A stretch of 64,000 bases of DNA from contig JAUPFP010000011.1 in assembly GCA_036925085.1 (NCBI GenBank), positions 2,383,797-2,447,796 on the forward strand, read 5' to 3'. This document shows, piece by piece, positions 1 through 64,000 of the stretch (position 1 is its first letter; each line of letters starts with the position of its first letter). The notes below the pieces were generated by a model, which saw only the letters and a program-made list of their open reading frames with translations, made no database searches and was not told where the DNA came from. Source of the DNA: Brachycybe producta (taxonomy: Eukaryota; Arthropoda; Diplopoda; Playtdesmida; Andrognathidae). The position numbers and the translations under genes were made by a program.

Positions 1-290
1 TAAATTAGGATTGAAAAGTGGGGTGGCAAAAGTTGGTCGACCAAGAAGAAAAAAAAGACCCAGTGTTGCATTGCATTTTAGGGCACTAGGAATGCTTTCT
101 GTTGGCCAGCATGAACAGGAACAAATATATTGGTGGCAAATGTGTGAACTTGTTTCCTGTTTTTATTGCAAATTATACTTCAAAAAATAATTAGAAATAT
201 TTTTTTAAAAAAAGAAAATTAATTTAGTTTTTTTTTGGGGGGGGGGGGGATAGTGGTCGCCACCCCCTTGCACCCTCTAAATTATGCCTA
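1..290 (+). repeat. Dispersed repeat R3, copy 1 (truncated by window edge)
   Basis: This segment shares long stretches with 54128-54412 and 54500-54770: a GTGGGGTGGCAA start, a TTGCATTGCATTTT core, an ACTTGT..CCTGTTTTTA block and a poly-A/TTAATTTAGTTTTTTGGGG end followed by CCACCCC. Copies 2 and 3 are bounded by GGCATAAATT- and TTACGCCTATG-like ends that could be short inverted termini. No protein is encoded. The family is not recognised; a non-autonomous DNA element is a guess. Confidence 0.7.
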
Positions 291-1147
291 TGATTTCATT
301 GTGTTCTTGTTCATTTTTTTTTACATTTTTTACTTTTTTGAATTTATGGGTTTTTATGGTCCTCGGAAGTCTGTTGGGATATGCCGAGTTCATTTCAGTG
401 CTTTTCAGGGCATCTATAAGATTTTCATTTTTTTTTTTTCATTTTTTACTTGTCTAGAGCAGTGTCTGCATTGTCTACACGTACTGCAACTTTTGGTGCT
501 AGAGCAGTGTCATACACCCGTGTCTAGATCAAGTGTCAATAAAATGTGTCGCATCTGTTTACATGTTTCTAGGGTTCAACTAGAGTTCAGCTGCTAGATT
601 AAGGGTGTGAATCAGTCAGCCCCCCCCCCCTCCGCATATTAGCGGTTGTGATAGCTGTGTAATAATAAAAGAAAACTTCCACAACGAAATAGAGAAGTGT
701 GGACTAAGTGTTTTTTATTATAAACTTTCACTGCATAAATTTTAATTTCAAATAGTTTCTTTGAGGTATTTTTATATTTGAGTAAAAGTAATTTTCGTTA
801 ATAAAATTATAATACTTTATGAAAGAAAATTATTTTTGCTGATTTTCAGAAACGTCCATTTTTTGTTTGCTTGTCATCGTTCTAAATATTCATTCCGTCT
901 TTTGTGTCGCTGCTGCTGGTTATGATTGTATGATGGTGATGGTAAAGTGGTCTACGACATTAAATTTGTGCTGTCTACACCAGAATTGCATCTAGAATGC
1001 GGACACTGCAACTTGGTTTAGAGACACCAGTCTAGGTGCTGTACACACACAGACACTTCAGCTTATACAACTTGCTCTAGACACAAAAGTGTCGTCGTGT
1101 AAACGATGCTTTAGAAGGTTTTAGTTGATGTTAGTTTATTAAATATA
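291..1147. other. Unassigned DNA, partly shared with 54.4 kb
   Basis: Bases ~320-405 (ATTTATGGGTTTTTATGG, GGTCCTCGGAAGTCTGTTG) recur in reverse orientation at ~54413-54500, so part of this is repeat DNA. GTCTAGA-type words recur at 455-600 and 970-1090. The short open frame at 235-597 is low-complexity (F, Y, L rich) and I do not regard it as a gene. Confidence 0.5.
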
Positions 1148-1746
1148 CAGAGTGGGCCAAAAAACTGAGAACATCGCGTAAAAAGTAATATAATTACATC
1201 AAAATTTGTTTAACTGTATCCATAACAGCTTAAATTGTTTACTCATTTACTTACTTACCTATTTAGCTATGTGATGTCTTTATTTCGACAATTTCCGGGC
1301 GCCTTCTTAGGTTTTAATATGCAAATTGTTTACATCAGCAGGTTACATTTTTTTACCAAGAATGACAAAAATTACCGCGGAAGACCGTATTTTGATTAAA
1401 CATTTGCGAATTGAAAAACAGTGGGGTGCTAGGAGAATGACCAATGAGTTTCAAAACAAAGTCTGGAGCATAGCTAGTGTTAGTCGGGTTATCAATAAAA
1501 TTGACAACGACGGTACAACAGAACGTAAATCCGGAAGTGGTAGACCAAAATCTGCCAGAACACAACGGAATATTGAGTGGGTGAGTGGGCTGATCTGCAG
1601 TCAAGATGATGATCCTCACAGTCACAAAAGTCACAAAAGTCCGTGGGAAATACAAACAAAATTACATGAAACAATATAATTAATTAAATTATATTTTTAA
1701 ATAACTCGTATGCTACAAGATGTTCTCAATTTTTTGGCCCACCCTG
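1148..1746 (+). mobile_element. Mariner-like deletion derivative with TIRs
   Basis: A 599-bp element is bounded by 28-bp inverted repeats (1148-1175 and 1719-1746; each contains GTGGGCCAAAAAA) that differ at only two positions. It is flanked on both sides by TA, the target duplication of IS630/Tc1/mariner elements. Inside is only the amino-terminal part of a transposase; the catalytic domain has been lost by internal deletion. It cannot move by itself but keeps both ends needed for mobilisation in trans. Confidence 0.92.
1362..1679 (+). pseudogene. Mariner-like transposase, N-terminal DNA-binding part
   Basis: About 105 residues remain open from the methionine at 1362; an in-frame methionine at 1326 lies in poorly matching leader. 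The fragment has the paired helix-turn-helix layout of mariner transposases: a first helical unit with LRIEKQWGARR, then VSRVINKID, then the basic GSGRPKSART linker that introduces the second helix-turn-helix. A following SQDDDPHSHKS stretch also fits the family. The DDE/D catalytic domain, normally about 230 further residues, is missing and the frame stops just before the right TIR. Confidence 0.88.
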
Positions 1747-2988
1747 TACATATTATAAATTCATCTGAACTTCACAATCACTGACGTCAAAACAATTTAA
1801 AAATTTTTTTTTCAAAAATTTAAAAACAAAAAACCTTTTTTTCAAAAAAAAATAAAACCAGCGCCAAAACGACTGGCACAGGCGGCATTTCCCGCCTAGG
1901 CCAGTATACGTCCCTGAATATACTCTACAAATGTTCCAGTGTAGTTGTGGCTGTTCCGAAAATACTCCTTAGTTTTCTTAGCCATCAATGTTTTAAGATG
2001 AGTGTGACATACGTCACATCAGAGCCATCACTACTCTCTCTCTCTCCCTCCCTCTTTTTTTCCTCCCCTTTTTTTTAAAGGGACACGCGCCCCCTGCGCC
2101 CCCCCCCCCCATCGATTCGCCACTGAGCTCCTGTTCCAACAACCATTTATTTTTTAGTCATGCTCAGGCAGCAAATGCTTAATTTTTATTCGCATGGGCT
2201 CATTGTCGATTTGCACAATAAATTATGATAATTTCTGTTCAAAATTTTTTAAAAAAAAATTATTGTTTTTTCTTTATTTTCTATTAAAGCTGTTGCCAGT
2301 GAACAATGGAAATTTCAACTTGCAATAGAAAACCTGTTGAAGAAGACATTGGATCGAATAAAATGAAAGACGTCTAAGGTAAGTCACGACTTTTTTTTTT
2401 TTTGCGGTTAATTCACACTTGTCCATTAAAGCGTCACTAAAGGATCAATACACTATAATGCTATTTATTACGCATGGCGTAACTCCAATTATTTTAAATC
2501 ATATTACAAACACACAAAACTCCCAAAGTGTGAGAGCATGTGAGACTTTAATCAAAACTAATGTTAATAAACGAGAAAGGGAAACTTTTTAGAACCGCAA
2601 CTTTGAAATTGCCTTCACAAGCAGCTAGTAGAATCCCTACAGGGTTTAGTAGTAATGCAGTCTTGGGGGATTTACGAAAAAACTAAGCAATTCCACACTA
2701 TATGATTGGAATATATAGAGAAATATTAATAGAATTCCTGGTGTGATGAGGGTGTTAATTCCGTCAGTTCGGAACTTTTGAGTTATTCCCTGTTAGGCTG
2801 TTATTCTCTGATGGCTCCAGAAGCCAGCTGTGAAAGGCCTCCACGTATAGTTCATTATCTTTCTACTCCATACTCTCTCACTAATATTGGTATCAAATCT
2901 GCAACCTGATAAATTTTTTTTTCTTGACGAAGAATATGACTTAAGCTTTAAGGGGATTACAAGACAATTATATTCAAAACCGTAACTT
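1747..2988. other. Non-coding DNA with repeat scraps
   Basis: At ~1795-1916 a poly-A/T stretch is followed by CCAGCGCCAAAACGACTGGC and AGGCGGCATTTCCCGCC; the same segment appears inverted at 48765-48860, and a related piece lies at 37375-37425. TC- and C-rich low-complexity DNA occupies 2030-2115. The rest (2120-2988) shows no repeat or coding signal I can recognise. Confidence 0.5.
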
Positions 2989-3599
2989 AAAGAGACCATT
3001 ACCCTCAGAATTTTTTTGTTGTTGAAATATTGTCAAGACTTACCCAACCATTGTCAAAATATTTTTTTAAAATTACAAATAAGTCATTAAAATTATAAAA
3101 ACAAATGAAGTAACATTTATGAGTCCTCAAACAACGCCATTTTAAATTTTTAAAAACGAAAGTCTACCCCTCTATTCAGTTGCCAATGTTGTTACCTCAC
3201 ATTTCCATAATTCCTTAATGAAATACATGTATTCATTAGTTATATTAAACTCAATACAACCTTCCAATCAACTCGGAAGCCATGTGGGCAGGTGGGATAA
3301 TTCAAAAATCAAAGCCATAGTTGCTTTGAAATGAACAGGAAATACAGCCATTTGAATAAGGAGAATGTGAGTTGGCAACATCAAAATTCGAGTAGAGGAG
3401 TATACTTTGGGGTATTTTTTTATTGCCAATGTCAGTTGTTTGGTGGCGCACCTATCTGATAAAGTCCATTTATATGAAGTTAATTGATATTTAATTTTTT
3501 TTTTAAATTATATTTAAAATTTTCAAAATCATTTTGGCAATTGTTGGGTAAATCTTGACAATATTTTGAAAAAAAATTGCTGGAGGTAATGGTCTCTTT
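2989..3599. mobile_element. Foldback MITE family M2, full copy
   Basis: The ends are inverted repeats of roughly 75 bp beginning AAAGAGACCATTACC, continuing through a TATTGTCAAGA-TTACCCAAC block on both sides. The interior contains CAATACAACCTTCC and GGTGGCGCACCTATCTGATA. Other copies lie at 51547-52736 (interrupted by a mariner) and 48404-48765 (partial). No coding capacity; target duplication not resolved. Confidence 0.85.
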
Positions 3600-5932
3600 G
3601 AGAAAACAAACAAGAGTTTATAAAGATCATAATTAATTTTTTTTCTTTTGAAATGGGATATATTTTTAAAAAAATTTAAATCACTTTTTTTTTTCATTTA
3701 ATTATAAAATTTCATTTAAATTGTTCTTTTTATTAAGAATAGGTTCATACTTATCTAATTAAATCACGGACAAGACACGGTCCCCGTTCAAATGTTCCTA
3801 TCGAAAAACATGATCTAAGGGTAAATGCAGACTTTTTTCTTCTAAATATACATTGGATTTCAGTTGAAAATCTCTAAGTATGATATCTGAATTTTGACCA
3901 CATTTGACCGAACTCTTGCTTTCATTATATATTGTGTGATTCGACCCTAACTGAAAATCCATGCATGACAAACAAGAGTTCAATCTGTTTATTCACCTGT
4001 ATGTCAAGCACATTAAATTATAATAAACTCATTTCAAAGTGATGGAAAAATATGGCTCTCCAAGTGTAGTCTCGTAATTTGGTGAAAACAATTAAATCTG
4101 TTAAGTTAATAAAAGACAAAACAATTAAAATTCCACATTGGCAATTATTCTCTGAAAAATACAATTTATTGCAATAGAAATACTATCCGTTGGACAACAA
4201 TAATTACCACCATTATAAACACTTGGGTTGACGGTTTTTATTGGTTTGTTTTATGAAAGTGCAACCAGTTCTCCAATTTTGCCAATGGACTCCATTAACA
4301 ACTTTATAATTTACTAATGTGGCTTAAGTGTTTGAAAGTTACTTAAGTCATGTTGGTAATACTATAATTTTAAATACTAGAATGATGTGAGGTAGCTTTA
4401 CACAGCCTAAGTGGTGACTTTGTTAAAAGGAAAAAAAAAACACAAGGAATTAGAACAATGCATGGCATTCAAAGCTATATCGGAAGCAAAGTTAATTACT
4501 ATTAAGGTTTCTCGATTAATACAATAGATAAGCATTTTCAAATGCATCTGTAGTGGGGCCTGAATTTTTTTTATCTAAATGTTTAAATGAGTTCGACGCG
4601 GCAAAAACGCACATTCCTTAATAAATCGAGTCTTCCAACGGGTAAAATGTGCGCGTGCAGAAAATTGACTTCATAGATGTCTTCGTATGTAAAATATCAA
4701 AAGACTGTTTAGTTCATTAAATATAATTAACAAACGTTTTTGTGTCAATTACTTTCACAAATTAGGTTGCGTTTTACTTTTAAATGATGATTAATATTAA
4801 GTGATTAGATTTATTAAATCTGATTATCGTTTTTTAGGAAATACCAAATCATTTAATGTATTTAATAAAATAAAACATCCAATAAGCTAATTACTTGCTT
4901 CTAAATTAAGCATTTTTAATTGTCTACCAAATAAATGTACCAAAAAGCGAATCAGTTAATTTATTTACACGTGCACGTGCTGTATATACGCAAATTTTTA
5001 TAACATATTTTCTCAACTGATTAAATCTCTCATATTAAAAAAAAAAGTTCAAAGCAATTATTAAAGATTTCTTTGAATCGTTGATAATTGCTTTTAAGCT
5101 TAGAAAAAAACACCCCCAGCAACATTTCAATTAATTCTTGGAAGGAGTATATATGCGTGATTAAAACAAACAAATTATACCGCAGGAAAGGTAATTAGTA
5201 AAAAATTTTACCAGAACCAAATAATATTCATTATAAAGGCCTTCTTTCCACTGTGGCGAAAATCTCAACACTGGTGAAACGTAACAGTTTAACTATGGAG
5301 AAGTTGGGACAATGGGAGAAGAAAAGGAATTCGATACGACGACTAATTACTTTAATAAGTAAAAACAGAACAAACGTGGCCCCCGTCTATTCACTATTAA
5401 CGTTTGGTTCCTAATGTTAGGCCAATTGAAGAGAGAAAACCACACTAGCTCTACCACTTTAGCTAGACGATAAATTGCCGTTTCTTATCTAGATTTATAC
5501 ATCCGGATTGATTTGCCTGAAATAATGACTAATTGAAGAAAAATTGATGAAAAAAAAAAAAAACACTCCCCAAAACGAAAAAAAAAAAATATTGCGATAA
5601 CAATACCCTCAGTGGTATTTGTGCTTTTTGGTTATTTGAAGGTCCTTCTGGTCGCCATCTTTCTTTTCTCTTCTTTATAGTGTAAACTGTTATATTTCAC
5701 CTTTTCTCCTAGTAGTGATGTTATATTGTGTAACTATTAGATTACTATGGAGAAATGTTCTAATGCATTTAAACTACCATTTTTTGCCAGTTGAAATCTT
5801 CACAGAGATAAATTGTCGCCCATTGTCGCCTTTAAATGAATTCAAATTAAATGTGTTTAGGTGAATTATATGCAAAATTCAGTTAAAGACTGGAACCAAA
5901 TAAAAATTGACTTTTATTATTAATATTTTAAA
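3600..5932. other. Apparently unique AT-rich non-coding DNA
   Basis: This is the longest stretch near the left side showing no internal repeat, TIR or transposon protein remnant. It has many TTAATT/TAATTA-type words and a tandem double E-box (CACGTGCACGTG, 4968-4979). There is no open frame with recognisable protein content. It could be intronic or intergenic host sequence with regulatory potential, which is inference only. Confidence 0.4.
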
Positions 5933-6385
5933 CTAGTGGGGTAACCTCGTCATAAATGATGGGAGCCAAATTCTAGTTTAATTTTGCCACTAAAATTACT
6001 TAACTATTTTAGGCAAATGTTTTTAGGTCCAATGTCTTTTTAGGTCAAATGGTTTAGGGCAAATGTCTTTTTAGGTTACATGGTTTTAGGTAAAATAGCC
6101 CTTTAGGTCAAATTGTTTTAGGGTAAATGTTCCTTTAGGGTAAATAGTTTTAGGGTAAATGTTCATTTAAGGTAAATGTTTTAGGGCAAATGTTTTTTTA
6201 ATGTAAATGGTTTTAGGGCAAACTGTATTAGGCATGGATCTGGAGAGTGCAACATAAAGTTGACCATGAGAAAAAAGCGGTTCATTTAAATTTAAGTAAA
6301 TAAATTCCGATGTGCTTAAACGTTTTGTCCTTGTTTGTACAACGTTACATACAGACAGACTTAGGGTTAGTATATACAGTATATA
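5933..6385 (-). mobile_element. Helitron copy H1 with short TTTAGGG minisatellite
   Basis: On the minus strand the element ends in a degenerate hairpin, a short spacer and CTAG (5933-5936), with host A at 5932 on the plus strand (T in element orientation). The interior has about 230 bp of irregular TTTAGG(G/T)(C/T)AAATG repeats, then the conserved block that encodes the end of a Helitron helicase (minus strand, ~6238-6290). The 5' end is a TA-rich stretch directly abutting H2, so its exact start is uncertain. Confidence 0.8.
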
Positions 6386-6765
6386 CTAGTGAGGTAACCT
6401 GTCATAAATGACGGGAGCAAAATTCACAGGCAATTGTGCGCATGCGCGTTGTTTGTTTCTTTTTTACTCCTTTCATTTCAATTTCAGTCACCCCTCCCCT
6501 TTTTTCCTCCCTCCACGTTTTTCTCTCTCTCCCCCTCTATTCTTTTCAACCATTTCCCCCCTCCCCAATTTAATATCATGAGGTTCTTGAATGGCAAGGG
6601 TGCAACATATAGTTGACATTGAGAAAAAAAAGCTGTTCATTTATTCAAATTTATATAAATTTCGACATGCTTCAATGGTTGTACAGCATTATCCCAGAAA
6701 GAAGAACGATAGATAGAAAGGCACTCACACAGAGACGCAGACCTGGGATATATATATTATATATA
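6386..6765 (-). mobile_element. Helitron copy H2, CT-rich subfamily
   Basis: The 3' terminus is CTAG at 6386-6389 next to an AACCTGTCATAAATGACGGG hairpin. The body has an NRF1-like palindrome (6437-6448), a CT-rich segment and a degenerate helicase relic (6575-6640). Its 5' end meets H3 head to head: a CAGACCTGGGATAT..ATATCCCAGGTCTG palindrome covers ~6740-6783. Confidence 0.8.
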
Positions 6766-7194
6766 TAATATCCCAGGTCTGTGTATCTGTCTGTCTGTCT
6801 TTCTGTCTGAAATAACGCTGTACAACCATTGAAGCACATCGGAATTTATATAAATTTAAATAAATGAAGAAATGAACAGCTTTTTTTTTTTTCTCAAGGT
6901 CAACTATATGTTGCACCCTTCCCATCCAAGAACCCCATGATATTAAATTGGAGAGGGGGAAAGGTTGGATGGAAAGTGTAGAAGGGGGGGGGCGAGAGAG
7001 AAACATGGAGGGAGGAAAAGTGGGAGGGGGTGACTGAAATTGAAATGAAATTAGTAAAAAAAAAAAAAAAAAAACGACGCGCATGCGCACACCAGAGAAA
7101 ATGAAAAACACATTTTCTATTTCAAATATAAAAAGGGGAGGGGATAATAGTAGCAAAATTAAACTACAGTTTATCACAGGCAATTAATTGTGCC

Positions 7195-7545
7195 ATAAAA
7201 ACAATTAACCCTAATGGAACATTTTCCTTAAAACCATTTACCATAATAGAACATTTGCCCTAAAACCACTTGCCCTAAAACCACTTGCCCTAAAACCACT
7301 TGCCCTAAAACCACTTGCCCTAAAACCATTTGCCCTAAACCTATTTGCCCTCAAGGAACACTTGCCCTAAAACCATTTACCCTAATAGCACATTTGCTCT
7401 AAAACAACTTGCCCTAAAACCACTTGCCCTTAAAAACATTTGCCCTAAAACTATTTGCCCTCAAAGAACACTTGCCCTAAAACCATTTGCCCTAAAACTA
7501 TTTGCCCTCAAGGAACATATGCCCTAAAACCAATTACTATATATT
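7195..7545 (-). repeat. Reverse-oriented TTTAGGG-type repeats, left arm of array
   Basis: Units of the form TTGCCCTAAAACCAC or ACTTGCCCTAAAACCATTT run here in the opposite orientation to the main array that follows, so the two arms fold back on each other. The turn-round point (TAGACTACTCATTAGGGGAA, ~7548-7567) is found inverted at 10020-10040. The open frame at 7345-7527 (an ALK-rich peptide) is only a reading of the repeat. Confidence 0.85.
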
Positions 7546-7569
7546 TAGACTACTCATTAGGGGAACATC

Positions 7570-8800
7570 TCTTTAGGGCAAATGTTTTTTTAGGGCAAAT
7601 GTCCCTTTAGGGCAAATGTTCCTTTAGGGCAAATGTCCCTTTAGGGCAAATGTCCCTTTAGGGCAAATGTCCCTTTAGGGCAAATGTCCCTTTAGGGCAA
7701 ATGTCCCTTTAGGGCAAATGTCCCTTTAGGGCAAATGTCCCTTTAGGGCAAATGTCCCTTTAGGGCAAATGTCCCTTTAGGGCAAATGTCCCTTTAGGGC
7801 AAATGTCCCTTTAGGGCAAATGTCCCTTTAGGGCAAATGTCCCTTTAGGGCAAATGTCCCTTTAGGGCAAATGTCCCTTTAGGGCAAATGTCCCTTTAGG
7901 GCAAATGTCCCTTTAGGGCAAATGTCTTTTTAGGGCAAATGTCTTTTTAGGGCAAATGTCTTTTTAGGGCAAATGTCTTTTTAGGGCAAATGTCTTTTTA
8001 GGGCAAATGTCTTTTTAGGGCAAATGTCTTTTTAGGGCAAATGTCTTTTTAGGGCAAATGTCTTTTTAGGGCAACTGTCTTTTTAGGGCAACTGTCTTTT
8101 TAGGGCAAATGTCTTTTTAGGGCAAATGTCTTTTTAGGGCAAATGTCTTTTTAGGGCAAATGTCCCTTTAGGGCAAATGTCCCTTTAGGGCAAATGTCCC
8201 TTTAGGGCAAATGTCCCTTTAGGGCAAATGTCCCTTTAGGGCAAATGTCTTTTTAGGGCAAATGTCTTTTTAGGGCAAATGTCTTTTTAGGGCAAATGTC
8301 TTTTTAGGGCAAATGTCTTTTTAGGGCAAATGTCTTTTTAGGGCAAATGTCTTTTTAGGGCAAATGTCTTTTTAGGGCAAATGTCTTTTTAGGGCAAATG
8401 TCTTTTTAGGGCAAATGTCTTTTTAGGGCAAATGTCTTTTTAGGGCAAATGTCTTTTTAGGGCAAATGTCTTTTTAGGGCAAATATCTTTTTAGGGCAAA
8501 TGTCTTTTTAGGGCAAATGTCTTTTTAGGGAAAATGTCTTTTTAGGGCAAATGTCTTTTTAGGGCAAATGTCTTTTTAGGGAAAATGTCTTTTTAGGGCA
8601 AATGTCTTTTTAGGGCAAATGTCTTTTTAGGGCAAATGTCCCTTTAGGGCAAATGTCCCTTTAGGGCAAATGTCCCTTTAGGGCAAATGTCCCTTTAGGG
8701 CAAATGTCCCTTTAGGGCAATATCTCCCTTTAGGGCAATATCTCCCTTTAGGGCAATATCTTCCTTTAGGGCAATATCTCCCTTTAGGGCAAATGTTTCT
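7570..8800 (+). repeat. 17-bp telomere-like minisatellite, about 70 copies
   Basis: The unit TTTAGGGCAAATGTCCC repeats with exact 17-base spacing. Two variants alternate in blocks: CCC-ending units (about 7575-7920, 8160-8245, 8640-8705) and CTT-ending units (about 7925-8160, 8250-8635). Single-unit variants include CAACTGTC (near 8080) and GAAAATG (near 8530 and 8580). The last few units are 18 bp with CAATATCT. Blocks of identical variants point to recent local amplification or conversion. The TTTAGGG core equals the plant-type telomere heptamer, but the 17-bp period shows this is not a telomere. Confidence 0.97.
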
Positions 8801-8917
8801 TTAGGGTAAATTGTTTTAGGACAAAAACTTAATCAGATTGAAATTTAAATGAACTGCTTTTTTCTCATGGTCTACTTTATGTTGCACTCTCCCGATCCAA
8901 GAATCCAAACAATAGTA

Positions 8918-9165
8918 TGGACAGGCAAGTAAAGACAGTAAAATACAGTCGTTTTCCCCGCCTTTTTATGAGGGCCAGCAACTTTTAATTATTTTGTTAT
9001 GTCGTCTGATGTCACATGCCCCGTTCTTTTCAATTTTGAATTGGTTGTTATTTGGTCTGACGTCACATGCCCCGTTCTTTTCAATTTCCAATTGGTTGAT
9101 ATTTGGTCTGACAGTCATAAAGGGGCGGGGCACACGACTGTATCTCCCTGTCTTCACATACCTGT
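8918..9165. mobile_element. Palindromic MITE (CAGGCAA family) nested in H3
   Basis: Long imperfect inverted repeats start ACAGGCAAGTAAAGACAG and end ACATACCTGT. The inner part has GC boxes (CCCCGCC), CAATTGGTT motifs and TCTGACGTCACATGCC. It splits the Helitron after the helicase stop region; flanking AACAATAGTA and AACAATATTA look like a diverged target duplication of about 10 bp. The same insertion is present in H4, so it predates the inverted duplication. Confidence 0.85.
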
Positions 9166-9285
9166 AACAATATTAAGGTGCTTATAAAAAACACAAGTGG
9201 TCAAGGCGAATTGCTTCATGACAACCGGACAGTCACACAAAAAGAAACTAGATGCTCCCGTCATTTATGACGGGTTACCCCACTA

Positions 9286-9403
<118 letters not shown>

Positions 9404-10704
9404 CTAGTGGGGTAACCCGTCATAAATGAAGGGAACACAATTCTAGTTTAATTTTGTTACTAAAATTATTTAAATATTTTATTCAAATACTTCATTATAA
9501 ATGACATTTTGTGTGAATTTCCTGTTGTCATGAAGTAATTTGCCTTGACTGCTTGCAATTTTTATAAGCACCTTCATATTGTTACAGGTATGTGAAGACA
9601 GAGATATACAGTCGTGTGCCCCGCCCTTTTATGACTGTCAGGCCAAATATCAACCAATTGAAAATTGAAAGGGACGGGGCATGTGACATCAGACCACATA
9701 ACAAAATAATTAAAAGTTGCTGGCCCTCATAAAGAAGGCGGGGAAAACGACTGTATCTTACTGTCTTTACTTGCCTGTCCTTACTATTGTTCGGGTTCTT
9801 GGATTGGGAGAGTGCAACATAAAGTTGACCATGAGAAAAAAGCGGTTCATTTTAAATAAATTTTAATCTGATTAATTTTTTGTCCTTGTTTATAGTGTTA
9901 CACACAAGACAGACAAAGCATTACCCTAAAACCATTTACCCTAAAGAAACATTTGCCCTAAAACCATTTACCCTAAAGGTACATTTGCCATAAAAAGGAC
10001 ATTTGCCCTAAAGGGATGTTCCCCTAATGAGTAGTCTAAGTTTACAGTAATTGATTTTAGGGCTAATGTTCCTTTAGGGTAAATGGTTTTAGGGCAAATG
10101 TTCCTTGAGGATAAATGGTTTTAGGGTAAATGGTTTTAGGGCAAATGGTTTTAGGGCAAATGGTTTTAGGGCAAATGTTCTATTAGGGTAAATGGTTTAT
10201 GGTAAATGGTTTTAGGTCAAGTGTTCCTTTAGGGCGAATGGTTTTAGGGCAAATGTTCTATTAGGGTTAATTGTTTTTATGGCATGGATCGGGAGAGTGC
10301 AACATAATGTTGACATAATTGCTGGGTACAATTGCCTGTGATAAACTGTAGTTTAATTTTGCTACTATTACCCCCTCCCCTTTATATATTTGAAAGAGAT
10401 GTGCGAGTCTGTGAGAGTGAGATGTGAGAGTGTGTGTCTCTACTGTGCGCATGCGCGTCGTGAGTTTCTTTTTTTTACTCCTTTCATTTCAATTTCAGTC
10501 ACCCTTCCCACTTTTCTCTCTTCCCCCTTCTACACTTTCCAACCTTTTCCCCACAATTTACTATCATGGGGTTCTTGGATTGGGAGAGTGCAACCTATAG
10601 TTGACCTTCAGAAAAAAAAGCGGTTCATTTATTTTTTTAAATTTATATAAATTACGATGTGCTTCAAGGTTTTTGTTTTTAATTGTTTGTACAACGTTAC
10701 TGAC
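9404..10704 (-). mobile_element. Helitron copy H4, inverted partner of H3
   Basis: CTAG at 9404-9407 and an imperfect ACCCGTCATAAATGAAGGG hairpin mark the minus-strand 3' end. In mirror order it carries the parts seen in H3: the nested MITE (9584-9780), a helicase relic (~9795-9845), a short TTTAGGG segment (9915-10270) containing the same turn-round point, and then the CT-rich subfamily part with an NRF1-like site (10446-10457) and a second helicase relic (~10570-10625). The repeat block here is about 0.35 kb against about 1.6 kb in H3. The ends after ~10690 are uncertain. Confidence 0.75.
9584..9780. mobile_element. Palindromic MITE nested in H4
   Basis: Inverted ACAGGTATGTGAAGACAG and CTGTCTTTACTTGCCTGT ends enclose GC-box and CAATTG motifs. 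It sits at the same Helitron position as the MITE in H3, and the flanking ATTGTT / ACTATTGTT duplicates match, which marks both as one ancestral insertion. Confidence 0.85.
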
Positions 10705-11340
10705 CGAAAGAATACACCAAAAAATACACGAAATAAAATGAAAATGATATATTTTAAATTAATTTCGTTTTTTTATTTATTTCGTAATTAAATTTCGTTA
10801 ATGGTTTGCGTTCTGCCAAAACGAAAAAAATTAAAATAAAACAGAAAAAATCACATTTTTGGCTACAATTACTAAAACCAGAAATCCCGACGGCGACAAC
10901 AAGGGTTGGAAATGGTAATAACAGCAAATAAATAAAAAGTAACAATAAACAATTAAATATTATAACCTACCTTTAACCTAACATATGCTGCTGTTTGTTG
11001 GGCCAATTTAATACTTTCCTCGAGATTACATGTACTAATTACTTCAAAATATACCATTGTTCGTTTGAAGTGGGAAAAAATGGCTGCTTTTTTGACTCAA
11101 AATGTCAACAAACACGCATGCGTGACTTTTTCGTGGTAACGAAATATAAGAAAACTTTCGTCACGAAAAAGAGAAAAAATATCGTAACGACACTTGTAAA
11201 ATTAGAATGAAAATACGAAATAATTTTAAATATATCGTATTTTTAATGTATTTCGTATTTTCTCACATTTCGTTTTACTGTGCGCAAAGCATCTAATAAT
11301 TGAAATTGAAATAATTGAAATACTAGTTAATATATTATAT
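10705..11340. other. AT-rich DNA with recurring ACGAAA/TTTCGT words
   Basis: ACGAAAT/ATTTCGT words recur throughout and are partly inverted (10725-10795 versus 11205-11275), hinting at a degraded inverted-repeat element. No protein similarity is seen in the short frames at 10754-10945 and 10995-11210. Confidence 0.4.
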
Positions 11341-11455
11341 TTAAGTATTAACTTAATATTTTCAGATTATTAACTGAATAAACTGAATTCGACAAATTGT
11401 TTATTTGCCCTTCACAGGGTTCCGTAGAACACGTTTATTATTTAAATTATCAGGT
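11341..11455 (-). repeat. Dispersed repeat R4, copy 1
   Basis: It shares CAGATTATTAACTGAATAAA, TTGTTTATTTGCCCTTCACA and ACACGTTTATTATTTAAAT with 31726-31850 and, in part, 61953-62043 (both in the opposite orientation). A TTTGCCCTTCACAGGG box is the most constant part. Nature unknown. Confidence 0.75.
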
Positions 11456-11642
11456 ATGTATTATCAGGTGTGTAGTACTGTGTACTAGGTATAAGTGTGT
11501 TCATACTTTGGCATTTTGTAATGAAATCCAATGAAATGGGAAAATATACTGTGGAAAGCACAACAAATATTTAAAACTTAAGTATTGACACCCCAACTTA
11601 CTTTTTTTTAACTTTAATCTTCATGCATTATTAAATTTGTAA

Positions 11643-12130
11643 CTATTGGGGTAACCCGTCATAAATGACGGGAGCAAAATTCACAGGCTATTGTGCCCAG
11701 CAATAGAATTTCTATTCCTTCGCCTTTTTATGCCGTCAGACCAAGTAACAAACCCAATTAGAAATTGATGACATTCATAAAAGGGCGGAGCAAAAGAAAT
11801 TCTAATGCTGGGCACAATTGCCTGTGATAAACTGTAGTTTAATTTTGCTACTCTTATCCCCTCCCCTTTTTATATTTGAAAAAGAAAATGAGTTTTTCAT
11901 TTTCTCTGGTGTGCGCATGCGCGTCGTTTGTTCCTTTTTTACTCCTTTCATTATAATTTCAGTCACCCCCTCCCACTTCCCCCCTCCAAGTTTCTCTCTC
12001 CCCCTCTACACTTTCCAACCTTTTCCCCTTTCCAATTTAATATCATGGGGTTCTTGGATGGGAAAAAAAAAAGCAGTTCATTTATTCAAATTTATATAAC
12101 ACACGCACACAGACCTGGCATAATATATAT
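11643..12130 (-). mobile_element. Helitron copy, CT-rich subfamily, with nested MITE
   Basis: The 3' end has an intact CCCGTCATAAATGACGGG hairpin but CTAG has decayed to CTAT (11643-11646). Within it lie the nested MITE (11683-11825), the block ending CCCCTCCCCTTTTTATATTTG, an NRF1-like site (11912-11923), a CT-rich stretch and a helicase relic shortened by a deletion (12045-12075). A TA-rich tract marks its 5' side. Confidence 0.85.
11683..11825. mobile_element. Short palindromic MITE (CAGGCAATT family)
   Basis: A 143-bp near-palindrome runs from ACAGGCTATTGTGCCCAGCA to TGCTGGGCACAATTGCCTGT, with CATAAAAGGGCGGAGCAAAA in the interior. It matches copies at 32187-32328 and 40938-41079 at the same Helitron position, so it was carried along with the Helitron. 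Confidence 0.88.
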
Positions 12131-15100
12131 ATAAATAATTATACTACAATCACTTTATCTCAGATATAGCAGAAAGATATCAGAAATAATAGCTAATAGG
12201 AATAAAATTGCTTGGCAAATTAAGGATGTGATAATTTCTACACCAAATTTTAGCTTTCTTTTTTCTTTTTTTTTCTTTCTATTCATTTTCGGCAGAGGAA
12301 AGGGTAAGTGACCCTCACCATTCAGGAGAGAGAAAAAAGTTTAAAAAAAATAAATTACGACCACAGTCGACGAAAGCTGGTGCACACGTTAACTAAATGA
12401 GCATGAACAGAGTGGTATATCAAACCACAACCGGACAAACACCATTAGGGCCATAAATTCGTTGACATTTACAAAGCGTATTTTGATATATAGTTAACGT
12501 GGGGGGGCCACACCAAAGTTACTCTTGTGCTAATAACTTTAAAAATGCTAGGGCTATATATATTCTACCAGCAAGAAAGCAGCTGGAAATACCAAGCTCG
12601 ACCATTTTCATGTTTGTGTTTGTGTGTGTGTGTGGGGAGGGGGAGGAGGGGTGTCACTTGTCAAAATATTATATCTAGGTACATACTGCAATGAAAACCA
12701 CGACTTTTGTGTCCAAATTGATATAGTAAATTTTATATATAAAGACGTCATAAAAACATGTTTAAAATTGGCATGGCTGGTTGCTAGCTTATTCAAACAT
12801 TTCAACAAATCGATCTCCTAGTAACCTATACTATGCTATGTAGGCCTATGTATATGCATCTGTCATCTATAGGCCTATAAACACACACACAGTATGTGTT
12901 CTTTTGAACATCAAGAAAAAATGACCATCAAATAAAAAAAAACTAGGCCTATACACGAAGGCTACACAGTGCAGACACCATCATTCCTCATATTCAGGAA
13001 GTTCTAGAAACAGTCACTAATGGTTGGATCTTGTTTTCAAAAACATCATTCAGAATCCAGCTTTACAACATAGATCTAACAAAAATAGTTTTACCATATC
13101 TGTATTTATCATATTATAGTTATTCTGGTTCATATAGCAGAGGCAGCTGCAATGGAAAAATTGTCTCAAGACTTTTTTTTTTAAACTGATTTTTATTATT
13201 AAAACGGGCATGCAAGGTAAACTTTTGTTCTGATGTTTAGAGTTTTGATCACTTTGTGTCCTTTAGGGACTTGGAACAATTTCTGTGCAAGACTCAAGGT
13301 TTTTGTAAATTGTGTATTAACATCCATGTAACCAGTTAAGATAATATAAAGAGTTTTATTTTAACTAGTGTGTCGTATGTGTCAAGTTATTTTTCTTTTC
13401 CGAGGAAAGTTTCATCACTATCCTTTTAAATATGAATTTCCGATCCCAAGAACAGTATACAAAAAAAAACTCCCTGGATTTTCTTACCGAGGTCCAGGCA
13501 TGTGTCACACTATCATATAACTGCGTGGAAAGTCCCACGTGGCTGGCTGCCACCAATTTGCCAAATATCTATTTTTCATCACATGGCTTGGGCACAGCAC
13601 AGCTACATGATTCACATCTTCCACAACCATAACGTTTTTGTATGAAGTTTGGTGGATCAGATTACTCATATCATCAACATTAATTTGTTACTCGCATTTT
13701 TTTGTTTCTCTCTTTCCAAACAACCATCAACAATAAGAACAACAACAACCCACTCAATTTCTCGATTGATGAACTTCACAAAAAATACATACAGTAAAAC
13801 AGATCAGTTCCATATGATATTCAATACAAACAAAACGAAAACAACAACACAAACAAAAACTATAAAGAGCCACCAAAGATACGCTTAAATGTTAATGCTG
13901 TATTATGGAAGCACATACTCAAGACATTATTTCAGTTTTCTCATCACAATAGACAACTTTATGAGTATAGAATTACAAATTGGATATAAGAGAAACATTT
14001 TTTTTCTCCAAATAAAAGCAATTCAAAATAATTGCAATCTCCAAAAAAAAAAGCCTATTAAAAATATACATCGAAGTGCCCAGTATAAGCAGGTCCCTAA
14101 ATGCACTTGAAAACACAATAAACATAAATAAAACTTCATTTGTCACGTAAAAAAGCTTAGAAGCAAGAGAGAGCCAAATAAAAAAGCCATATAATGATGT
14201 TAAAAGTTCGTTTATGTCACATGCATGATGGATTAATTATTAAGGTTCTGGAGAAGTATCGAGAAAGCTATTATTATAACCAACAATAATAAAAAAATAA
14301 CTAGATTTTGTAATATTTTCAGTCAGGGTTCTAGAGTTTAAAAGCCAAAAAAAGGACATCCCAATAGAAATGACATGGCCTACATGCAGGGTGTCTATAA
14401 AGTTCTGTCCAATTTGTTGGCATTCGAAATTTGAACAGGACTTTGTAGAAACCGTGTCTAGGCAACGGAAACAACGATTCTTATTGCTTTTAATTTGGTT
14501 GAAAATTTGTAAAATTAAATTTAACATAAAAAGAGATTAAACATGTTTTTAAAATTAGAAATTAGAAATTCAAGAGTAGGTTTTTTTATACTGTAGGCTT
14601 GTGTTATGTTACAGCAACATTTGTCAAGATATAAAAGGTAAAACTAATTATTGGTAATGTGTATAAATAATAAAAAAATTGTCGACTTTTAACATCTTTA
14701 AAAAGGTATTTTTTTTACTAAGAAATGACTAAGTAATTAGGAAATTATAATGCTGTAATTCAACCTTATAATTAATTAATAGCCATCTTTTTAGCCAAAA
14801 GCTACAACTCTCAGCTGCTTACACATCTTCATTTCTACATTCGAATTTAACTGCAATTACGACTGTTTTTCTTCTCAATTTTATTGCAGTACATGTATTT
14901 TCGCTGAAAACTAAAATAGGCCTGCTGTTATTTTATATGGATCGATATATGCTGTTCAGAATTTATCAAACGAGAAGTTTAGGTTTAGGTTTGGATTAGT
15001 TTTTTTTATTTCGAAGCTTCAACATATTATTACCGTTGAGTGATTAAAACTGAATTTTAGCATGGAAAAAAAGTAATCTTTGGAAACACGGGGAAAAATT

Positions 15101-16180
15101 AAAATTTAATATTTGGTGGATATTACCTAATATAAAAATTTAGCAGATGATAGTGCACGTGATAAAGACCAATCAGACATTTTTTTGGATGGGTAAGTTT
15201 GGTTTGAGGGCCGTTTCCCCCCCCCCCCCCCATTAAAGGACCAATTTTATTATGATGAATGACAGCAAATAGCCTCAAAAAAGTAAAATAACATTTACTG
15301 GGAACAAAAAAAAGAAAGTAAAATAATTTTGAAACAATAAATAGTTTTGTTCATGTCATAAATCGCAAGGTTGACTGACAGTAACTATAATATTGCTGTA
15401 AATTTTGGTCCCGTCCCGTCCCATCCCATCTCATTCTATCAGATCCATTTGTACCACAAGTCCCTACTCAAATCATACGTTTCATTAGTCAAATTACTCT
15501 CATCATCAATCCAACCCATCCCCCATTTCTCCCATCAAATTTATCTCACGAACCACATACATTTCCCTAATACATGTACAACTATCAAAATCAAATCACC
15601 ACAGTATAACAACATTCCTAAAATCCTCCTAATTTTTTGTTAACTATCTCTTTTTATCAGACATTTTTTGTCAACCCCTCTTATAATCAGGGCAGTGCAA
15701 AGCTGGTAATAAGCCCAGGCCAGATGGAAAATGGTACAAATGGTACAAATTATTTTTTTTTTACCATTAGTAGGTGAGTAGGTCACCTAAAAATTGTAGG
15801 CCAATGCCAATTGGCTAAGTATGGCCTTCCTTCTCTGGTCTGATGATAAGGCAACTTTCTCCATGCTGGAGGGGAAGACAGCGGGAGTACGGATGCAACC
15901 ATGTCACACTTTGAACACATATCTCGTAAACTAATAATCGTTGAGTAATAAATAATACATCCTTAGATAGTTTATACAGTCTCATTTATAACAAAACAAC
16001 TTTCAACTCTCTAACCCTTAACCCTATCATACTGTAGAGTTAGAAAGTTAAGGTAAATTTCGCGTGATTTTGTTTCGCGGCACACCGTTTTAAGGTTGAT
16101 AACACTAGTAAACAAATAATAATAACCATAACCTTAGCCCCACATTCTGTAGTTGACAGTCAGAGGTAATGGACGTATGT
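12131..16180. other. Four kilobases without recognisable genes
   Basis: Mostly AT-rich DNA with poly-A/T runs, a G-rich patch (12630-12652), a C-run (15219-15230) and TCCCATC words (15420-15540). A possible single transposon end, CAGGGTGTCTATAAAGTTC, lies at 14396-14414 and resembles mariner-type termini, but no partner end is visible. The frames at 13432-13632 and 13649-14110 have no family resemblance. Confidence 0.4.
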
Positions 16181-16189
16181 GATAAACCG

Positions 16190-16560
16190 AAATAAAGTGG
16201 ATTTATTCTCTAGATAGAAAAAAATTTGGTGACGAAAATTTAGAAATGCTGCGAAAATCCAAGAAAAATTACTATAAGAACCGCTTAAAGAAACAACTAG
16301 ATGAGAATGAGAGGAATTCCAAAAGGCCCACTAAGTCATCAACCAAAAGGGCTTAGGAATGTAGGGAGCATCAAAACTCCACAACCCCATGATGTGTTTC
16401 ACCCGAGTTCGACTCTAAAGCCACAACCTTCTACTTCAACTACACAAATTGAGCCTGAAAAGCAAAAACAGATAAGAAAACTAGCGAGATAGTGTCAGGA
16501 AGTAGTGACAGTTGATGTAGTTCTACATTGTAGGTTGAGGCACAGTGGTATTGTGCCCCT
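16190..16560 (+). other. Possible degenerate LINE upstream fragment
   Basis: Bases 16240-16345 read as a lysine/asparagine-rich peptide (SKKNYYKNRLKKQLDENERN) similar in style to the linker before LINE reverse transcriptases, just upstream of L2-like pseudogene DNA in the same orientation. The overlapping 63-residue frame at 16301-16492 is not recognised. The link to the LINE is inference. Confidence 0.3.
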
Positions 16561-16589
16561 TTGATTTTTTTTTCATTCAGCTAATCCAT

Positions 16590-17215
16590 GTTGATAAAAT
16601 CAAATATTTAGGCTTAACCTTTATCAAAAGACATGCTTTTGAAAAATGTATAACCAAAGTAGTCTGCAAAGCTAATCAAAGGTTTGCGGTTTGTTTAACG
16701 CACCCTTAAAAATTGTAAAGAAAATGTAAAAGAGGTCTGTTACTTTAGTCTATTCAGTTGTAGAAAAATTGTTCTCCAATTTGGAACCCATTTCTAAATA
16801 ACATAAAACACAAAATTCAAATGGTACCACGTAGGGCTGCAAGATTTGTAAAAAGAAAATACACGTATACCAATAGTGTATCTTCTATGCTTCAGGAACT
16901 ACAATGGGAATCATTAACAGCCAAAAGAAAAAAAAACAAGCAAATCCTTGCCATTTTTGTACGGTTGTTGACTGATGATAACATTTGTCCTGCTTAATAT
17001 CTTATTAACTAGAAACCCTCATAAAAGTAGACAAGGGCACACAAAGATCCTCAAAGATTTATTCGCCAGAACTGATGCATATTTTTGGTCTTTTTTCCCC
17101 AAATGTTATTAACCTATGGAATTCTCTTCCTGTAGATAGTTCTTTGTTAGGACAATTTCAATTTAACAATGATATGTTATTTTGTCTAAACAACAATCAT
17201 TTATGATCGTGAGCA
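16590..17215 (+). pseudogene. L2-like LINE, C-terminal part of reverse transcriptase ORF
   Basis: Translation in shifting frames gives the downstream domain of L2/CR1-group polyproteins: a KYLGLTF-like start, then VPRRAARFVKRKYTYTNSVS with SMLQELQWESL, and finally LFARTDAYFWSFFP. These align part by part with the better-kept copy at 18-19 kb but differ a lot, so it is another subfamily. Several stops and shifts are present. The catalytic reverse-transcriptase motifs are missing. Confidence 0.82.
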
Positions 17216-17295
17216 ATCCCCCAGCCACCTATCTTTCTAACTGATTGCAGGCATACTGAGTACATTTGATTTGAATATCTAAATTTCCTAAAAGT

Positions 17296-17370
17296 GTAGG
17301 TCACTGAGTGACCCACAGTTCTTCTCCAAGTAGCTATATATCTGAAAGTGTAGGCCACCTAGTGACCTAC
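17296..17370. repeat. Two near-palindromic 21-bp motifs
   Basis: GTAGGTCACTGAGTGACCCAC (17296-17316, shown here in full because it is just the motif) recurs in diverged form at 17350-17370, each preceded by GAAAGTG- or AAAAGTG-like sequence. Each is a dyad with AGGTCA-like half sites facing each other. A related GTAGGTGAGTAGGTCACCTA lies at 15769-15788. Confidence 0.6.
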
Positions 17371-17379
17371 GATTAGACT

Positions 17380-17880
17380 GTCCCAGGTTAAAAGTACATT
17401 GCAAGTTTTCTGAAAATCTTTCTAGGACATTTTTGCACGAAGAAGGAACAAACACGCAAACCGATATTACGACAATATCATTTATATAGTTCTATTCGAA
17501 GAACCATAAGTTAACAAGAAAGAACATCATTAAACAAATGTAATTTATTAAACAAATGCCTATCAAATTCAATATGATAAAATAACATCTTTTAATCAAG
17601 AAACCCTCCTAAAAAAAGCTAAAACATTTTATTATTGCACCTATAAATAGAACTGCAACTTTTAAGAAAATCCTGGTTTTTATTAGCTGGTCCAAATGAA
17701 ATTTTGACAATAGCAGGACGTTTATCATCTAATTTCAGGTCTATTTAGACACGGTTGTTTTCTTCGAAATTCAGAAATTGGTATTTTCCCCCAAAATTGT
17801 CACGTTTTGAGTTTTTTTATTTTTGAAAAAAATTCTTGCATTCTTGAATGAATGTGGGTCCAAACTTCAAGATCCTGTTT
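17380..17880. other. Non-coding DNA between LINE copies
   Basis: AT-rich sequence with no repeat partner recognised in the window. Confidence 0.35.
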
Positions 17881-19290
17881 CTCTTTTCTAACCTTTTCAG
17901 TAACCCTCTTCTATGTCCACTACTAAGATCAATTTTGTTCTACATGCAGCTACATTTGAGCATACACATGAGCATATCATATACTCTGGCTGCATTAAGT
18001 TTCTCAAATCTCACAATCTCATTTCTGATAACCAACATGGTTTCCTGAGAGGGTGCTCTTGTGAGACTTAACTTATCCTGGTAGTGGATGACCTTCAGAA
18101 AAGTTTAGACAATTGTAAACAGGTTGACATGGTGTTTCTTGACTTTTGTAAGGCATTTGACACTGTTTCACATTCAAAACTTCTAGCAAAAGTTGCAGCA
18201 TATGGGTTGGGGCAGGTAACCAAATGCATAACTTCTTTTTAAGTGATAGGAAACAAAGGGTAGTTGTAAATGGCTCTCACTCAGAGTGGTTGGCTGTTAC
18301 ATCTGGTGTACCCCAGGGTAGTGTACTGGGTCCTCTTTTGTTTCTGATATTTATTAATGACCTCAGCAGTGCAGTTGGCAGCAACTGTAGACTATTTGCT
18401 GATGATACTTTGATTTACAAAGAGTTTGATGGTATCCAAGACTGTGAAACATTAGCTTTAGACAAAGGCAATTAAAGGATGGTGTAATACATGGCAACTT
18501 CAGTTGAATGAGGAAAAGTTGTGTTATGAGGCTAACTCATAGTAGAAATCCATTTGTGTTCAATTATAGTATGAACGATAGTATTCTTCGGAGTGTCAAG
18601 TGTTATAAGTACTTGGGGGTGGCAGATGACCTTTCTTGGAAAAAAAACATTGATGGTGTTACTGGGAAAGCTCTACAAATGCTTTGTTTTAGTCAAAGGA
18701 CATTGGACACCTGCCCAGCACAAGTTAAAACTATTGCCTATCAAGCATTGGTTCAGCCTCATCTTAAGTATTACTACAGTGTATGGAATCCTCACTCTGT
18801 CACACTTTCTCACTCACTCAGTTGAAATGGTTTAGCATAAGGCAGCTAGGTTTGTTTGTGGCAGGCACAGATTTACAGATAGTGTCACTGAGATGCTGTC
18901 AGTGCTACAATGGCATAGTTTGGCACACTGCAGGGCTGAGTTCAGTTTGAAATTGTTTGGAAAAATTACACGTGGTGATTGTCCTAAACCACAGTCCAGT
19001 GACATTCATAAAGCACTATACATGGGCAGGGCTGACCACTCTAGAAAAATTAGGGAAATTTTTTCTAGGACAGATTCATATTATTGGTCTTTTTTCCCTA
19101 TAGTTATAAGACAATGTAACTTTTCCTGAGGAAGTGGTGAATGGGAATAATTTTGTTTTGTGGCATTCACAATTGTATATTCATTGTGTTTTTATATATG
19201 TGCATGTAAATGTGCTTGACAATGCTTAATGCTGCATGTGGACTTTTATGTCCCTCTGCCATAGTAACATGCCATGTAACACTGTGACCT
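17880..19290 (+). pseudogene. L2-like LINE (5'-truncated reverse transcriptase and 3' UTR)
   Basis: The translation, in several frames, gives an ordered non-LTR reverse transcriptase: DNQHGFLRG (motif near 18030), VFLDFCKAFDTVSHSK (about 18130-18190), then 18224-18475 with SGVPQGSVLGPLLFLIFIND and the catalytic box LFADDTLIY, and then CYKYLGV, TIAYQALVQPHLKY and AARFVCGRHRFTDSVTEML in 18508-18960, followed by IREIFSRTDSYYWSFFP. The catalytic aspartates are still present, but frameshifts and stops break the ORF at ~18050, ~18210, ~18476 and ~18826. The amino-terminal endonuclease is absent, as expected of a 5'-truncated insertion. The 3' UTR ends near GACTTTTATGTCCCTCTGCC. Confidence 0.92.
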
Positions 19291-20534
19291 ACAAGTGCAA
19301 CAGTTTCCTAATTTTATTTCACAATGGATTTTTGAATCAAAGTAATGTTACTCCTTTGATTTCAGTTGATATGGATTTTTGTTGTATAAATCTATATTAA
19401 GTGATCGCACCATTCACTGTCACCTGAAAATATTGAAGAGCTTAATGCTCTGCAGTACAACTGAAAAGTTGACAACTAGACAAAATAAATGTATTTTGAA
19501 AAATTTTTATGTTCTAAAATTTATGATTTTATGTTCCGAAAGTCCCGGAATTGGCAATTTTTATGTCCTGACAAAAGTCCCGAAATTACCGATTTGCCGA
19601 ATTCCCGAAATTTGCATTTTAAAATCTCGAAAGTTGCAGCTCTACCTATAAAACACTCTGCCATTCTTTTCACAAAAGAAATACTAACCATTTTTTTTTC
19701 ATCAACCCTTTTATTTTACCATAATGTTTGTGTTTAAATAGGTAAAGATATTAAGTAGAAATTCTATATATAATATTCATGTCCCTAAAAACCAACAAAA
19801 AGCACACATGTGCTAATGACATTTCCATAATAAAGAGTGTATGCATTTCACTCATGTTTCTAGTGAAAGGTAAAATTGAAAGAAAAAAATCATACAAAAA
19901 AAATATAAGTAAGTTTCAGCATCAAATGCTGCTTGTTTTTCAAAGAAATTTTATGTCAAAAGAAAGAAAAAAAGAAAACGAAAATAAAAGAAGCCTGAAA
20001 AAAATCTGTAATAGATTTTCGTTCATCTGTTAAAAAGAAGAAGAAAAAAATAGAAGACAAATAAGAAAAGAAAAAGCAACAAAAAAAGAAGTTAATCCGG
20101 AATGATTCGTTCCAATTCATGTCTTTCAATTAAAAATGTATTACACACAAGAGCTTTTATTATATATATTTAGTTCATTCAATCTTATGTTTTCTGGCAC
20201 GAAACCTAACAAATAAAGCCTTTATATATAGAGATGATGATGTTTATTGCTCCGCCATTTTTCTTTTGTAATGTCTTTTTTTGTTTCGCATATATATATT
20301 AATAAATGTGAGATAAATTTAATGAGACATACGATTAATTTCATTCCCAAATCTTACAAATGAATATTAAGTAGATTTTATTATCAGGCGTACAAAAAAA
20401 CAAGACCTGCCCCATTTGTCTGATCAATCATAGAAACTTTGAAATTATTTCGCCTTCTGGTTTTGTACATCTACGCCAACAACGTCGCGGCAAACAACAA
20501 CCACAAATTAAAAACTGACCCAGAAACTTAAGAG
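19291..20534. other. Non-coding AT-rich DNA
   Basis: Bases 19520-19640 contain diverged repeats of a CCCGAAA/TTGCC-type word (AAAGTCCCGGAATTGGCAAT and variants). The remainder is A-rich and shows no gene. Confidence 0.35.
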
Positions 20535-21300
20535 GCTACATTTAGCAAAATTACTTCAAAAAATCTCCAAAAAGAGCGCTAGCATCGTTTTTTCTATTGA
20601 GCCCATATACCCCAATGTTAGATCATAACCTGTATGACTGTCTAATGGCAAATAGGGTTATGGCAAGAGATGCACTGGCCAGGTTCATCACGAGTAATGG
20701 TTATCATTGGCCATTGGAAAAAGATGTTCTACTTGAACAGCACCTCAAAGAAGCCCTTGTGTGTTTTGCAGCAGTGCCGGTTTTCGGAAGCAACCCATTT
20801 GGTGCTCGGACCTAGTAACAGACAACAGCCTCACAGTGTGCATGCAATGCCTGGTCATCTACGGTGACCGAGTAGTTTAAAAAACTGATAAAACTTTTCA
20901 TGTGGGGCCTAAAGCCTATCGGCGGGTGGGCCTGAAATCTTTAACTAACTAACTAACTAAGACCCCAATGTTAAAGAAAAAATGGTAGTTTTTTAAAAAT
21001 ACACAGTCGCAGAAGGCAATATGTTTATTTTTCATATTTAAAATTTTTGTCCAATATTAAATTGTCAAAGTGCAACGTGCGTCTTAAATATATATGCTGA
21101 TCAAGTGATAGAATGACAAAAAATTGGTAAGTGTTTTTCTATTTATAAAAACTATTTCAAAATCTCGAAATTCTAACTCTTATGTTAAACTCCATTGAGT
21201 ACGCCCAAATAAGAAATAAACATCCATTAAAATGCTCGTGAAAATACCAGAACAAATCAGCACGTGCGCCAAGAATATAAGTCCCGTAAACAATATGTTT
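20535..21300. repeat. Half copy of palindromic element R5, split by an insertion
   Basis: Bases 20535-20620 and 20962-21300 together match one arm of the palindrome at 38390-39015: AGCGCTAGCATCGTTTTTTC, ATTGAGCCCAT, CCCAATGTTAAAGAAAAAAT, ATATGCTGATCAAGTGATAG and CAGCACGTGCGCCAA in the same order. The two pieces are separated by a 341-bp insertion with a perfect 12-bp duplication. Confidence 0.88.
20621..20961 (+). mobile_element. Retroinsertion with (CTAA)n tail and 12-bp TSD
   Basis: ACCCCAATGTTA occurs directly before (20609-20620) and directly after (20962-20973) this segment, and the surrounding palindromic element is continuous if one copy is removed. The insert ends in TTAACTAACTAACTAACTAA, a simple-repeat tail typical of some non-LTR retrotransposons. 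A 60-residue open frame runs through its first part (LARFITSNGYHWPLEK), unrecognised. Probably a 5'-truncated LINE; a SINE is possible. Confidence 0.9.
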
Positions 21301-22607
21301 TGTTTATTTGGTAAATTTCAATGTATTATTAGTTATTATCCTAATTACAAATAATAAGCATGCTGATTGCAACAGGCAGCAGCTGCCACTTATCAATTAG
21401 CTACTTCGTCTGCTAATAACAATACTGCTTCGGTTTCTAGCTGCCATGCTACATCCAGATATTTCCCCCATTAACCATGCAATGATGATTATTGTTAACA
21501 CTATCAAAATGGGATTATGAAATGCATTTTTATGTTGCTCCTCTAATTTGCACAACAATAAAAAATATTCAGCAAAAAACATCTTTACTGCTTTCTTTGA
21601 TGTTTTGCTTCCTATTGCATTGTAGCATGTTGACTCAATTTGTGCGGAGCCTAACAATCTTGTTAGCAACATGTAAAGAAATATTTTTTTTTTAGAAAAT
21701 GAAACAAATTGGTACACAAAATGAAACAAGGTTATTGGATTTTTAAAATTAAGTTTCAAAAAGTTGCTTTTAAATATCAAGAGTAAGAATGGTGCCTTAT
21801 GCCACTCATTCACCCTCATATAAATTACATTTCATTTGCTATAGTTCAGAATAGCAGATTCGAAAAGGTCAGCGACACGACCCCACTTTATTACACACAC
21901 ACACACACGTCCATACCAACATATATGACATACAAGTATATGTGGGTCCTCAAATGAATAGAGAGAAACTTTATTTCTAAATTATATACCACTCAATAGG
22001 AGCAGCAAAAAAGTATCTAAAGAATTCGGGTTTTTTTTTTCTTCTTCTAACATTCTTAGTTATTTACAATAAACCTACATACATGTAGAACCCATTTAGA
22101 AAGATTCACATGTTTTTTTTTATTCATATGATAAATATTTAGGTGGAATTTCGGTTGAATATGGCTCCATGTGTGCAAATAGTTGTGCAATACATAGGGG
22201 GGATCTATTCTATAATTTTGAGGTTGCGAGAGAGCTTACAAAACTTTTATTTCTTGAAATGATATGATTATTGGAATTGAAAAAAGCCTTTTTTTGACAA
22301 AAAAACATAGGTCTACTCCATGGAAACTTCAGAAAACCTTAAAATTTACTGAAAAATCACATGCCATTATATTATTCTAAGATGTAAAGATAGGATAACA
22401 ACCTAAATACAGCCTAATCCGTTTAACAAGACCATGACACGAAAACATATGCAGTAAATATATGCTCAGTCCTGTTCCTTATACCTTATCTACACTTGAG
22501 CTAAATGCATTCCAGTTAAATGTGTTTAGTTGAACTAAGGCTAGAGCTCAATGAAACACTCAGAAATGATAGTTTTTGGAAGTTTTTTCTTCCGAAAACT
22601 GCTGTTA
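21301..22607. other. Non-coding DNA
   Basis: There is an (AC)n run at 21893-21908 and otherwise AT-rich DNA. The 140-residue minus frame at 21397-21819 has no recognisable motif and lacks coding-like composition. Confidence 0.35.
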
Positions 22608-22716
22608 AATGTTTCCGATTTCGATGAGAGTCAAGAAACATGAATCTGAGCTAACGCGATTCAGACCTGCAACATTGTATCGCAACAAAGAATCCTAGTG
22701 CAGTACGTACTACTCT
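22608..22716. mobile_element. Single right end of a Harbinger-like element
   Basis: GTCAAGAAACATGAATCTGA, ACGCGATTCAGACC and TATCGCAACAAAGAATCC match the right end of the element at 22720-23382 and the left end of 26818-28203. The left part of this copy is missing. Confidence 0.8.
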
Positions 22717-22719
22717 TTA

Positions 22720-23382
22720 AGCCTAGTACACACCTGGATTCTTTGTTGCGCTGCATTGTTACGGGGCTGCTCCGATACAATGTTGGGGGACAGAATCGCA
22801 ACTGACGCGATTCAGCCCCGGAACACTGTTCCGTGTCCACACCTACTCTCTCAGTTTCTTTCCATCCTTCTGGCTTTCACCATGTCATTATCACCTGCAG
22901 AAGTGGGCCTTTCAATATGTGCTTACACTGTCATTGATCAAGAGGGCGAATAAAACAGAAACGGTGGTGGGCACTGTACACACAAGCTTTTCTACTAAGC
23001 CGAGAAAACATTCAGTTCACCCTGAAATTAGGAGATGGGGCAGGTGTCTCGAAATCCCAAAAACACAATTTAGTGGTGAATATACACAGAAGGTCCTCCA
23101 GTAGTTTAACAGTATTTTAAAAGTCTAGTCTTTAATAATTAATAGCAAACTGAGATCTTTGAGTTTTTTTTCATGTTTCAAAAAGCGTCCACACTTTGAA
23201 ATGTTTCGCAACAATGTTTAAATGTTTCCCCATTCCGATGGGAGTCAAGAAACATGAATATGAGCTGACGCGATTCAGCCCGGAAACACATTTAAACATT
23301 GTTGCCTTGTCTGAATTGCAAATGACGCGATTCAGACCCGCAAAACTGTATCGCAACAAAGAATCCTGGTGTGTACTACCCT
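22720..23382 (-). mobile_element. PIF/Harbinger-like non-autonomous element with TTA duplication
   Basis: Inverted ends (AGCCTAGTACACACCTGGAT and its complement-like partner ATCCTGGTGTGTACTACCCT) are flanked on both sides by TTA (22717-22719, 23383-23385), the 3-bp target duplication of PIF/Harbinger. Subterminal CGCGATTCAG and GCAACAAAGAATCC words repeat several times. Inside, 22855-23040 shares coding-like sequence with 27886-28137 (reading ILLAFTMSLSP). A fragment of the accessory or transposase gene probably survives. Confidence 0.85.
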
Positions 23383-23429
23383 TTACGCTAACAAGAGTGA
23401 AACTAACAACTGCATCATTATATAAAATA

Positions 23430-23780
23430 CTAGTGGGGTAACTCGTCATAAATGACGGGAGCAAAATTTACAGGCAATTGTGCGCATGCGCGTCGTTTTT
23501 TTCCTTTTTTTCCTCCTTTCATTTCAATTTCAGTCACCCCCTCCCACTTTTCTCTCTCTCTCGCTCTCCCCTTCTACACTTTCCCCTCTCCCCCTCCTAC
23601 TTTTCACTCTCCCCCCCTTCTGCACTTTCCAAAGGAAGAGTTCAGCATATAGTTGACCTTGAGAAGAAAAAAAAAAACGGTTCATTTATTCAAATTTATA
23701 TAAATTCCGACGTGCTTCAATGGTTTTGTACAGTTACTCCACACACACACACAGACCTGGGATATTATATATATAATAAT
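23430..23780 (-). mobile_element. Helitron copy, CT-rich subfamily
   Basis: CTAG at 23430-23433, a CTCGTCATAAATGACGGG hairpin, an NRF1-like site at 23481-23492, a CT-rich part duplicated internally (23540-23635) and a GACCTGGGATATTATATATA 5' border. The helicase relic is partly deleted. Confidence 0.9.
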
Positions 23781-23789
23781 ATACTGTAT

Positions 23790-24480
23790 ATAATATTTCT
23801 ACGTTATGATATTACATGTTTAAGAGACTTTATAGTTTATGTTATATGTCATATTCTTGTAGGTATTGTAAGGCTATAAATATACTTTGTGTATAAGCTA
23901 CTATATTGACACTACCATAATATGTAGGTAGGATTGATATATGCAGTAAGCCCACAACTTGATTGTAATCTGAATTGTATTTGGATGTGCTTGAATGTAC
24001 ACGGAGAAATGAAAATGGTACAAAAGAAACAGTATGAATAAATGGAATTATATTGCATGTGCGGTACAGCAAAGTTTGACAAAAAAAAATAAGACACAAA
24101 TAGATGCACAATAAGTGAGAAGATGGAAAATTGGTAACACAAGCAGACATGTTACTGAAAGGCAAAAGAAATCTATAAGAAGCCTCAAGAGAGAGAGAGA
24201 GAAAGAAGAAGAAAAAAAGACACACTCTAATACATGTCCTTCTCCTCTATCCACCTCTCTCTTTTTTTCTCTCTCTCTCTCTCTCTCAAGACAGACAGCT
24301 AAACAAAAAAGAAGTTCAGAGAAAAAGCAGACAAGTAATAATCATATAGCTCTAAAGCCAGGAACACACATGCTGAAAACGTTAAAGAAAACATGTAAGA
24401 AAACAGACAATTCTTCTGTTTTCAAGTGCAAGAAACAGAACAGAATCTGAGATAGAGCATTTTTTTTTTGAATTTGAAAA
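23790..24480. other. Non-coding DNA with facing GA and CT runs
   Basis: (GA)n at 24187-24205 and (CT)n at 24258-24290 face one another across ~55 bp and could pair. The overlapping frames at 23842-24450 reflect this low complexity. Confidence 0.4.
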
Positions 24481-24841
24481 ATTACTCTGCAAGCAGCCAT
24501 AAAGGCCTATGGCAGAGGGACAAGAGTCCAAAGTGCAGCATAGAAAATGCATTGTCAAAACCAGAAAATATAAAACCCCATTGATATAAACCCAACAACA
24601 ATTTCAATATTTTTTTAATGCTGCAAATACAGTATATGCATTGTCAAAACAAAACAAAATTATGACTCCCATAAAATACGTTTTTCCTGAACAGAATTCC
24701 CGGCAAGCGAGTTCCATTGTCGAATCGCCCTAGGGACAAATGACCAGTAATAAGAATCTGTTCGTGCAAAAATCTCTTCAACCTTGTTAGACCTTGAACA
24801 CTTCTACTGGACGTCAATTTAGTTAAAACTAATTTTACCAA
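24480..24841 (-). pseudogene. L2-like LINE 3' fragment
   Basis: In reverse orientation the segment reads a decayed version of the LINE carboxy end (FLHEQILITGHLSLGRFDNG, compare the IREIFSRTDSYYWSFFP region at 19 kb), followed by a 3' UTR with GGACTCTTGTCCCTCTGCCA and GCTGCTTGCAGAGTAA. Stop-free only in a short stretch at 24644-24841. Confidence 0.8.
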
Positions 24842-25330
24842 AAATGTTAACAGTTTTTTAGGTTAGGATTCAAAAGATTCGAAAGGGGATTCGAGGATTC
24901 GACTGTCCCCATCCCTAGATTAACAAAAGGATTCTTGAATTTGTTTGTCATTACAACTTTTTTATATCAGACAAAATGACAACATCCTAAATTTTTTGCC
25001 ATATTCTACGAAGTTTCAAGCTTCTTTTTAGGACGAGACAGTTCTACATTACCAATTTGTTGCCTTTTCAACAGAATTGCTCTTGCCCCATCCCACTTTA
25101 CATAGTATTTTGTGCTCATCTCACGATTGCCTTGACCTGTAAAAATTGACTTAAACTGGAAAGTTGAGGAATTTTTTGAATGGTGCATTGCTATGGCTTA
25201 GATTGGGATATTGGTTGAAATTGGTTTGACATTGATATTTCGTTTTTAATTGGATTGTATTGCACTTGGTGGAGTTCGCATCAATAACGAATATTCTCAT
25301 CGCAGAAAAATCACTTTTAAAAATATCTTC
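24842..25330. other. Non-coding DNA
   Basis: GATTCGA words (24868-24900) resemble those at 28690-28735. Nothing else is recognised. Confidence 0.3.
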
Positions 25331-25333
25331 TAA

Positions 25334-26284
25334 AGCCCGTTATACACCATCAATTATGTCTTCAATAAATGTATAAATTAATTTATAAATGTGACATTGC
25401 ATGTGTATAATGACGTAAATGTTAAATTATTTTTCAATGTTGCATTAATTTAGAAGATGTTCTATTTTTCTTAAATGATCAAATCTACTCGAGCACTTTC
25501 TCAGGATCAGCATCAGTCGTATGTAATTTACAAAGCTATATATACGATGTGTTCTGCAACATATTTAGCACACCTCACCTCAATTCCCTTGTCTAGAAGG
25601 TCACAAATTTAAATATACGATAAACTGTCACACTACGCACTGTTCTGCGCACATTGTTTAGGTAAAAATGTTCAAATACTTTTACATGTGTTATAATCAC
25701 CGATTGATACTTTTAAATTAATTTATACATTTTATTTACCAAACCATTGAAGAAAACTTTCATCATTTAATTCACACAAATATTTAAGACATAATTGCTA
25801 AAGCCCGTTATACACCTGCAATTTTTACATGCATTTTTGTGTCAATTAAATTATGAATGTTTTCGTGAATGATTTGGTACATAAAATGTATAAATTAATC
25901 TATAAGTGTCAATCGGCGGTTATACACATGTAAAAGTATTTAAACATTTTTACCTAAAAAATGTGTGCGCAGAACAGTGCATAGTGTACCAGTTTATTAT
26001 ATATCTAACCTTGTGACCTTCTAGACAAGAAAATTAGGGGAAAGGTGTCCTAAATATATTGCAGAGCACATCGTTATATAGCTTTGTAAATTGCATAAGA
26101 ATGCTGCTGATCATGAAAAAGCGCTCTAGTAGATTTTGTCATTTAAGAAAAATAGAACATCTTCTAAATTAATGCAACTTTGAACAAATAATTTAACATT
26201 CACGTCGTTATACACATGCAATGTCACATTTATAAATTAATTTATACATTTATTTAAGAGCTAATTGATGGTGTATAACGGGAT
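25334..26284. mobile_element. 951-bp near-palindromic foldback with TAA duplication
   Basis: Both ends read (A)(G/T)CCCGTTATACACCATCAATT and are flanked by TAA (25331-25333, 26285-26287). The inverted similarity continues through almost the whole element to a centre near 25805: TTTACATGTGTTATAATCAC against its partner near 25915, CTTGTCTAGAAGGTCAC against GTGACCTTCTAGACAAG. A second AAGCCCGTTATACACC lies at the centre (25801). No ORF. A PIF/Harbinger relation is inferred from the 3-bp target duplication. Confidence 0.9.
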
Positions 26285-27141
26285 TAACGAGAATCATCAT
26301 TATTATTTTCTGCAATATTCTCCCCCCACCCCTTTTCTTCCAGTTTTAGCTCTCCACTCCTTTCGATTTTTTTTGTCGAACTTCCAGAGGCACTCGATCA
26401 ATTTTGGCGAATGTTTACAACCGACAGCCAACGTGACGTTGACATTCATCTTTTCTACCTGAGCTAGAGAACCGGCGGCAATGGCGGAATTTGCTTTTTG
26501 TATACCCGGAGTATTTTATTTCCTCAGTAGCCACCATAATTGGCGAGCATTCCTCTTTCTGCACCTGGGGATGCACCCGATTGGAGACGACTAACCCCAC
26601 ACAGGCGTCTAACGAGAATAAAAAATATTCAAGGATACCGCTCGTACATTTTTTTTATTCAAGTAGAACACTCAGAATACAAGAAAACTGCTTCGATTTA
26701 CCGCCAATTTTCAGTTTCTATGGCATTTAACAATGAAGCCAAATTTGAACGGTTTTTAAAAACATAAAAATAATTTCCACTAGAAAAGTAGCAGACATTC
26801 TAAACTACATGTTCAACTAAAGTCTAGTACACACTAGGATTTTTTGTTACGGGTTTGAATCGCGACAGTTGCGATTCAGACCCGGCAACAATTTTGAAAT
26901 GTTTCGGCGGTCTGAATCGCGTCAGCTCAGATTCGTGTTTCTTGACTCCCATCGAAATAGAAAACTTTGATACATTGTTTGCGAAACATTTCATAGTGTG
27001 GATGCTTTTTGAAACACCAACGGAAATTCAAAGAGCTCAGTTTACTTTTAATTATTAAAGACTAGACTTTTAAAAATGTGGATCACTGAAAATACTGTTA
27101 ACTAATTAAGGACCTTCTGTGTAAATTAGCTAGTAAATGGT

Positions 27142-27831
27142 CAGTGGCATCACTAAAGGGAGGATGGGTGCGGACTGCACCGGGTGACACCAATCACAGA
27201 GGTGGACACACGTTGTTCTCATGCGTACTTGTAAAAATGTTGTTTACAGGGCCGTCTTAGGGCATGTCGGGGCCCTTGGGCACACAAGAATTGGGGGCAC
27301 CGTTGGATAGTAAAAATTAGAAAAAATTTAAATATCTGACCTGGTGTCCTATTAACATTTCAATTTAGAAATGTTGACGGTAATTCTTAGTACCTAAAAA
27401 TAGAAAAAATATTTGGACTCCTTTATATCGGCCTTTCGGGGCCCCCGTGAAGTCGGGGGCCCTGGGCACGGGCCCCATGTGCCCTTATTGTAAAGACGGT
27501 ATTGGTTGTTTAATAATTTTTGTATTTAGGAAAGTTTTCATTTAGGACTCGAAATTTAATGTAAGTTCAACTAAGTTGAATATTATTTGGGCAGTTCCTC
27601 ATTGTAATAGTACAAATTAAAAAAAAATTAACACAATTTTGATGTAGTTCTTAAATGCTTTTACTTCACATTCTATTGTTTTAATTCTTATGTCCTTTGT
27701 AATTTTAGAGCCTAAATTTACCCATTTTACCCACATTACTAAGGATTTTGTTTGGCTTGGTACAGGAGGACTCGGAGGAGGTACATGGAGGAAGTCGGGA
27801 GGGGGTGACACCAATCCTAGTGACGCCACTG
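27142..27831. mobile_element. hAT-like element, CAGTGGC termini, nested
   Basis: It starts CAGTGGCATCACTAAAGG and ends CCTAGTGACGCCACTG. Flanks TAAATGGT and TAAATAAT could be a diverged 8-bp target duplication, which would fit hAT. Sequence inside both ends encodes GGTGACACC motifs. It contains a further element at 27247-27500. No transposase remains. Confidence 0.75.
27247..27500. mobile_element. Innermost inverted-repeat element, GGGCCGTCTT termini
   Basis: GGGCCGTCTTAGGGC at the left faces GCCCTTATTGTAAAGACGGT at the right, each followed inward by GGGGCCCTTGGGCAC or GTGCCC..GGGCCC-type sequence. Superfamily not assigned. Confidence 0.7.
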
Positions 27832-27885
27832 TAAATAATGGTGTCTTCTGCATGACTACAAAGACAAATAAAAGAAAATGAAATT

Positions 27886-28137
27886 TCAAAATTCTGCCTC
27901 ATCTTCCAATTTCAGGGTTTCCAAAAGGCTTAAACCAAATGTGCTCTCGGCCGAGAAAAGCTTATGTGCCCACCACCACCACCACCACTTTTGTTCTTGA
28001 TGAATCACCGTGTACTCGTGGGTCGCTTCCACCGGTGATAATGACATGGTGAAAGCCAGAAGGATGGACAGAAATTGAATGGACACGGAACAATGTTGCG
28101 GGGTCTGAATCACACGCCAGTTGCGATTCTTCCCCAT
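27886..28137 (-). pseudogene. Possible Harbinger protein fragment
   Basis: An 83-residue open frame contains ILLAFTMSLSPVEA, a run of six tryptophans made by a GTG/CCA microsatellite, and then LFSAESTFGLSLLETLKLED. The last part resembles the start of PIF/Harbinger nucleases (R-W-W-V, then a segment ending L-K-L-E-D-E-x-F). The Trp run has replaced the normal sequence. The related copy at 22.9-23.1 kb keeps the same order. Identity is a family-resemblance judgement. Confidence 0.5.
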
Positions 28138-28203
28138 AACGTTGTATCAGAGTAGTGCCGAACATTGTATCGCATCAAAGAATCTTAGTGTGTACTAGCC
28201 TTA

Positions 28204-29600
28204 GCAATTTCAACTTAAAAGTAGAATTTAAAACAAATGTGGGCATTGAAATAAATTCCTTCACATCACAAGCTTACAACTTGGTTTCTTCACTTCCACG
28301 CTAGCAAGGGCCATTATTGACTTTGAAGTCATTACGTTTATAGAGCTTCTTAAAATGAATTTAATTAATAATAAAAACCAATCACAAAAAAGCTTCTTTT
28401 TTTTCTAATAAGCTACAAACTTATAATTAAATTGGTGAGCAAGCAGAATAAGTTGTAATTATAAGAGAACTTTAACGTAAAAATAAATGAAATTACAAAA
28501 TGAAAAAAAAAATCAATCGATTTTTTTCTGGAATCGATTCAACAATTATCAAGGTTTGCGGTGCCAAGAGTTTACACTATAAATATATGTTTTATGTGAA
28601 GACACATTAAACTAGGTTTATGACGTCTGTCACAACCTGTACTTGTTCATAAGAGGCGTATCGTTGGTAAAAAAACTAGAGGTGGGACGAATCCTAAATT
28701 TTCTCGAATCCGAATCCGAATCCTTCATATAAGAATCCTATATTATTCATTAAGTAGATATAGATAAATGAAATAATATTAAATATTAAATATTAAACTA
28801 TTAATAATAAGGAAGAGTTCTTCTAGCAGTCTAAGACAGAGAAGAAGTTTGAGATAGGGTTATTATGCTTGAAAAGTTTTGAAGTCCATTCTTTGGACTT
28901 AGAACATATTTCTAAGCAAAGAAATATTTTCAAGTATTACTTCAATGTATGATCACCCTGTGTTGATCACAGTTTGTAAAGTCGGTCTTTGTAGCGAGTG
29001 CTACAAGTTCAGTAAAATTGGAAGAAATAAAACAGTTTATCTCAACCGGTATTGTGTCATTCCTTTCACTTTCCAGGGATACAGAGGAAATCATCATTGT
29101 TCCTTTCAATAGGAATAGATACCCCCAAGAACAGAACTACAAGAAAATGTACCCAAACATGACTGGCAGAAGCCAAGTCATGTTACAAAACTTTCATGCA
29201 AGCTTCATATCAAAGCTATGCAAATGTTGAGGTCTAGTCAGCGGGTTTTAAGGGGGTGTCCTAGTAATATAAAATATTTAACCTGCAAATCTTTGCAGAG
29301 TGACTAGGTTTGTTACCAGTAAATATGATTACTGTAAAAGTGTGACTGGCACTCTTACAGATCTCATACGATGATTTCAGCATTAATCTTCTTAAAAATG
29401 TTTTTTGTGTCTTTTCCTAAGACAACTGAATATATGGGCATGGGTGACACCACTCTAAATTACAGATAATGTTGCGCATTGGGAAATTTATGAGGTGGGA
29501 GATTCATAGGGGTTAAATTCGGGCAAAGTATATTCACAAATGCCACCTTTCAAACTCATTTTACATTTGCATGGGACAATTGATAATAGGTACTAAGATG
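28204..29600. other. Non-coding DNA
   Basis: AT-rich with GAATCCGAATCCGAATCC (28706-28723). The 70-residue frame at 29018-29230 is unrecognised. No repeat partner seen for most of it. Confidence 0.35.
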
Positions 29601-29609
29601 TTATGCTGA

Positions 29610-29690
29610 CAATGCCTTTTTTTATGCAGCATTTGGACGAATGGTTACTCTGCCACAGACCTTCTGGGCTGCTTGCAGAGTATTTGTTCA
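29610..29690 (+). repeat. L2-like 3' UTR fragment
   Basis: TTATGCAGCATTTGGAC..CTCTGCC..GGGCTGCTTGCAGAGTA follows the order of the 3' UTR seen at 19220-19265 and, reversed, at 41140-41210. Confidence 0.6.
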
Positions 29691-29727
29691 AATTTAATTT
29701 CAAACATTAAGATGGTTGTGAAGGAAA

Positions 29728-30066
29728 CTACGGAGCCCTGTTGAGGACATTGAAATAAATAAATTTGACTCGGACTCTTTCAAAATCTCGACTTACTATC
29801 TCGAGATCTCGACTTATATTCTAGACTTACGCTTCAAATCACTGTATACATCTGCAGAAGTTAAGTACCTAACCTAACCTAACCTAACCTAACCTAACCT
29901 AACAGTACTTAACTTCTGCAGATGTATACAGTGATTTGAAGCGTAAGTCTAGAATATAAGTCGAGATCTCGAGATAGTAAGTCGAGATCTCGAGATAGTA
30001 AGTCGAGATTTTGAAAGAGTCCGTGTCAAATTTATTTATTTCAATTTTCTCAACAGGGCTCCGTAG
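29728..30066. mobile_element. Foldback element with a (CCTAA)7 loop
   Basis: Two almost perfect inverted arms (29728-29867 and 29904-30066), both starting CTACGGAGCCCTGTTGAG at the outer edge and ending AGTTAAGTAC / GTACTTAACT at the inner edge, enclose 36 bp of CCTAA repeats (29868-29903). The right arm has one additional 21-bp TCGAGATCTCGAGATAGTAAG unit. The high arm identity implies recent origin or correction between arms. No ORF with meaning. Confidence 0.93.
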
Positions 30067-30069
30067 GAA

Positions 30070-30496
30070 ACCCCACACAACACCAGTTTTTAACAAATGT
30101 TTGCTTTTGCGTAACCAATACTAAGAAATTCTTTAAGGTTGGCATCTTGCTAGAATAATGTTGTTGGGTTATAACAGTAGAATATCATTTATTAAGGTAA
30201 TTAGTATGTAAATTAGTGATAAGTCTCATCAGTAATGAAAGTAACATCAAATAATATACATTACACTCAAGATTGGAGATTCCAGTGCATTTTAACCATA
30301 TAGTGGTAAGATTTTAAGTGTTCTACAGTTTATTTTAAAAAGTGTGCACAATTCTAAACACTTTACATTGTGGCTGATGAATGCAGTGTTTTACTTTGTA
30401 ACCACTAACGGGGTTATTCTACTGAAAAATATGCACGACTCTAAGCACTTGCATTGTGGTTGATGAATGCAGTGTTTTACTTTGTAGTCAATAATA
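30070..30496. other. Non-coding DNA with a local direct repeat
   Basis: A block with GATGAATGCAGTGTTTTACT occurs twice (30377 and 30461 regions) in an ~84-bp direct duplication. Confidence 0.55.
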
Positions 30497-31004
30497 CCTC
30501 GTTTCCACTAGAAAAAAACTGCACTTAAAAAGTTAAACACAGTTAATTTTCTATTGGAAACAAATGTCATTACTATATAACCATGGTTAAATTTTTTGAC
30601 AATGAAGTTAACTCAACTGCATTGAGACAATGTAGTAAACCACATTCTTGAATGGTTAACTACGTCAGTGCCAGCATTCAAACAAATTCAGTCTACAAAC
30701 AACATGGCAGATAGTGAAAGCACTCCTTTTTTTAACTCAATGAGAAGTGAAAATTTTACAAAATGCACAACAGTGCTACAACTGTTTAACAGGAAATGAA
30801 ACTGAATAGGATGTGACACAAAATCATTTAATCATACGTGTCTTAAGAATGAGAAAACACACAAAAGTACCAACTTCTATCTTGCCTGCAGTTAACTATA
30901 ATCTTGGTTATGTAACTGCAGTTACTTTCTGTAGTGTAAACGCGGTATAAGGAGGTTATTAAGCTAACAATGTGCAGTTGTTGAATTTCACAGTGGAAAC
31001 GAGG
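30497..31004. mobile_element. MITE with CCTCGTTTCCAC termini
   Basis: CCTCGTTTCCAC (30497-30508) is matched by GTGGAAACGAGG (30993-31004); AAAAACTGCACTTAAA and AGTTGTTGAATTTC continue partly inverted inward, and GTTAACTNCA-type words recur. A single end like it is at ~43768 (CCAGTGGAAACAAGGC). No ORF. Superfamily not certain. Confidence 0.75.
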
Positions 31005-31045
31005 CAAAAAATAATGACTCCAGAATTTTACTACATGCTAGCGTC

Positions 31046-31079
31046 TGGTGGTGGTGGTGGTGGTGGTGGTGGTGGTGGT
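31046..31079 (+). repeat. (GGT)n microsatellite
   Basis: Eleven GGT units. The poly-glycine reading in the overlapping short frame is spurious. Confidence 0.95.
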
Positions 31080-31099
31080 CCTTATGTATTTGCCCACTT

Positions 31100-31725
31100 T
31101 ATCAAAATTTTCTTGTCACTTTTTCAGATCATGGGTTTTATTGGATTTACATAAGAATAGAGACATCTCATATTCTTTTCGTCCAGTATAGTAGGGCATT
31201 AGGATATTGATTTCTATAATCTGAATAAACAGAGGGGCGTGGAGGGAATGACGATAGAGAAGGTTGTGTGGCTAGTAGTAATATTAGTAGCCCTATATTT
31301 TTTCACTCACTCGTTAAGCGCGAATCTATGGGTACAATACCACTACAGTAGTATATACTACAACAGCCTCTTCAGTTTCTTCAAAAATTTAGTGTGCCAT
31401 TTTACTTGAGACATTCAATGATTGCAGAAAGACAGAAAAAATGTCAATTTATGGATTCTAAGAGCCTCAACCTCAAAACAAGTCTCATGCATTTTATCCT
31501 AGCTTTCTTATCCCACAACTGACTGTTTTATAGATCACAATCTTTTTTATTTTTTTTTGAAACCAAGAAAAAGCCACTCTCTTCAGAACTCATTCGAACA
31601 CAAAATTTTATTATGAGCTCACTATCTAAAACCAGAGTCTAGATGCATTTCTTTTTCCTACAGTAAACACCCAGATTCAGTGAACACTTCTTTCTACTAA
31701 GCTAGGTTATATAAATAGTGCATAC
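31100..31725. other. Non-coding DNA
   Basis: No repeat partner, protein remnant or structure recognised. Confidence 0.3.
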
Positions 31726-31850
31726 CTGATAATTTAAATGTATTTAAATAATAAACGTGTTCTACAGAGCCCCCTGTGAAGGGCAAACAAACAATATATC
31801 GAATTCAATTTATTCAGTTAATAATCTGAAAATATTGAGTTAATACTTAA
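31726..31850 (+). repeat. Dispersed repeat R4, copy 2
   Basis: Opposite orientation to copy 1 at 11341-11455 and the same as 61953-62043: CTGTGAAGGGCAAACAAACA, then TCGAATTCAATTTATTCAG and TTAATAATCTGAAAAT. Confidence 0.8.
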
Positions 31851-32146
31851 TGACATTTATGACGGTTGTTATTGACGATTGTGCCCATGCGCGTCATTTT
31901 TCCTTTTTTTACTCCTTTCATTTCAATTTCAGTCACCCCTCCCACTTTTTCCCCCTCCACGCGTTTCCCTCCCCTTACACTTTCCAACCTTATCCAACCT
32001 CCTATTTAATATCATGGTCATATAGTTGACCTTGAGAAAAAAAAGCAGTTCATTTATTCATTTAAATTTATATAAATTCCGACATGCTTCAAGGTTTTTG
32101 TGACACACACACACACAGACACACAGACCTGGCTTAATATATATAT
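31851..32146 (-). mobile_element. Degraded Helitron copy, CT-rich subfamily
   Basis: Only a trace of the hairpin is left (GACATTTATGACGG, 31851-31864) and the NRF1-like site has mutated (TGCCCATGCGCG). CT-rich part, helicase relic (32005-32045) and GACCTGGCTTAATATATATA border are present. Confidence 0.75.
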
Positions 32147-32527
32147 ACAGTGAGGTAACCCGTCATAAATGACGGGAGCGAAATTCACAGACAATTGTGC
32201 CTAGCATTAGAATTTCTTTTCCTCCGCCCTTTTATGACATCAGACCAAGTAACAAACCAAATAGAAATTGATGACGTTCATAAAAGGGCTGAGCAAAAGA
32301 AATTCTAATGCTGGGTACAATTGCCTGTGATAAACTGTAGTTTAATTTTGCTACTATTATCCCCTCCCCTTTTTATATTTGAAAGAGAAAATGAGCTTTT
32401 CATTTTCTCTGGTGTGCGCATGCGCGTCGTTTGTTCCTTTTTTTACTCCTTTCATTTCAATGTCAGTTTCCCCTCCCCTTTTTCCCCCTCCCACTTTTCT
32501 CTCTCTCTCCCCCTCTACACTTTCCAA

Positions 32528-32565
<38 letters not shown>
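32147..32565 (-). mobile_element. Helitron copy with nested MITE, cut at a (TA)n tract
   Basis: Hairpin CCCGTCATAAATGACGGG is intact but CTAG has become a CAG. MITE at 32187-32328, NRF1-like site at 32415-32426. The element breaks off in the CT-rich segment at a (TA)n run (32530-32565), so helicase relic and 5' end are missing. Confidence 0.85.
32187..32328. mobile_element. Short palindromic MITE (CAGGCAATT family)
   Basis: Near-perfect inverted arms from ACAGACAATTGTGCCTAGCA to GCTGGGTACAATTGCCTGT, with CCGCCCTTTTATGACATC in one arm and its counterpart in the other. Same Helitron position as at 11683. Confidence 0.87.
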
Positions 32566-32568
<3 letters not shown>

Positions 32569-32569
32569 C

Positions 32570-33190
32570 ATTGTTAATTAGATGTAGATATAGACTTAAC
32601 AATAGCTTTGCTAAAACTGAACATCATTTCAGTGTAAGTATTAATGAGGAAATGCAATTTAAGGTTTAGTTAAAATAGTACTGTGAAGGAGTTTTCTCAC
32701 TTCTAGGACTGTTCGTTTAATCAGACTTGATATAATAAATGGGCGACGTTTGTGATGTGATATTGACATACTTTTTGCCTAATAGTGACATCATTTCAGA
32801 ATAATTCTTCCTGCTAACTAAGGTAAATCAGAGCCAAAGCTTTTGCAAGTATCTATATGATTTGGAAAAAAAGAATGTTGATCTGATGGAAGCCTAAATA
32901 TTTGTGAGCACAAAAGATCTACTTTTTGAATTTCTCTCTCTATCAAATGATGACCATTTGATGGACGATAAAGATCAAGAAGTGGATGGAGTCTCTGAAG
33001 AGGATGAAATTCTCCAGAAAGGTGGTTTCCACCATTTCTGACCGTTTAATTATCTGATGCTCTGTCGGAGTACTTAGCCTTCTTTTCCCCATGGTTTCTT
33101 CGAACGATCTAGAAGAGTTACATACAAAAAGACATCTCACTTTGCATCAAAAACATTCTACAAAGTGTTCCATTTAAAAACGAAGATGTT
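32570..33190. other. Non-coding DNA upstream of Tc1-like remnant
   Basis: A 65-residue minus-strand frame (32943-33140) with KRRLSTPTEHQIIKR is weakly suggestive of a helix-turn-helix but faces the wrong way for the transposase remnant that follows. I do not assign it. Confidence 0.3.
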
Positions 33191-33239
33191 GAAGTGTCCA
33201 CAGGTCCATTGTTATGTGAACGAGTAGTTTTGAGAAATT

Positions 33240-34098
33240 ACGTATGGACTCGGAATGTTGCAGAGCGTGGTGTTTTTATTGGCTTGGACCGTACTCCAAA
33301 GGATATCCCTCCACTTTTTCAAAACAAGTTCGCAATGGGGAGGTGGGAGAAACGGCAGGGGGTGTCATGCACCCCCGGGTTAGCTTTTACAGAGGAAGAG
33401 ATCATGAAATGCTAGGTGTTACATATTGGACCAAAAGAAATATCAGTGATTATCAGACATTGTTACAAGAATATGTACTGCCATAAAACATCAATTCCAT
33501 AGCATTAGCTTAGTATCTCAGCAAGAAAATGCCCCAATTTCCTCCAATAACCTAATGAAGGAATGGTTACGGAACCAAAATATCACCACTCTCGAATGGC
33601 CGGCATGTCCCCTGGACTTAAATCTTGTAGAAAACTTTTGGGACATCATCCTATGTGATTATTAAGCAGATTGAAATGATTATACTACAATATCAAAGCT
33701 GAAAAGTCCCATTTTAGCTGCTTAGGACAGAATTTCTGTAAATATGTTTATAAATTTAGTTTAAAGTATGTAGAAAATAATGTTTTAAGGTCTAAAACAT
33801 CACGACAGTCATATACTTTATAAATTTTAATGTTACTGTTGTGTTCCAAATGTTATTTTGTCACAATGATTAATTAAAGTGAAAAGTTCATTAGTGCGTC
33901 TATAATTATGAAACGGCCATTTTCCAGTTTTTAATTTTTTTAATTTTTACCTTTTTAAGAAAAAAAATTCTGTTTAGCAGAAAGTTTGTAATAAAAGATG
34001 ATCTGTTTATGGTGAAAATTTCAGGCGAATCCATCAAGTTTAACTCGAGATATAACCAATTTTTGGGGTGTGTCTATATATCTGAAACGCACTGTATA
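33240..34098 (+). pseudogene. Tc1/mariner-like transposase remnant and 3' flank
   Basis: Across three frames the order of a Tc1-type catalytic domain can be read: VMHPRVSFYRGRDHEML (33359-33410) corresponding to the family's M-V-W-G start, ISDYQTLLQEYVLP (33440-33484), QENAPISSNNLMKEWLRNQN (33523-33582) and WPACPLDLNLVENFWDII (33598-33651). QENAP carries an E where QDNAP gives the second catalytic D, and shifts separate the parts, so it is dead. The sequence after it up to ~34050 recurs at 50150-50480. Confidence 0.85.
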
Positions 34099-34401
34099 AT
34101 AGTGTCCTTTTTTAAGACTTTCACCATTTTCTTCTTTTTGCTATATACTTACATAGATTAAAAAAGTTTGGATATGTATTATTATTGAAAGTTTTTTTTA
34201 AAAAAATGTTAACTCTCTTTTGTGAATTAATTTGTAGCCTTAAAAATAGTAGTTTTTTAACTTTTGGAACCTAACCCTGTTTGTTGTACTAGTTCTTTGT
34301 TTTGTATAATACGAATTTGCAAAACCTTAGATTTTTAGGAGCCTAATGAGTCATGACGGTGTTATGGGGCGGGGGGGGGGGGGTTAACTTTATACTGATA
34401 T
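34099..34401. other. Non-coding DNA with poly-G tract
   Basis: A 14-base G run at 34370-34383 interrupted by one C; nothing else recognised. Confidence 0.4.
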
Positions 34402-34832
34402 GGTGCATTTACACTAGGCTAGTTTACTAGCTGCTGGTTGCTGCTGTCTAGTTGTAGCCCTCTAGCAGCATAGGTTGAACTGCTACCAACAGCTGCTTTC
34501 TCCAGCACACTAGTGATTTTAAAAGCAGCTGGTGAAGTTGTACAAGTCCAACTTTGGCCGCTACCAGCTGGTCATGTTACTCCCTTCCTGCTGCTACCAC
34601 CTAGTGTGAACCCTTTGTTGTTAGTAGTGGCACTAGTGGATAGTTGAAACTCTACTGCTTGGGTTGCTGGTTGTTAGATTTTGTGTTTTTGCAAGACAGT
34701 GATTGTATGACTTGCGCTGCTAATACCAGCAGTGACTGAACAAGTGTGAACCCAAAGCAGCCGCTGCTTGCTGTTGCTGCTAATAGCCAGCAGCAACCAG
34801 CGGCTTGTAAACCAGCCTAGTGTGAATGCACC
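34402..34832. mobile_element. MITE with GGTGCATTTACACTAGG termini, GCTGCTGG-rich
   Basis: GGTGCATTTACACTAGGCTA at the left faces AGCCTAGTGTGAATGCACC at the right, and both sides continue inward with GCTGCTGGTTGCTGCTG or its complement. TAT precedes and follows, which would be a 3-bp target duplication. GCTGCT/AGCAGC words fill the interior. Confidence 0.85.
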
Positions 34833-35277
34833 TATAGTGTCATCCTTATACTAGATGAACTTCATTAAGAATCACTGGCAAACCAATGAGCTGAACACAG
34901 TGTTGTCCTTCTCGTATGATTGCAAGCTGCAGAGAACTGAACATTGTTAGACAAATGATGAGAATTTTTTTGTTGTTAAAAATTCTCATCTTTCTTTACA
35001 AATGTATTTAGACCAGAATTGGGCAACCTAAAGTATTTTTCGAATGAAGTGTGATGAAATGAAATACGCCAATATAAGTAAAATTTGGCACATAGTGTTG
35101 TTGGTTGAAAATTAAACCTCTCATAAAAAACATATCATTCAGTGCACCTGGTGTCTAGAATCCGCAATGTTAGTGCAAAGAAATTGATGCTGTGAACCAT
35201 CCATCTATTTAAATCAATACAAGCATATCACTTCATTGAATGATGTCACTCTTATGTGTATTAAGTCATGTTCTGCC
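34833..35277. other. Non-coding DNA
   Basis: GAGAATTTTTTTGTTGTTAAAAATTCTC forms a small hairpin at 34959-34987. Nothing else recognised. Confidence 0.35.
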
Positions 35278-35615
35278 TTGGGTTTTGGCCCATTTTTTCG
35301 AATTTTAAAAATTCTTGAATCCCTGTGATTTTATAAGCTTTTTGGAACTTTTGGGGCCAGTTGAGTGCTCCTGAGGTATTTTTAGAGCTTTTACATAATT
35401 TAAATATTATTCGGCTTTTGGTGGTTTTTTTAAAAAAAGCCAAAGCGTTGGTTTTTGGCCCATTTTTTCGAATTTTAAAAATTCTTCAATTTTTGTGCTT
35501 TTCAAAGCTGTTGGGGACTTCTGGAGCCAGTTGAGCACTCTCCTGAGGTATTTTTTAGAGCTTTTAGAGCATTTAAATATTTTTCGACTTTTGGCCTTTT
35601 TTTAAAAAAAAAAAG
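35278..35615. repeat. Tandem dimer of a ~175-bp unit
   Basis: GGTTTTTGGCCCATTTTTTC starts each unit (about 35281 and 35452), and GCCAGTTGAG, CTCCTGAGGTATTTTT, AGAGCTTTTA and TTTTAAAAAAA-GCC follow at the same spacing. Nucleosome-length units suggest a satellite remnant, but only two copies are here. Confidence 0.88.
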
Positions 35616-36421
35616 CCAAGTCTATAGACTTGGTTAGTCTGAGCTGAATTGAATTCATCTTCAGATGCTGAATAATATGATAAATACTTCACCTTAAGAT
35701 TTGATACCTCTCCCCCCCCCCAATTGACACATAAAAGAAAATTGACATGATATTTATGGGCTTTTTTAGTTTGCAACTTAAAAGTTTATACACTTATTTT
35801 TTTTATTATAAAAAAAGTTCAATTGTAAAAAAGAGAACGAAAAAAAAAATGGCTAATGGATTTTGCGTCCATTTATTATACATTCTATATTGACTGACGC
35901 TAAAAGGGCAGTGGATTTATCGCCAACTTGTCATATAAAAGAAACCTATTTTATTTTTGCATAAAATCAGTACAAATTTAGTAGTTGTATAAAAATAAAA
36001 TATCTATCGGTAGGCCTAACTTTACAACAACAAAAAATAAGAAAGGAAGAAAGAAAGGGATGAGGAAAAGGGGCAAAAGTTCTGATTTTCAGAATTGAAT
36101 AACCAATGAAGGATGGACACTAAACTACAAATACTGTAGGAAGAAAAAAAAAATGATAAAAAAAATCAATTCTAGTTTCTATTGAGCAGTGGAAAAAATG
36201 ATAAAAGAAGAAAAAAGAATAAGAAAACTTTGGTCGTCTTCCTTATGCACATCCAACTGAGGTCAACTACTGACCAGTCACGTTATTTGTCAGAACTGAC
36301 CAATAAAAGTATGGAGAAAAAAACTCAAGTATATTATGACCACTTGAAGGGAATATAAAAGTTGAAAATAAAATATATGTGAACAACTTTTCGTTTGGTT
36401 TGAAACAAATTTCATTTTAGA
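35616..36421. other. Non-coding AT-rich DNA
   Basis: Poly-A and GAAAG-rich stretches; no gene or repeat partner recognised. Confidence 0.3.
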
Positions 36422-36765
36422 CTAGTGGGGTAACCCGTCATAAATGACGGGAGCAAAATTCAGAGGCAATTGTGCGCATGCGCGTCGTTTTTTTTTACTC
36501 CTTTCATTTCAATTTCAGTCACCCCCTCCCACTTTTCTCTCTCTCTCTCCCCTTCTACACTTTCCAAACTTTTCCCCTCACCCCCTCCCATCTTTCTCTC
36601 TCCCCCCCTTCTACACTTTCCAAAGGAAAAGTTCAACATATAGTTGACCTTGAGAAAAAAAAACGGTTCATTTATTCAAATTTATATAAATTCCGACATG
36701 CTTCAATGGTTTTTGTTACTCCACACACACAAACAGACCTGGGATATTATATATATATAATAATT
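36422..36765 (-). mobile_element. Helitron copy, CT-rich subfamily
   Basis: Intact 3' end: CTAG at 36422-36425 with host A before it and a perfect CCCGTCATAAATGACGGG hairpin. NRF1-like site 36473-36484; CT-rich part duplicated; helicase relic partly deleted; border GACCTGGGATATTATATATA. Very similar to the copy at 23430. Confidence 0.92.
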
Positions 36766-37919
36766 ATTGAAGTGTTGCGAGCTTGCTGGGACTAGGACTG
36801 GCTACAAAATTCTAGGTCGCCAATATTCGGCATCGTCGCTTCGTCTCCCTTACAATATTTATTTTTTTTAGTTGCGAGCGTAGCGAGCCAAAAAAAATCA
36901 GCAACATTTTTTTTTTTCAATATAGCACCCATACATGTAAACACGTATGAAATCGAAGCAGTTTTTAAATTTTTGTAAATGTAAATTCACATTTGACAGT
37001 TACGAAAGAGGTTCTCGAGGTCCATCCAATTTTGAGGAAGTTCCCGAGGGCTTCACGATTTTCTATATGCTTCTTAGCTTTGAGTCGCTCCCAAATGGCC
37101 TTCCAGTTTTGAGAGATTTTTGGATGCCTCGCAGTTTCAAGAACATCCTAACGCCTTCACAATTTTGTTAAGCTCCTGTAGGGTTGTTTATCCTGTAACT
37201 TTTTTTTAAATTTTCAATACAGTATAGTTAGAACTACATATTTTAATGTGCTGTTAATAATTAGCTTAAATTACAAAAATCTAGGTGTTATAGTTTTTTT
37301 TTTTGAAACACATTACGTGCACCACTCGACAGTGTATGAAAGTAAATGTTTGACGCACCGGCACCCGGAAGGACCCGCGCAGGTGGCATTTGCCGCCCTG
37401 TCACTCGGGCCAGTACGACCCTGCGAGCTTGAGCGTCGCGCTTATTTGCTATCCACTCTCCTTGCAAACGCGATTTCTCATCAACAACTCGGCCGATTTT
37501 TTTAATGAGATTTTGAACATATAGCTAGAACTAAACAGGTGTCAGGGGGTCGTGACGAAGGCCGAAATTTTAAAACTTTCATCTGTGTCCCCGAGATATA
37601 GACGAGATCAAAGGTCATAGTGCTAAGTAAACCTATGGAGAAAACCATTTTATTTTTTTTAACTTTCGCGGTCTGTTTTCCCAAAACTTCCTTTTATTTC
37701 ATTTTAGTATTAATATAAGGACGAGATTAATAGTTGAACACATATAGACAAATCGACGTAAATATCAGCATCTCGTCGATCAGTCTGAAACAAGTCAGAA
37801 TCAATTTTCTTCGTCGAATATTCTGTAATGCGTACTTTGTTCATATCTACTTTCATGGGCGCCCCCGCACATAGGGGCAATCTTTTAAGGTTTTAATTAG
37901 GCTTGCCACCCGTCCTCTT
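36766..37919. other. Non-coding DNA with a short irregular repeat
   Basis: At 37010-37165 phrases of the type CCTTCCAGTTTTGAGAGATT / GCTTCACGATTTTCTATAT recur at ~40-bp intervals. GTTGCGAGCGTAGCGAGCC lies at 36863. 37375-37425 shares GGCATTTGCCGCC and CCAGTACGACCCTG with 1880-1916. No gene. Confidence 0.4.
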
Positions 37920-38235
37920 GGGACTGGCTCACTACAGCTATCTGGGTCACTACAGCTACCTGGGTCACTACAGCTACCAGGGTTACTACAGCTACCAAAA
38001 ATATATAGACCTTTTTTATCAAAATGTTTAGTTTAGGTTAGATTCGGTTCGGTTAGGTTTCATTAGGTAAGGTAAGGTTAGGTTTCATTAGGTAAGGTTC
38101 GGTTAGGTTTCTTTAGGTAAGGTTCGGTTAGGAAGAAAGGGTTATATTTTTTTTTTGGTAGCTGTAGTGACCCAAGTAGCTGTTCTCCACCTAGTAACTC
38201 TTGTGAGCCTTGGTAGCTGTAGTGACCCCCAACCG
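37920..38235. repeat. Foldback with TTAGG-like core
   Basis: Left arm (37930-38004) has four CACTACAGCTACC-type repeats; right arm (38156-38230) has GGTAGCTGTAGTGACCC twice in the opposite orientation. Between them ~100 bp (38028-38130) consist of degenerate TTAGGT/TAAGGTTCGG units. The layout matches the (CCTAA)7 foldback at 29.7 kb. Confidence 0.8.
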
Positions 38236-38389
38236 TCTGCTTTTGTGGAGGACAGTCCTCCATTCAGAAGAAATGTCCTCCGTTCTCCACGAAGGCAAAA
38301 ATGTCCTTCACACAAATGTTATAAAAACTTAAATACGTTTTATTTGTTTTAACCAAAACAAATCGTTTTTCTATTGGTTGAATGTTAAA

Positions 38390-39015
38390 AAAAAATGTTA
38401 ATTTTTAAAATAGAGTCGCGGCATTATGTTTATTTTTTATATTTAAAGTTGTCCAATATTAAGTCATCAAAGTGCAATGCGCATCTTAAATATATGCTGA
38501 TCGAGTGATAGAATGACAAAAAATTGGTAAATGTGGTTAAATTTTTAAAAACCAATTTTAAAATCGCGAATTTCTAACTCTTATGTGTTAAACTCCATTA
38601 AGTACGCCCAAATAAGAAAAAAATCCATTAAAATGCTCGTGAAAATACGTAAAAATAATTTTAAAAAACGAGAAAAAAATCAGCACGTGCGCCAATGTGT
38701 TGGCTTCACTGTGGTTTTTAAAAATTATTTTTTTAGGTATTTTTACGAGTTTTTTATGGGAAAATTCGAAATTCGCCATTTTGAAATAGTTTTTAAAAAT
38801 ATAACCGAACTTACCAATTGTTTGTCTTTCTATCACTCGACCAGCTTATATTTAAGGTTCACATTGCAATTTGAAAAATTAAAATTGGACAACTTTAAAT
38901 ATAAAAAATAAACATATTGCCGCAACTATGTATTTGAAAAATTAACATTTTTTCTTTAACATTGGGTCAATGGGCTCAATAGAAAAACGAGGCTAGCACT
39001 CTTTGCGGAGATTTT
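38390..39015. mobile_element. Palindromic element R5, both arms
   Basis: Arms meet near 38690. ATGTTTATTTTTTATATTTA, AGTTGTCCAAT, ATATGCTGATCGAGTGATAG, AATTGGTAA and CGAATTTC appear, then recur as reverse complements in reverse order (for example CTATCACTCGACCAGC at 38830). Outer right end has GAGGCTAGCACTC. A half copy is at 20535-21300. No ORF beyond AT-rich frames. Confidence 0.87.
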
Positions 39016-39262
39016 TCGAATCCACTCTTCCAGCCGAGGTGCGATATATGTGTTGGAAAAGTTTTAGGCCTGATAACTTGACAACTTCTCATTGAAGAAG
39101 AATATGCATTATTAAAAAAAAACGAGAGTAGGAATGAACAAAAGGATTCATGGATCTCTCTCTGTCTCTTTCATACTCTACACTGTATTAAGTGTACATT
39201 ACATTGATCTACATTAAGAGTCACTAGATACATTGTGAACCTATGTGGCAAAGTCTATATAT

Positions 39263-39265
<3 letters not shown>

Positions 39266-39331
<66 letters not shown>
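39266..39331. repeat. (TA)n microsatellite
   Basis: About 66 bases of uninterrupted TA. The poly-Tyr/Ile frame across it is spurious. Confidence 0.95.
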
Positions 39332-39334
<3 letters not shown>

Positions 39335-39960
39335 GTATAAGATAGGTTCCTCCTCATACATGTTTGATCGCCTTGAGCTTTTCATATACTTTGAATGGGT
39401 TAAGTCATGCGAAGCAACAAAAAAAAAGTAGCGCAAAGAACGAAAATGTCAAATATTGACGCAATAACTTCTTCCAACAATCTATGCTTTCTTTCCCTCA
39501 AAAAAAAAGAAATCTTCTCTGTTCTGTCCATAGCCTTTCTAGTATAAAAAAACCACTACATGAAGATGAAGAAAAAAGAGAAAGAAAGAAAAAAAAATCA
39601 CAAGTCAAAATCTATGTTGAATAAAAAAAATACAGTATTTTCTTGCAATCAGTAAGGTCTTCCTCTCGGTCTTTCTTTCTCTAACTGGCCAATTTCGATT
39701 TTGACTTTTATGTTTCATTTCCCTTTTGTATACGTTCGTTATTTCCATTTTATTCTCTTTGCAATGATTATCGAAATAGCTCGATATATTTTATACGAGT
39801 CAATAGTTTTTATTTGGGCAGAAAAAAAAGGGGTAATTTCATTGCAAATACATTATGTAATATTTTACGATTCAAAGATAAACCTCCTCCCCCTCCCTCA
39901 CCTCCTTTTTTGTTGCCCCTTTGAAACTTAAAGTGAGCAATCACTGCTAGCAACCATCAT
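39332..39960. other. Non-coding DNA
   Basis: A/T- and pyrimidine-rich; nothing recognised. Confidence 0.3.
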
Positions 39961-39968
39961 CAAACACT

Positions 39969-40018
39969 AAACAGGAACACACTGGTAATATTATACTGTA
40001 TTACCAGTGTTCCTGTTT
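39969..40018. repeat. Strong hairpin
   Basis: AAACAGGAACACACTGGTAA pairs with TTACCAGTGTTCCTGTTT with one 2-base bulge and an 8-base loop. It could be a miniature foldback remnant or, if transcribed, a small hairpin RNA. Confidence 0.85.
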
Positions 40019-40072
40019 AATGTTTCATGGTAGTTATTATTAAGTTTCAAGGTATGTAGGATATGTAAGGTG

Positions 40073-40279
40073 ACAGGTAATTAGAAAACGGGATGAACAG
40101 AAGTTGGGTCCGCCTTTTTTATGGCGAACAGCAACTTCTAATTGGTTTGTTGTGTGGTTCGACGTCACCTGCTCCGCCCTTTTCAACGTCGAACCACACA
40201 ACAAACCAATTAGAAGTTGCCAGTCGCCATAAAAAAACGCGGAGCCAACTTCTGTTCATCCCGTTTTTTAATTGCCTGC
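40073..40279. mobile_element. Palindromic MITE with 10-bp target duplication
   Basis: ATGTAAGGTG lies directly before (40063-40072) and after (40280-40289) a 207-bp near-palindrome. Arms run ACAGGTAATTAGAAAACGGG ... and contain GAACAGAAGTTGG, TCCGCC, AACTTCTAATTGGTTTGTTG and GTTCGACGTC. The 10-bp duplication and long inverted ends are Mutator-like; no transposase is present. Best-preserved member of this MITE family in the window. Confidence 0.95.
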
Positions 40280-40289
40280 ATGTAAGGTG

Positions 40290-40544
40290 TGCTCATATTG
40301 CTAGGAAGCCCCGCCCCAAAGAAGAGGCGACGCCATATCAAAACGTCACAAGATTAAGGTGTTTTTTATTTCTTTATGTTTTTCCGTATTTCACACACAC
40401 TGAAAACAACGGTTTTGTGGTTGACTTGCGGTTAATTGTTTTTTTTAATGTGTTTATTGTTTTTAATGTGTTAGTTGTTTGATATGTGAATTAAACAAAA
40501 CAACACATGTTATAATAAAATATAATATCGAATAAAATATTATA
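40290..40544. other. Short non-coding gap
   Basis: A GCCCCGCCCC patch at 40309 precedes T-rich DNA; no feature assigned. Confidence 0.3.
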
Positions 40545-41119
40545 TATATAATATCCCAGATCTGTGTATGTGTGCGTGTGTGTGGAGTAACACTGCACAA
40601 AACCCTTGAAGCACGTCAGAATTTATATAAATTTAAATAAATGAAGAAATGAACAGCTTTTTTTTTCTCAAGGTCAACTATATGTTGCACCCTTCCCATC
40701 CAAGAACCCCATGATATTAAATTGGAGAGGGGAAAAGGTTGGAAAGTGTAGTAGGGGGAGAGAGAAAAAAAATAGAGGGGGAAAAAGTGGGAGGGGGTGA
40801 CTGAAATTGAAATGAAAGGAGTAAAAAGAAAGAACAAATGACGCGCATGCGCACACCAGAGAAAATGAAAAGCTCATTTTCTCTTTCAAATGTAAAAAAG
40901 GAGAGGGGATAATAGCAAAATTATACTAGAATTTATTACAGGCAACTGTGCCCAGCATTAGAATTTCTTTTGCTCCGCCCTTTTATTAACGTCATCAATT
41001 TTTAATTGGTTTGTTACTTGGTCTGATGTCATAAAAGGGCGGAGGAAAAGAAATTCTAATGCTGGGCACAATTGCCTGTGAATTTGGCTCCCATCATTTA
41101 TGATGGGTTACCCCACTAG
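40545..41119 (+). mobile_element. Most complete Helitron of the CT-rich subfamily
   Basis: Reading forward: TA-rich 5' border and CCCAGATCTGTGTATG start, helicase relic CTCAAGGTCAACTATATGTT (40666-40720), GGAGAGGGGAAAAGG purine-rich stretch, NRF1-like site (40842-40853), block AATGAAAAGCTCATTTTCTC, nested MITE (40938-41079), then CCCATCATTTATGATGGG hairpin (with paired C/T changes) and CTAG (41116-41119) before host T. The hairpin arms have changed together, keeping the stem. Confidence 0.92.
40938..41079. mobile_element. Short palindromic MITE nested in Helitron
   Basis: Inverted ends ACAGGCAACTGTGCCCAGCA and TGCTGGGCACAATTGCCTGT. It splits the sequence AGAATTTGGCTCCC of the simple Helitron, with GAATTT repeated on both sides as what is left of the target duplication. 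Confidence 0.9.
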
Positions 41120-41121
41120 TA

Positions 41122-42026
41122 TTATTATTACAATTACAATTAGTACTCTGCTAGCAGCCAAATAGGCCTATGGCAGAGGGACATAAAAGTCCATATGCAG
41201 CATTAAGCATTGTCAAATACATATATAAAAACAAAATGAATATACAAATGTCAGTCCCACAAAACAAAATTATCCCCATTCACCACTGACTCAGGAAGAG
41301 CGTTCCATTGTCTTATAACTCTAGGAAAAAAAGACCAATAATATGAATCTGTCCTAGCAAAAATCTCCCTAATTTTTTTTAGAGTGGTCAGCCCTGCTCA
41401 TATATAATGCTTTATGAATATCACTGGACTGCGGTTTAGGACAATCACCACGTGTAATTTTCCCAAACAATTTCAAACTTAATTCAGCCCTGTGATGTGC
41501 CAAACTATGCCATTGTAGCACTGACAGCATCTCAGTGACACTGTCTGTAAATTTGTGCCTGCCACAAACAAACCTAGCTGCCTTACACTGAACCATTTCA
41601 ACTGAATGAGTGTGTATGACAGAATGAGGATTCCATACACTACAGCAATACTCAAGATGAGGCTGAACCAATGCTTGATAGGCAATAGTTTTGACTAAAA
41701 CAAAGCATTTGTAGAGTTTTCCCAGTAACACTATCAATGTGTTTTTTTCCAAGAAAGGTCATCTGTCATTGTAACCCCCAAGTACTTATAACACTGGACA
41801 CTCCAAAGAATAGTGTCATTCATACTATAATTGAACATAATTGGATTTCTACCCCGAGTTAGGCTCATAATGCTACACTTCCCCTCATTCAACTGAAGTT
41901 GCCATGTATTACACCATCCCTCAAATGCCTTCATGTCTAGAGCTAATGTTTCACAGTCTTGGATACCACCAACCTCTTTGTAAATTAGAGTATCATCAGC
42001 AAATAGTCTACAATTGCTGCCATTAT
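41122..42026 (-). pseudogene. L2-like LINE, 5'-truncated
   Basis: On the minus strand it encodes, in order, NCRLFADDTLIYKEVGGIQD (reverse-transcriptase catalytic box, near 42010), WCNTWQLQLNEGKCSIMSLT (41880-41940), CYKYLGVTMTDDLSWKK (41750-41800), TIAYQALVQPHLEYCCSVWN (41640-41700) and AARFVCGRHKFTDSVTEMLS (41520-41580). It is closely related to the copy at 18-19 kb. A short deletion near 41700-41715 and a frame change at ~41740 inactivate it. Its AT-rich 3' tail (TTATTATTACAATTACAATT region) abuts the Helitron end at 41119. Confidence 0.92.
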
Positions 42027-42095
42027 ATTATTGTTACAATTACAATTACAAAAAGAACTCTGCTAGCAGCCAAATAGGCCTATAGCAGAGGGACA
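42027..42095 (-). repeat. Second L2-like 3' end, very short
   Basis: GTCCCTCTGCTATAGGCCTA and GGCTGCTAGCAGAGTT in reverse orientation, followed by a TTGTAATTGTAATTGTAA tail: a severely truncated copy immediately beside the larger one. Confidence 0.82.
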
Positions 42096-42147
42096 TAATA
42101 ATATACCAATAACAATATTATTACAGGCTCGTGTTATTATTATAATA

Positions 42148-42430
42148 CTAGTGGGGCAACCCGTCGCAAATGAGGGCAGCCGAATTCCAGTTTAATTTTG
42201 CTACTAAAATTATTTAACTAATTTAATTCAAATACTTGATAAGCACCTTACTATTGTTTGGGTTCTTGGATCGGGAGAGCACAACATAAAATTGACCATG
42301 AGAAAAAAAAAGCGGTTCATTTAAATTTAAATATATTAGGGCGTGCTTAAACGTTTTTGTCCTTGTTTGTACAGCATTAGAGACAGACAGGCAGACAGAC
42401 AAACAGAAAGACAAAGCTTAATATATATAT
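42148..42430 (-). mobile_element. Short Helitron copy (basic subfamily)
   Basis: CTAG at 42148-42151 with host A before it; the hairpin has diverged on both sides (CCCGTCGCAAATGAGGG) and is weakened. Compact layout: hairpin, AATTTTGCTACTAAAATTAT, helicase relic, TTTAAATTTAAA, ACGTTTTTGTCC TTGTTTGTAC and a GACAGACAGACAAACAG 5' region next to AATATATATA. It is one of two short, otherwise uninterrupted copies. Confidence 0.92.
42223..42321 (-). pseudogene. C-terminal relic of Helitron PIF1-like helicase
   Basis: The last ~32 codons read NEPLFFSHGQFYVVLSRSKN, then PNNSKVLIKYLN and a stop. SHGQ-x-YVA-x-SR is conserved motif VI of PIF1-type helicases as found at the end of Helitron Rep/helicase proteins. 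The remaining helicase and the Rep domain are absent; upstream codons are part of the element's 5' region. The phrase recurs with damage at ~6245, ~8870, ~9810 and ~53960, tying all these elements to one autonomous parent. Confidence 0.85.
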
Positions 42431-43481
42431 AAATTAATTAATATTATTATATATTGTATAATGCATGTATAACAAAAAATGTTAATAGAAAATGTTAGTT
42501 GTGTTATATGTTAATAAAAATATCGTAATAAATTATTGTTGTAATACATCATAATAATTTAATAAATATTCTGTAATGAAAAAAAAATCAATAGAAAACG
42601 TTTGACGTTTTTTTCGCAACTTTAAAATATTTCAAAACACTGATTTTGAACGTACATAACATTGACTGCAATCTGAGAATCTTGTGACGTCACAGAGCTG
42701 TTCAGGAAGGGCCTTTCCTATTGGCTAAACATGAGCCTACCCTTACCATACTCTGCAAACCTTGGTTAGGTTTGGCATTTGTTCAAATTGGCGCTCGTTA
42801 AGTTGCAGCCTCAAGTACAGAATTCCCGAAGTTCTCACATTTTCTTTAACCTATTATGCATGTCCATGTGTCATAAAATGGAAAAAAACGTCAGAGGATT
42901 CGGGGATTCTTTATTCGAGACAACTTAACATAAACACTTCAAGAATTATTGGTTTAATTTTCCGTCGTTAAAAGTTTAGTGGTTAATTTCTCTGCCAAAT
43001 TTGTAGTTTCTGCACATTTTGCAGAAGAATTCTTGGGTTTTTTTTTCATCTTGAAATTAACATTTCTATCTTCTAGCCTCACTCCGTTTGATACACACAT
43101 CCACCACAACTCTTGGCCTACATACTGTATACTGTACATTCAATGGAATAATAACAGGAAAAACATTAACTGGATTAACACACCCTAACGTATAGCGTGA
43201 TTCCACCACCATAAACACATTATAAACGCATAGAAATGCATTAACACTCCACAGCTTGTTATAGGTGTTTTATGATGCAAACTCACATTATCCTTAAAAA
43301 GGGTTACTTTTAAGCATGGTAGAGGCTAAAGATGTTTTATTTTACCCAAGAGTGTTATAAAGTATCATCTCTTTAAGAGGAATTTTTAAGAGCCTTTTAA
43401 AAGTTTGCTAGCTTCTTTAAAATTATTCAAATTTCTCAGAAGATTATCTACTGGTAGGACCTACTTTAAATGATAAATAAT

Positions 43482-43486
<5 letters not shown>
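42431..43486. other. Non-coding DNA
   Basis: No repeat partner or protein remnant recognised; frames at 42762-42971 and 42954-43188 lack motifs. Confidence 0.3.
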
Positions 43487-43540
<54 letters not shown>

Positions 43541-43620
43541 ATTTCTCTCTCTCTCCATCTCTCTCTCTTTCTCTCTCTCTCTCTCTATTTCTCTCTCTCT
43601 CTCTCTCTCTCTCTCCCTCT
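43487..43620. repeat. (CT)n microsatellite
   Basis: Nearly pure TCTC with scattered ATTTC and CCATC interruptions. A single MITE-like end CCAGTGGAAACAAGGC lies downstream at 43764. Confidence 0.95.
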
Positions 43621-44242
43621 AAAAAATTGTCATAAAATGGTCCTACTTTTTTTTTAAAAAAAAATATTCTTATAAAATGGCATTCATTTAACATATAGGT
43701 GGAAGCCACGGGTCTTCTGTTTTTGACCAGTTGAAATTTTCAAAAAGTTCAAATTTTAGACCCCAGTGGAAACAAGGCATTGCTATCACATTGAAGAATG
43801 AAACTTTGTTTAAGGATTGCTCAATAAAATAAGTTTTTTTTTATGTAGGAAGTTAGGAATCCTTATTTCAATATTTAACTTGAAGCTAAAAGACTAAGAT
43901 TCCTTTTTTTTTAAAAAAATTTGTGACTGAATAGATATTTATTTTGTTTTTGTCCTCCTAGATGGCGCTGCTGCAGAAGTCAATGCTATACTGCGTAGAT
44001 TTTTTTTTTTTTGAAAAATTTGCGCGTAAAGTTGTCAAGCTAACTTTGTAAAAACAACATTCTGAAGAAATTGAAATTGTTTTTAAAAACTAGAATGGAA
44101 GATTATGCTAAAAGTTTTTTCATAGCAATATCTTAAAACAGGGGATTCAAGGAACCCTATAGACATCCATTGCTTTAATATACGCTTTCACATATCACTC
44201 ATGTGTATGGTGTACTCGCACGGCATATACGGCACATGCGTG
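43621..44242. other. Non-coding DNA
   Basis: T-rich stretches; AGATGGCGCTGCTGC at 43960 is an isolated GC-richer patch. No gene recognised. Confidence 0.3.
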
Positions 44243-44485
44243 CATCTGAATGGCGTAACTTTTAAAGCGTGCAGTGTACACTGGAATGGAAGACATCCCT
44301 GCATTCAACACATATCTAGAGAGGCAATAAATTTTCGAAGTTACAAATCCATGAGGAATCATGGAAACACTTCAATGACGCCCACTCCCAAACTAATGTA
44401 ACTTTTGAAGCATGCATTGCACACTCTAAATAAAAACATCCCTGCATTCCACACTTTTCTGGGAATGCATCGATTCCAACAGTTC
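44243..44485. repeat. Imperfect direct duplication
   Basis: TAACTTTT(A/G)AAGC(G/A)TGCA is followed in both units by ACATCCCTGCATTC and then a -CACA-T-TCT-G-GA-GCA- segment; units start near 44253 and 44398 (spacing ~145 bp). Palindromic ACATGTGTATG/CACATGTGCG words follow at 44505-44560. Confidence 0.75.
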
Positions 44486-44589
44486 CACATCTACATACAC
44501 CCTGCACACACATGTGCGCATGTGTATGTAGATAAACACACATGTGTGTATGTACATAAACGTACATGACATAGTTACATGTGATGCGC

Positions 44590-45066
44590 ATGCGTTATTC
44601 ATGTATAATAATATAATGAGAATACGTCACATGTATTTTAATATACAAAAATAACAATAGAACATAGAAAGGAACATCCCTCCTAAATAATAGGAATAGT
44701 CCCCCTTTCAAACACTACAACTGAAAAGGAGGAAAAAATCTCGATTTTTTTTTAAAAAATTACGTTTTTAAAAAATCGAAGTTCATATATGAGATTACTC
44801 TAAAATTTCAATCGTCAGAATGTGTACATCATTTTAGGTCTGATGACATTTTGTTGTAGGTAGCCCCGTTTTCGAGTTGTTCGACCCACAAAAAATTATG
44901 ACCAAAACTTAAATTTTGTTTCTAAAAAATTCATAAAAAAATAACCCCTGGGTAAAATTTTCTGCTTTTTGTCAAGAGTATCATATTGACCCACTGAATC
45001 AAATAAAATATACTGCATGTCTTTATCTCATTCCGTTCTTGAGTTGTTCGACCCACAAACTCGGAG
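44590..45066. other. Non-coding DNA
   Basis: GAGTTGTTCGACCCACAAA occurs twice (44873 and 45042) in what seems to be an imperfect direct repeat of ~170 bp. Confidence 0.45.
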
Positions 45067-45212
45067 TTCCGAACATACGAACATATGTACATACATACAT
45101 ACAGACATACGAACATATGTACATACATACTTACGGACATACGAACATAAGTACATACATACTTACGGACATACGAACATATGTACTGTACATACGGACA
45201 TACAGACATCCT
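45067..45212. repeat. ACATACGAACATATGTACAT tandem repeat
   Basis: About four units of ~38 bp built of ACATA, GTACAT and TTACGGACATACGAACAT. It gives spurious Tyr/Val-rich frames on both strands. Confidence 0.9.
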
Positions 45213-45322
45213 TTTTTTGCCCCTTTTCTTGCATGATCCTATATACCTCCATTGCTCTAAACCGCGATGGAGGTCAAAAATAAAACATTTTATAGCAGTT
45301 TGAAAGGGACCACCCGTTGTTA

Positions 45323-45653
45323 AGGTGGGTTCACACAGAGTCCTACATTGGGCGAGAGCAGTACCGGTAGGCTAGCAGTAGTAATCACTACCTCATGTGA
45401 ACAAGTAAGGTCGTGCTCCCTCCAACCTGCTGGAGAGACAACGAATGCTTCAGTCATGAATTCGGCAAGTAAAAATGTCCGTGTACAATAATGAATAGTG
45501 CTGCCATTTGAACAATCACACGCGAGACAACGTTTGGCGACGGCAATAGATGGTCGTTGGAGAACTCCGTGTGAACTGGAAATGGTCGTGAACTCCGGTG
45601 GTAACATGCATATTATATTCTCACCCAATTCACGACTCCGTGTGAACCCACCT
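45323..45653. mobile_element. PIF/Harbinger-like MITE with TTA duplication
   Basis: AGGTGGGTTCACACAGAGTC (45323-) faces GACTCCGTGTGAACCCACCT (-45653); TTA flanks both sides (45320-45322, 45654-45656). A second CTCCGTGTGAAC occurs internally at 45564. The minus and plus frames across it are not protein-like. Confidence 0.92.
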
Positions 45654-45659
45654 TTAGGT

Positions 45660-46280
45660 TTTTCCATTGACATTTCATGAAAAACTATTTTCTTCTTTTT
45701 CAAACTTTCATTCAAATTTTATTTTTTGAAGTATGTTTTTATGAAAAACAAATTTTCTTAAAACCGCGGGTGTGGTGTAAGAGACCTCCTATAGAACATA
45801 ATATTCCCTGCAGTGGCGCCATCCGAGGAGACAAAAACAAAATAAAAATCTATTCAGCCATCATTTATGCATACACAAAATAATTCAAGCCAAGTTTTTT
45901 TTTTATAATGAAACACTGTTCAGAGTTCAGTTAAATTTCAAATGTTAAGTTTTCCTCTTGAAATTAGTCCATTTAGTAGGTCTAACACTTCAAACTGTTG
46001 AGATTCAAAACAATGATTATCCCCCCCCCCTTTAACTTTTCAAGTGTTAAAAAAACAACACAAATTGGTTCAAAAGTTGAGATACATAGCTTGCACTCGC
46101 ATTATTAATATCATTATGCAAGAAGTTAAAACTGAAACAAGCTTAAGAATACAAGTTTCAAACATTTTTTTCCCTTAAATTTCAAATAAAATAACTGGGT
46201 TTAAGTTTTACAGTATGGTTTTAACTGAAAACACGATCCACATACCGGTTAATGCGAATGCAATGTTAAAATGTCTGAGA
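45660..46280. other. Non-coding DNA
   Basis: A C-run at 46021-46030 and A/T-rich DNA; nothing recognised. Confidence 0.3.
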
Positions 46281-46284
46281 AATA

Positions 46285-46411
46285 TAATTCAGAAAGAGAG
46301 GAAGAGAGAAAGATAAGAGCGAGAGTAAGAGAGAAAGAGAAAGTAAGTGAAAGAGAGAAAGAAAGAGTAAAAGAAAGTTAGAATAAAAGACAGAAAGATA
46401 AAAGTGAGAGA

Positions 46412-46449
<38 letters not shown>

Positions 46450-46813
46450 AGCGTGAGAGTGAGAAAGAGAGCAACTGTAAGAGAGAGAAAGAGAGAAAAG
46501 AATGAGAGGGAGAGAGAGAGCAAGTGTAAGAGAAAGAGAGAGAGCAAGTGTGAGAGAGAGGGAGAGAGAGAGCAAGTGTAAGAGAGAGAGAGAGAGAGAA
46601 AGAGAGAAAAGAGTGAGAGAGAAAGAGAGAAAAGAGTGAGAGAGAAAGAGAGAAAAGAGTGGGAGAGAGAGCAAGTGTAAGAGAGCGAGAGAGAAAGAGA
46701 GAAAAGAGTGAGAGAGAAAGAGAGAAAAGAGTGGGAGAGAGAGCAAGTGTAAGAGAGCGAGAGAGAAAGAGAGAAAAGAGTGAGAGAGAGAAACGAGTGG
46801 GAGAGAGAGCAAG

Positions 46814-46861
<48 letters not shown>

Positions 46862-47447
46862 GAGTGAGAGAGAAAGATAGAAAAGAGTGAGAGAGGGAGA
46901 GAACAAGTGTAAGAGAGAGAGAGAGAGAGAGAGAGAGCAAGTGTAAGAGAGAGAGAGAGAGAGAGCAAGTGTGAGAGAGGGAGAGAGAGAGAGAAAGATA
47001 GAAAAGAGTAAGAGAGAAAAAGAGTGGGAGAGAGAGCGAGCAAGTATGAGAGAGAGAGAGAAAAGAGTGAGAGAGAGCAAGTGTGAGAGAGGGAGAGAGA
47101 GAGAGAAAGATAGAAAAGAGTAAGAGAGAAAAAGAGTGGGAGAGAGAGCGAGCAAGTATGAGAGAGAGAGAGAAAAGAGTGAGAGAGAAAGAGAGAAAAG
47201 AGTGAGAGTGAGAGAGAGAGCAAGTGTAAGAGAGAAAGAGAAAAGAGTGAGAGAGAGGGAGAGAGAAAGCAAGTGTAAGAGAGAGAAAGGGAGAGAGAGA
47301 GCAAGTGTGAGAGAGAGAGAGAGAAAGCAAGTGTAAGAGAGAGAGAGGGAAAGATAAAGCAAGTGTAAGAGAGAGAAAGGGAGAGAGAGAGCAAGTGTAA
47401 GAGAGAGAGAGAGAGAGAGCAAGTGTAAGAGAGAGAGAGAGAGCAAG

Positions 47448-47497
<50 letters not shown>

Positions 47498-47610
47498 AAG
47501 AGTGAGAGAGGGAGAGAGAAAGAGTGAGAGAAAGAGAAAAAAAGAGAAAGTGTAAAAGAAAGTTAGAATAAAAGATAGAAAGATGAGAGCGAGAGAGAAA
47601 GAGACAGGAA
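46285..47610 (+). repeat. 1.3-kb GA-rich array with higher-order units
   Basis: The plus strand is almost pure purine: GA runs broken by GCAAGTGTAAGAGAG and AAAAGAGTGAGAG words. Longer blocks repeat, for example GAAAAGAGTGGGAGAGAGAG near 46651, 46726 and 46790 and a ~120-bp block near 46970 and 47088. The three long minus-strand frames (up to 448 residues, Ser/Leu-rich) are repeat readings in all three frames and not genes. Confidence 0.97.
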
Positions 47611-48403
47611 AAGCTACAATATAATCATATTCCATAGTGAAAACTAGGTGGCAATTCTGCAGGCATTAATGAATGCATCATAAGCTGCAGTCTTACTCGT
47701 TCCTTATTCCATTTGCACACTAAATCGTATATAATTGCATCCTTTATTTGCATGAAAAAAGAGAGAAGATCTCTTACTTTCATTCTAACAATGTTAAGGA
47801 TCCACTGAAACATCAGAACATAAAAAACCTCCAAAGACTCTTTAAAGCGAAGTAAAAAAAAAAAGGTCAATGGATAAAAAACCCACATGGGACTTAAGTA
47901 GAATATAACTTGAACGGATCCAGCTAACATTTTTTTTTGCTACACAGCTGTTTCTTAAATTACGATTTCTCATGAACTTCCAAGGAGAAGAGAAAAAAAA
48001 ACCATTACAATTACAGTCAATGTTAGATTTGGGAACAATAATCTTTATTGTCACTGAAAGTGAATTCTCAGATAATTTTTGGTTTATCTCATTACATGAC
48101 ATGAAAAAAATATGAAACTTCCACCACACTCTCCCCACCCATACTTTTATTTCAAATATGAAATATGTTTTACTTTTATGATGAGAGTTTGGATTTTGTC
48201 CTTTATATTTGGCTCAAAAAACACTATCATTAAAAATTAAGTGGTTGATAAGCACTAGTTTTGGCACATTAAGCACATGGTTGCGCTGATCTAGTGCTGC
48301 GCCAAAATAAACACGCTAGCAAAATTGAATAAGCGCCAAACTGAATAACCACCAAAACCCTAGGTTCACTAAAACTCGCAAAAAATAATTATTTAGCCTT
48401 AAA
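47611..48403. other. Non-coding DNA
   Basis: The 101- and 98-residue minus frames (47625-48138) lack motifs and have ordinary AT-rich composition. No assignment. Confidence 0.35.
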
Positions 48404-48765
48404 AAGACCATTACCTCCAGAAATTTCTTGTCAAAAAAACAATTTTTAAAATTTAAAATAAGTCATTAATATAATTTAAAAAATTAAAAATCAGATGACT
48501 TCATGTAAATCAACTTTATCAGATAGATGCGCCACCAAACAACAGACATTGGCAACAACCCCCCCCCCCCCCCCCCCAAAAAAAAAAGCACACTCTACTC
48601 GAATTCTGATGTGTTGGATCACCTCACTCATTACTTTCATTTCAAAGTACTATGAATTTAATATTTGAATTATTTCCACATGGAAGGTTGTACTGAGTTG
48701 AATGTGAATAAGGAATACATGTATTTGATGAAGGAATTCTGGAAATGTGAGATGAAAACCAGAGG
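48404..48765. mobile_element. Foldback MITE family M2, partial copy
   Basis: AAAAAGACCATTACCTCCAG at the left matches the M2 terminus; GATAGATGCGCCACCAAACA and the reverse of the CATTTCC/GGAATTC and TACATGTATT blocks follow. The other end is lost at the junction with 48765. Confidence 0.82.
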
Positions 48766-48860
48766 CGGCAAATGCAGCCTGCGCTGGTCGTTATGGCACT
48801 GGTTTTATTTTTTCAAAAAAACTTTTTTTTTTTGTTTTTAAATTTTTGAAAAAAAATTTT
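48765..48860 (-). repeat. Dispersed fragment shared with 1.8-1.9 kb
   Basis: GAGGCGGCAAATGCAGCCTG, then CTGGTCGTTATGGCACTGG and poly-T/A are the reverse of 1800-1900. Confidence 0.7.
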
Positions 48861-49569
48861 TTTTTAATTTTTTTTAACATCATTGATTGGTAAATTCAAA
48901 TGGATTTATAATGTAATTATAATGTAATGTAATTATAATGTAAAGTTTAGTTAGATAAATTTATTATACTGTAGACGAGTAAATCTTCTAAAACTTAAAT
49001 ACATTAAAAATATTAAGAATTATAATAGAGGAACATAGAAACTAGATAATGCAATTTTTCATATTTTCATGTCAATCAATATAAACATTTTAAGACAATT
49101 TACGAAGGCTAACAATGAAGTGAAAAACAATACACAAAACTATCACTGAAATTCTCATTTTCATGTTGTTACTTTTCTAGTTTAATTATTCAATATTGTT
49201 ATTTTTCCACTTGACCTTTATTATATTATAGAATTTGCCAATACGTTCCTCAGTTAGCTTAGAAAGTCTTCCATTTATGGCACTTTATAATCCTCTGCAG
49301 CATACGCGCGAGCGTAAAAATCATTATTGTGTGGCATTACCTACTTTGCACTTTCCAAAATAGGCTTTGAAAGTGGTGGACAGATTTAATCCCTTTTTCA
49401 AAATATAGCAGCAATGACATGGCTAATCTGCCTTTCCAACACTGTGTCATCATAAATTAACAGTGGCCATCTTTAGGATCTTTTTGCTAACATCAGCCAA
49501 CTCAGAAGTTAAAACAGTGATGCCACATACACCCGAATGCCAATAATAATGTGAGCTTTTGATGTCAAC
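48861..49569. other. Non-coding AT-rich DNA
   Basis: TATAATGTAAT words repeat at 48907-48945; otherwise nothing. Confidence 0.3.
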
Positions 49570-50075
49570 CTTATAATTTTACAAACTTGATGATGTTATT
49601 TTCTGCAACTCGTTTGTTCTCCTGATCGCGCGGTGACCGCACGAAGAAGATTCGAGTTACAGAAATAGTCGGATGGCGATCAATTGCGATTATCCTTCTG
49701 TGAAGGGGTGTAATCTTTGCAGAAGAATGGTGGCCGACGCTCCTGGTCGACACTGATATACATCTTCCTTTGTCTGTTGCCAATTGAAGATGTTGTAGCT
49801 GCTCCAGGATCTGTATGTCTCCTTGCCTTATGGTGTCTCCGGCCTCTGTAGAGAAGTATTAGTTTCCAAACTCAAGTTTACAAGAATAAATTGGTAATCA
49901 AAGGTGCGTCCTCATGCCCATGATGTGGTACGGATAAGAATCGATGTAATACAAACAAAGTTGAGCAAAGAGAAGGACGATGAACAAAGAGGAAGATGGT
50001 CCTTTTATACCTTGGACCTGTATACACCTACGAGGTGTAACTAGGTCCAAGTGACAATGGTCCTAAGAGTATCAA
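49570..50075. other. GC-richer island of unknown nature
   Basis: This part has ordinary codon-like composition amid AT-rich DNA. A 70-residue minus frame (49571-49783) is unrecognised. A compact two-level hairpin lies at 50011-50051 (CTTGGACCT..AGGTCCAAG enclosing ACACCT..AGGTGT). A fragment of a retroelement or of a host exon is possible; neither can be shown. Confidence 0.35.
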
Positions 50076-50149
50076 TCTGCCACTAGAATATTAATTAGGA
50101 TGGGAGGGAGGGACAAACGTGAGTTGTTTACCCCCCTTGGCTATGGTTT

Positions 50150-50480
50150 TTACATGTTCTAGAACATTGTACAGAATTTCTGTAAGTTTGATTATTAACC
50201 ATTGTTTAAAATATGTAGTAAAGACTGTTTTAAGTTATAAAACCACAGGACAAGTCGTATATCTTAGAAAATTTAATGTTTCTGTTGTGTTCAGCATGTT
50301 AATTTCTCACATTAGTTAATAAAAGAGAAAAGTTCATTAGTGCATCTAAATTTGTTTTAATTTTTACTCTTTTAAGAAAAGGTTTTCTGCCTAGCAGAAA
50401 ATTTATACTATAAAAGGCTCTGTTTATTTTAAAATTTTTAGGCGAATCCATGAAGTGTAACTCGAGTTATGAAGAAATTA
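50150..50480 (+). mobile_element. Tc1-like element 3' part, second copy
   Basis: ACAGAATTTCTGTAA, GAAAAGTTCATTAGTGC, TCTAAA.. and TTAGGCGAATCCAT-AAGT follow the order of 33726-34050, the stretch downstream of the transposase remnant. The coding part is missing here. Confidence 0.8.
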
Positions 50481-51546
50481 GATCTTAGACCATTACTTTC
50501 CAGGACTGGCAACTGTGAAAATCTAGTGTTACATAGAGTGGTGACCATAGACTTAATAGGGTGGTGACGGCAGCGCCACTTAAGTTGGAAAAGGTTGTAC
50601 TATAGGTGTCCTATAAGGCTGTACAATAGTCGCCAGAAGGCACTGTTGTAGTTTCACCAGGTTATACGAGAAATCCATCAGCATTCAACACAATTACGAG
50701 TTGCTAGTCCCAGAAAGAAATGGTCTAAGGTTTAACCTCCAAAAAAAAAAATTGATATTTTTTGTACCAATTGAACCTTGTAAGCCTACTACACAAATCA
50801 CATTTTATGTTTTTCATATAAATGATACTTTGGATTTTTTAGAAGAAGAAAAAAACTATTTAGCGAAGTGTCACAACCTCCACCCATAATGGGACAGGCC
50901 AATACATAAATATGGTAATTGTTACAATATGTTGCCAGTTCACGTTATTTCAGAACAATAAATTTAACCTTAAAAAACCATAATCTGAGTCATAATTTTG
51001 TGCAAATATATGGTTTGTTTCCATCTATGAATATTTAATATGAGCCCAGTTTTTCATTCTAAGCATTGCACCCATTTTTTTTTCTTTTTAGTACTTAGAT
51101 GGCTAAGCTAAATCCATCTCCACAAAAAAAAGACATTATGCTTTCTCTTCATCTCCATTTGTTTCTTATTCTTGCCTACGTTCAATTTACATGTAATCTT
51201 TTCACTTGTTCTAGTGCATTTTGAAACTTATTGCATTTTCATAGATCTATTTAATGCTTTTTTTTAGCTTCTTAAGTTTTCAAAAAAAAAATTTAAATGA
51301 CAATTCGTCAAAACTGCTGCTTGTCTCATTTTCTGCCTTTTGTAATGTCTACTGGGCTTAAAAGAATCGTTTAGGAAGTGGAGCCGTCACCCTATTATAT
51401 TTTTTTTTTCAAATTATGAATCAAAACTAAAACTCTACAGTTACAACACACGCGGCCATTGCAATTGAAACTAAATAAGAATTACATGCTGAAGTATAAA
51501 ATCACGTTGACAATACAGTACTTACAGTGATGTATGTATTAACCCT
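50481..51546. other. Non-coding DNA
   Basis: No recognisable repeat or coding remnant; 50701-50889 is open but featureless. Confidence 0.3.
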
Positions 51547-51792
51547 TTAAAAAAACCATTACTCCCAAAAAAAATTTTGTTGAAATATCATCAAGACTTA
51601 CCCAACGATTGCTAAAATAATTTTTATAATTCAAAATAAGACATTAAAATGATAAAAAAAACTTAAAAATCAAGTGACTTTTATTAGTCGCCAAACAACG
51701 ACATTTTAAATTTCTTAAAAACGAAAGACACCTTCCCACAATTTAGTGGCAAATGTTGTCACCTCACATTTCCATAGTTCCTTGATGAAATA

Positions 51793-52360
51793 CGGGGTCC
51801 GGCAGTAGGTATTGACAGTTTTTATAGTGTGATTGTCAGCTTAGTAATTGAAACACAGAGATTAAAACGGAACATATTTATTCTATACATAATGCAGTTT
51901 TCAAATATGCTTATTTTTTAAAAAAATTATGTTAGACAAATGTGCTCCTTCTTGTCTTTCGGATTCTTGGAGCCTGCTGCGAAAAGATTGCATGACACGG
52001 TGCAATACATTTGGGCCGATCGCTCTAATTTCGTTGGTTATGTTGTTGCTCAACTCCTGTAATGTGTGGGGCCCGTCAACACACACTTTGGACTTCAGAT
52101 ATCCCCATAAGAAAAAAATCGCAGCAAGTCAAATCCGGAGATCTTGCCGGCCAATTAACATTACAATTACGAGATACTTATGCTTCCCGTTCGAATGAAC
52201 ACCGTAACACAAAAAATTCGTTGCTGCACAGGCCAAGAATTCATGGCTACTGAAACTGCATAACATATTAAATTTATTGCGCAATATACTGTCCCCCACT
52301 CAGTGTCTGTCTTCCCACCACAGCGCTCACAAATGCGTCAGTACCTATTGCCGGACCCTG
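51793..52360 (-). mobile_element. Mariner-like deletion derivative in M2
   Basis: Inverted ends CGGGGTCCGGCAGTAGGTAT and ATACCTATTGCCGGACCCTG-like (right end 52339-52360) are flanked by TA on both sides. It keeps a carboxy-terminal transposase piece on the minus strand and little else. Different TIRs from the 1.1-kb mariner, so another family. Confidence 0.93.
51901..52170 (-). pseudogene. Mariner transposase, C-terminal part, frameshifted
   Basis: The minus strand reads NWPARSPDLTCCDFF, then after one additional T in a T-run LWGYLKSKVCVDGPHTLQEL and SNNITNEIRAIGPNVLHRVM, finishing with RLQESERQEGAHLSN. WPxRSPDLxxxDFFLWGYLKSKV is the mariner signature around the third catalytic Asp. The frameshift lies near 52115-52122. 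The N-terminal and first catalytic parts are absent. Confidence 0.93.
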
Positions 52361-52739
52361 TACTTGTATTCCATAGTCATATTCAACTCAATACAACTTT
52401 CACATCAACTCGAGAGCCACGTAGGCAGGCGGAATAATTCCAATATGAAATGAAATCTATAGTACTTTGAAATGAATAGGAAATACATGTATTTGAATAG
52501 TGAATTAAAAGTAATGTGATGTGAAAAACACAGGCAAAATGCTTAAATATCGACATATCGATACTTTTCGAGTCTAGAAGTATACTTTCGTTCCGATTCA
52601 TATTGTTTGGTGGCGCATCTATCTGAAATTGCAAGTCTCTACCAAATACCAATTCATTTTGAAGTTTTTTTTTAATTAAGAAGGTCCTTTTAAAAAATGA
52701 ATAAGTAGAAATTTCTAGAGGTAATGGTCTCTTTAAAGG

Positions 52740-53261
52740 CCAAGAAAAAACTGGCAATATTAATGAAAAAATATTGTTGGAAATGTGTTAATGATTACAC
52801 AGACATGCCATTAGAACCAAAAAAATTATTTTCAATAACAAAGTGAGCAAGAAAAAGGGTATCCTCATTTGGGGACACTGGCTACATTGAACATTGTTAT
52901 ACTGATAACTTTTATTTGCTATTGTGCATTTTTTCAAAGCATGGCCTTTCCAAACAAAGCATAGCAGAACACTTCTTACATCCTCAATTTTTGTATGTCT
53001 ACACTTCACTAATTTTTTGTCGGCTTCAAAAAATTGAGGGCCATGGTGTGCATCTATGGCACCTAGACTGAAAATTGCAACTTATAGTACTAGTAGTTTG
53101 GTCTAAAAAACATTGTGCAAATGTTTGCAATTTTATAGCAATAATCTATGTGATGGATGCATGGCTCCCACACATACTGAAATGGGCCTCCATTCCAAGA
53201 TCTTTGGTGGGGGGCAACCTACCTACTGCTAAGGTTAAGTGCAGTGTGATACTCTATACAG
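52740..53261. other. Non-coding DNA
   Basis: Nothing recognised; frames at 52788-53009 and 53075-53299 have no motif. Confidence 0.3.
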
Positions 53262-53723
53262 CAGCGGTCGCCAACCTTTCGGACCTCACAAACCACTAAA
53301 TTCATAATTTGAAATCCAGCAGACCACTAATATAAATTTTTTAAAAAAAAAAAGATAAATACGTTTGTCAAATAATGATCAGAGAACTTCCATTTTATTA
53401 ATAGAAAATCTTTAAAGGTTGTTTAATTGTAACAAAATTAATAGTTAGTTTAATTATTACAAAATAATTGCAGCTTAGGGGAGAAGCGTGTGGTGGGGGA
53501 AGCTGAACGAAATGTAGCTCTCGCGTGCCGTATTTTACGAGAACTGTACTAGACTAGTACATTTCGTCAATTTAGTGCAATAGAAAGGCGAAAATTGTCA
53601 TTCAGAATATAAGAATATATTTTTATTTTATTATTAATAAAACAAAAAAAAAATGCAAATATTGTCCAGATTTTTCTGCGGACCACCAACAATTTCTCGC
53701 GGACCACCGGTTGGCGACCGTTG
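53262..53723. mobile_element. hAT-like non-autonomous element
   Basis: CAGCGGTCGCCAACCTTTCG at the left faces CCGGTTGGCGACCGTTG at the right; GGACC(T/A)C and GCAGACCACT / GCGGACCACC occur on both sides. CTCTATAC lies within three bases of the left end and CTCTACAT follows the right end, a plausible mutated 8-bp duplication. No transposase. Confidence 0.82.
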
Positions 53724-53837
53724 CTCTACATGATTTAAGATAAAATAAGTCCATTTAAATGATTACACAAAAGTAATATTTATAATTATTTAAAAACTAT
53801 GGATTTACATTATAAAAACTTACAATAATATCAAAAA

Positions 53838-54100
53838 CTAGTGGGGTAACCCGTCATAAATGACGGGAGCCAAATTCTAGTTTAATTTTGCTACAGAAAT
53901 TATTTAACTATTTTATTCAAATGCTTCATAAGCACCTTAATATTGTTTGGGTTCTTGGATTGGGAGAGCGCAACATAAAGTTTATCCATGAGAAAAAACC
54001 TGTTCATTTAAATTTAAAGAAATTCCGACGTACTTAAACGTTTTTGTCCTTGTTTGTACAGCGTTATACACAGAAAGACAGACAGATCTTAATATATATA
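53838..54100 (-). mobile_element. Short Helitron copy (basic subfamily)
   Basis: Perfect CTAG (53838-53841), host A before it and CCCGTCATAAATGACGGG hairpin. Then AATTCTAGTTTAATTTTGCT, TAAGCACCTTAATATTGTTT, helicase relic (53950-54005, one insertion), TTTAAATTTAAAG, ACGTTTTTGTCCTTGTTTGT and GACAGACAGATC next to TATATATA. Cleanest example of the basic architecture. Confidence 0.94.
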
Positions 54101-54127
54101 AACTTATCTCAAAGTATATTTTCTAGC

Positions 54128-54412
54128 ATAGGCATAAATTGGGATTGAAAAGTGGGGTGGCAAGAGTTGGGAAACCAAGAACAAAAAAGATCTAGTATTG
54201 CATTGCATTTTTGGAAGGATTGAACTGTTAGGGCATGCTGGTCATGCAGAATGAACAAGAACAGATAAATTGGTGACAAATGTTTGAACTTGTACCCTGT
54301 TTTTATCACAAAAAATTAGAAATTATTTAAAAAAAAGAAAATTAATTTAGTTTTTTGGGGGTGGCGGCCGCCACCCCACGCCCTCACCCCTATTTTACGC
54401 CTATGAAAGCAC
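54128..54412 (+). repeat. Dispersed repeat R3, copy 2
   Basis: Full-looking copy bounded by CATAGGCATAAATTGGGA and CCCTATTTTACGCCTATG, which are loosely inverted. Same internal order as copy 1. Confidence 0.82.
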
Positions 54413-54508
54413 TGCAATGAATTCAGGAAGGCTCAACAGACTTCCGAGGACCATAAAAACCCATAAATTCAAAAAAGTAAAAATTGTCAAAAAATGAAAA
54501 TATTCCAA
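54413..54508 (-). repeat. Inverted copy of 320-405
   Basis: ACAGACTTCCGAGGACCATA and AAACCCATAAATTCAAAAAA are the reverse complement of the sequence after R3 copy 1. Confidence 0.8.
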
Positions 54509-54770
54509 GAGTTGGGAGACCAAGAACAAAAAGGGCCTAGTATTGCATTGCATTTTCGGAAGGATTTATTGTTAGGACATTAAAAATGCTTCATGCTGGC
54601 CATGCAGCATGAACAGGAACGGATAAATTGGTGACAAATGTGTGAACTTGTATCCTGTTTTTAGTACGAAAAATTAGAAATAATTTTTTTTAAAAAAAGA
54701 AAATTAATTTAGTTTTTTGGAGATGGTGGCCGCCACCCCACGCGCCCCCTAATTTTTCGTCTAGGTTTTT
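54509..54770 (+). repeat. Dispersed repeat R3, copy 3
   Basis: GAGTTGGGAGACCAAGAACA start and GGTGGCCGCCACCCCACGCG end; 5' edge a little shorter than copy 2. Confidence 0.8.
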
Positions 54771-54984
54771 ATAGCTTTTGTCGATGCAAATTTTTCATTA
54801 ACTTCAGTAAAATCAACTTGCTTAGCTAAATCATTTTCGATGGAAAGAAATGCTAGATGAGAGGATAATGTAAAGTGCCTAATAAAATAATTTTATTTGG
54901 ACAGACAAAAACAAGTCATCTTACAAAGTTGTTTTTGTCTTTTGTTCATCTCACTTAGCTGGGCGACCTGCCAACACCAGGCCA

Positions 54985-55092
54985 CCCATGCTAGAGTCCT
55001 GTCAGCCAGGCCCCCAGGCTAGAGTCCTGTCAGCCAGGCCCCCAGGCTAGAGTCCTGTCAGCCAGGCCCCCAGGCTAGAGCCCTGTCAGCCT
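54985..55092 (+). repeat. 28-bp tandem repeat, about four units
   Basis: AGGCTAGAGTCCTGTCAGCC plus AGGCCCCC repeats nearly without change; the first unit reads ATGCTAGAG and the last ends CTTCC. GC-rich against its surroundings, so recently amplified. Confidence 0.93.
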
Positions 55093-55564
55093 TCCTTGTG
55101 GGGGCCATAAGAGGATGTATTGGATGTTATCAAGAAAGTTGAAAATTTAATGAAGTTAAATTTTCATTAAAATATAATTTTGAAATCAAAGGAATTAATT
55201 CATCAGATGTCATTTGATATCTCTGTTAATAATATTAGTTTGACTAATGGTTTTTACAGCAAAATTAAAAATAAATACCGACCCCCCCCCCTCCTTCCTC
55301 CTCCTCTGTCTTATCAAGATAACATTAATATATCATATGTCCATTCGACTTGTTTTGGTGATATTTTTCTGTCACACTTGCTGCTGATCCAATATTTGTT
55401 GACTTGTTCTCGTCGCAATCTTGTGTTTATGTGTTTATTATTTAAGTTTAACTATTTAAAATAAGACCTCAAACGTGATTCAGCTATTCACCTGAAGCCG
55501 GTAAGTGATTTATTCTAAAAACCACACAGGTCCACACTTAACATATTCAAATAAGCCACACTAT
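55093..55564. other. Non-coding DNA
   Basis: TGAAAATTTAATGAAGTTAAATTTTCATTAA forms a small hairpin at 55139-55169. The 94-residue frame at 55180-55464 has no motif. Confidence 0.35.
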
Positions 55565-56620
55565 ATGAAATTAAACCTTTTACCTAAAAGACAGTTCACC
55601 TAAACAATTGCACCTAAAGAACTTCCTTTAGGTTAATGGTCATTAGGTGAAAGGATTTAGGTGTATTGTCATTTTGGTGAAACAGATTAGGTGTACTGTC
55701 ATTTAGGTGAAAAAGTTCATGTGAGTAGTACTGTCATTTAAGTGAAAACATTAAGTGAGTAATACTGTCCTTTAGGTGAAAACGTTTAGGTGAGTAGTGC
55801 TGTCCTTTAGGTGAAAACGTTTAGGTGAGTAGTGCTCTCCTTTAGGTGAAAACGTTTAGGTGAGTAGTGCTCTCCTTTAGGTGAAAAGGTTTAGGTGAGT
55901 AGTACTGTACTTTAGGTGAAAAGGTTTAGGTGAGTAGTACTGTCCTTTAGGTGAAAAGGTTTAGGTGAATAGTACTGTCTTTTAGGTGAAATGTTTTGGT
56001 GAGTAGTACTGTCTTTTAGGTGAAATGTTTTGGTGAGTAGTACTGTCTTTTAGGTGAAATGTTTTGGTGAGTAGTACTGTCTTTTAGGTGAAATGTTTTG
56101 GTGAGTAGTACTGTCTTTTAGGTGAAATGTTTTGGTGAGTAGTACTGTCTTTTAGGTGAAATGTTTTGGTGAGCAGTACTGTCTCTTAGGTGAAATGTTT
56201 TGGTGAGTAGTACTGTCTCTTAGGTGAAATGTTTTGGTGAATAGTACTGGCCTTTAGGTGAAATGTTTTGGTGAATAGGACTGGCCTTTAGGTGAAAAGG
56301 TTTATTTGAGTGGTGCTGTCATTTAGGTGAAAAGGTGTAGGTGAGTGGTGCTGTCATTTAGGTGAAAAGGTTTAGGTGAGTAGTACTGTCATTTAGGTGA
56401 AAATGTTTAGGTGAGTAGTAATGTCATTTAGGTGAAAAGGTTTAGGTGAGTAGTAATGTCATTTAGGTGAAAAGGTTTAGGTTAGTAGTAATGTCATTTA
56501 GGTTAAAAGATTTAGGTGCATAGTACTGTCATTTAGATGAAAAGGTTTAGGAGTAATTGTTTAGATGAAATGTCTTTTGGGTGAACAACTTTAGGTGAAG
56601 TGTCTTGATACCAAAAATAC
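55565..56620 (+). repeat. 34-35-bp minisatellite with TTTAGGTGAAA core
   Basis: The prevailing unit is TTTTAGGTGAAATGTTTTGG followed by TGAGTAGTACTGTC (34 bp; strict spacing between ~55975 and ~56215); the outer parts use a 35-bp form with GAAAACGTTTAGGTGAGTAG. Some 28 units in all. A short stretch with reversed units (ACCTAAAAGACAG, CACCTAAAGAA; 55578-55620) precedes it, as in the 7.2-8.8 kb array. Confidence 0.95.
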
Positions 56621-56624
56621 ACTG

Positions 56625-58195
56625 CCTAGCCAAATTACTTATTAGTCTCACTTGAATTTTTTTTATCATGTCTGCATTTATTTATGTATTAAATTTATTC
56701 CAGACATTACTGTATTACTAATATTGTACCTTGGTATGTTGTAACAATTTTTATTTTGGACAAAAGTATAGAAATTTGAGCTGTTTTTTTTTTCGTGGGG
56801 TAAAGTCCCGAGTTCTTTCCAAAAATAGCAAATCATTGGTAAATCTGATATTTTATAATAAAATCAGCCTAAAAACAAAATTCCTAAACAGTTTAGGAAT
56901 TTTCTGTGCTATAGAAGCAGCCATGTGCAAAAAAAATGCTATAAATGAACCCATATGCTAAAATGTGAATCTTAAATAATACAGTATAATTTGGCCAGGG
57001 ATTGTAGACCAGTTACATGTGCACGTGCCATGAGACGTGTTCAGTATAGTAGCTATGAAGTTTGGATGACATTTCTTGTCATCCAAACTTCAGATCACAC
57101 AAAGAGCATAATCAACTCAACTCAGTACATCTGCAATCAGCTTAAAAGCCATGTGGCAGAGGGGGGAGGGAATACTCCCAATCACAAATGATTGTCATTC
57201 AGGTAAAACAAGACATCATTGTTAAATTGAAATCGTCATTCTAACAAACGAACTATCAACTGGAAGAGAATCTCATACTCTTAATAACATTCGGAGGGGG
57301 GGGGGGGAGGGGGGGAACACCAAAAATATGCATTAGTTCTAGCCATTAGAATAAATAATCCACACAATATGTTCACAAAGATAGTTCAACTGCCTAGAAA
57401 ATGTGTCCTTTTTTGAGTCATTTAACATCGAACAGAATAAAAGCGTCATTCAATATCATAAAACAAAATACAGTTTAAAAGTGTGGATTCAAAGCTCAAG
57501 TTTGAATAAATTGCATCTGTCAAAATCGACATCACTGGCTGGATGTTTTAGTTCCTAAAGTGGGATTATGGCAATAATGCAGTCTTAAGATTTATTGGTG
57601 CCCTGGGCTTTAAGTCAAAAATAGATTCATAAAACCACACACAATGTCAACATTTACAATTACACAAATGTATTGGTTTTTTTTTTTCTTTCAAATTGAA
57701 ATATTCATGACGATTATTGAATTTCCATAAACATATTTCGAACACGAGCCTCTAGGCTACGTACAACCCACTTAACCTTTGCATTGAAATGGCACTGCAC
57801 TTCTTGAAGTAAAACTTCAATCTTTCATTAAGTATATTAATTACTGATAAGAAAAAGTGGACTATATTTGTGATATGAAAGGCGCCTTAAGGGCGTCGTG
57901 CCAATAAAGCTCATCGTGCTACTTCATAACTAATAACTCAAAACACACACAAATAGTATTTTTGAAATGTCAAATTTGACAATATCAATTTCCATGACCT
58001 CATATGCAGTAGAAGAAATAACATCTGCACCTTTGAAGCACGGTTTATTGTAAGACATTTTTCCAAGTGCACAGCCAATTCTAATTTATGATTATAATCG
58101 CTGATCCTAATTCAATTATCTCACTTTTTCTTTTACTTATTTGAAAGAAAGAAAAGAAAATTATGGGATTTTTCACATTCTGTTTGAACTTAAGC
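56625..58195. other. Non-coding DNA with one strong hairpin
   Basis: A G-rich patch at 57294-57315 and GGCGCCTTAAGGGCGTCGTG at 57877, which may be the end of a SINE-like repeat. Apart from the hairpin listed separately, nothing recognised. Confidence 0.35.
57057..57091. repeat. Perfect 15-bp-stem hairpin
   Basis: GAAGTTTGGATGACA and TGTCATCCAAACTTC enclose the loop TTTCT. No mismatches. Confidence 0.92.
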
Positions 58196-58628
58196 CTTGT
58201 TTTCATGGCGATAGTTTTTCGTGAGAGTAGCTGTCATGAAAGTTGTGATAGTTCACTCTCACGATAGCAACTGTCTACATGGTCTTGAAAGTGATAAGTT
58301 CTGTCATGACAATGATGATGTTTGACAGCACAAAACACACCACCAGCAGTTAAAGAAATGTGTGTCGAGTCAACAACAGTGTTGCCTCTCTCCCTACAGA
58401 AGCCAAATTTCCCTACAAAGTGAATATTTCTCTCTACAAGTGGTCATTCAACAACTATTACTATTGCGACAGTTTTGTATGCATGGTGATAGTTATCATG
58501 ATAGTTACTATCACTGTGGCAATAGTACTACCAGCTATTTAGTCAAACGAGATAGTGTGATAGTGCTATCGCAACAGTGCGACAGTGACTATCATGTGGT
58601 CTGCACAATGATAGTTCTCGTGATAGTT
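58196..58628. repeat. GATAGT-rich segment, probable degraded MITE
   Basis: GCCTTGTTTTCATGGCGATA begins it; GTGATAGT, ACTATCA, CGATAGCAACTGTC and TCTCGTGATAGTTGC recur in both orientations. It stops where CAGTGGCGTAGCCAGG begins, so its right end may have been cut by that insertion. Confidence 0.5.
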
Positions 58629-58675
58629 GCTCAGTGGCGTAGCCAGGGGGGTCCATGAGTCCGGACCCCCCTTCC
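58629..58675 (+). repeat. CAGTGGCGTAGCCAGG repeat end
   Basis: CAGTGGCGTAGCCAGGGGGG followed by GGACCCCCCTTCC resembles a type of dispersed element end common in animal genomes. No second end is seen. Confidence 0.5.
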
Positions 58676-58758
58676 AAAATTTTATCTACATGCCAAAAAG
58701 TGCTGTGTTTACATTTGATAATTTTTTCTCTAATTATTTTTTTCCTTCTCTTAACCTG

Positions 58759-58924
58759 TACCTTCAGCACTCATTTTATGTCCCGCCACCATGATAGATG
58801 TATCATGGTGGCTGGAATGTTTGACATGGCGGTTCGGAGTGGCACGGTGCTGCACGCCATAGTCTAGCTGAAAAGATGCTTAGTTGAGTACCTTCAGAAC
58901 TCATTTTATGTCCCGCCACCATGT
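58759..58924 (+). repeat. Direct duplication of ~35 bp
   Basis: GTACCTTCAG(C/A)ACTCATTTTATGTCCCGCC, both ending ACCATG, occurs at 58758-58793 and 58888-58923 with 130-bp spacing. Confidence 0.9.
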
Positions 58925-59735
58925 GACCATATGTGATCTAACATGGAACTTTAAGCGTTATTTAAAAATAGAAAGACCTTTTATATAGACCAAATATATA
59001 AAGTGGCCACTTAATTAACAATACTTTGTATTGCATTTTGCACTTTGTTGTATCTTCATTGAGCAATTGTGAGACTATTTCTTGCAGTTTCAGTAACACC
59101 ATATAGTGACACTCATTTGTCTCATTGTCGTCGACCTGCTGAAAACAACAAGATGGAGGACGTGTATCTAGGCTTTTAAGTCGTTTCTCTGCTCCAAGCA
59201 CAACAACAACAACAACAACAAAAACAGATTTCATTTATCTTTATTTATTTTGGTGCTTTCAAAAAGTTTAACAAAATTTAATGAGACACTCTGTGTAATC
59301 TCATTTTCCATTTCCAAACATTTTTTTTTTTGCCATGGCAAAATGGACTGCACTATAAGACTGTTTGTAAGTTTTCGATTAATTTTAAATTTTTTTTTAC
59401 TACTGATGAATGATGATGTTGATGAAAATGGGGGTTAAAAGCAAAAACAGAAAGTGAAAAAAAAAATTGAGTCAAGTTAATGCAAAATTGTAAATTATTG
59501 ATGCACTTTCAGTTTTATGTCCCTTTGGGGCAGAATAGAATGTACTGTTAGTTCATTTGTATTGCTTTAAAGCATTGTTTTTTGCTAATACTCAAGAGTC
59601 TGCATGTAAAGATTTATTTGAAAATATACATGATTCAAGATACATGTAGTCAATGCTTTTTGCGTTTCCAACTAAAACATGTTTTAGATATAGTAGAAAC
59701 ATCCCGAGGAGGCGGTGGTGAAGGTGCAGGAGCCC
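58925..59735. other. Non-coding DNA
   Basis: (CAA)n at 59201-59222; GTTTTATGTCCCTTTGGGGCAG at 59510 faintly recalls the LINE 3' UTR. Not assigned. Confidence 0.35.
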
Positions 59736-59958
59736 GTTTCACAAAACTTGCCTTGTTAGTCTTGTTAGTAACAAGTAAATTTTTACAAGTTTGTTAGTGT
59801 AATTATTAGCCTTTCACAAAAGTACAAGCGTACACTTGTAACTACAAGTGAATTTTTACAATTTTACAAATGAATTACTTGTGAACCATCAAATATCACT
59901 TGTAGCTAACAAGTGTAGTGAACAAACTTGTTGCTGACACTTGTTACCAACCAAAGCT
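59736..59958. repeat. ACAAGT/ACTTGT-rich segment
   Basis: AACAAGTAAATTTTTACAAG, ACACTTGTAACTACAAGTGA and TCACTTGTAGCTAACAAGTG alternate in both orientations after CCCGTTTCACAAAACTTGCC, a MITE-like start. Probably a degraded palindromic element. Confidence 0.55.
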
Positions 59959-60392
59959 TTTCTACCTAACTCAAAAGGTATAGGTAGATTGTTTTACAAG
60001 TGTTTCGAAGTAAGTTCCAATCTCGTATTTCTTTTAAAATACACAGCTTATACCCCCCCCCCCCCTGTAACAACCGAACTTTCCTATTGTTCCTACTATT
60101 TTCCTGACTGTTCGTACCGTTATTCCGACCGTTCTGCCGCTCATCAAAATAGCACCCCCCCCCCAAAAAAAAAATTCTATGCCAAATAATTGCTTAAGGT
60201 GTCACAGTGTGACTAATAGATTTCTATTAGAATTAATTACAATTGTTGTCATTAGATGGCTATGTGTGAATTCATATGTGAGGTGTCAATGTCGCGGTAC
60301 CCATTGATCTCTATGAAGATTTACAGGTGCAACTATGTAGTTTTTAAAAGTAAATATTAAATGAAAGTCGATTTATTCAAATTCCCCTCTTG

Positions 60393-60512
60393 TCTCAGGC
60401 AACTGAGACCATTGTAAGTGTTGGTCATGGGTTCAAATCCCCGTGCAGTGTGAATTAATTTCAAATATTTCAAACAAATTATTACGTTAGATAAAAGCGA
60501 GTAAAAAACAAA
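60393..60512 (+). mobile_element. tRNA-derived SINE, 5'-truncated copy
   Basis: It has a B-box-like GGTTCAAATCC (60430-60440) and a downstream body CAGTGTGAATTAATTTCAAA shared with the next copy, ending ATTACGTTAGATAAAA. The A box has been lost or mutated. Confidence 0.78.
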
Positions 60513-60531
60513 ATATAATATGTTCTTGTTT

Positions 60532-60672
60532 TGTTGGTGCAGTGGTTAGTGTCTTAGCCCATTGGTAATGTTGGTCATGGGTTCAGTCCCCGTGAAGTGT
60601 GAATTAATTTCAAATATTTCCGAAGGTGGCCGTTGACAAACAAACACATCGTGACGTTAAATAAAAACAAGT
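60532..60672 (+). mobile_element. tRNA-derived SINE
   Basis: RNA polymerase III type-2 promoter signals: A box TGGTGCAGTGG (60535-60545) and B box GGTTCAGTCCC (60580-60590), 34 bases apart as in tRNA-derived SINEs. A tRNA-unrelated body follows (GAATTAATTTCAAATATTTC, GGTGGCCGTTGACAAACAA) and an end CGTGACGTTAAATAAAAACA. It lies in tandem with the preceding copy. A true tRNA gene is excluded because the anticodon and acceptor stems do not form. Confidence 0.85.
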
Positions 60673-60679
60673 AGTAACA

Positions 60680-61135
60680 AACTTGATACAATGAGTTGAG
60701 CTGACAGAAAAAAAGTACTAAGCATTCCAGCATCCCCATCTATGAAGGGCGATGGCTGTTTTCGAACTGGTTTTTATATGTTCGTTCTGCAATAAGGAAT
60801 AAGGCTCTCTCCAAAAAGCAATCCAAAAAACCTTCTTTACATTTATCCCGTTCTTAAAGAGCAAGATAAACAACATTCTGAGAAGCAATTAATATGCATA
60901 AATATTTTAAATAGCAGTTACATTTAAATTTTAAAATATTTAATTTTCCTTTTCAGCCTTTTTTTTTTTTTGCAATTTTCTAGTTTCCTCCCCCCCCCCA
61001 TATTTTAGATTTGCAACTGTTTTTTTAATGAAACACACGTTGTTTTGAACATTTAAAATAATCTTGCAATTTTGTTTTATTTTTGTACTTTTTTAGTTTT
61101 ATACGTTTGGTTTTTTAAGTACACAAAACAACAGT
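60680..61135. other. Non-coding DNA
   Basis: T-run and C-run at 60959-61001; nothing recognised. Confidence 0.3.
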
Positions 61136-61138
61136 TTT

Positions 61139-61199
61139 ATACGTCACGTATTATACAGTATAATAGACAGTATAAAACCACGTATAATACGTGACGTAT
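61139..61199. repeat. Inverted repeat with ACGTCA half sites
   Basis: ATACGTCACGTATTATAC (61139-61156) and GTATAATACGTGACGTAT (61182-61199) are perfect inverted copies around 25 bp. Confidence 0.93.
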
Positions 61200-61425
61200 T
61201 CTACCTACCCATCCCTGGTCTACAGAGTACAGAGACAGGTTGATCTTATACTGTATGTTGCAACAAAAGTCTTATAGGGTTCCTTGAACCGCTTGTTCTT
61301 CTATTTCCTAATACTCTTGAGTAGATAGGTAATGAGCAAATTTGAGATCTGTACTGTCACATATTCAATGACACCCTTAAAAAAACGGTTACGTCTATGA
61401 GAGCCTAAACAATAGTACATCATCG

Positions 61426-61479
61426 CTCAGTAACGTGGCATTGTGTTTAGACTCTTAAAATGCAATGCCACGTACTGAG
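61426..61479. repeat. Hairpin
   Basis: CTCAGTAACGTGGCATTG pairs with CAATGCCACGTACTGAG (one bulged A) around a 19-base loop. Confidence 0.88.
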
Positions 61480-61952
61480 AGATGCACAGCTCCAATGCAC
61501 ACAAACAACACCAAAATCTTTGTAAGAAAAAAAAAAACTGATAAATAATCGATGCAGCTCACAAAAGCCTCCCTTTCTTTCTCTCTCTCTCTTGAAGGTC
61601 CTAACTAGTGTAAACCTACTATGGTGACAAATCCATTGCTCATTTCTATTCATACGTCACCATCACTTCACAATATTGTGTTGAGTGAGGTTTCAGATAG
61701 AAATAGATAAAGAAAGAAAGGAAAAAAACAGTCGCACAGAGCAAGGACACATCAGCAACATACAGTATATATATTGCAGTAACCAATCAATCAATCAATC
61801 AACAATCAATATATGGTGGTATACCCTCTCTTCACAGCTGCATTTTCTCTAATGGCACCAATGCATTTCATCTTAAGTACTTTTGATTTAAGAGGAAACT
61901 CTCATCCTTTCAATTTTGACTTTGAAACTCTCTGCGCAGCGTTCTAATTACC
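61480..61952. other. Non-coding DNA
   Basis: CAATCAATCAATCAATCAAC tandem run at 61787-61806, (CT)n at 61578-61592. No gene. Confidence 0.4.
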
Positions 61953-62043
61953 TAGTACACACCTGACAATTTAAATGCCCTTTGCCCTCTGTGAAGGGCA
62001 AACAAACAATATGTCGAATTCAATTTATTCAGTTAATAATCTG
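61953..62043 (+). repeat. Dispersed repeat R4, copy 3
   Basis: CTGTGAAGGGCAAACAAACA, GTCGAATTCAATTTATTCAG and TTAATAATCTGAAAAT as in copy 2; 5' part diverges. Confidence 0.8.
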
Positions 62044-62694
62044 AAAATAATTCAGTTAATAATAAAATATAATATAGAAAAAACTAATAATAAATAATTG
62101 ATTTAGTATTTCAATTTAAATTATTAATAATAAAAGTCAGTTTTTATTTGGTTCATATGTCCTTAACTGGATTCCGTATAATTCACCTAAACACCTTTAA
62201 TTTGAACTCATTTAACTCGTGTGTGTACAAGGTATTATGTTGTACAGACAGACTCAAAATCAGCTGTTAATCCGAGTTTTAATGCCAAAGTTTCCTTCTT
62301 TAATTTGTGCCTTCGATCATGGATTATTTCATTGATTGCGTACGGCTTTATGAGTTTCAAATTTAATATCATCAGATAGCGGATTTCTGTATGCATTCAA
62401 ATATGTATTAAAATGCTTATGCTTAAGCTGTATGCTGGATAAATGTTGTGAAAATTATTCTAGTAATTCATGTAACTTATGTTGTCTCTATAATAATAAA
62501 AAAAAATAACCCACTTAAATTTGTTATTTGAATATTTTTATATTGCTTTCCGCGACGGTTGTAGCTAATGGATACAAATGGATCACATTTAATGGATCAC
62601 AATCGATTTCGGTGTTTAAACTTTTTTAAACTTTTTAAAACAATTATCTTTTGCTTGAACTATCAATAAAACATAATTGGAATTAATTTCAAAC
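62044..62694. other. Non-coding AT-rich DNA
   Basis: No repeat partner or coding signal recognised. Confidence 0.3.
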
Positions 62695-62900
62695 ACAGGC
62701 AATTAGAAATCGGGACACACAGAAGTTGGCTCCGCCCTTTTTATGACAACCAGCAACTTCTAATTGGTTTGATGTGTGGTTCGACGTTGAAAAGGGCGGA
62801 ACATGTGACGTCAGACTACATAACCAACCAATTCGAAGTTGCGTTCGTCATAAATAAGGCGGAGCCAACTTCTGTTCGTCCCGATTTCTAATTGCCTGTT
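62695..62900. mobile_element. Palindromic MITE (CAGGCAATT family)
   Basis: Inverted ends ACAGGCAATTAGAAATCGGG and CCCGATTTCTAATTGCCTGT; TTCAAAC flanks both sides. Interior with AAGTTGGCTCCGCCC, AACTTCTAATTGGTTTG and TGTGACGTCAGAC. Close relative of 40073-40279 and 63381-63585. Confidence 0.93.
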
Positions 62901-63144
62901 TCAAACACTTCAAAATGAAGAAATTTGGCAACAAGATGAAAAATAAATATGCATAAATGCATATTTAATATTATTGCCAATTTAAACCTTTAACCCGTTA
63001 AATGCATTATTCAATTTACACCTGTTTTGTTGAATGCCTTCAAGTTAATTATAATCTAGCTACAGAACATTATCTTAAAAGAAACAATTTATTCAGATAA
63101 AGGCTTTTATAATAATTGACAATTTCTACAAGGGGATAACAACA

Positions 63145-63180
63145 AACTCCTCTCCCCCCCCCCCCCCCACCACCACCACC
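63145..63180. repeat. C-run and (CCA)n microsatellite
   Basis: The (CCA)n continues at 63361-63380 and 63586-63600, interrupted twice by MITEs. Confidence 0.9.
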
Positions 63181-63360
63181 ATAGGCAAGTGTGCCCAGCA
63201 GTAAAAGTTTGTTGGCTCCGCCCTTTTATGAGCGTCAGACCAAATATCAACCAATTAAAAATTGAAAAGGGCGAGGCATGTTACATCAGAACAAGTAAAC
63301 CAATTAAAAATTGATGACGCTCATAAAAGGGCGGGGCCAACACAATTTTTACTTGCCTGT
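63181..63360. mobile_element. Palindromic MITE in (CCA)n
   Basis: GGCAAGTGTGCCCAGCAGTA and ATTTTTACTTGCCTGT ends; GGCTCCGCCCTTTTATGAGC and its mate; CAACCAATTAAAAATTGAAA twice. Flanked by CCACCA on both sides. Confidence 0.9.
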
Positions 63361-63380
63361 CCCACCACCACCACCACCAC

Positions 63381-63585
63381 ACAGGCATTTAGAAATCGGA
63401 ACGAACACAAGTTGGCTCCGCCCTTTTATTGATGAACGCAACTTCTAATTGGTTGGTTATGTAGTCTGACGTCACATGCTCCACCCTTTTCAACGTCGAA
63501 CCACATAACAAACCAATTAGAAGTTGCCGGTCGTCATAAAAAGGGCGGAGCCAAATTGTGTTCGTCCCGATTTCTAAATGTCTGT
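63381..63585. mobile_element. Second palindromic MITE in (CCA)n
   Basis: ACAGGCATTTAGAAATCGGA and CCGATTTCTAAATGTCTGT ends (the compensating change keeps pairing). GTCTGACGTCACATGCTCCA and TTCAACGTCGAACCACATAA inside. Flanked by CCACCA-type sequence. Confidence 0.92.
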
Positions 63586-64000
63586 CACCACCTCCACCAC
63601 CTTTGAGGTTTTCCAGCTTGGAACCGTATTTTCACCGAGTTCAAAGTTAAAGCAATGAAGTTTGCGTAGGATTTGAGCCTCACTGTATTTCTTTCACAAG
63701 TACATGTGCACATTTGTTACTGTCGATCTGCAGATTGCCTAGGCAATCTAGGCAAAACCACCAAACTGCCAGTGAATAATCTGCAAAATTCAATACCTCT
63801 TTTAGGTGTTGAATTTTAGCAGATTCACTAGCATTATAAAATCCACTTCCTAATGATCACCTTTGTAAAACAAAAATAATGTAAAAATAATACAAAAATG
63901 AATTTTTTTTCTCTTACCGTTTCACAAATTTGCACACGAGTAGAAAATCCAAATCATTATCTCACGTGACTCACCATACAAACATCTTTACTTGTAATCA
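63586..64000. other. Non-coding DNA at window edge
   Basis: GATTGCCTAGGCAATC is a short palindrome at 63733-63748. Nothing else recognised. Confidence 0.35.

Follow-up and report, generated by a model that had tools for sequence, protein, structure and literature searches.

The window analysed here, a stretch of 64,000 nucleotides of the Brachycybe producta genome, contains a series of similar 3' ends built on one hairpin, which the initial annotation ascribed to a Helitron family. The locus raises the question of what kind of transposon left these ends and, with it, two open questions of Helitron biology: how a target is chosen beyond the dinucleotide 'AT', and how head-to-tail arrays originate. 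In our best explanation (probability roughly 0.7), the window family, referred to as F1, is a Helitron family moved by a RepHel transposase, and ATA-guided targeting together with insertion in front of older copies would explain its arrays.

Copies and 3' ends in the window

At least ten hairpin-CTAG sites had been claimed, and 11 distinct 3' ends of this kind are present within the window. A search with the 18-nucleotide hairpin (up to three mismatches) gave 18 matches over both strands, representing ten distinct places, against a mean of 0.01 in shuffled controls; the eleventh end, at 42148, has a hairpin with four mismatches. The common architecture is CCCGTCAT-TT-ATGACGGG, followed by a spacer of roughly 8 nt, which reads TTACCCCA or differs slightly from it and has one extra base at 5933, and then by CTAG or a variant. 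The terminus reads CTAG followed by T in nine of the 11 ends, with ATAG-T at 11643 and CTG-T at 32147. The palindrome of 18 nt stops 12 nt before the CTAG 3' end, within the ranges described for Helitrons (a 16–20-bp hairpin located 10–15 bp ahead of a CTRR-3' end; PMC13286980), and its predicted fold has an energy of -7.5 kcal/mol (z = -5.2). The copies are as follows.

5933..6385, minus strand: type a copy with decayed 5' end, head-to-tail with, and immediately downstream of, the copy whose 3' end is at 6386
6386..6755, minus strand: longer copy, type b in its 3' part, with an approximate 5' border
8822..9286, plus strand: 5'-truncated copy whose 5' border is approximate and whose 3' end lies on a (TA)n tract
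9404..9927, minus strand: copy with decayed 5' end and approximate border, in tail-to-tail arrangement with the 9286 copy on the other side of the (TA)n tract
11643..12133, minus strand: type b copy of about 490 bp, 3' end ATAG followed by T
23430..23776, minus strand: type c copy, 5' end TTATATATATAATATCCCAGG
32147..32176, minus strand: 3' end only (hairpin, spacer, CTG), abutting the 5' end TATATATATATTAAGCC of the next copy in a head-to-tail junction
36422..36760, minus strand: type c copy of about 339 bp
40541..41119, plus strand: type c copy of about 579 bp
42148..42433, minus strand: short type a copy of about 286 bp
53838..54102, minus strand: short type a copy of about 265 bp, with 5' end TTTATATATATTAAG..., helicase-derived segment and 3' hairpin-TTACCCCA-CTAG followed by T

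The lengths of the two short copies agree with the basic form of about 270 bp that had been read from them. The 5' end of the 6386 copy meets another copy head-to-head near 6725–6760, and an inverted duplication may include the copy at 8822..9286 as one of its arms. For the upstream copy of the 32147 junction, a 5' end of its own was not found.

A segment resembling a 38-residue helicase stretch of L042, a copy with Rep and helicase domains described below, is recognizable upstream of nine of the 11 ends (the assignment of segments to individual copies is our own), as expected from the earlier statement that most sites keep a helicase relic. Its placement within the last ~200 bp does not hold for the longer forms: the segment lies in the 5' half, behind the opening ~50 nt of the element, and starts 239–459 bp ahead of the 3' end in six longer copies, so that it does not flank that end. 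Only 34 nt of it were found in the 11643 copy, beside the 5' terminus, and no segment belonging to the 32147 end was found upstream. In the 53838 copy it is interrupted by an indel. Among three longer, Rep-bearing copies examined, two have the segment near the 5' end and one (L043 with L052) has no helicase piece upstream of Rep.

F1 consists mostly of small non-autonomous derivatives (types a, b and c) and is abundant throughout the 295 Mb genome, with 5,937 exact TTACCCCACTAG ends. The hairpin with up to two mismatches gave 6,187 and 6,128 matches on the two strands, totals that overlap as the palindrome is mostly counted once per strand, against one and one for the reversed pattern; exact GGGTTACCCCACTAGT occurs 5,015 times against 0 in the control. 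A literature search with three strings as exact sequences returned no match.

The 5' end and the insertion site

The 5' end was located from tandem junctions, aligned flanks and paralogous empty sites, the last of which do not fix the start of types b and c. It reads TTTTATATATATTAAG or a TTATATATA variant and not the TC that had been anticipated; because the 5' TC is missing, F1 is called a Helitron variant rather than a canonical Helitron. The TA-rich tract noted at the 5' borders is present and belongs, at least partly, to the element's own end, which is thereby no longer open. Of 22 short copies, 16 are solo and have a start that can be read, and in 14 of these an A precedes the 5' end; the same holds for L058 once its start, which the script misplaced, is read correctly.

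Empty sites were tried for three copies. Paralogous empty sites for L058 and L060 place the insertion at A^T with no target duplication, and the alignment for L069 was not clean and was left uncounted. The two copies occupy one A^T in opposite orientations, and the empty-site sequence AAATTATTAAT is found in ten of 12 aligned paralogues. Empty sites had been named among the checks, and neither of two adverse outcomes foreseen, target duplications or a partner of another transposon class, was seen. Genome-wide, a T directly follows the 3' end in 5,848 of the 5,937 exact TTACCCCACTAG ends; copies L089–L108 were chosen by a pattern containing this T and are uninformative on it.

Small size, high copy number, AT-richness and a lack of coding capacity would also suit a MITE, or another cut-and-paste transposon in which a palindrome happens to lie close to one terminus, but the aligned copies show neither a terminal inverted repeat nor a target duplication, and partner copies encoding Rep and helicase contradict this reading, which we consider extremely improbable. 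ATon elements (PMC3422177), which have terminal inverted repeats, were set aside as a comparison.

Rep and helicase partners

A genome search with the Rep profile PF14214 gave 19 matches, the best of which (1.1e-59) comes from a sibling family, F2. The matches of F1 itself are short and weaker (4.4e-11 and 4.5e-7 in L042, 8.0e-7 in L043); the L042 frame containing HAH has a Rep score of 3.2e-9, and L042 also contains a Pif1 2B domain (1.2e-19). The two components of a RepHel, an HUH Rep and a PIF1-like helicase, are thus represented by Rep in L042 and L043 and by Pif1 2B in L042. In both copies the helicase ends in ...SHGQL(Y/F)... and the hairpin end lies 3' of it, with the terminus CTAG in L043 and the variant GTAG in L042. 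The partner with Rep and helicase that the initial annotation called for therefore exists in front of the same 3' hairpin, but the frames of L042 and L043 are broken and RepHel genes of F1 were found only as decayed copies; since these are broken, we infer, rather than observe, that a RepHel transposase is the source of F1 mobility. The F2 protein matches Rep (2.4e-60) and PIF1 (9.7e-27), F2 has its own 3' hairpin-CTAG, and its Rep aligns with Helraiser (PDB 7lcc) with 1,147 bits over residues 157–1059 (903 residues). Very long open frames in L031 were rejected as coding, being a run of N.

A Helentron or proto-Helentron is suggested by proto-Helentron-Pi of Phytophthora infestans, which resembles F1 in its 5' TT, 3' CTAG and lack of target duplication (PMC4067079). 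In the Rep signature (V/I)ExQxRG(S/L)(P/L)HxH, however, Helitrons are described as having L and Helentrons, including proto-Helentron-Pi, S (PMC4067079), and both L042 (IEFQKRGLQHAH) and L028 of F2 (IEFQKRGLPHAH) have the L of Helitrons. In L042, 45 nt separate the end of the helicase frame from the hairpin, leaving no space for an endonuclease, and no endonuclease domain was matched in the L028 and L042 proteins. L058 and L060 lie at A^T and not at the TT target or beside the flanking Ts given for Helentrons (PMC4067079). We regard this alternative as very unlikely. F1 is a Helitron family, as indicated by its Rep/helicase partners, the A^T empty sites and the match of F2 to Helraiser; the identity originally proposed is supported by these partners, the 3' hairpin-CTAG and the A^T insertion.

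Among the closest known systems, Helraiser/Helibat1 of bats shares with F1 a RepHel, a CTAG-3' end, A^T insertion, a preference for AT-rich 3' flanks, head-to-tail RTS–LTS joining and a similar distance from palindrome to end (11 nt, compared with 12 nt in F1). It differs in its 5' TC (TTTT/TTAT in F1); the RepHel of F1 itself is decayed, and the Helraiser accounts consulted name no ATA at a fixed distance, which F1 has. Non-autonomous Hel-2 of Lepidoptera is alike by description (250-bp consensus, 3' hairpin, CTAG and A/T flanks) and differs in having a 5' TC (PMC4344730).

Target choice and head-to-tail arrays

In 4,179 of 5,848 insertions the 3' flank has an ATA whose first base lies at +7 or +8 from the cut, compared with 624 of 5,848 at the offset control +27/+28; ATA also stands at +7 in the 5' end of the element itself. 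ATA is a preference and not a rule, because 29% of insertions lack it at these positions; it is present at seven of the 11 window ends and at only four of six F2 ends. In the sampled flanks it occurs in 50 of 69. The first set of this sample comprised 71 ends with 64 distinct flanks, of which 54 were kept after removal of nine tandem-like ends and one duplicate (L116); three of the tandem-like ends (L001, L028:6617 and L124) are unlikely to be tandem, and two of these three have ATA. Also excluded were four ends that are broken (L007, L064 and two in L056) and, from the second set, L103, which is tandem. L073 and L111 were too divergent for the flank regex, and the flank of window end 6386, which lacks ATA, was kept despite its decayed junction.

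Junction matches number 324 head-to-tail, 11 tail-to-tail and six head-to-head genome-wide, a rough ratio as the three patterns differ in strictness and the 324 include chance matches, among them, judging from its sequence, L099. Some head-to-tail junctions join different subfamilies. Three of 25 junction rows (L056, L134 and the window junction) are unreadable; in 19 of the 22 readable rows a type b 3' end lies upstream, and eight of these 19 (L054, L055, L057, L137, L140, L142, L143 and L144) are mixed b-to-a junctions. The mixed count is by hand reading, as the automatic label 'a' also caught type b variants (CCAAG...), and the mixed share is not a rate, the typed junctions having been partly selected for a TTTTATA start. 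Type a is upstream in one typed row, L043, with a type b 5' end 27 nt on.

Alternatively, ATA might be only a by-product of AT-rich or (TA)n targets, and the pairs might be rolling-circle dimers in which termination was bypassed. The sampled flanks are 87% AT over their first 16 nt, Helraiser 3' flanks are known to be AT-rich (PMC4778049), and tandem arrays of bat and silkworm are ascribed to bypass (PMC4067079). Against this, 5,000 shuffles of positions 2–16 within each flank gave a mean of 11.2 and a maximum of 25 of 69, so the observed 50 are position-specific; the enrichment survives removal of (TA)n flanks (48 of 67); A^T sites of the window where AT makes up 13 or more of 16 positions show no equal peak (ATA at +7/+8 in 551 of 3,115); and the mixed junctions, eight of the 22 readable rows by hand reading, are not copies of one element. 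AT-rich targeting combined with bypass is thus an unlikely, though not negligible, explanation.

For a RepHel-moved Helitron with ATA-guided targeting, Rep would recognize ATA in the 5' end of the donor as well as in the target, and would nick A^T while gripping the DNA 3' of the nick; the freed CTAG-3'OH would then be joined to the target T. The host A and the first T of the element would form a new site, such that a fresh copy lands exactly before the old one, and insertion in one orientation before old copies would therefore give head-to-tail arrays. We infer that a single signal, present in the target and in the 5' end alike, is read by the transposase, and that existing copies thereby serve as targets. 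The full proposition, that targets resemble the 5' end with ATA ~7 nt 3' of the nick and that arrays arise mainly by insertion and not as concatemers, is put forward tentatively, at somewhat less than even odds. Head-to-tail pairs with CTAG fused directly to the next 5' end are known from maize and bats; the maize report holds two readings of arrays side by side, citing the bat one, and for one unlike pair, insertion into a site made up of the host A and the T of the element is one of the two orders it proposes (PMC2267711). Compared with these pairs, F1 offers hundreds of junction matches, orientation counts and a target motif favouring insertion; what is new here is the ATA at a fixed +7/+8 distance, common to the 5' end, together with the orientation bias of junctions.

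If this is true, each insertion recreates a landing site with a fixed direction at the 5' border of the new copy. The rule may extend to other Helitrons, whose preference for AT-rich 3' flanks may be a blurred form of it, and the ~5,800 natural insertions of this one family provide a statistical handle on target choice.

Element ends and insertion site

The hairpin–CTAG family that the initial annotation placed at ten or more sites was recovered at 11 3′ ends in the window, each preceded by the hairpin; 0.01 chance matches to the 18-mer hairpin would be expected there at up to three mismatches. The genome (295 Mb, 442 contigs) contains 6,187 + 6,128 hairpin matches at up to two mismatches, compared with 1 + 1 for the reversed pattern, most hairpins being scored on each strand, i.e. 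twice. The similarity among 19 aligned copies (17 of 20 fetched and two from the window) runs from a 5′ end rich in T and TA, after which come TTAAG and a GTCTGTCTG stretch, as far as CTAG; the flanking DNA is unlike between copies. Tandem copies continue directly after CTAG with TTTTATATATATTAAG or T(T)ATATA...TTAAG. These aligned ends and tandem junctions point to a T-run or TA-rich start; the element therefore has a 5′ end other than the TC terminus anticipated initially. A T-run-A start is readable in 18 of 22 short (type a) copies, two of them tandem; the preceding base in the 16 non-tandem copies is A in 14 and G in two (the start of the short copy L058, misplaced by the script in this tally, is also preceded by A when read directly). 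In place of this start the longer forms carry TTATATATATATTAAGCCAGG (type b) or TTATATATATAATATCCCAGG (type c), and their first base is approximate.

Three short copies (L058, L060 and L069) lie in a single family of host repeats; scoring covered 40 of its 2,106 candidates, and 15 loci were obtained and 12 aligned. Uninserted paralogues read AAATTATTAAT in ten of the 12, and the filled site of L058 reads AAGTTA/TTTTAAATATATATTAAG...CTAG/TTACTAAT. L060 is inserted at the same A^T cut in the opposite orientation. Neither insertion, both lying between A and T, shows base duplication against the paralogous empty sites; the alignment of L069 with the empty site is not clean. Genome-wide, TTACCCCACTAG is followed by T 5,848 times and by a different base 89 times. 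The landing site AAATTA^TTAAT of this host repeat (L077–L088; 2,106 candidates) was used by two Helitron copies, in both orientations.

Helicase relic and Rep-bearing relatives

Among 19 Rep matches in the genome, two loci (L042, contig C26; L043, contig C5) also bear the helicase end and 3′ hairpin end of the window family. The Rep matches are short (4.4e-11 and 4.5e-7 in L042; 8.0e-7 in L043); L042 terminates in the variant GTAG and L043 in CTAG. The L042 helicase frame, which takes in a 51-residue stretch, stops 45 nt before the hairpin. Rep and helicase in L042 are relics, as they are broken up over several reading frames and a foreign DDE-type transposase frame (PF13358, 1.3e-12) separates the two. 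Partner copies with Rep and helicase before the 3′ hairpin, of the kind sought initially, exist in L042 and L043 in decayed form. A 590-bp stretch near Rep runs in one orientation in L035 and L043 and in the opposite one in L042.

A short window copy matches the L042 helicase gene at nt 52–177 (87%) and the L042 3′ end over its last 92 nt (85%). The relic reported initially is present in nine of 11 window copies, its place being the 5′ half. Upstream parts were fetched for three Rep-bearing copies (L042+L051, the chimera L053+L035 and L043+L052). The first two carry a second, diverged stretch of this helicase coding sequence near the 5′ end, before Rep, which brings the piece in the 5′ half to two of three longer copies; that of L042+L051 is 81% identical to its own helicase over 108 nt (E 9e-24). 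L043+L052 has no helicase stretch before Rep, and its similarity to the other Rep-bearing copies begins further in. We infer that a deletion derivative was the first to arise, its 5′ half later coming to precede a Rep gene.

A sibling family comprises L028, L029, L031, L034, L036 and part of L035, and has its own 3′ hairpin, GCCCGTCGAAGACGGGC-TTTCTTT-CTAG. Its L028 copy (G000:C17:3543200-3553100) has a helicase frame of 459 aa and a Rep frame that stays open for 1,143 aa (ORF 565–3993) and is very similar to the bat Helitron Helraiser (residues 157–1059, 1,147 bits); horizontal transfer is possible. The Rep-bearing copy at L035:2031-5298 (G000:C5:3150300-3160200) is chimeric, with a 5′ half from the window family, a 3′ half and 3′ end from the sibling family and the joint inside Rep.

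Other repeats in the window
62695–62899/63381–63585: long inverted-repeat pair, 90% complementary
38402–38562/38779–38939: long inverted-repeat pair, 83% complementary
7415–8500: 17-bp spaced minisatellite, TTTAGGGTAAATGG-like
46266–47665: AG-rich array, about 1.4 kb
55641–56618: 34/35-bp minisatellite

The inverted-repeat pairs at 62695–63585 and 38402–38939 appear to be linked to longer Helitron forms, as nearby stretches resemble the interiors of such forms (family D18).

An ATA target motif and head-to-tail arrays

ATA starts at +7 or +8, counted 3′ of the cut, in 4,179 of 5,848 insertions (71%), compared with 624 (11%) at +27 or +28. Read base by base, 50 of 69 flanks contain it (18 at +7 and 32 at +8), against a mean of 11.2 and a maximum of 25 when positions 2–16 of each flank were shuffled in 5,000 rounds; with (TA)n flanks removed the count is 48 of 67. 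The motif follows 847 of all 11,611 A^T sites in the window and 551 of the 3,115 with at least 13/16 AT. It is found at seven of 11 window ends and at four of six ends of the sibling family. The elements' own 5′ ends (types a, b and c) have ATA at +7, counted from the first T as in targets.

The pattern of a 3′ end, 0–25 nt and TATATTAAG has 324 genome matches (control 0), about 5% of exact 3′ ends and including some chance ones (e.g. L099, by its sequence); one of 20 sampled exact 3′ ends (L103) has a true junction. Tail-to-tail pairs number 11 and head-to-head pairs six, with patterns of differing strictness. In 22 readable junction rows, part of them selected for a TTTTATA start, the upstream 3′ end is type b in 19, type a in one (L043) and untyped in two; in eight, by hand reading, a type a 5′ end comes after a type b 3′ end.

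Head-to-tail junctions in the window
6386/6385: type b before type a
32147: head-to-tail junction

The window also has inverted arms at 7000–9286 and 9404–11100, 72–77% alike over about 580–665 nt around a (TA)n tract (9287–9403), each holding one Helitron copy and a minisatellite; the tail-to-tail pair there may be one palindromic duplication.

For a maize pair, the host A and the element's first T were proposed to form an A^T site, and a dimer reading of head-to-tail pairs, from bat, stands beside this insertion reading (PMC2267711). Here the 5′ end reproduces the wider ATA motif too and has a direction, in keeping with the bias in junction orientation. By a rough estimate from the window, where motif-fitting sites number 13 per kb, 5′ ends seem to receive more insertions than the motif would account for by itself, so the signal may be longer or some of the pairs may be true dimers.

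The literature already documents Helitrons, CTAG ends, A^T insertion, AT-rich 3′ flanks and head-to-tail pairs, and a 5′ TT with 3′ CTAG for a proto-Helentron. Among the paper listings and passages covered by the search, none describes an ATA at a fixed distance, although one shown only in a sequence logo could have escaped. Going by the succession of steps described for Helraiser (PMC4778049; PMC5876387), Rep would read the target and the element's 5′ end in one and the same way.
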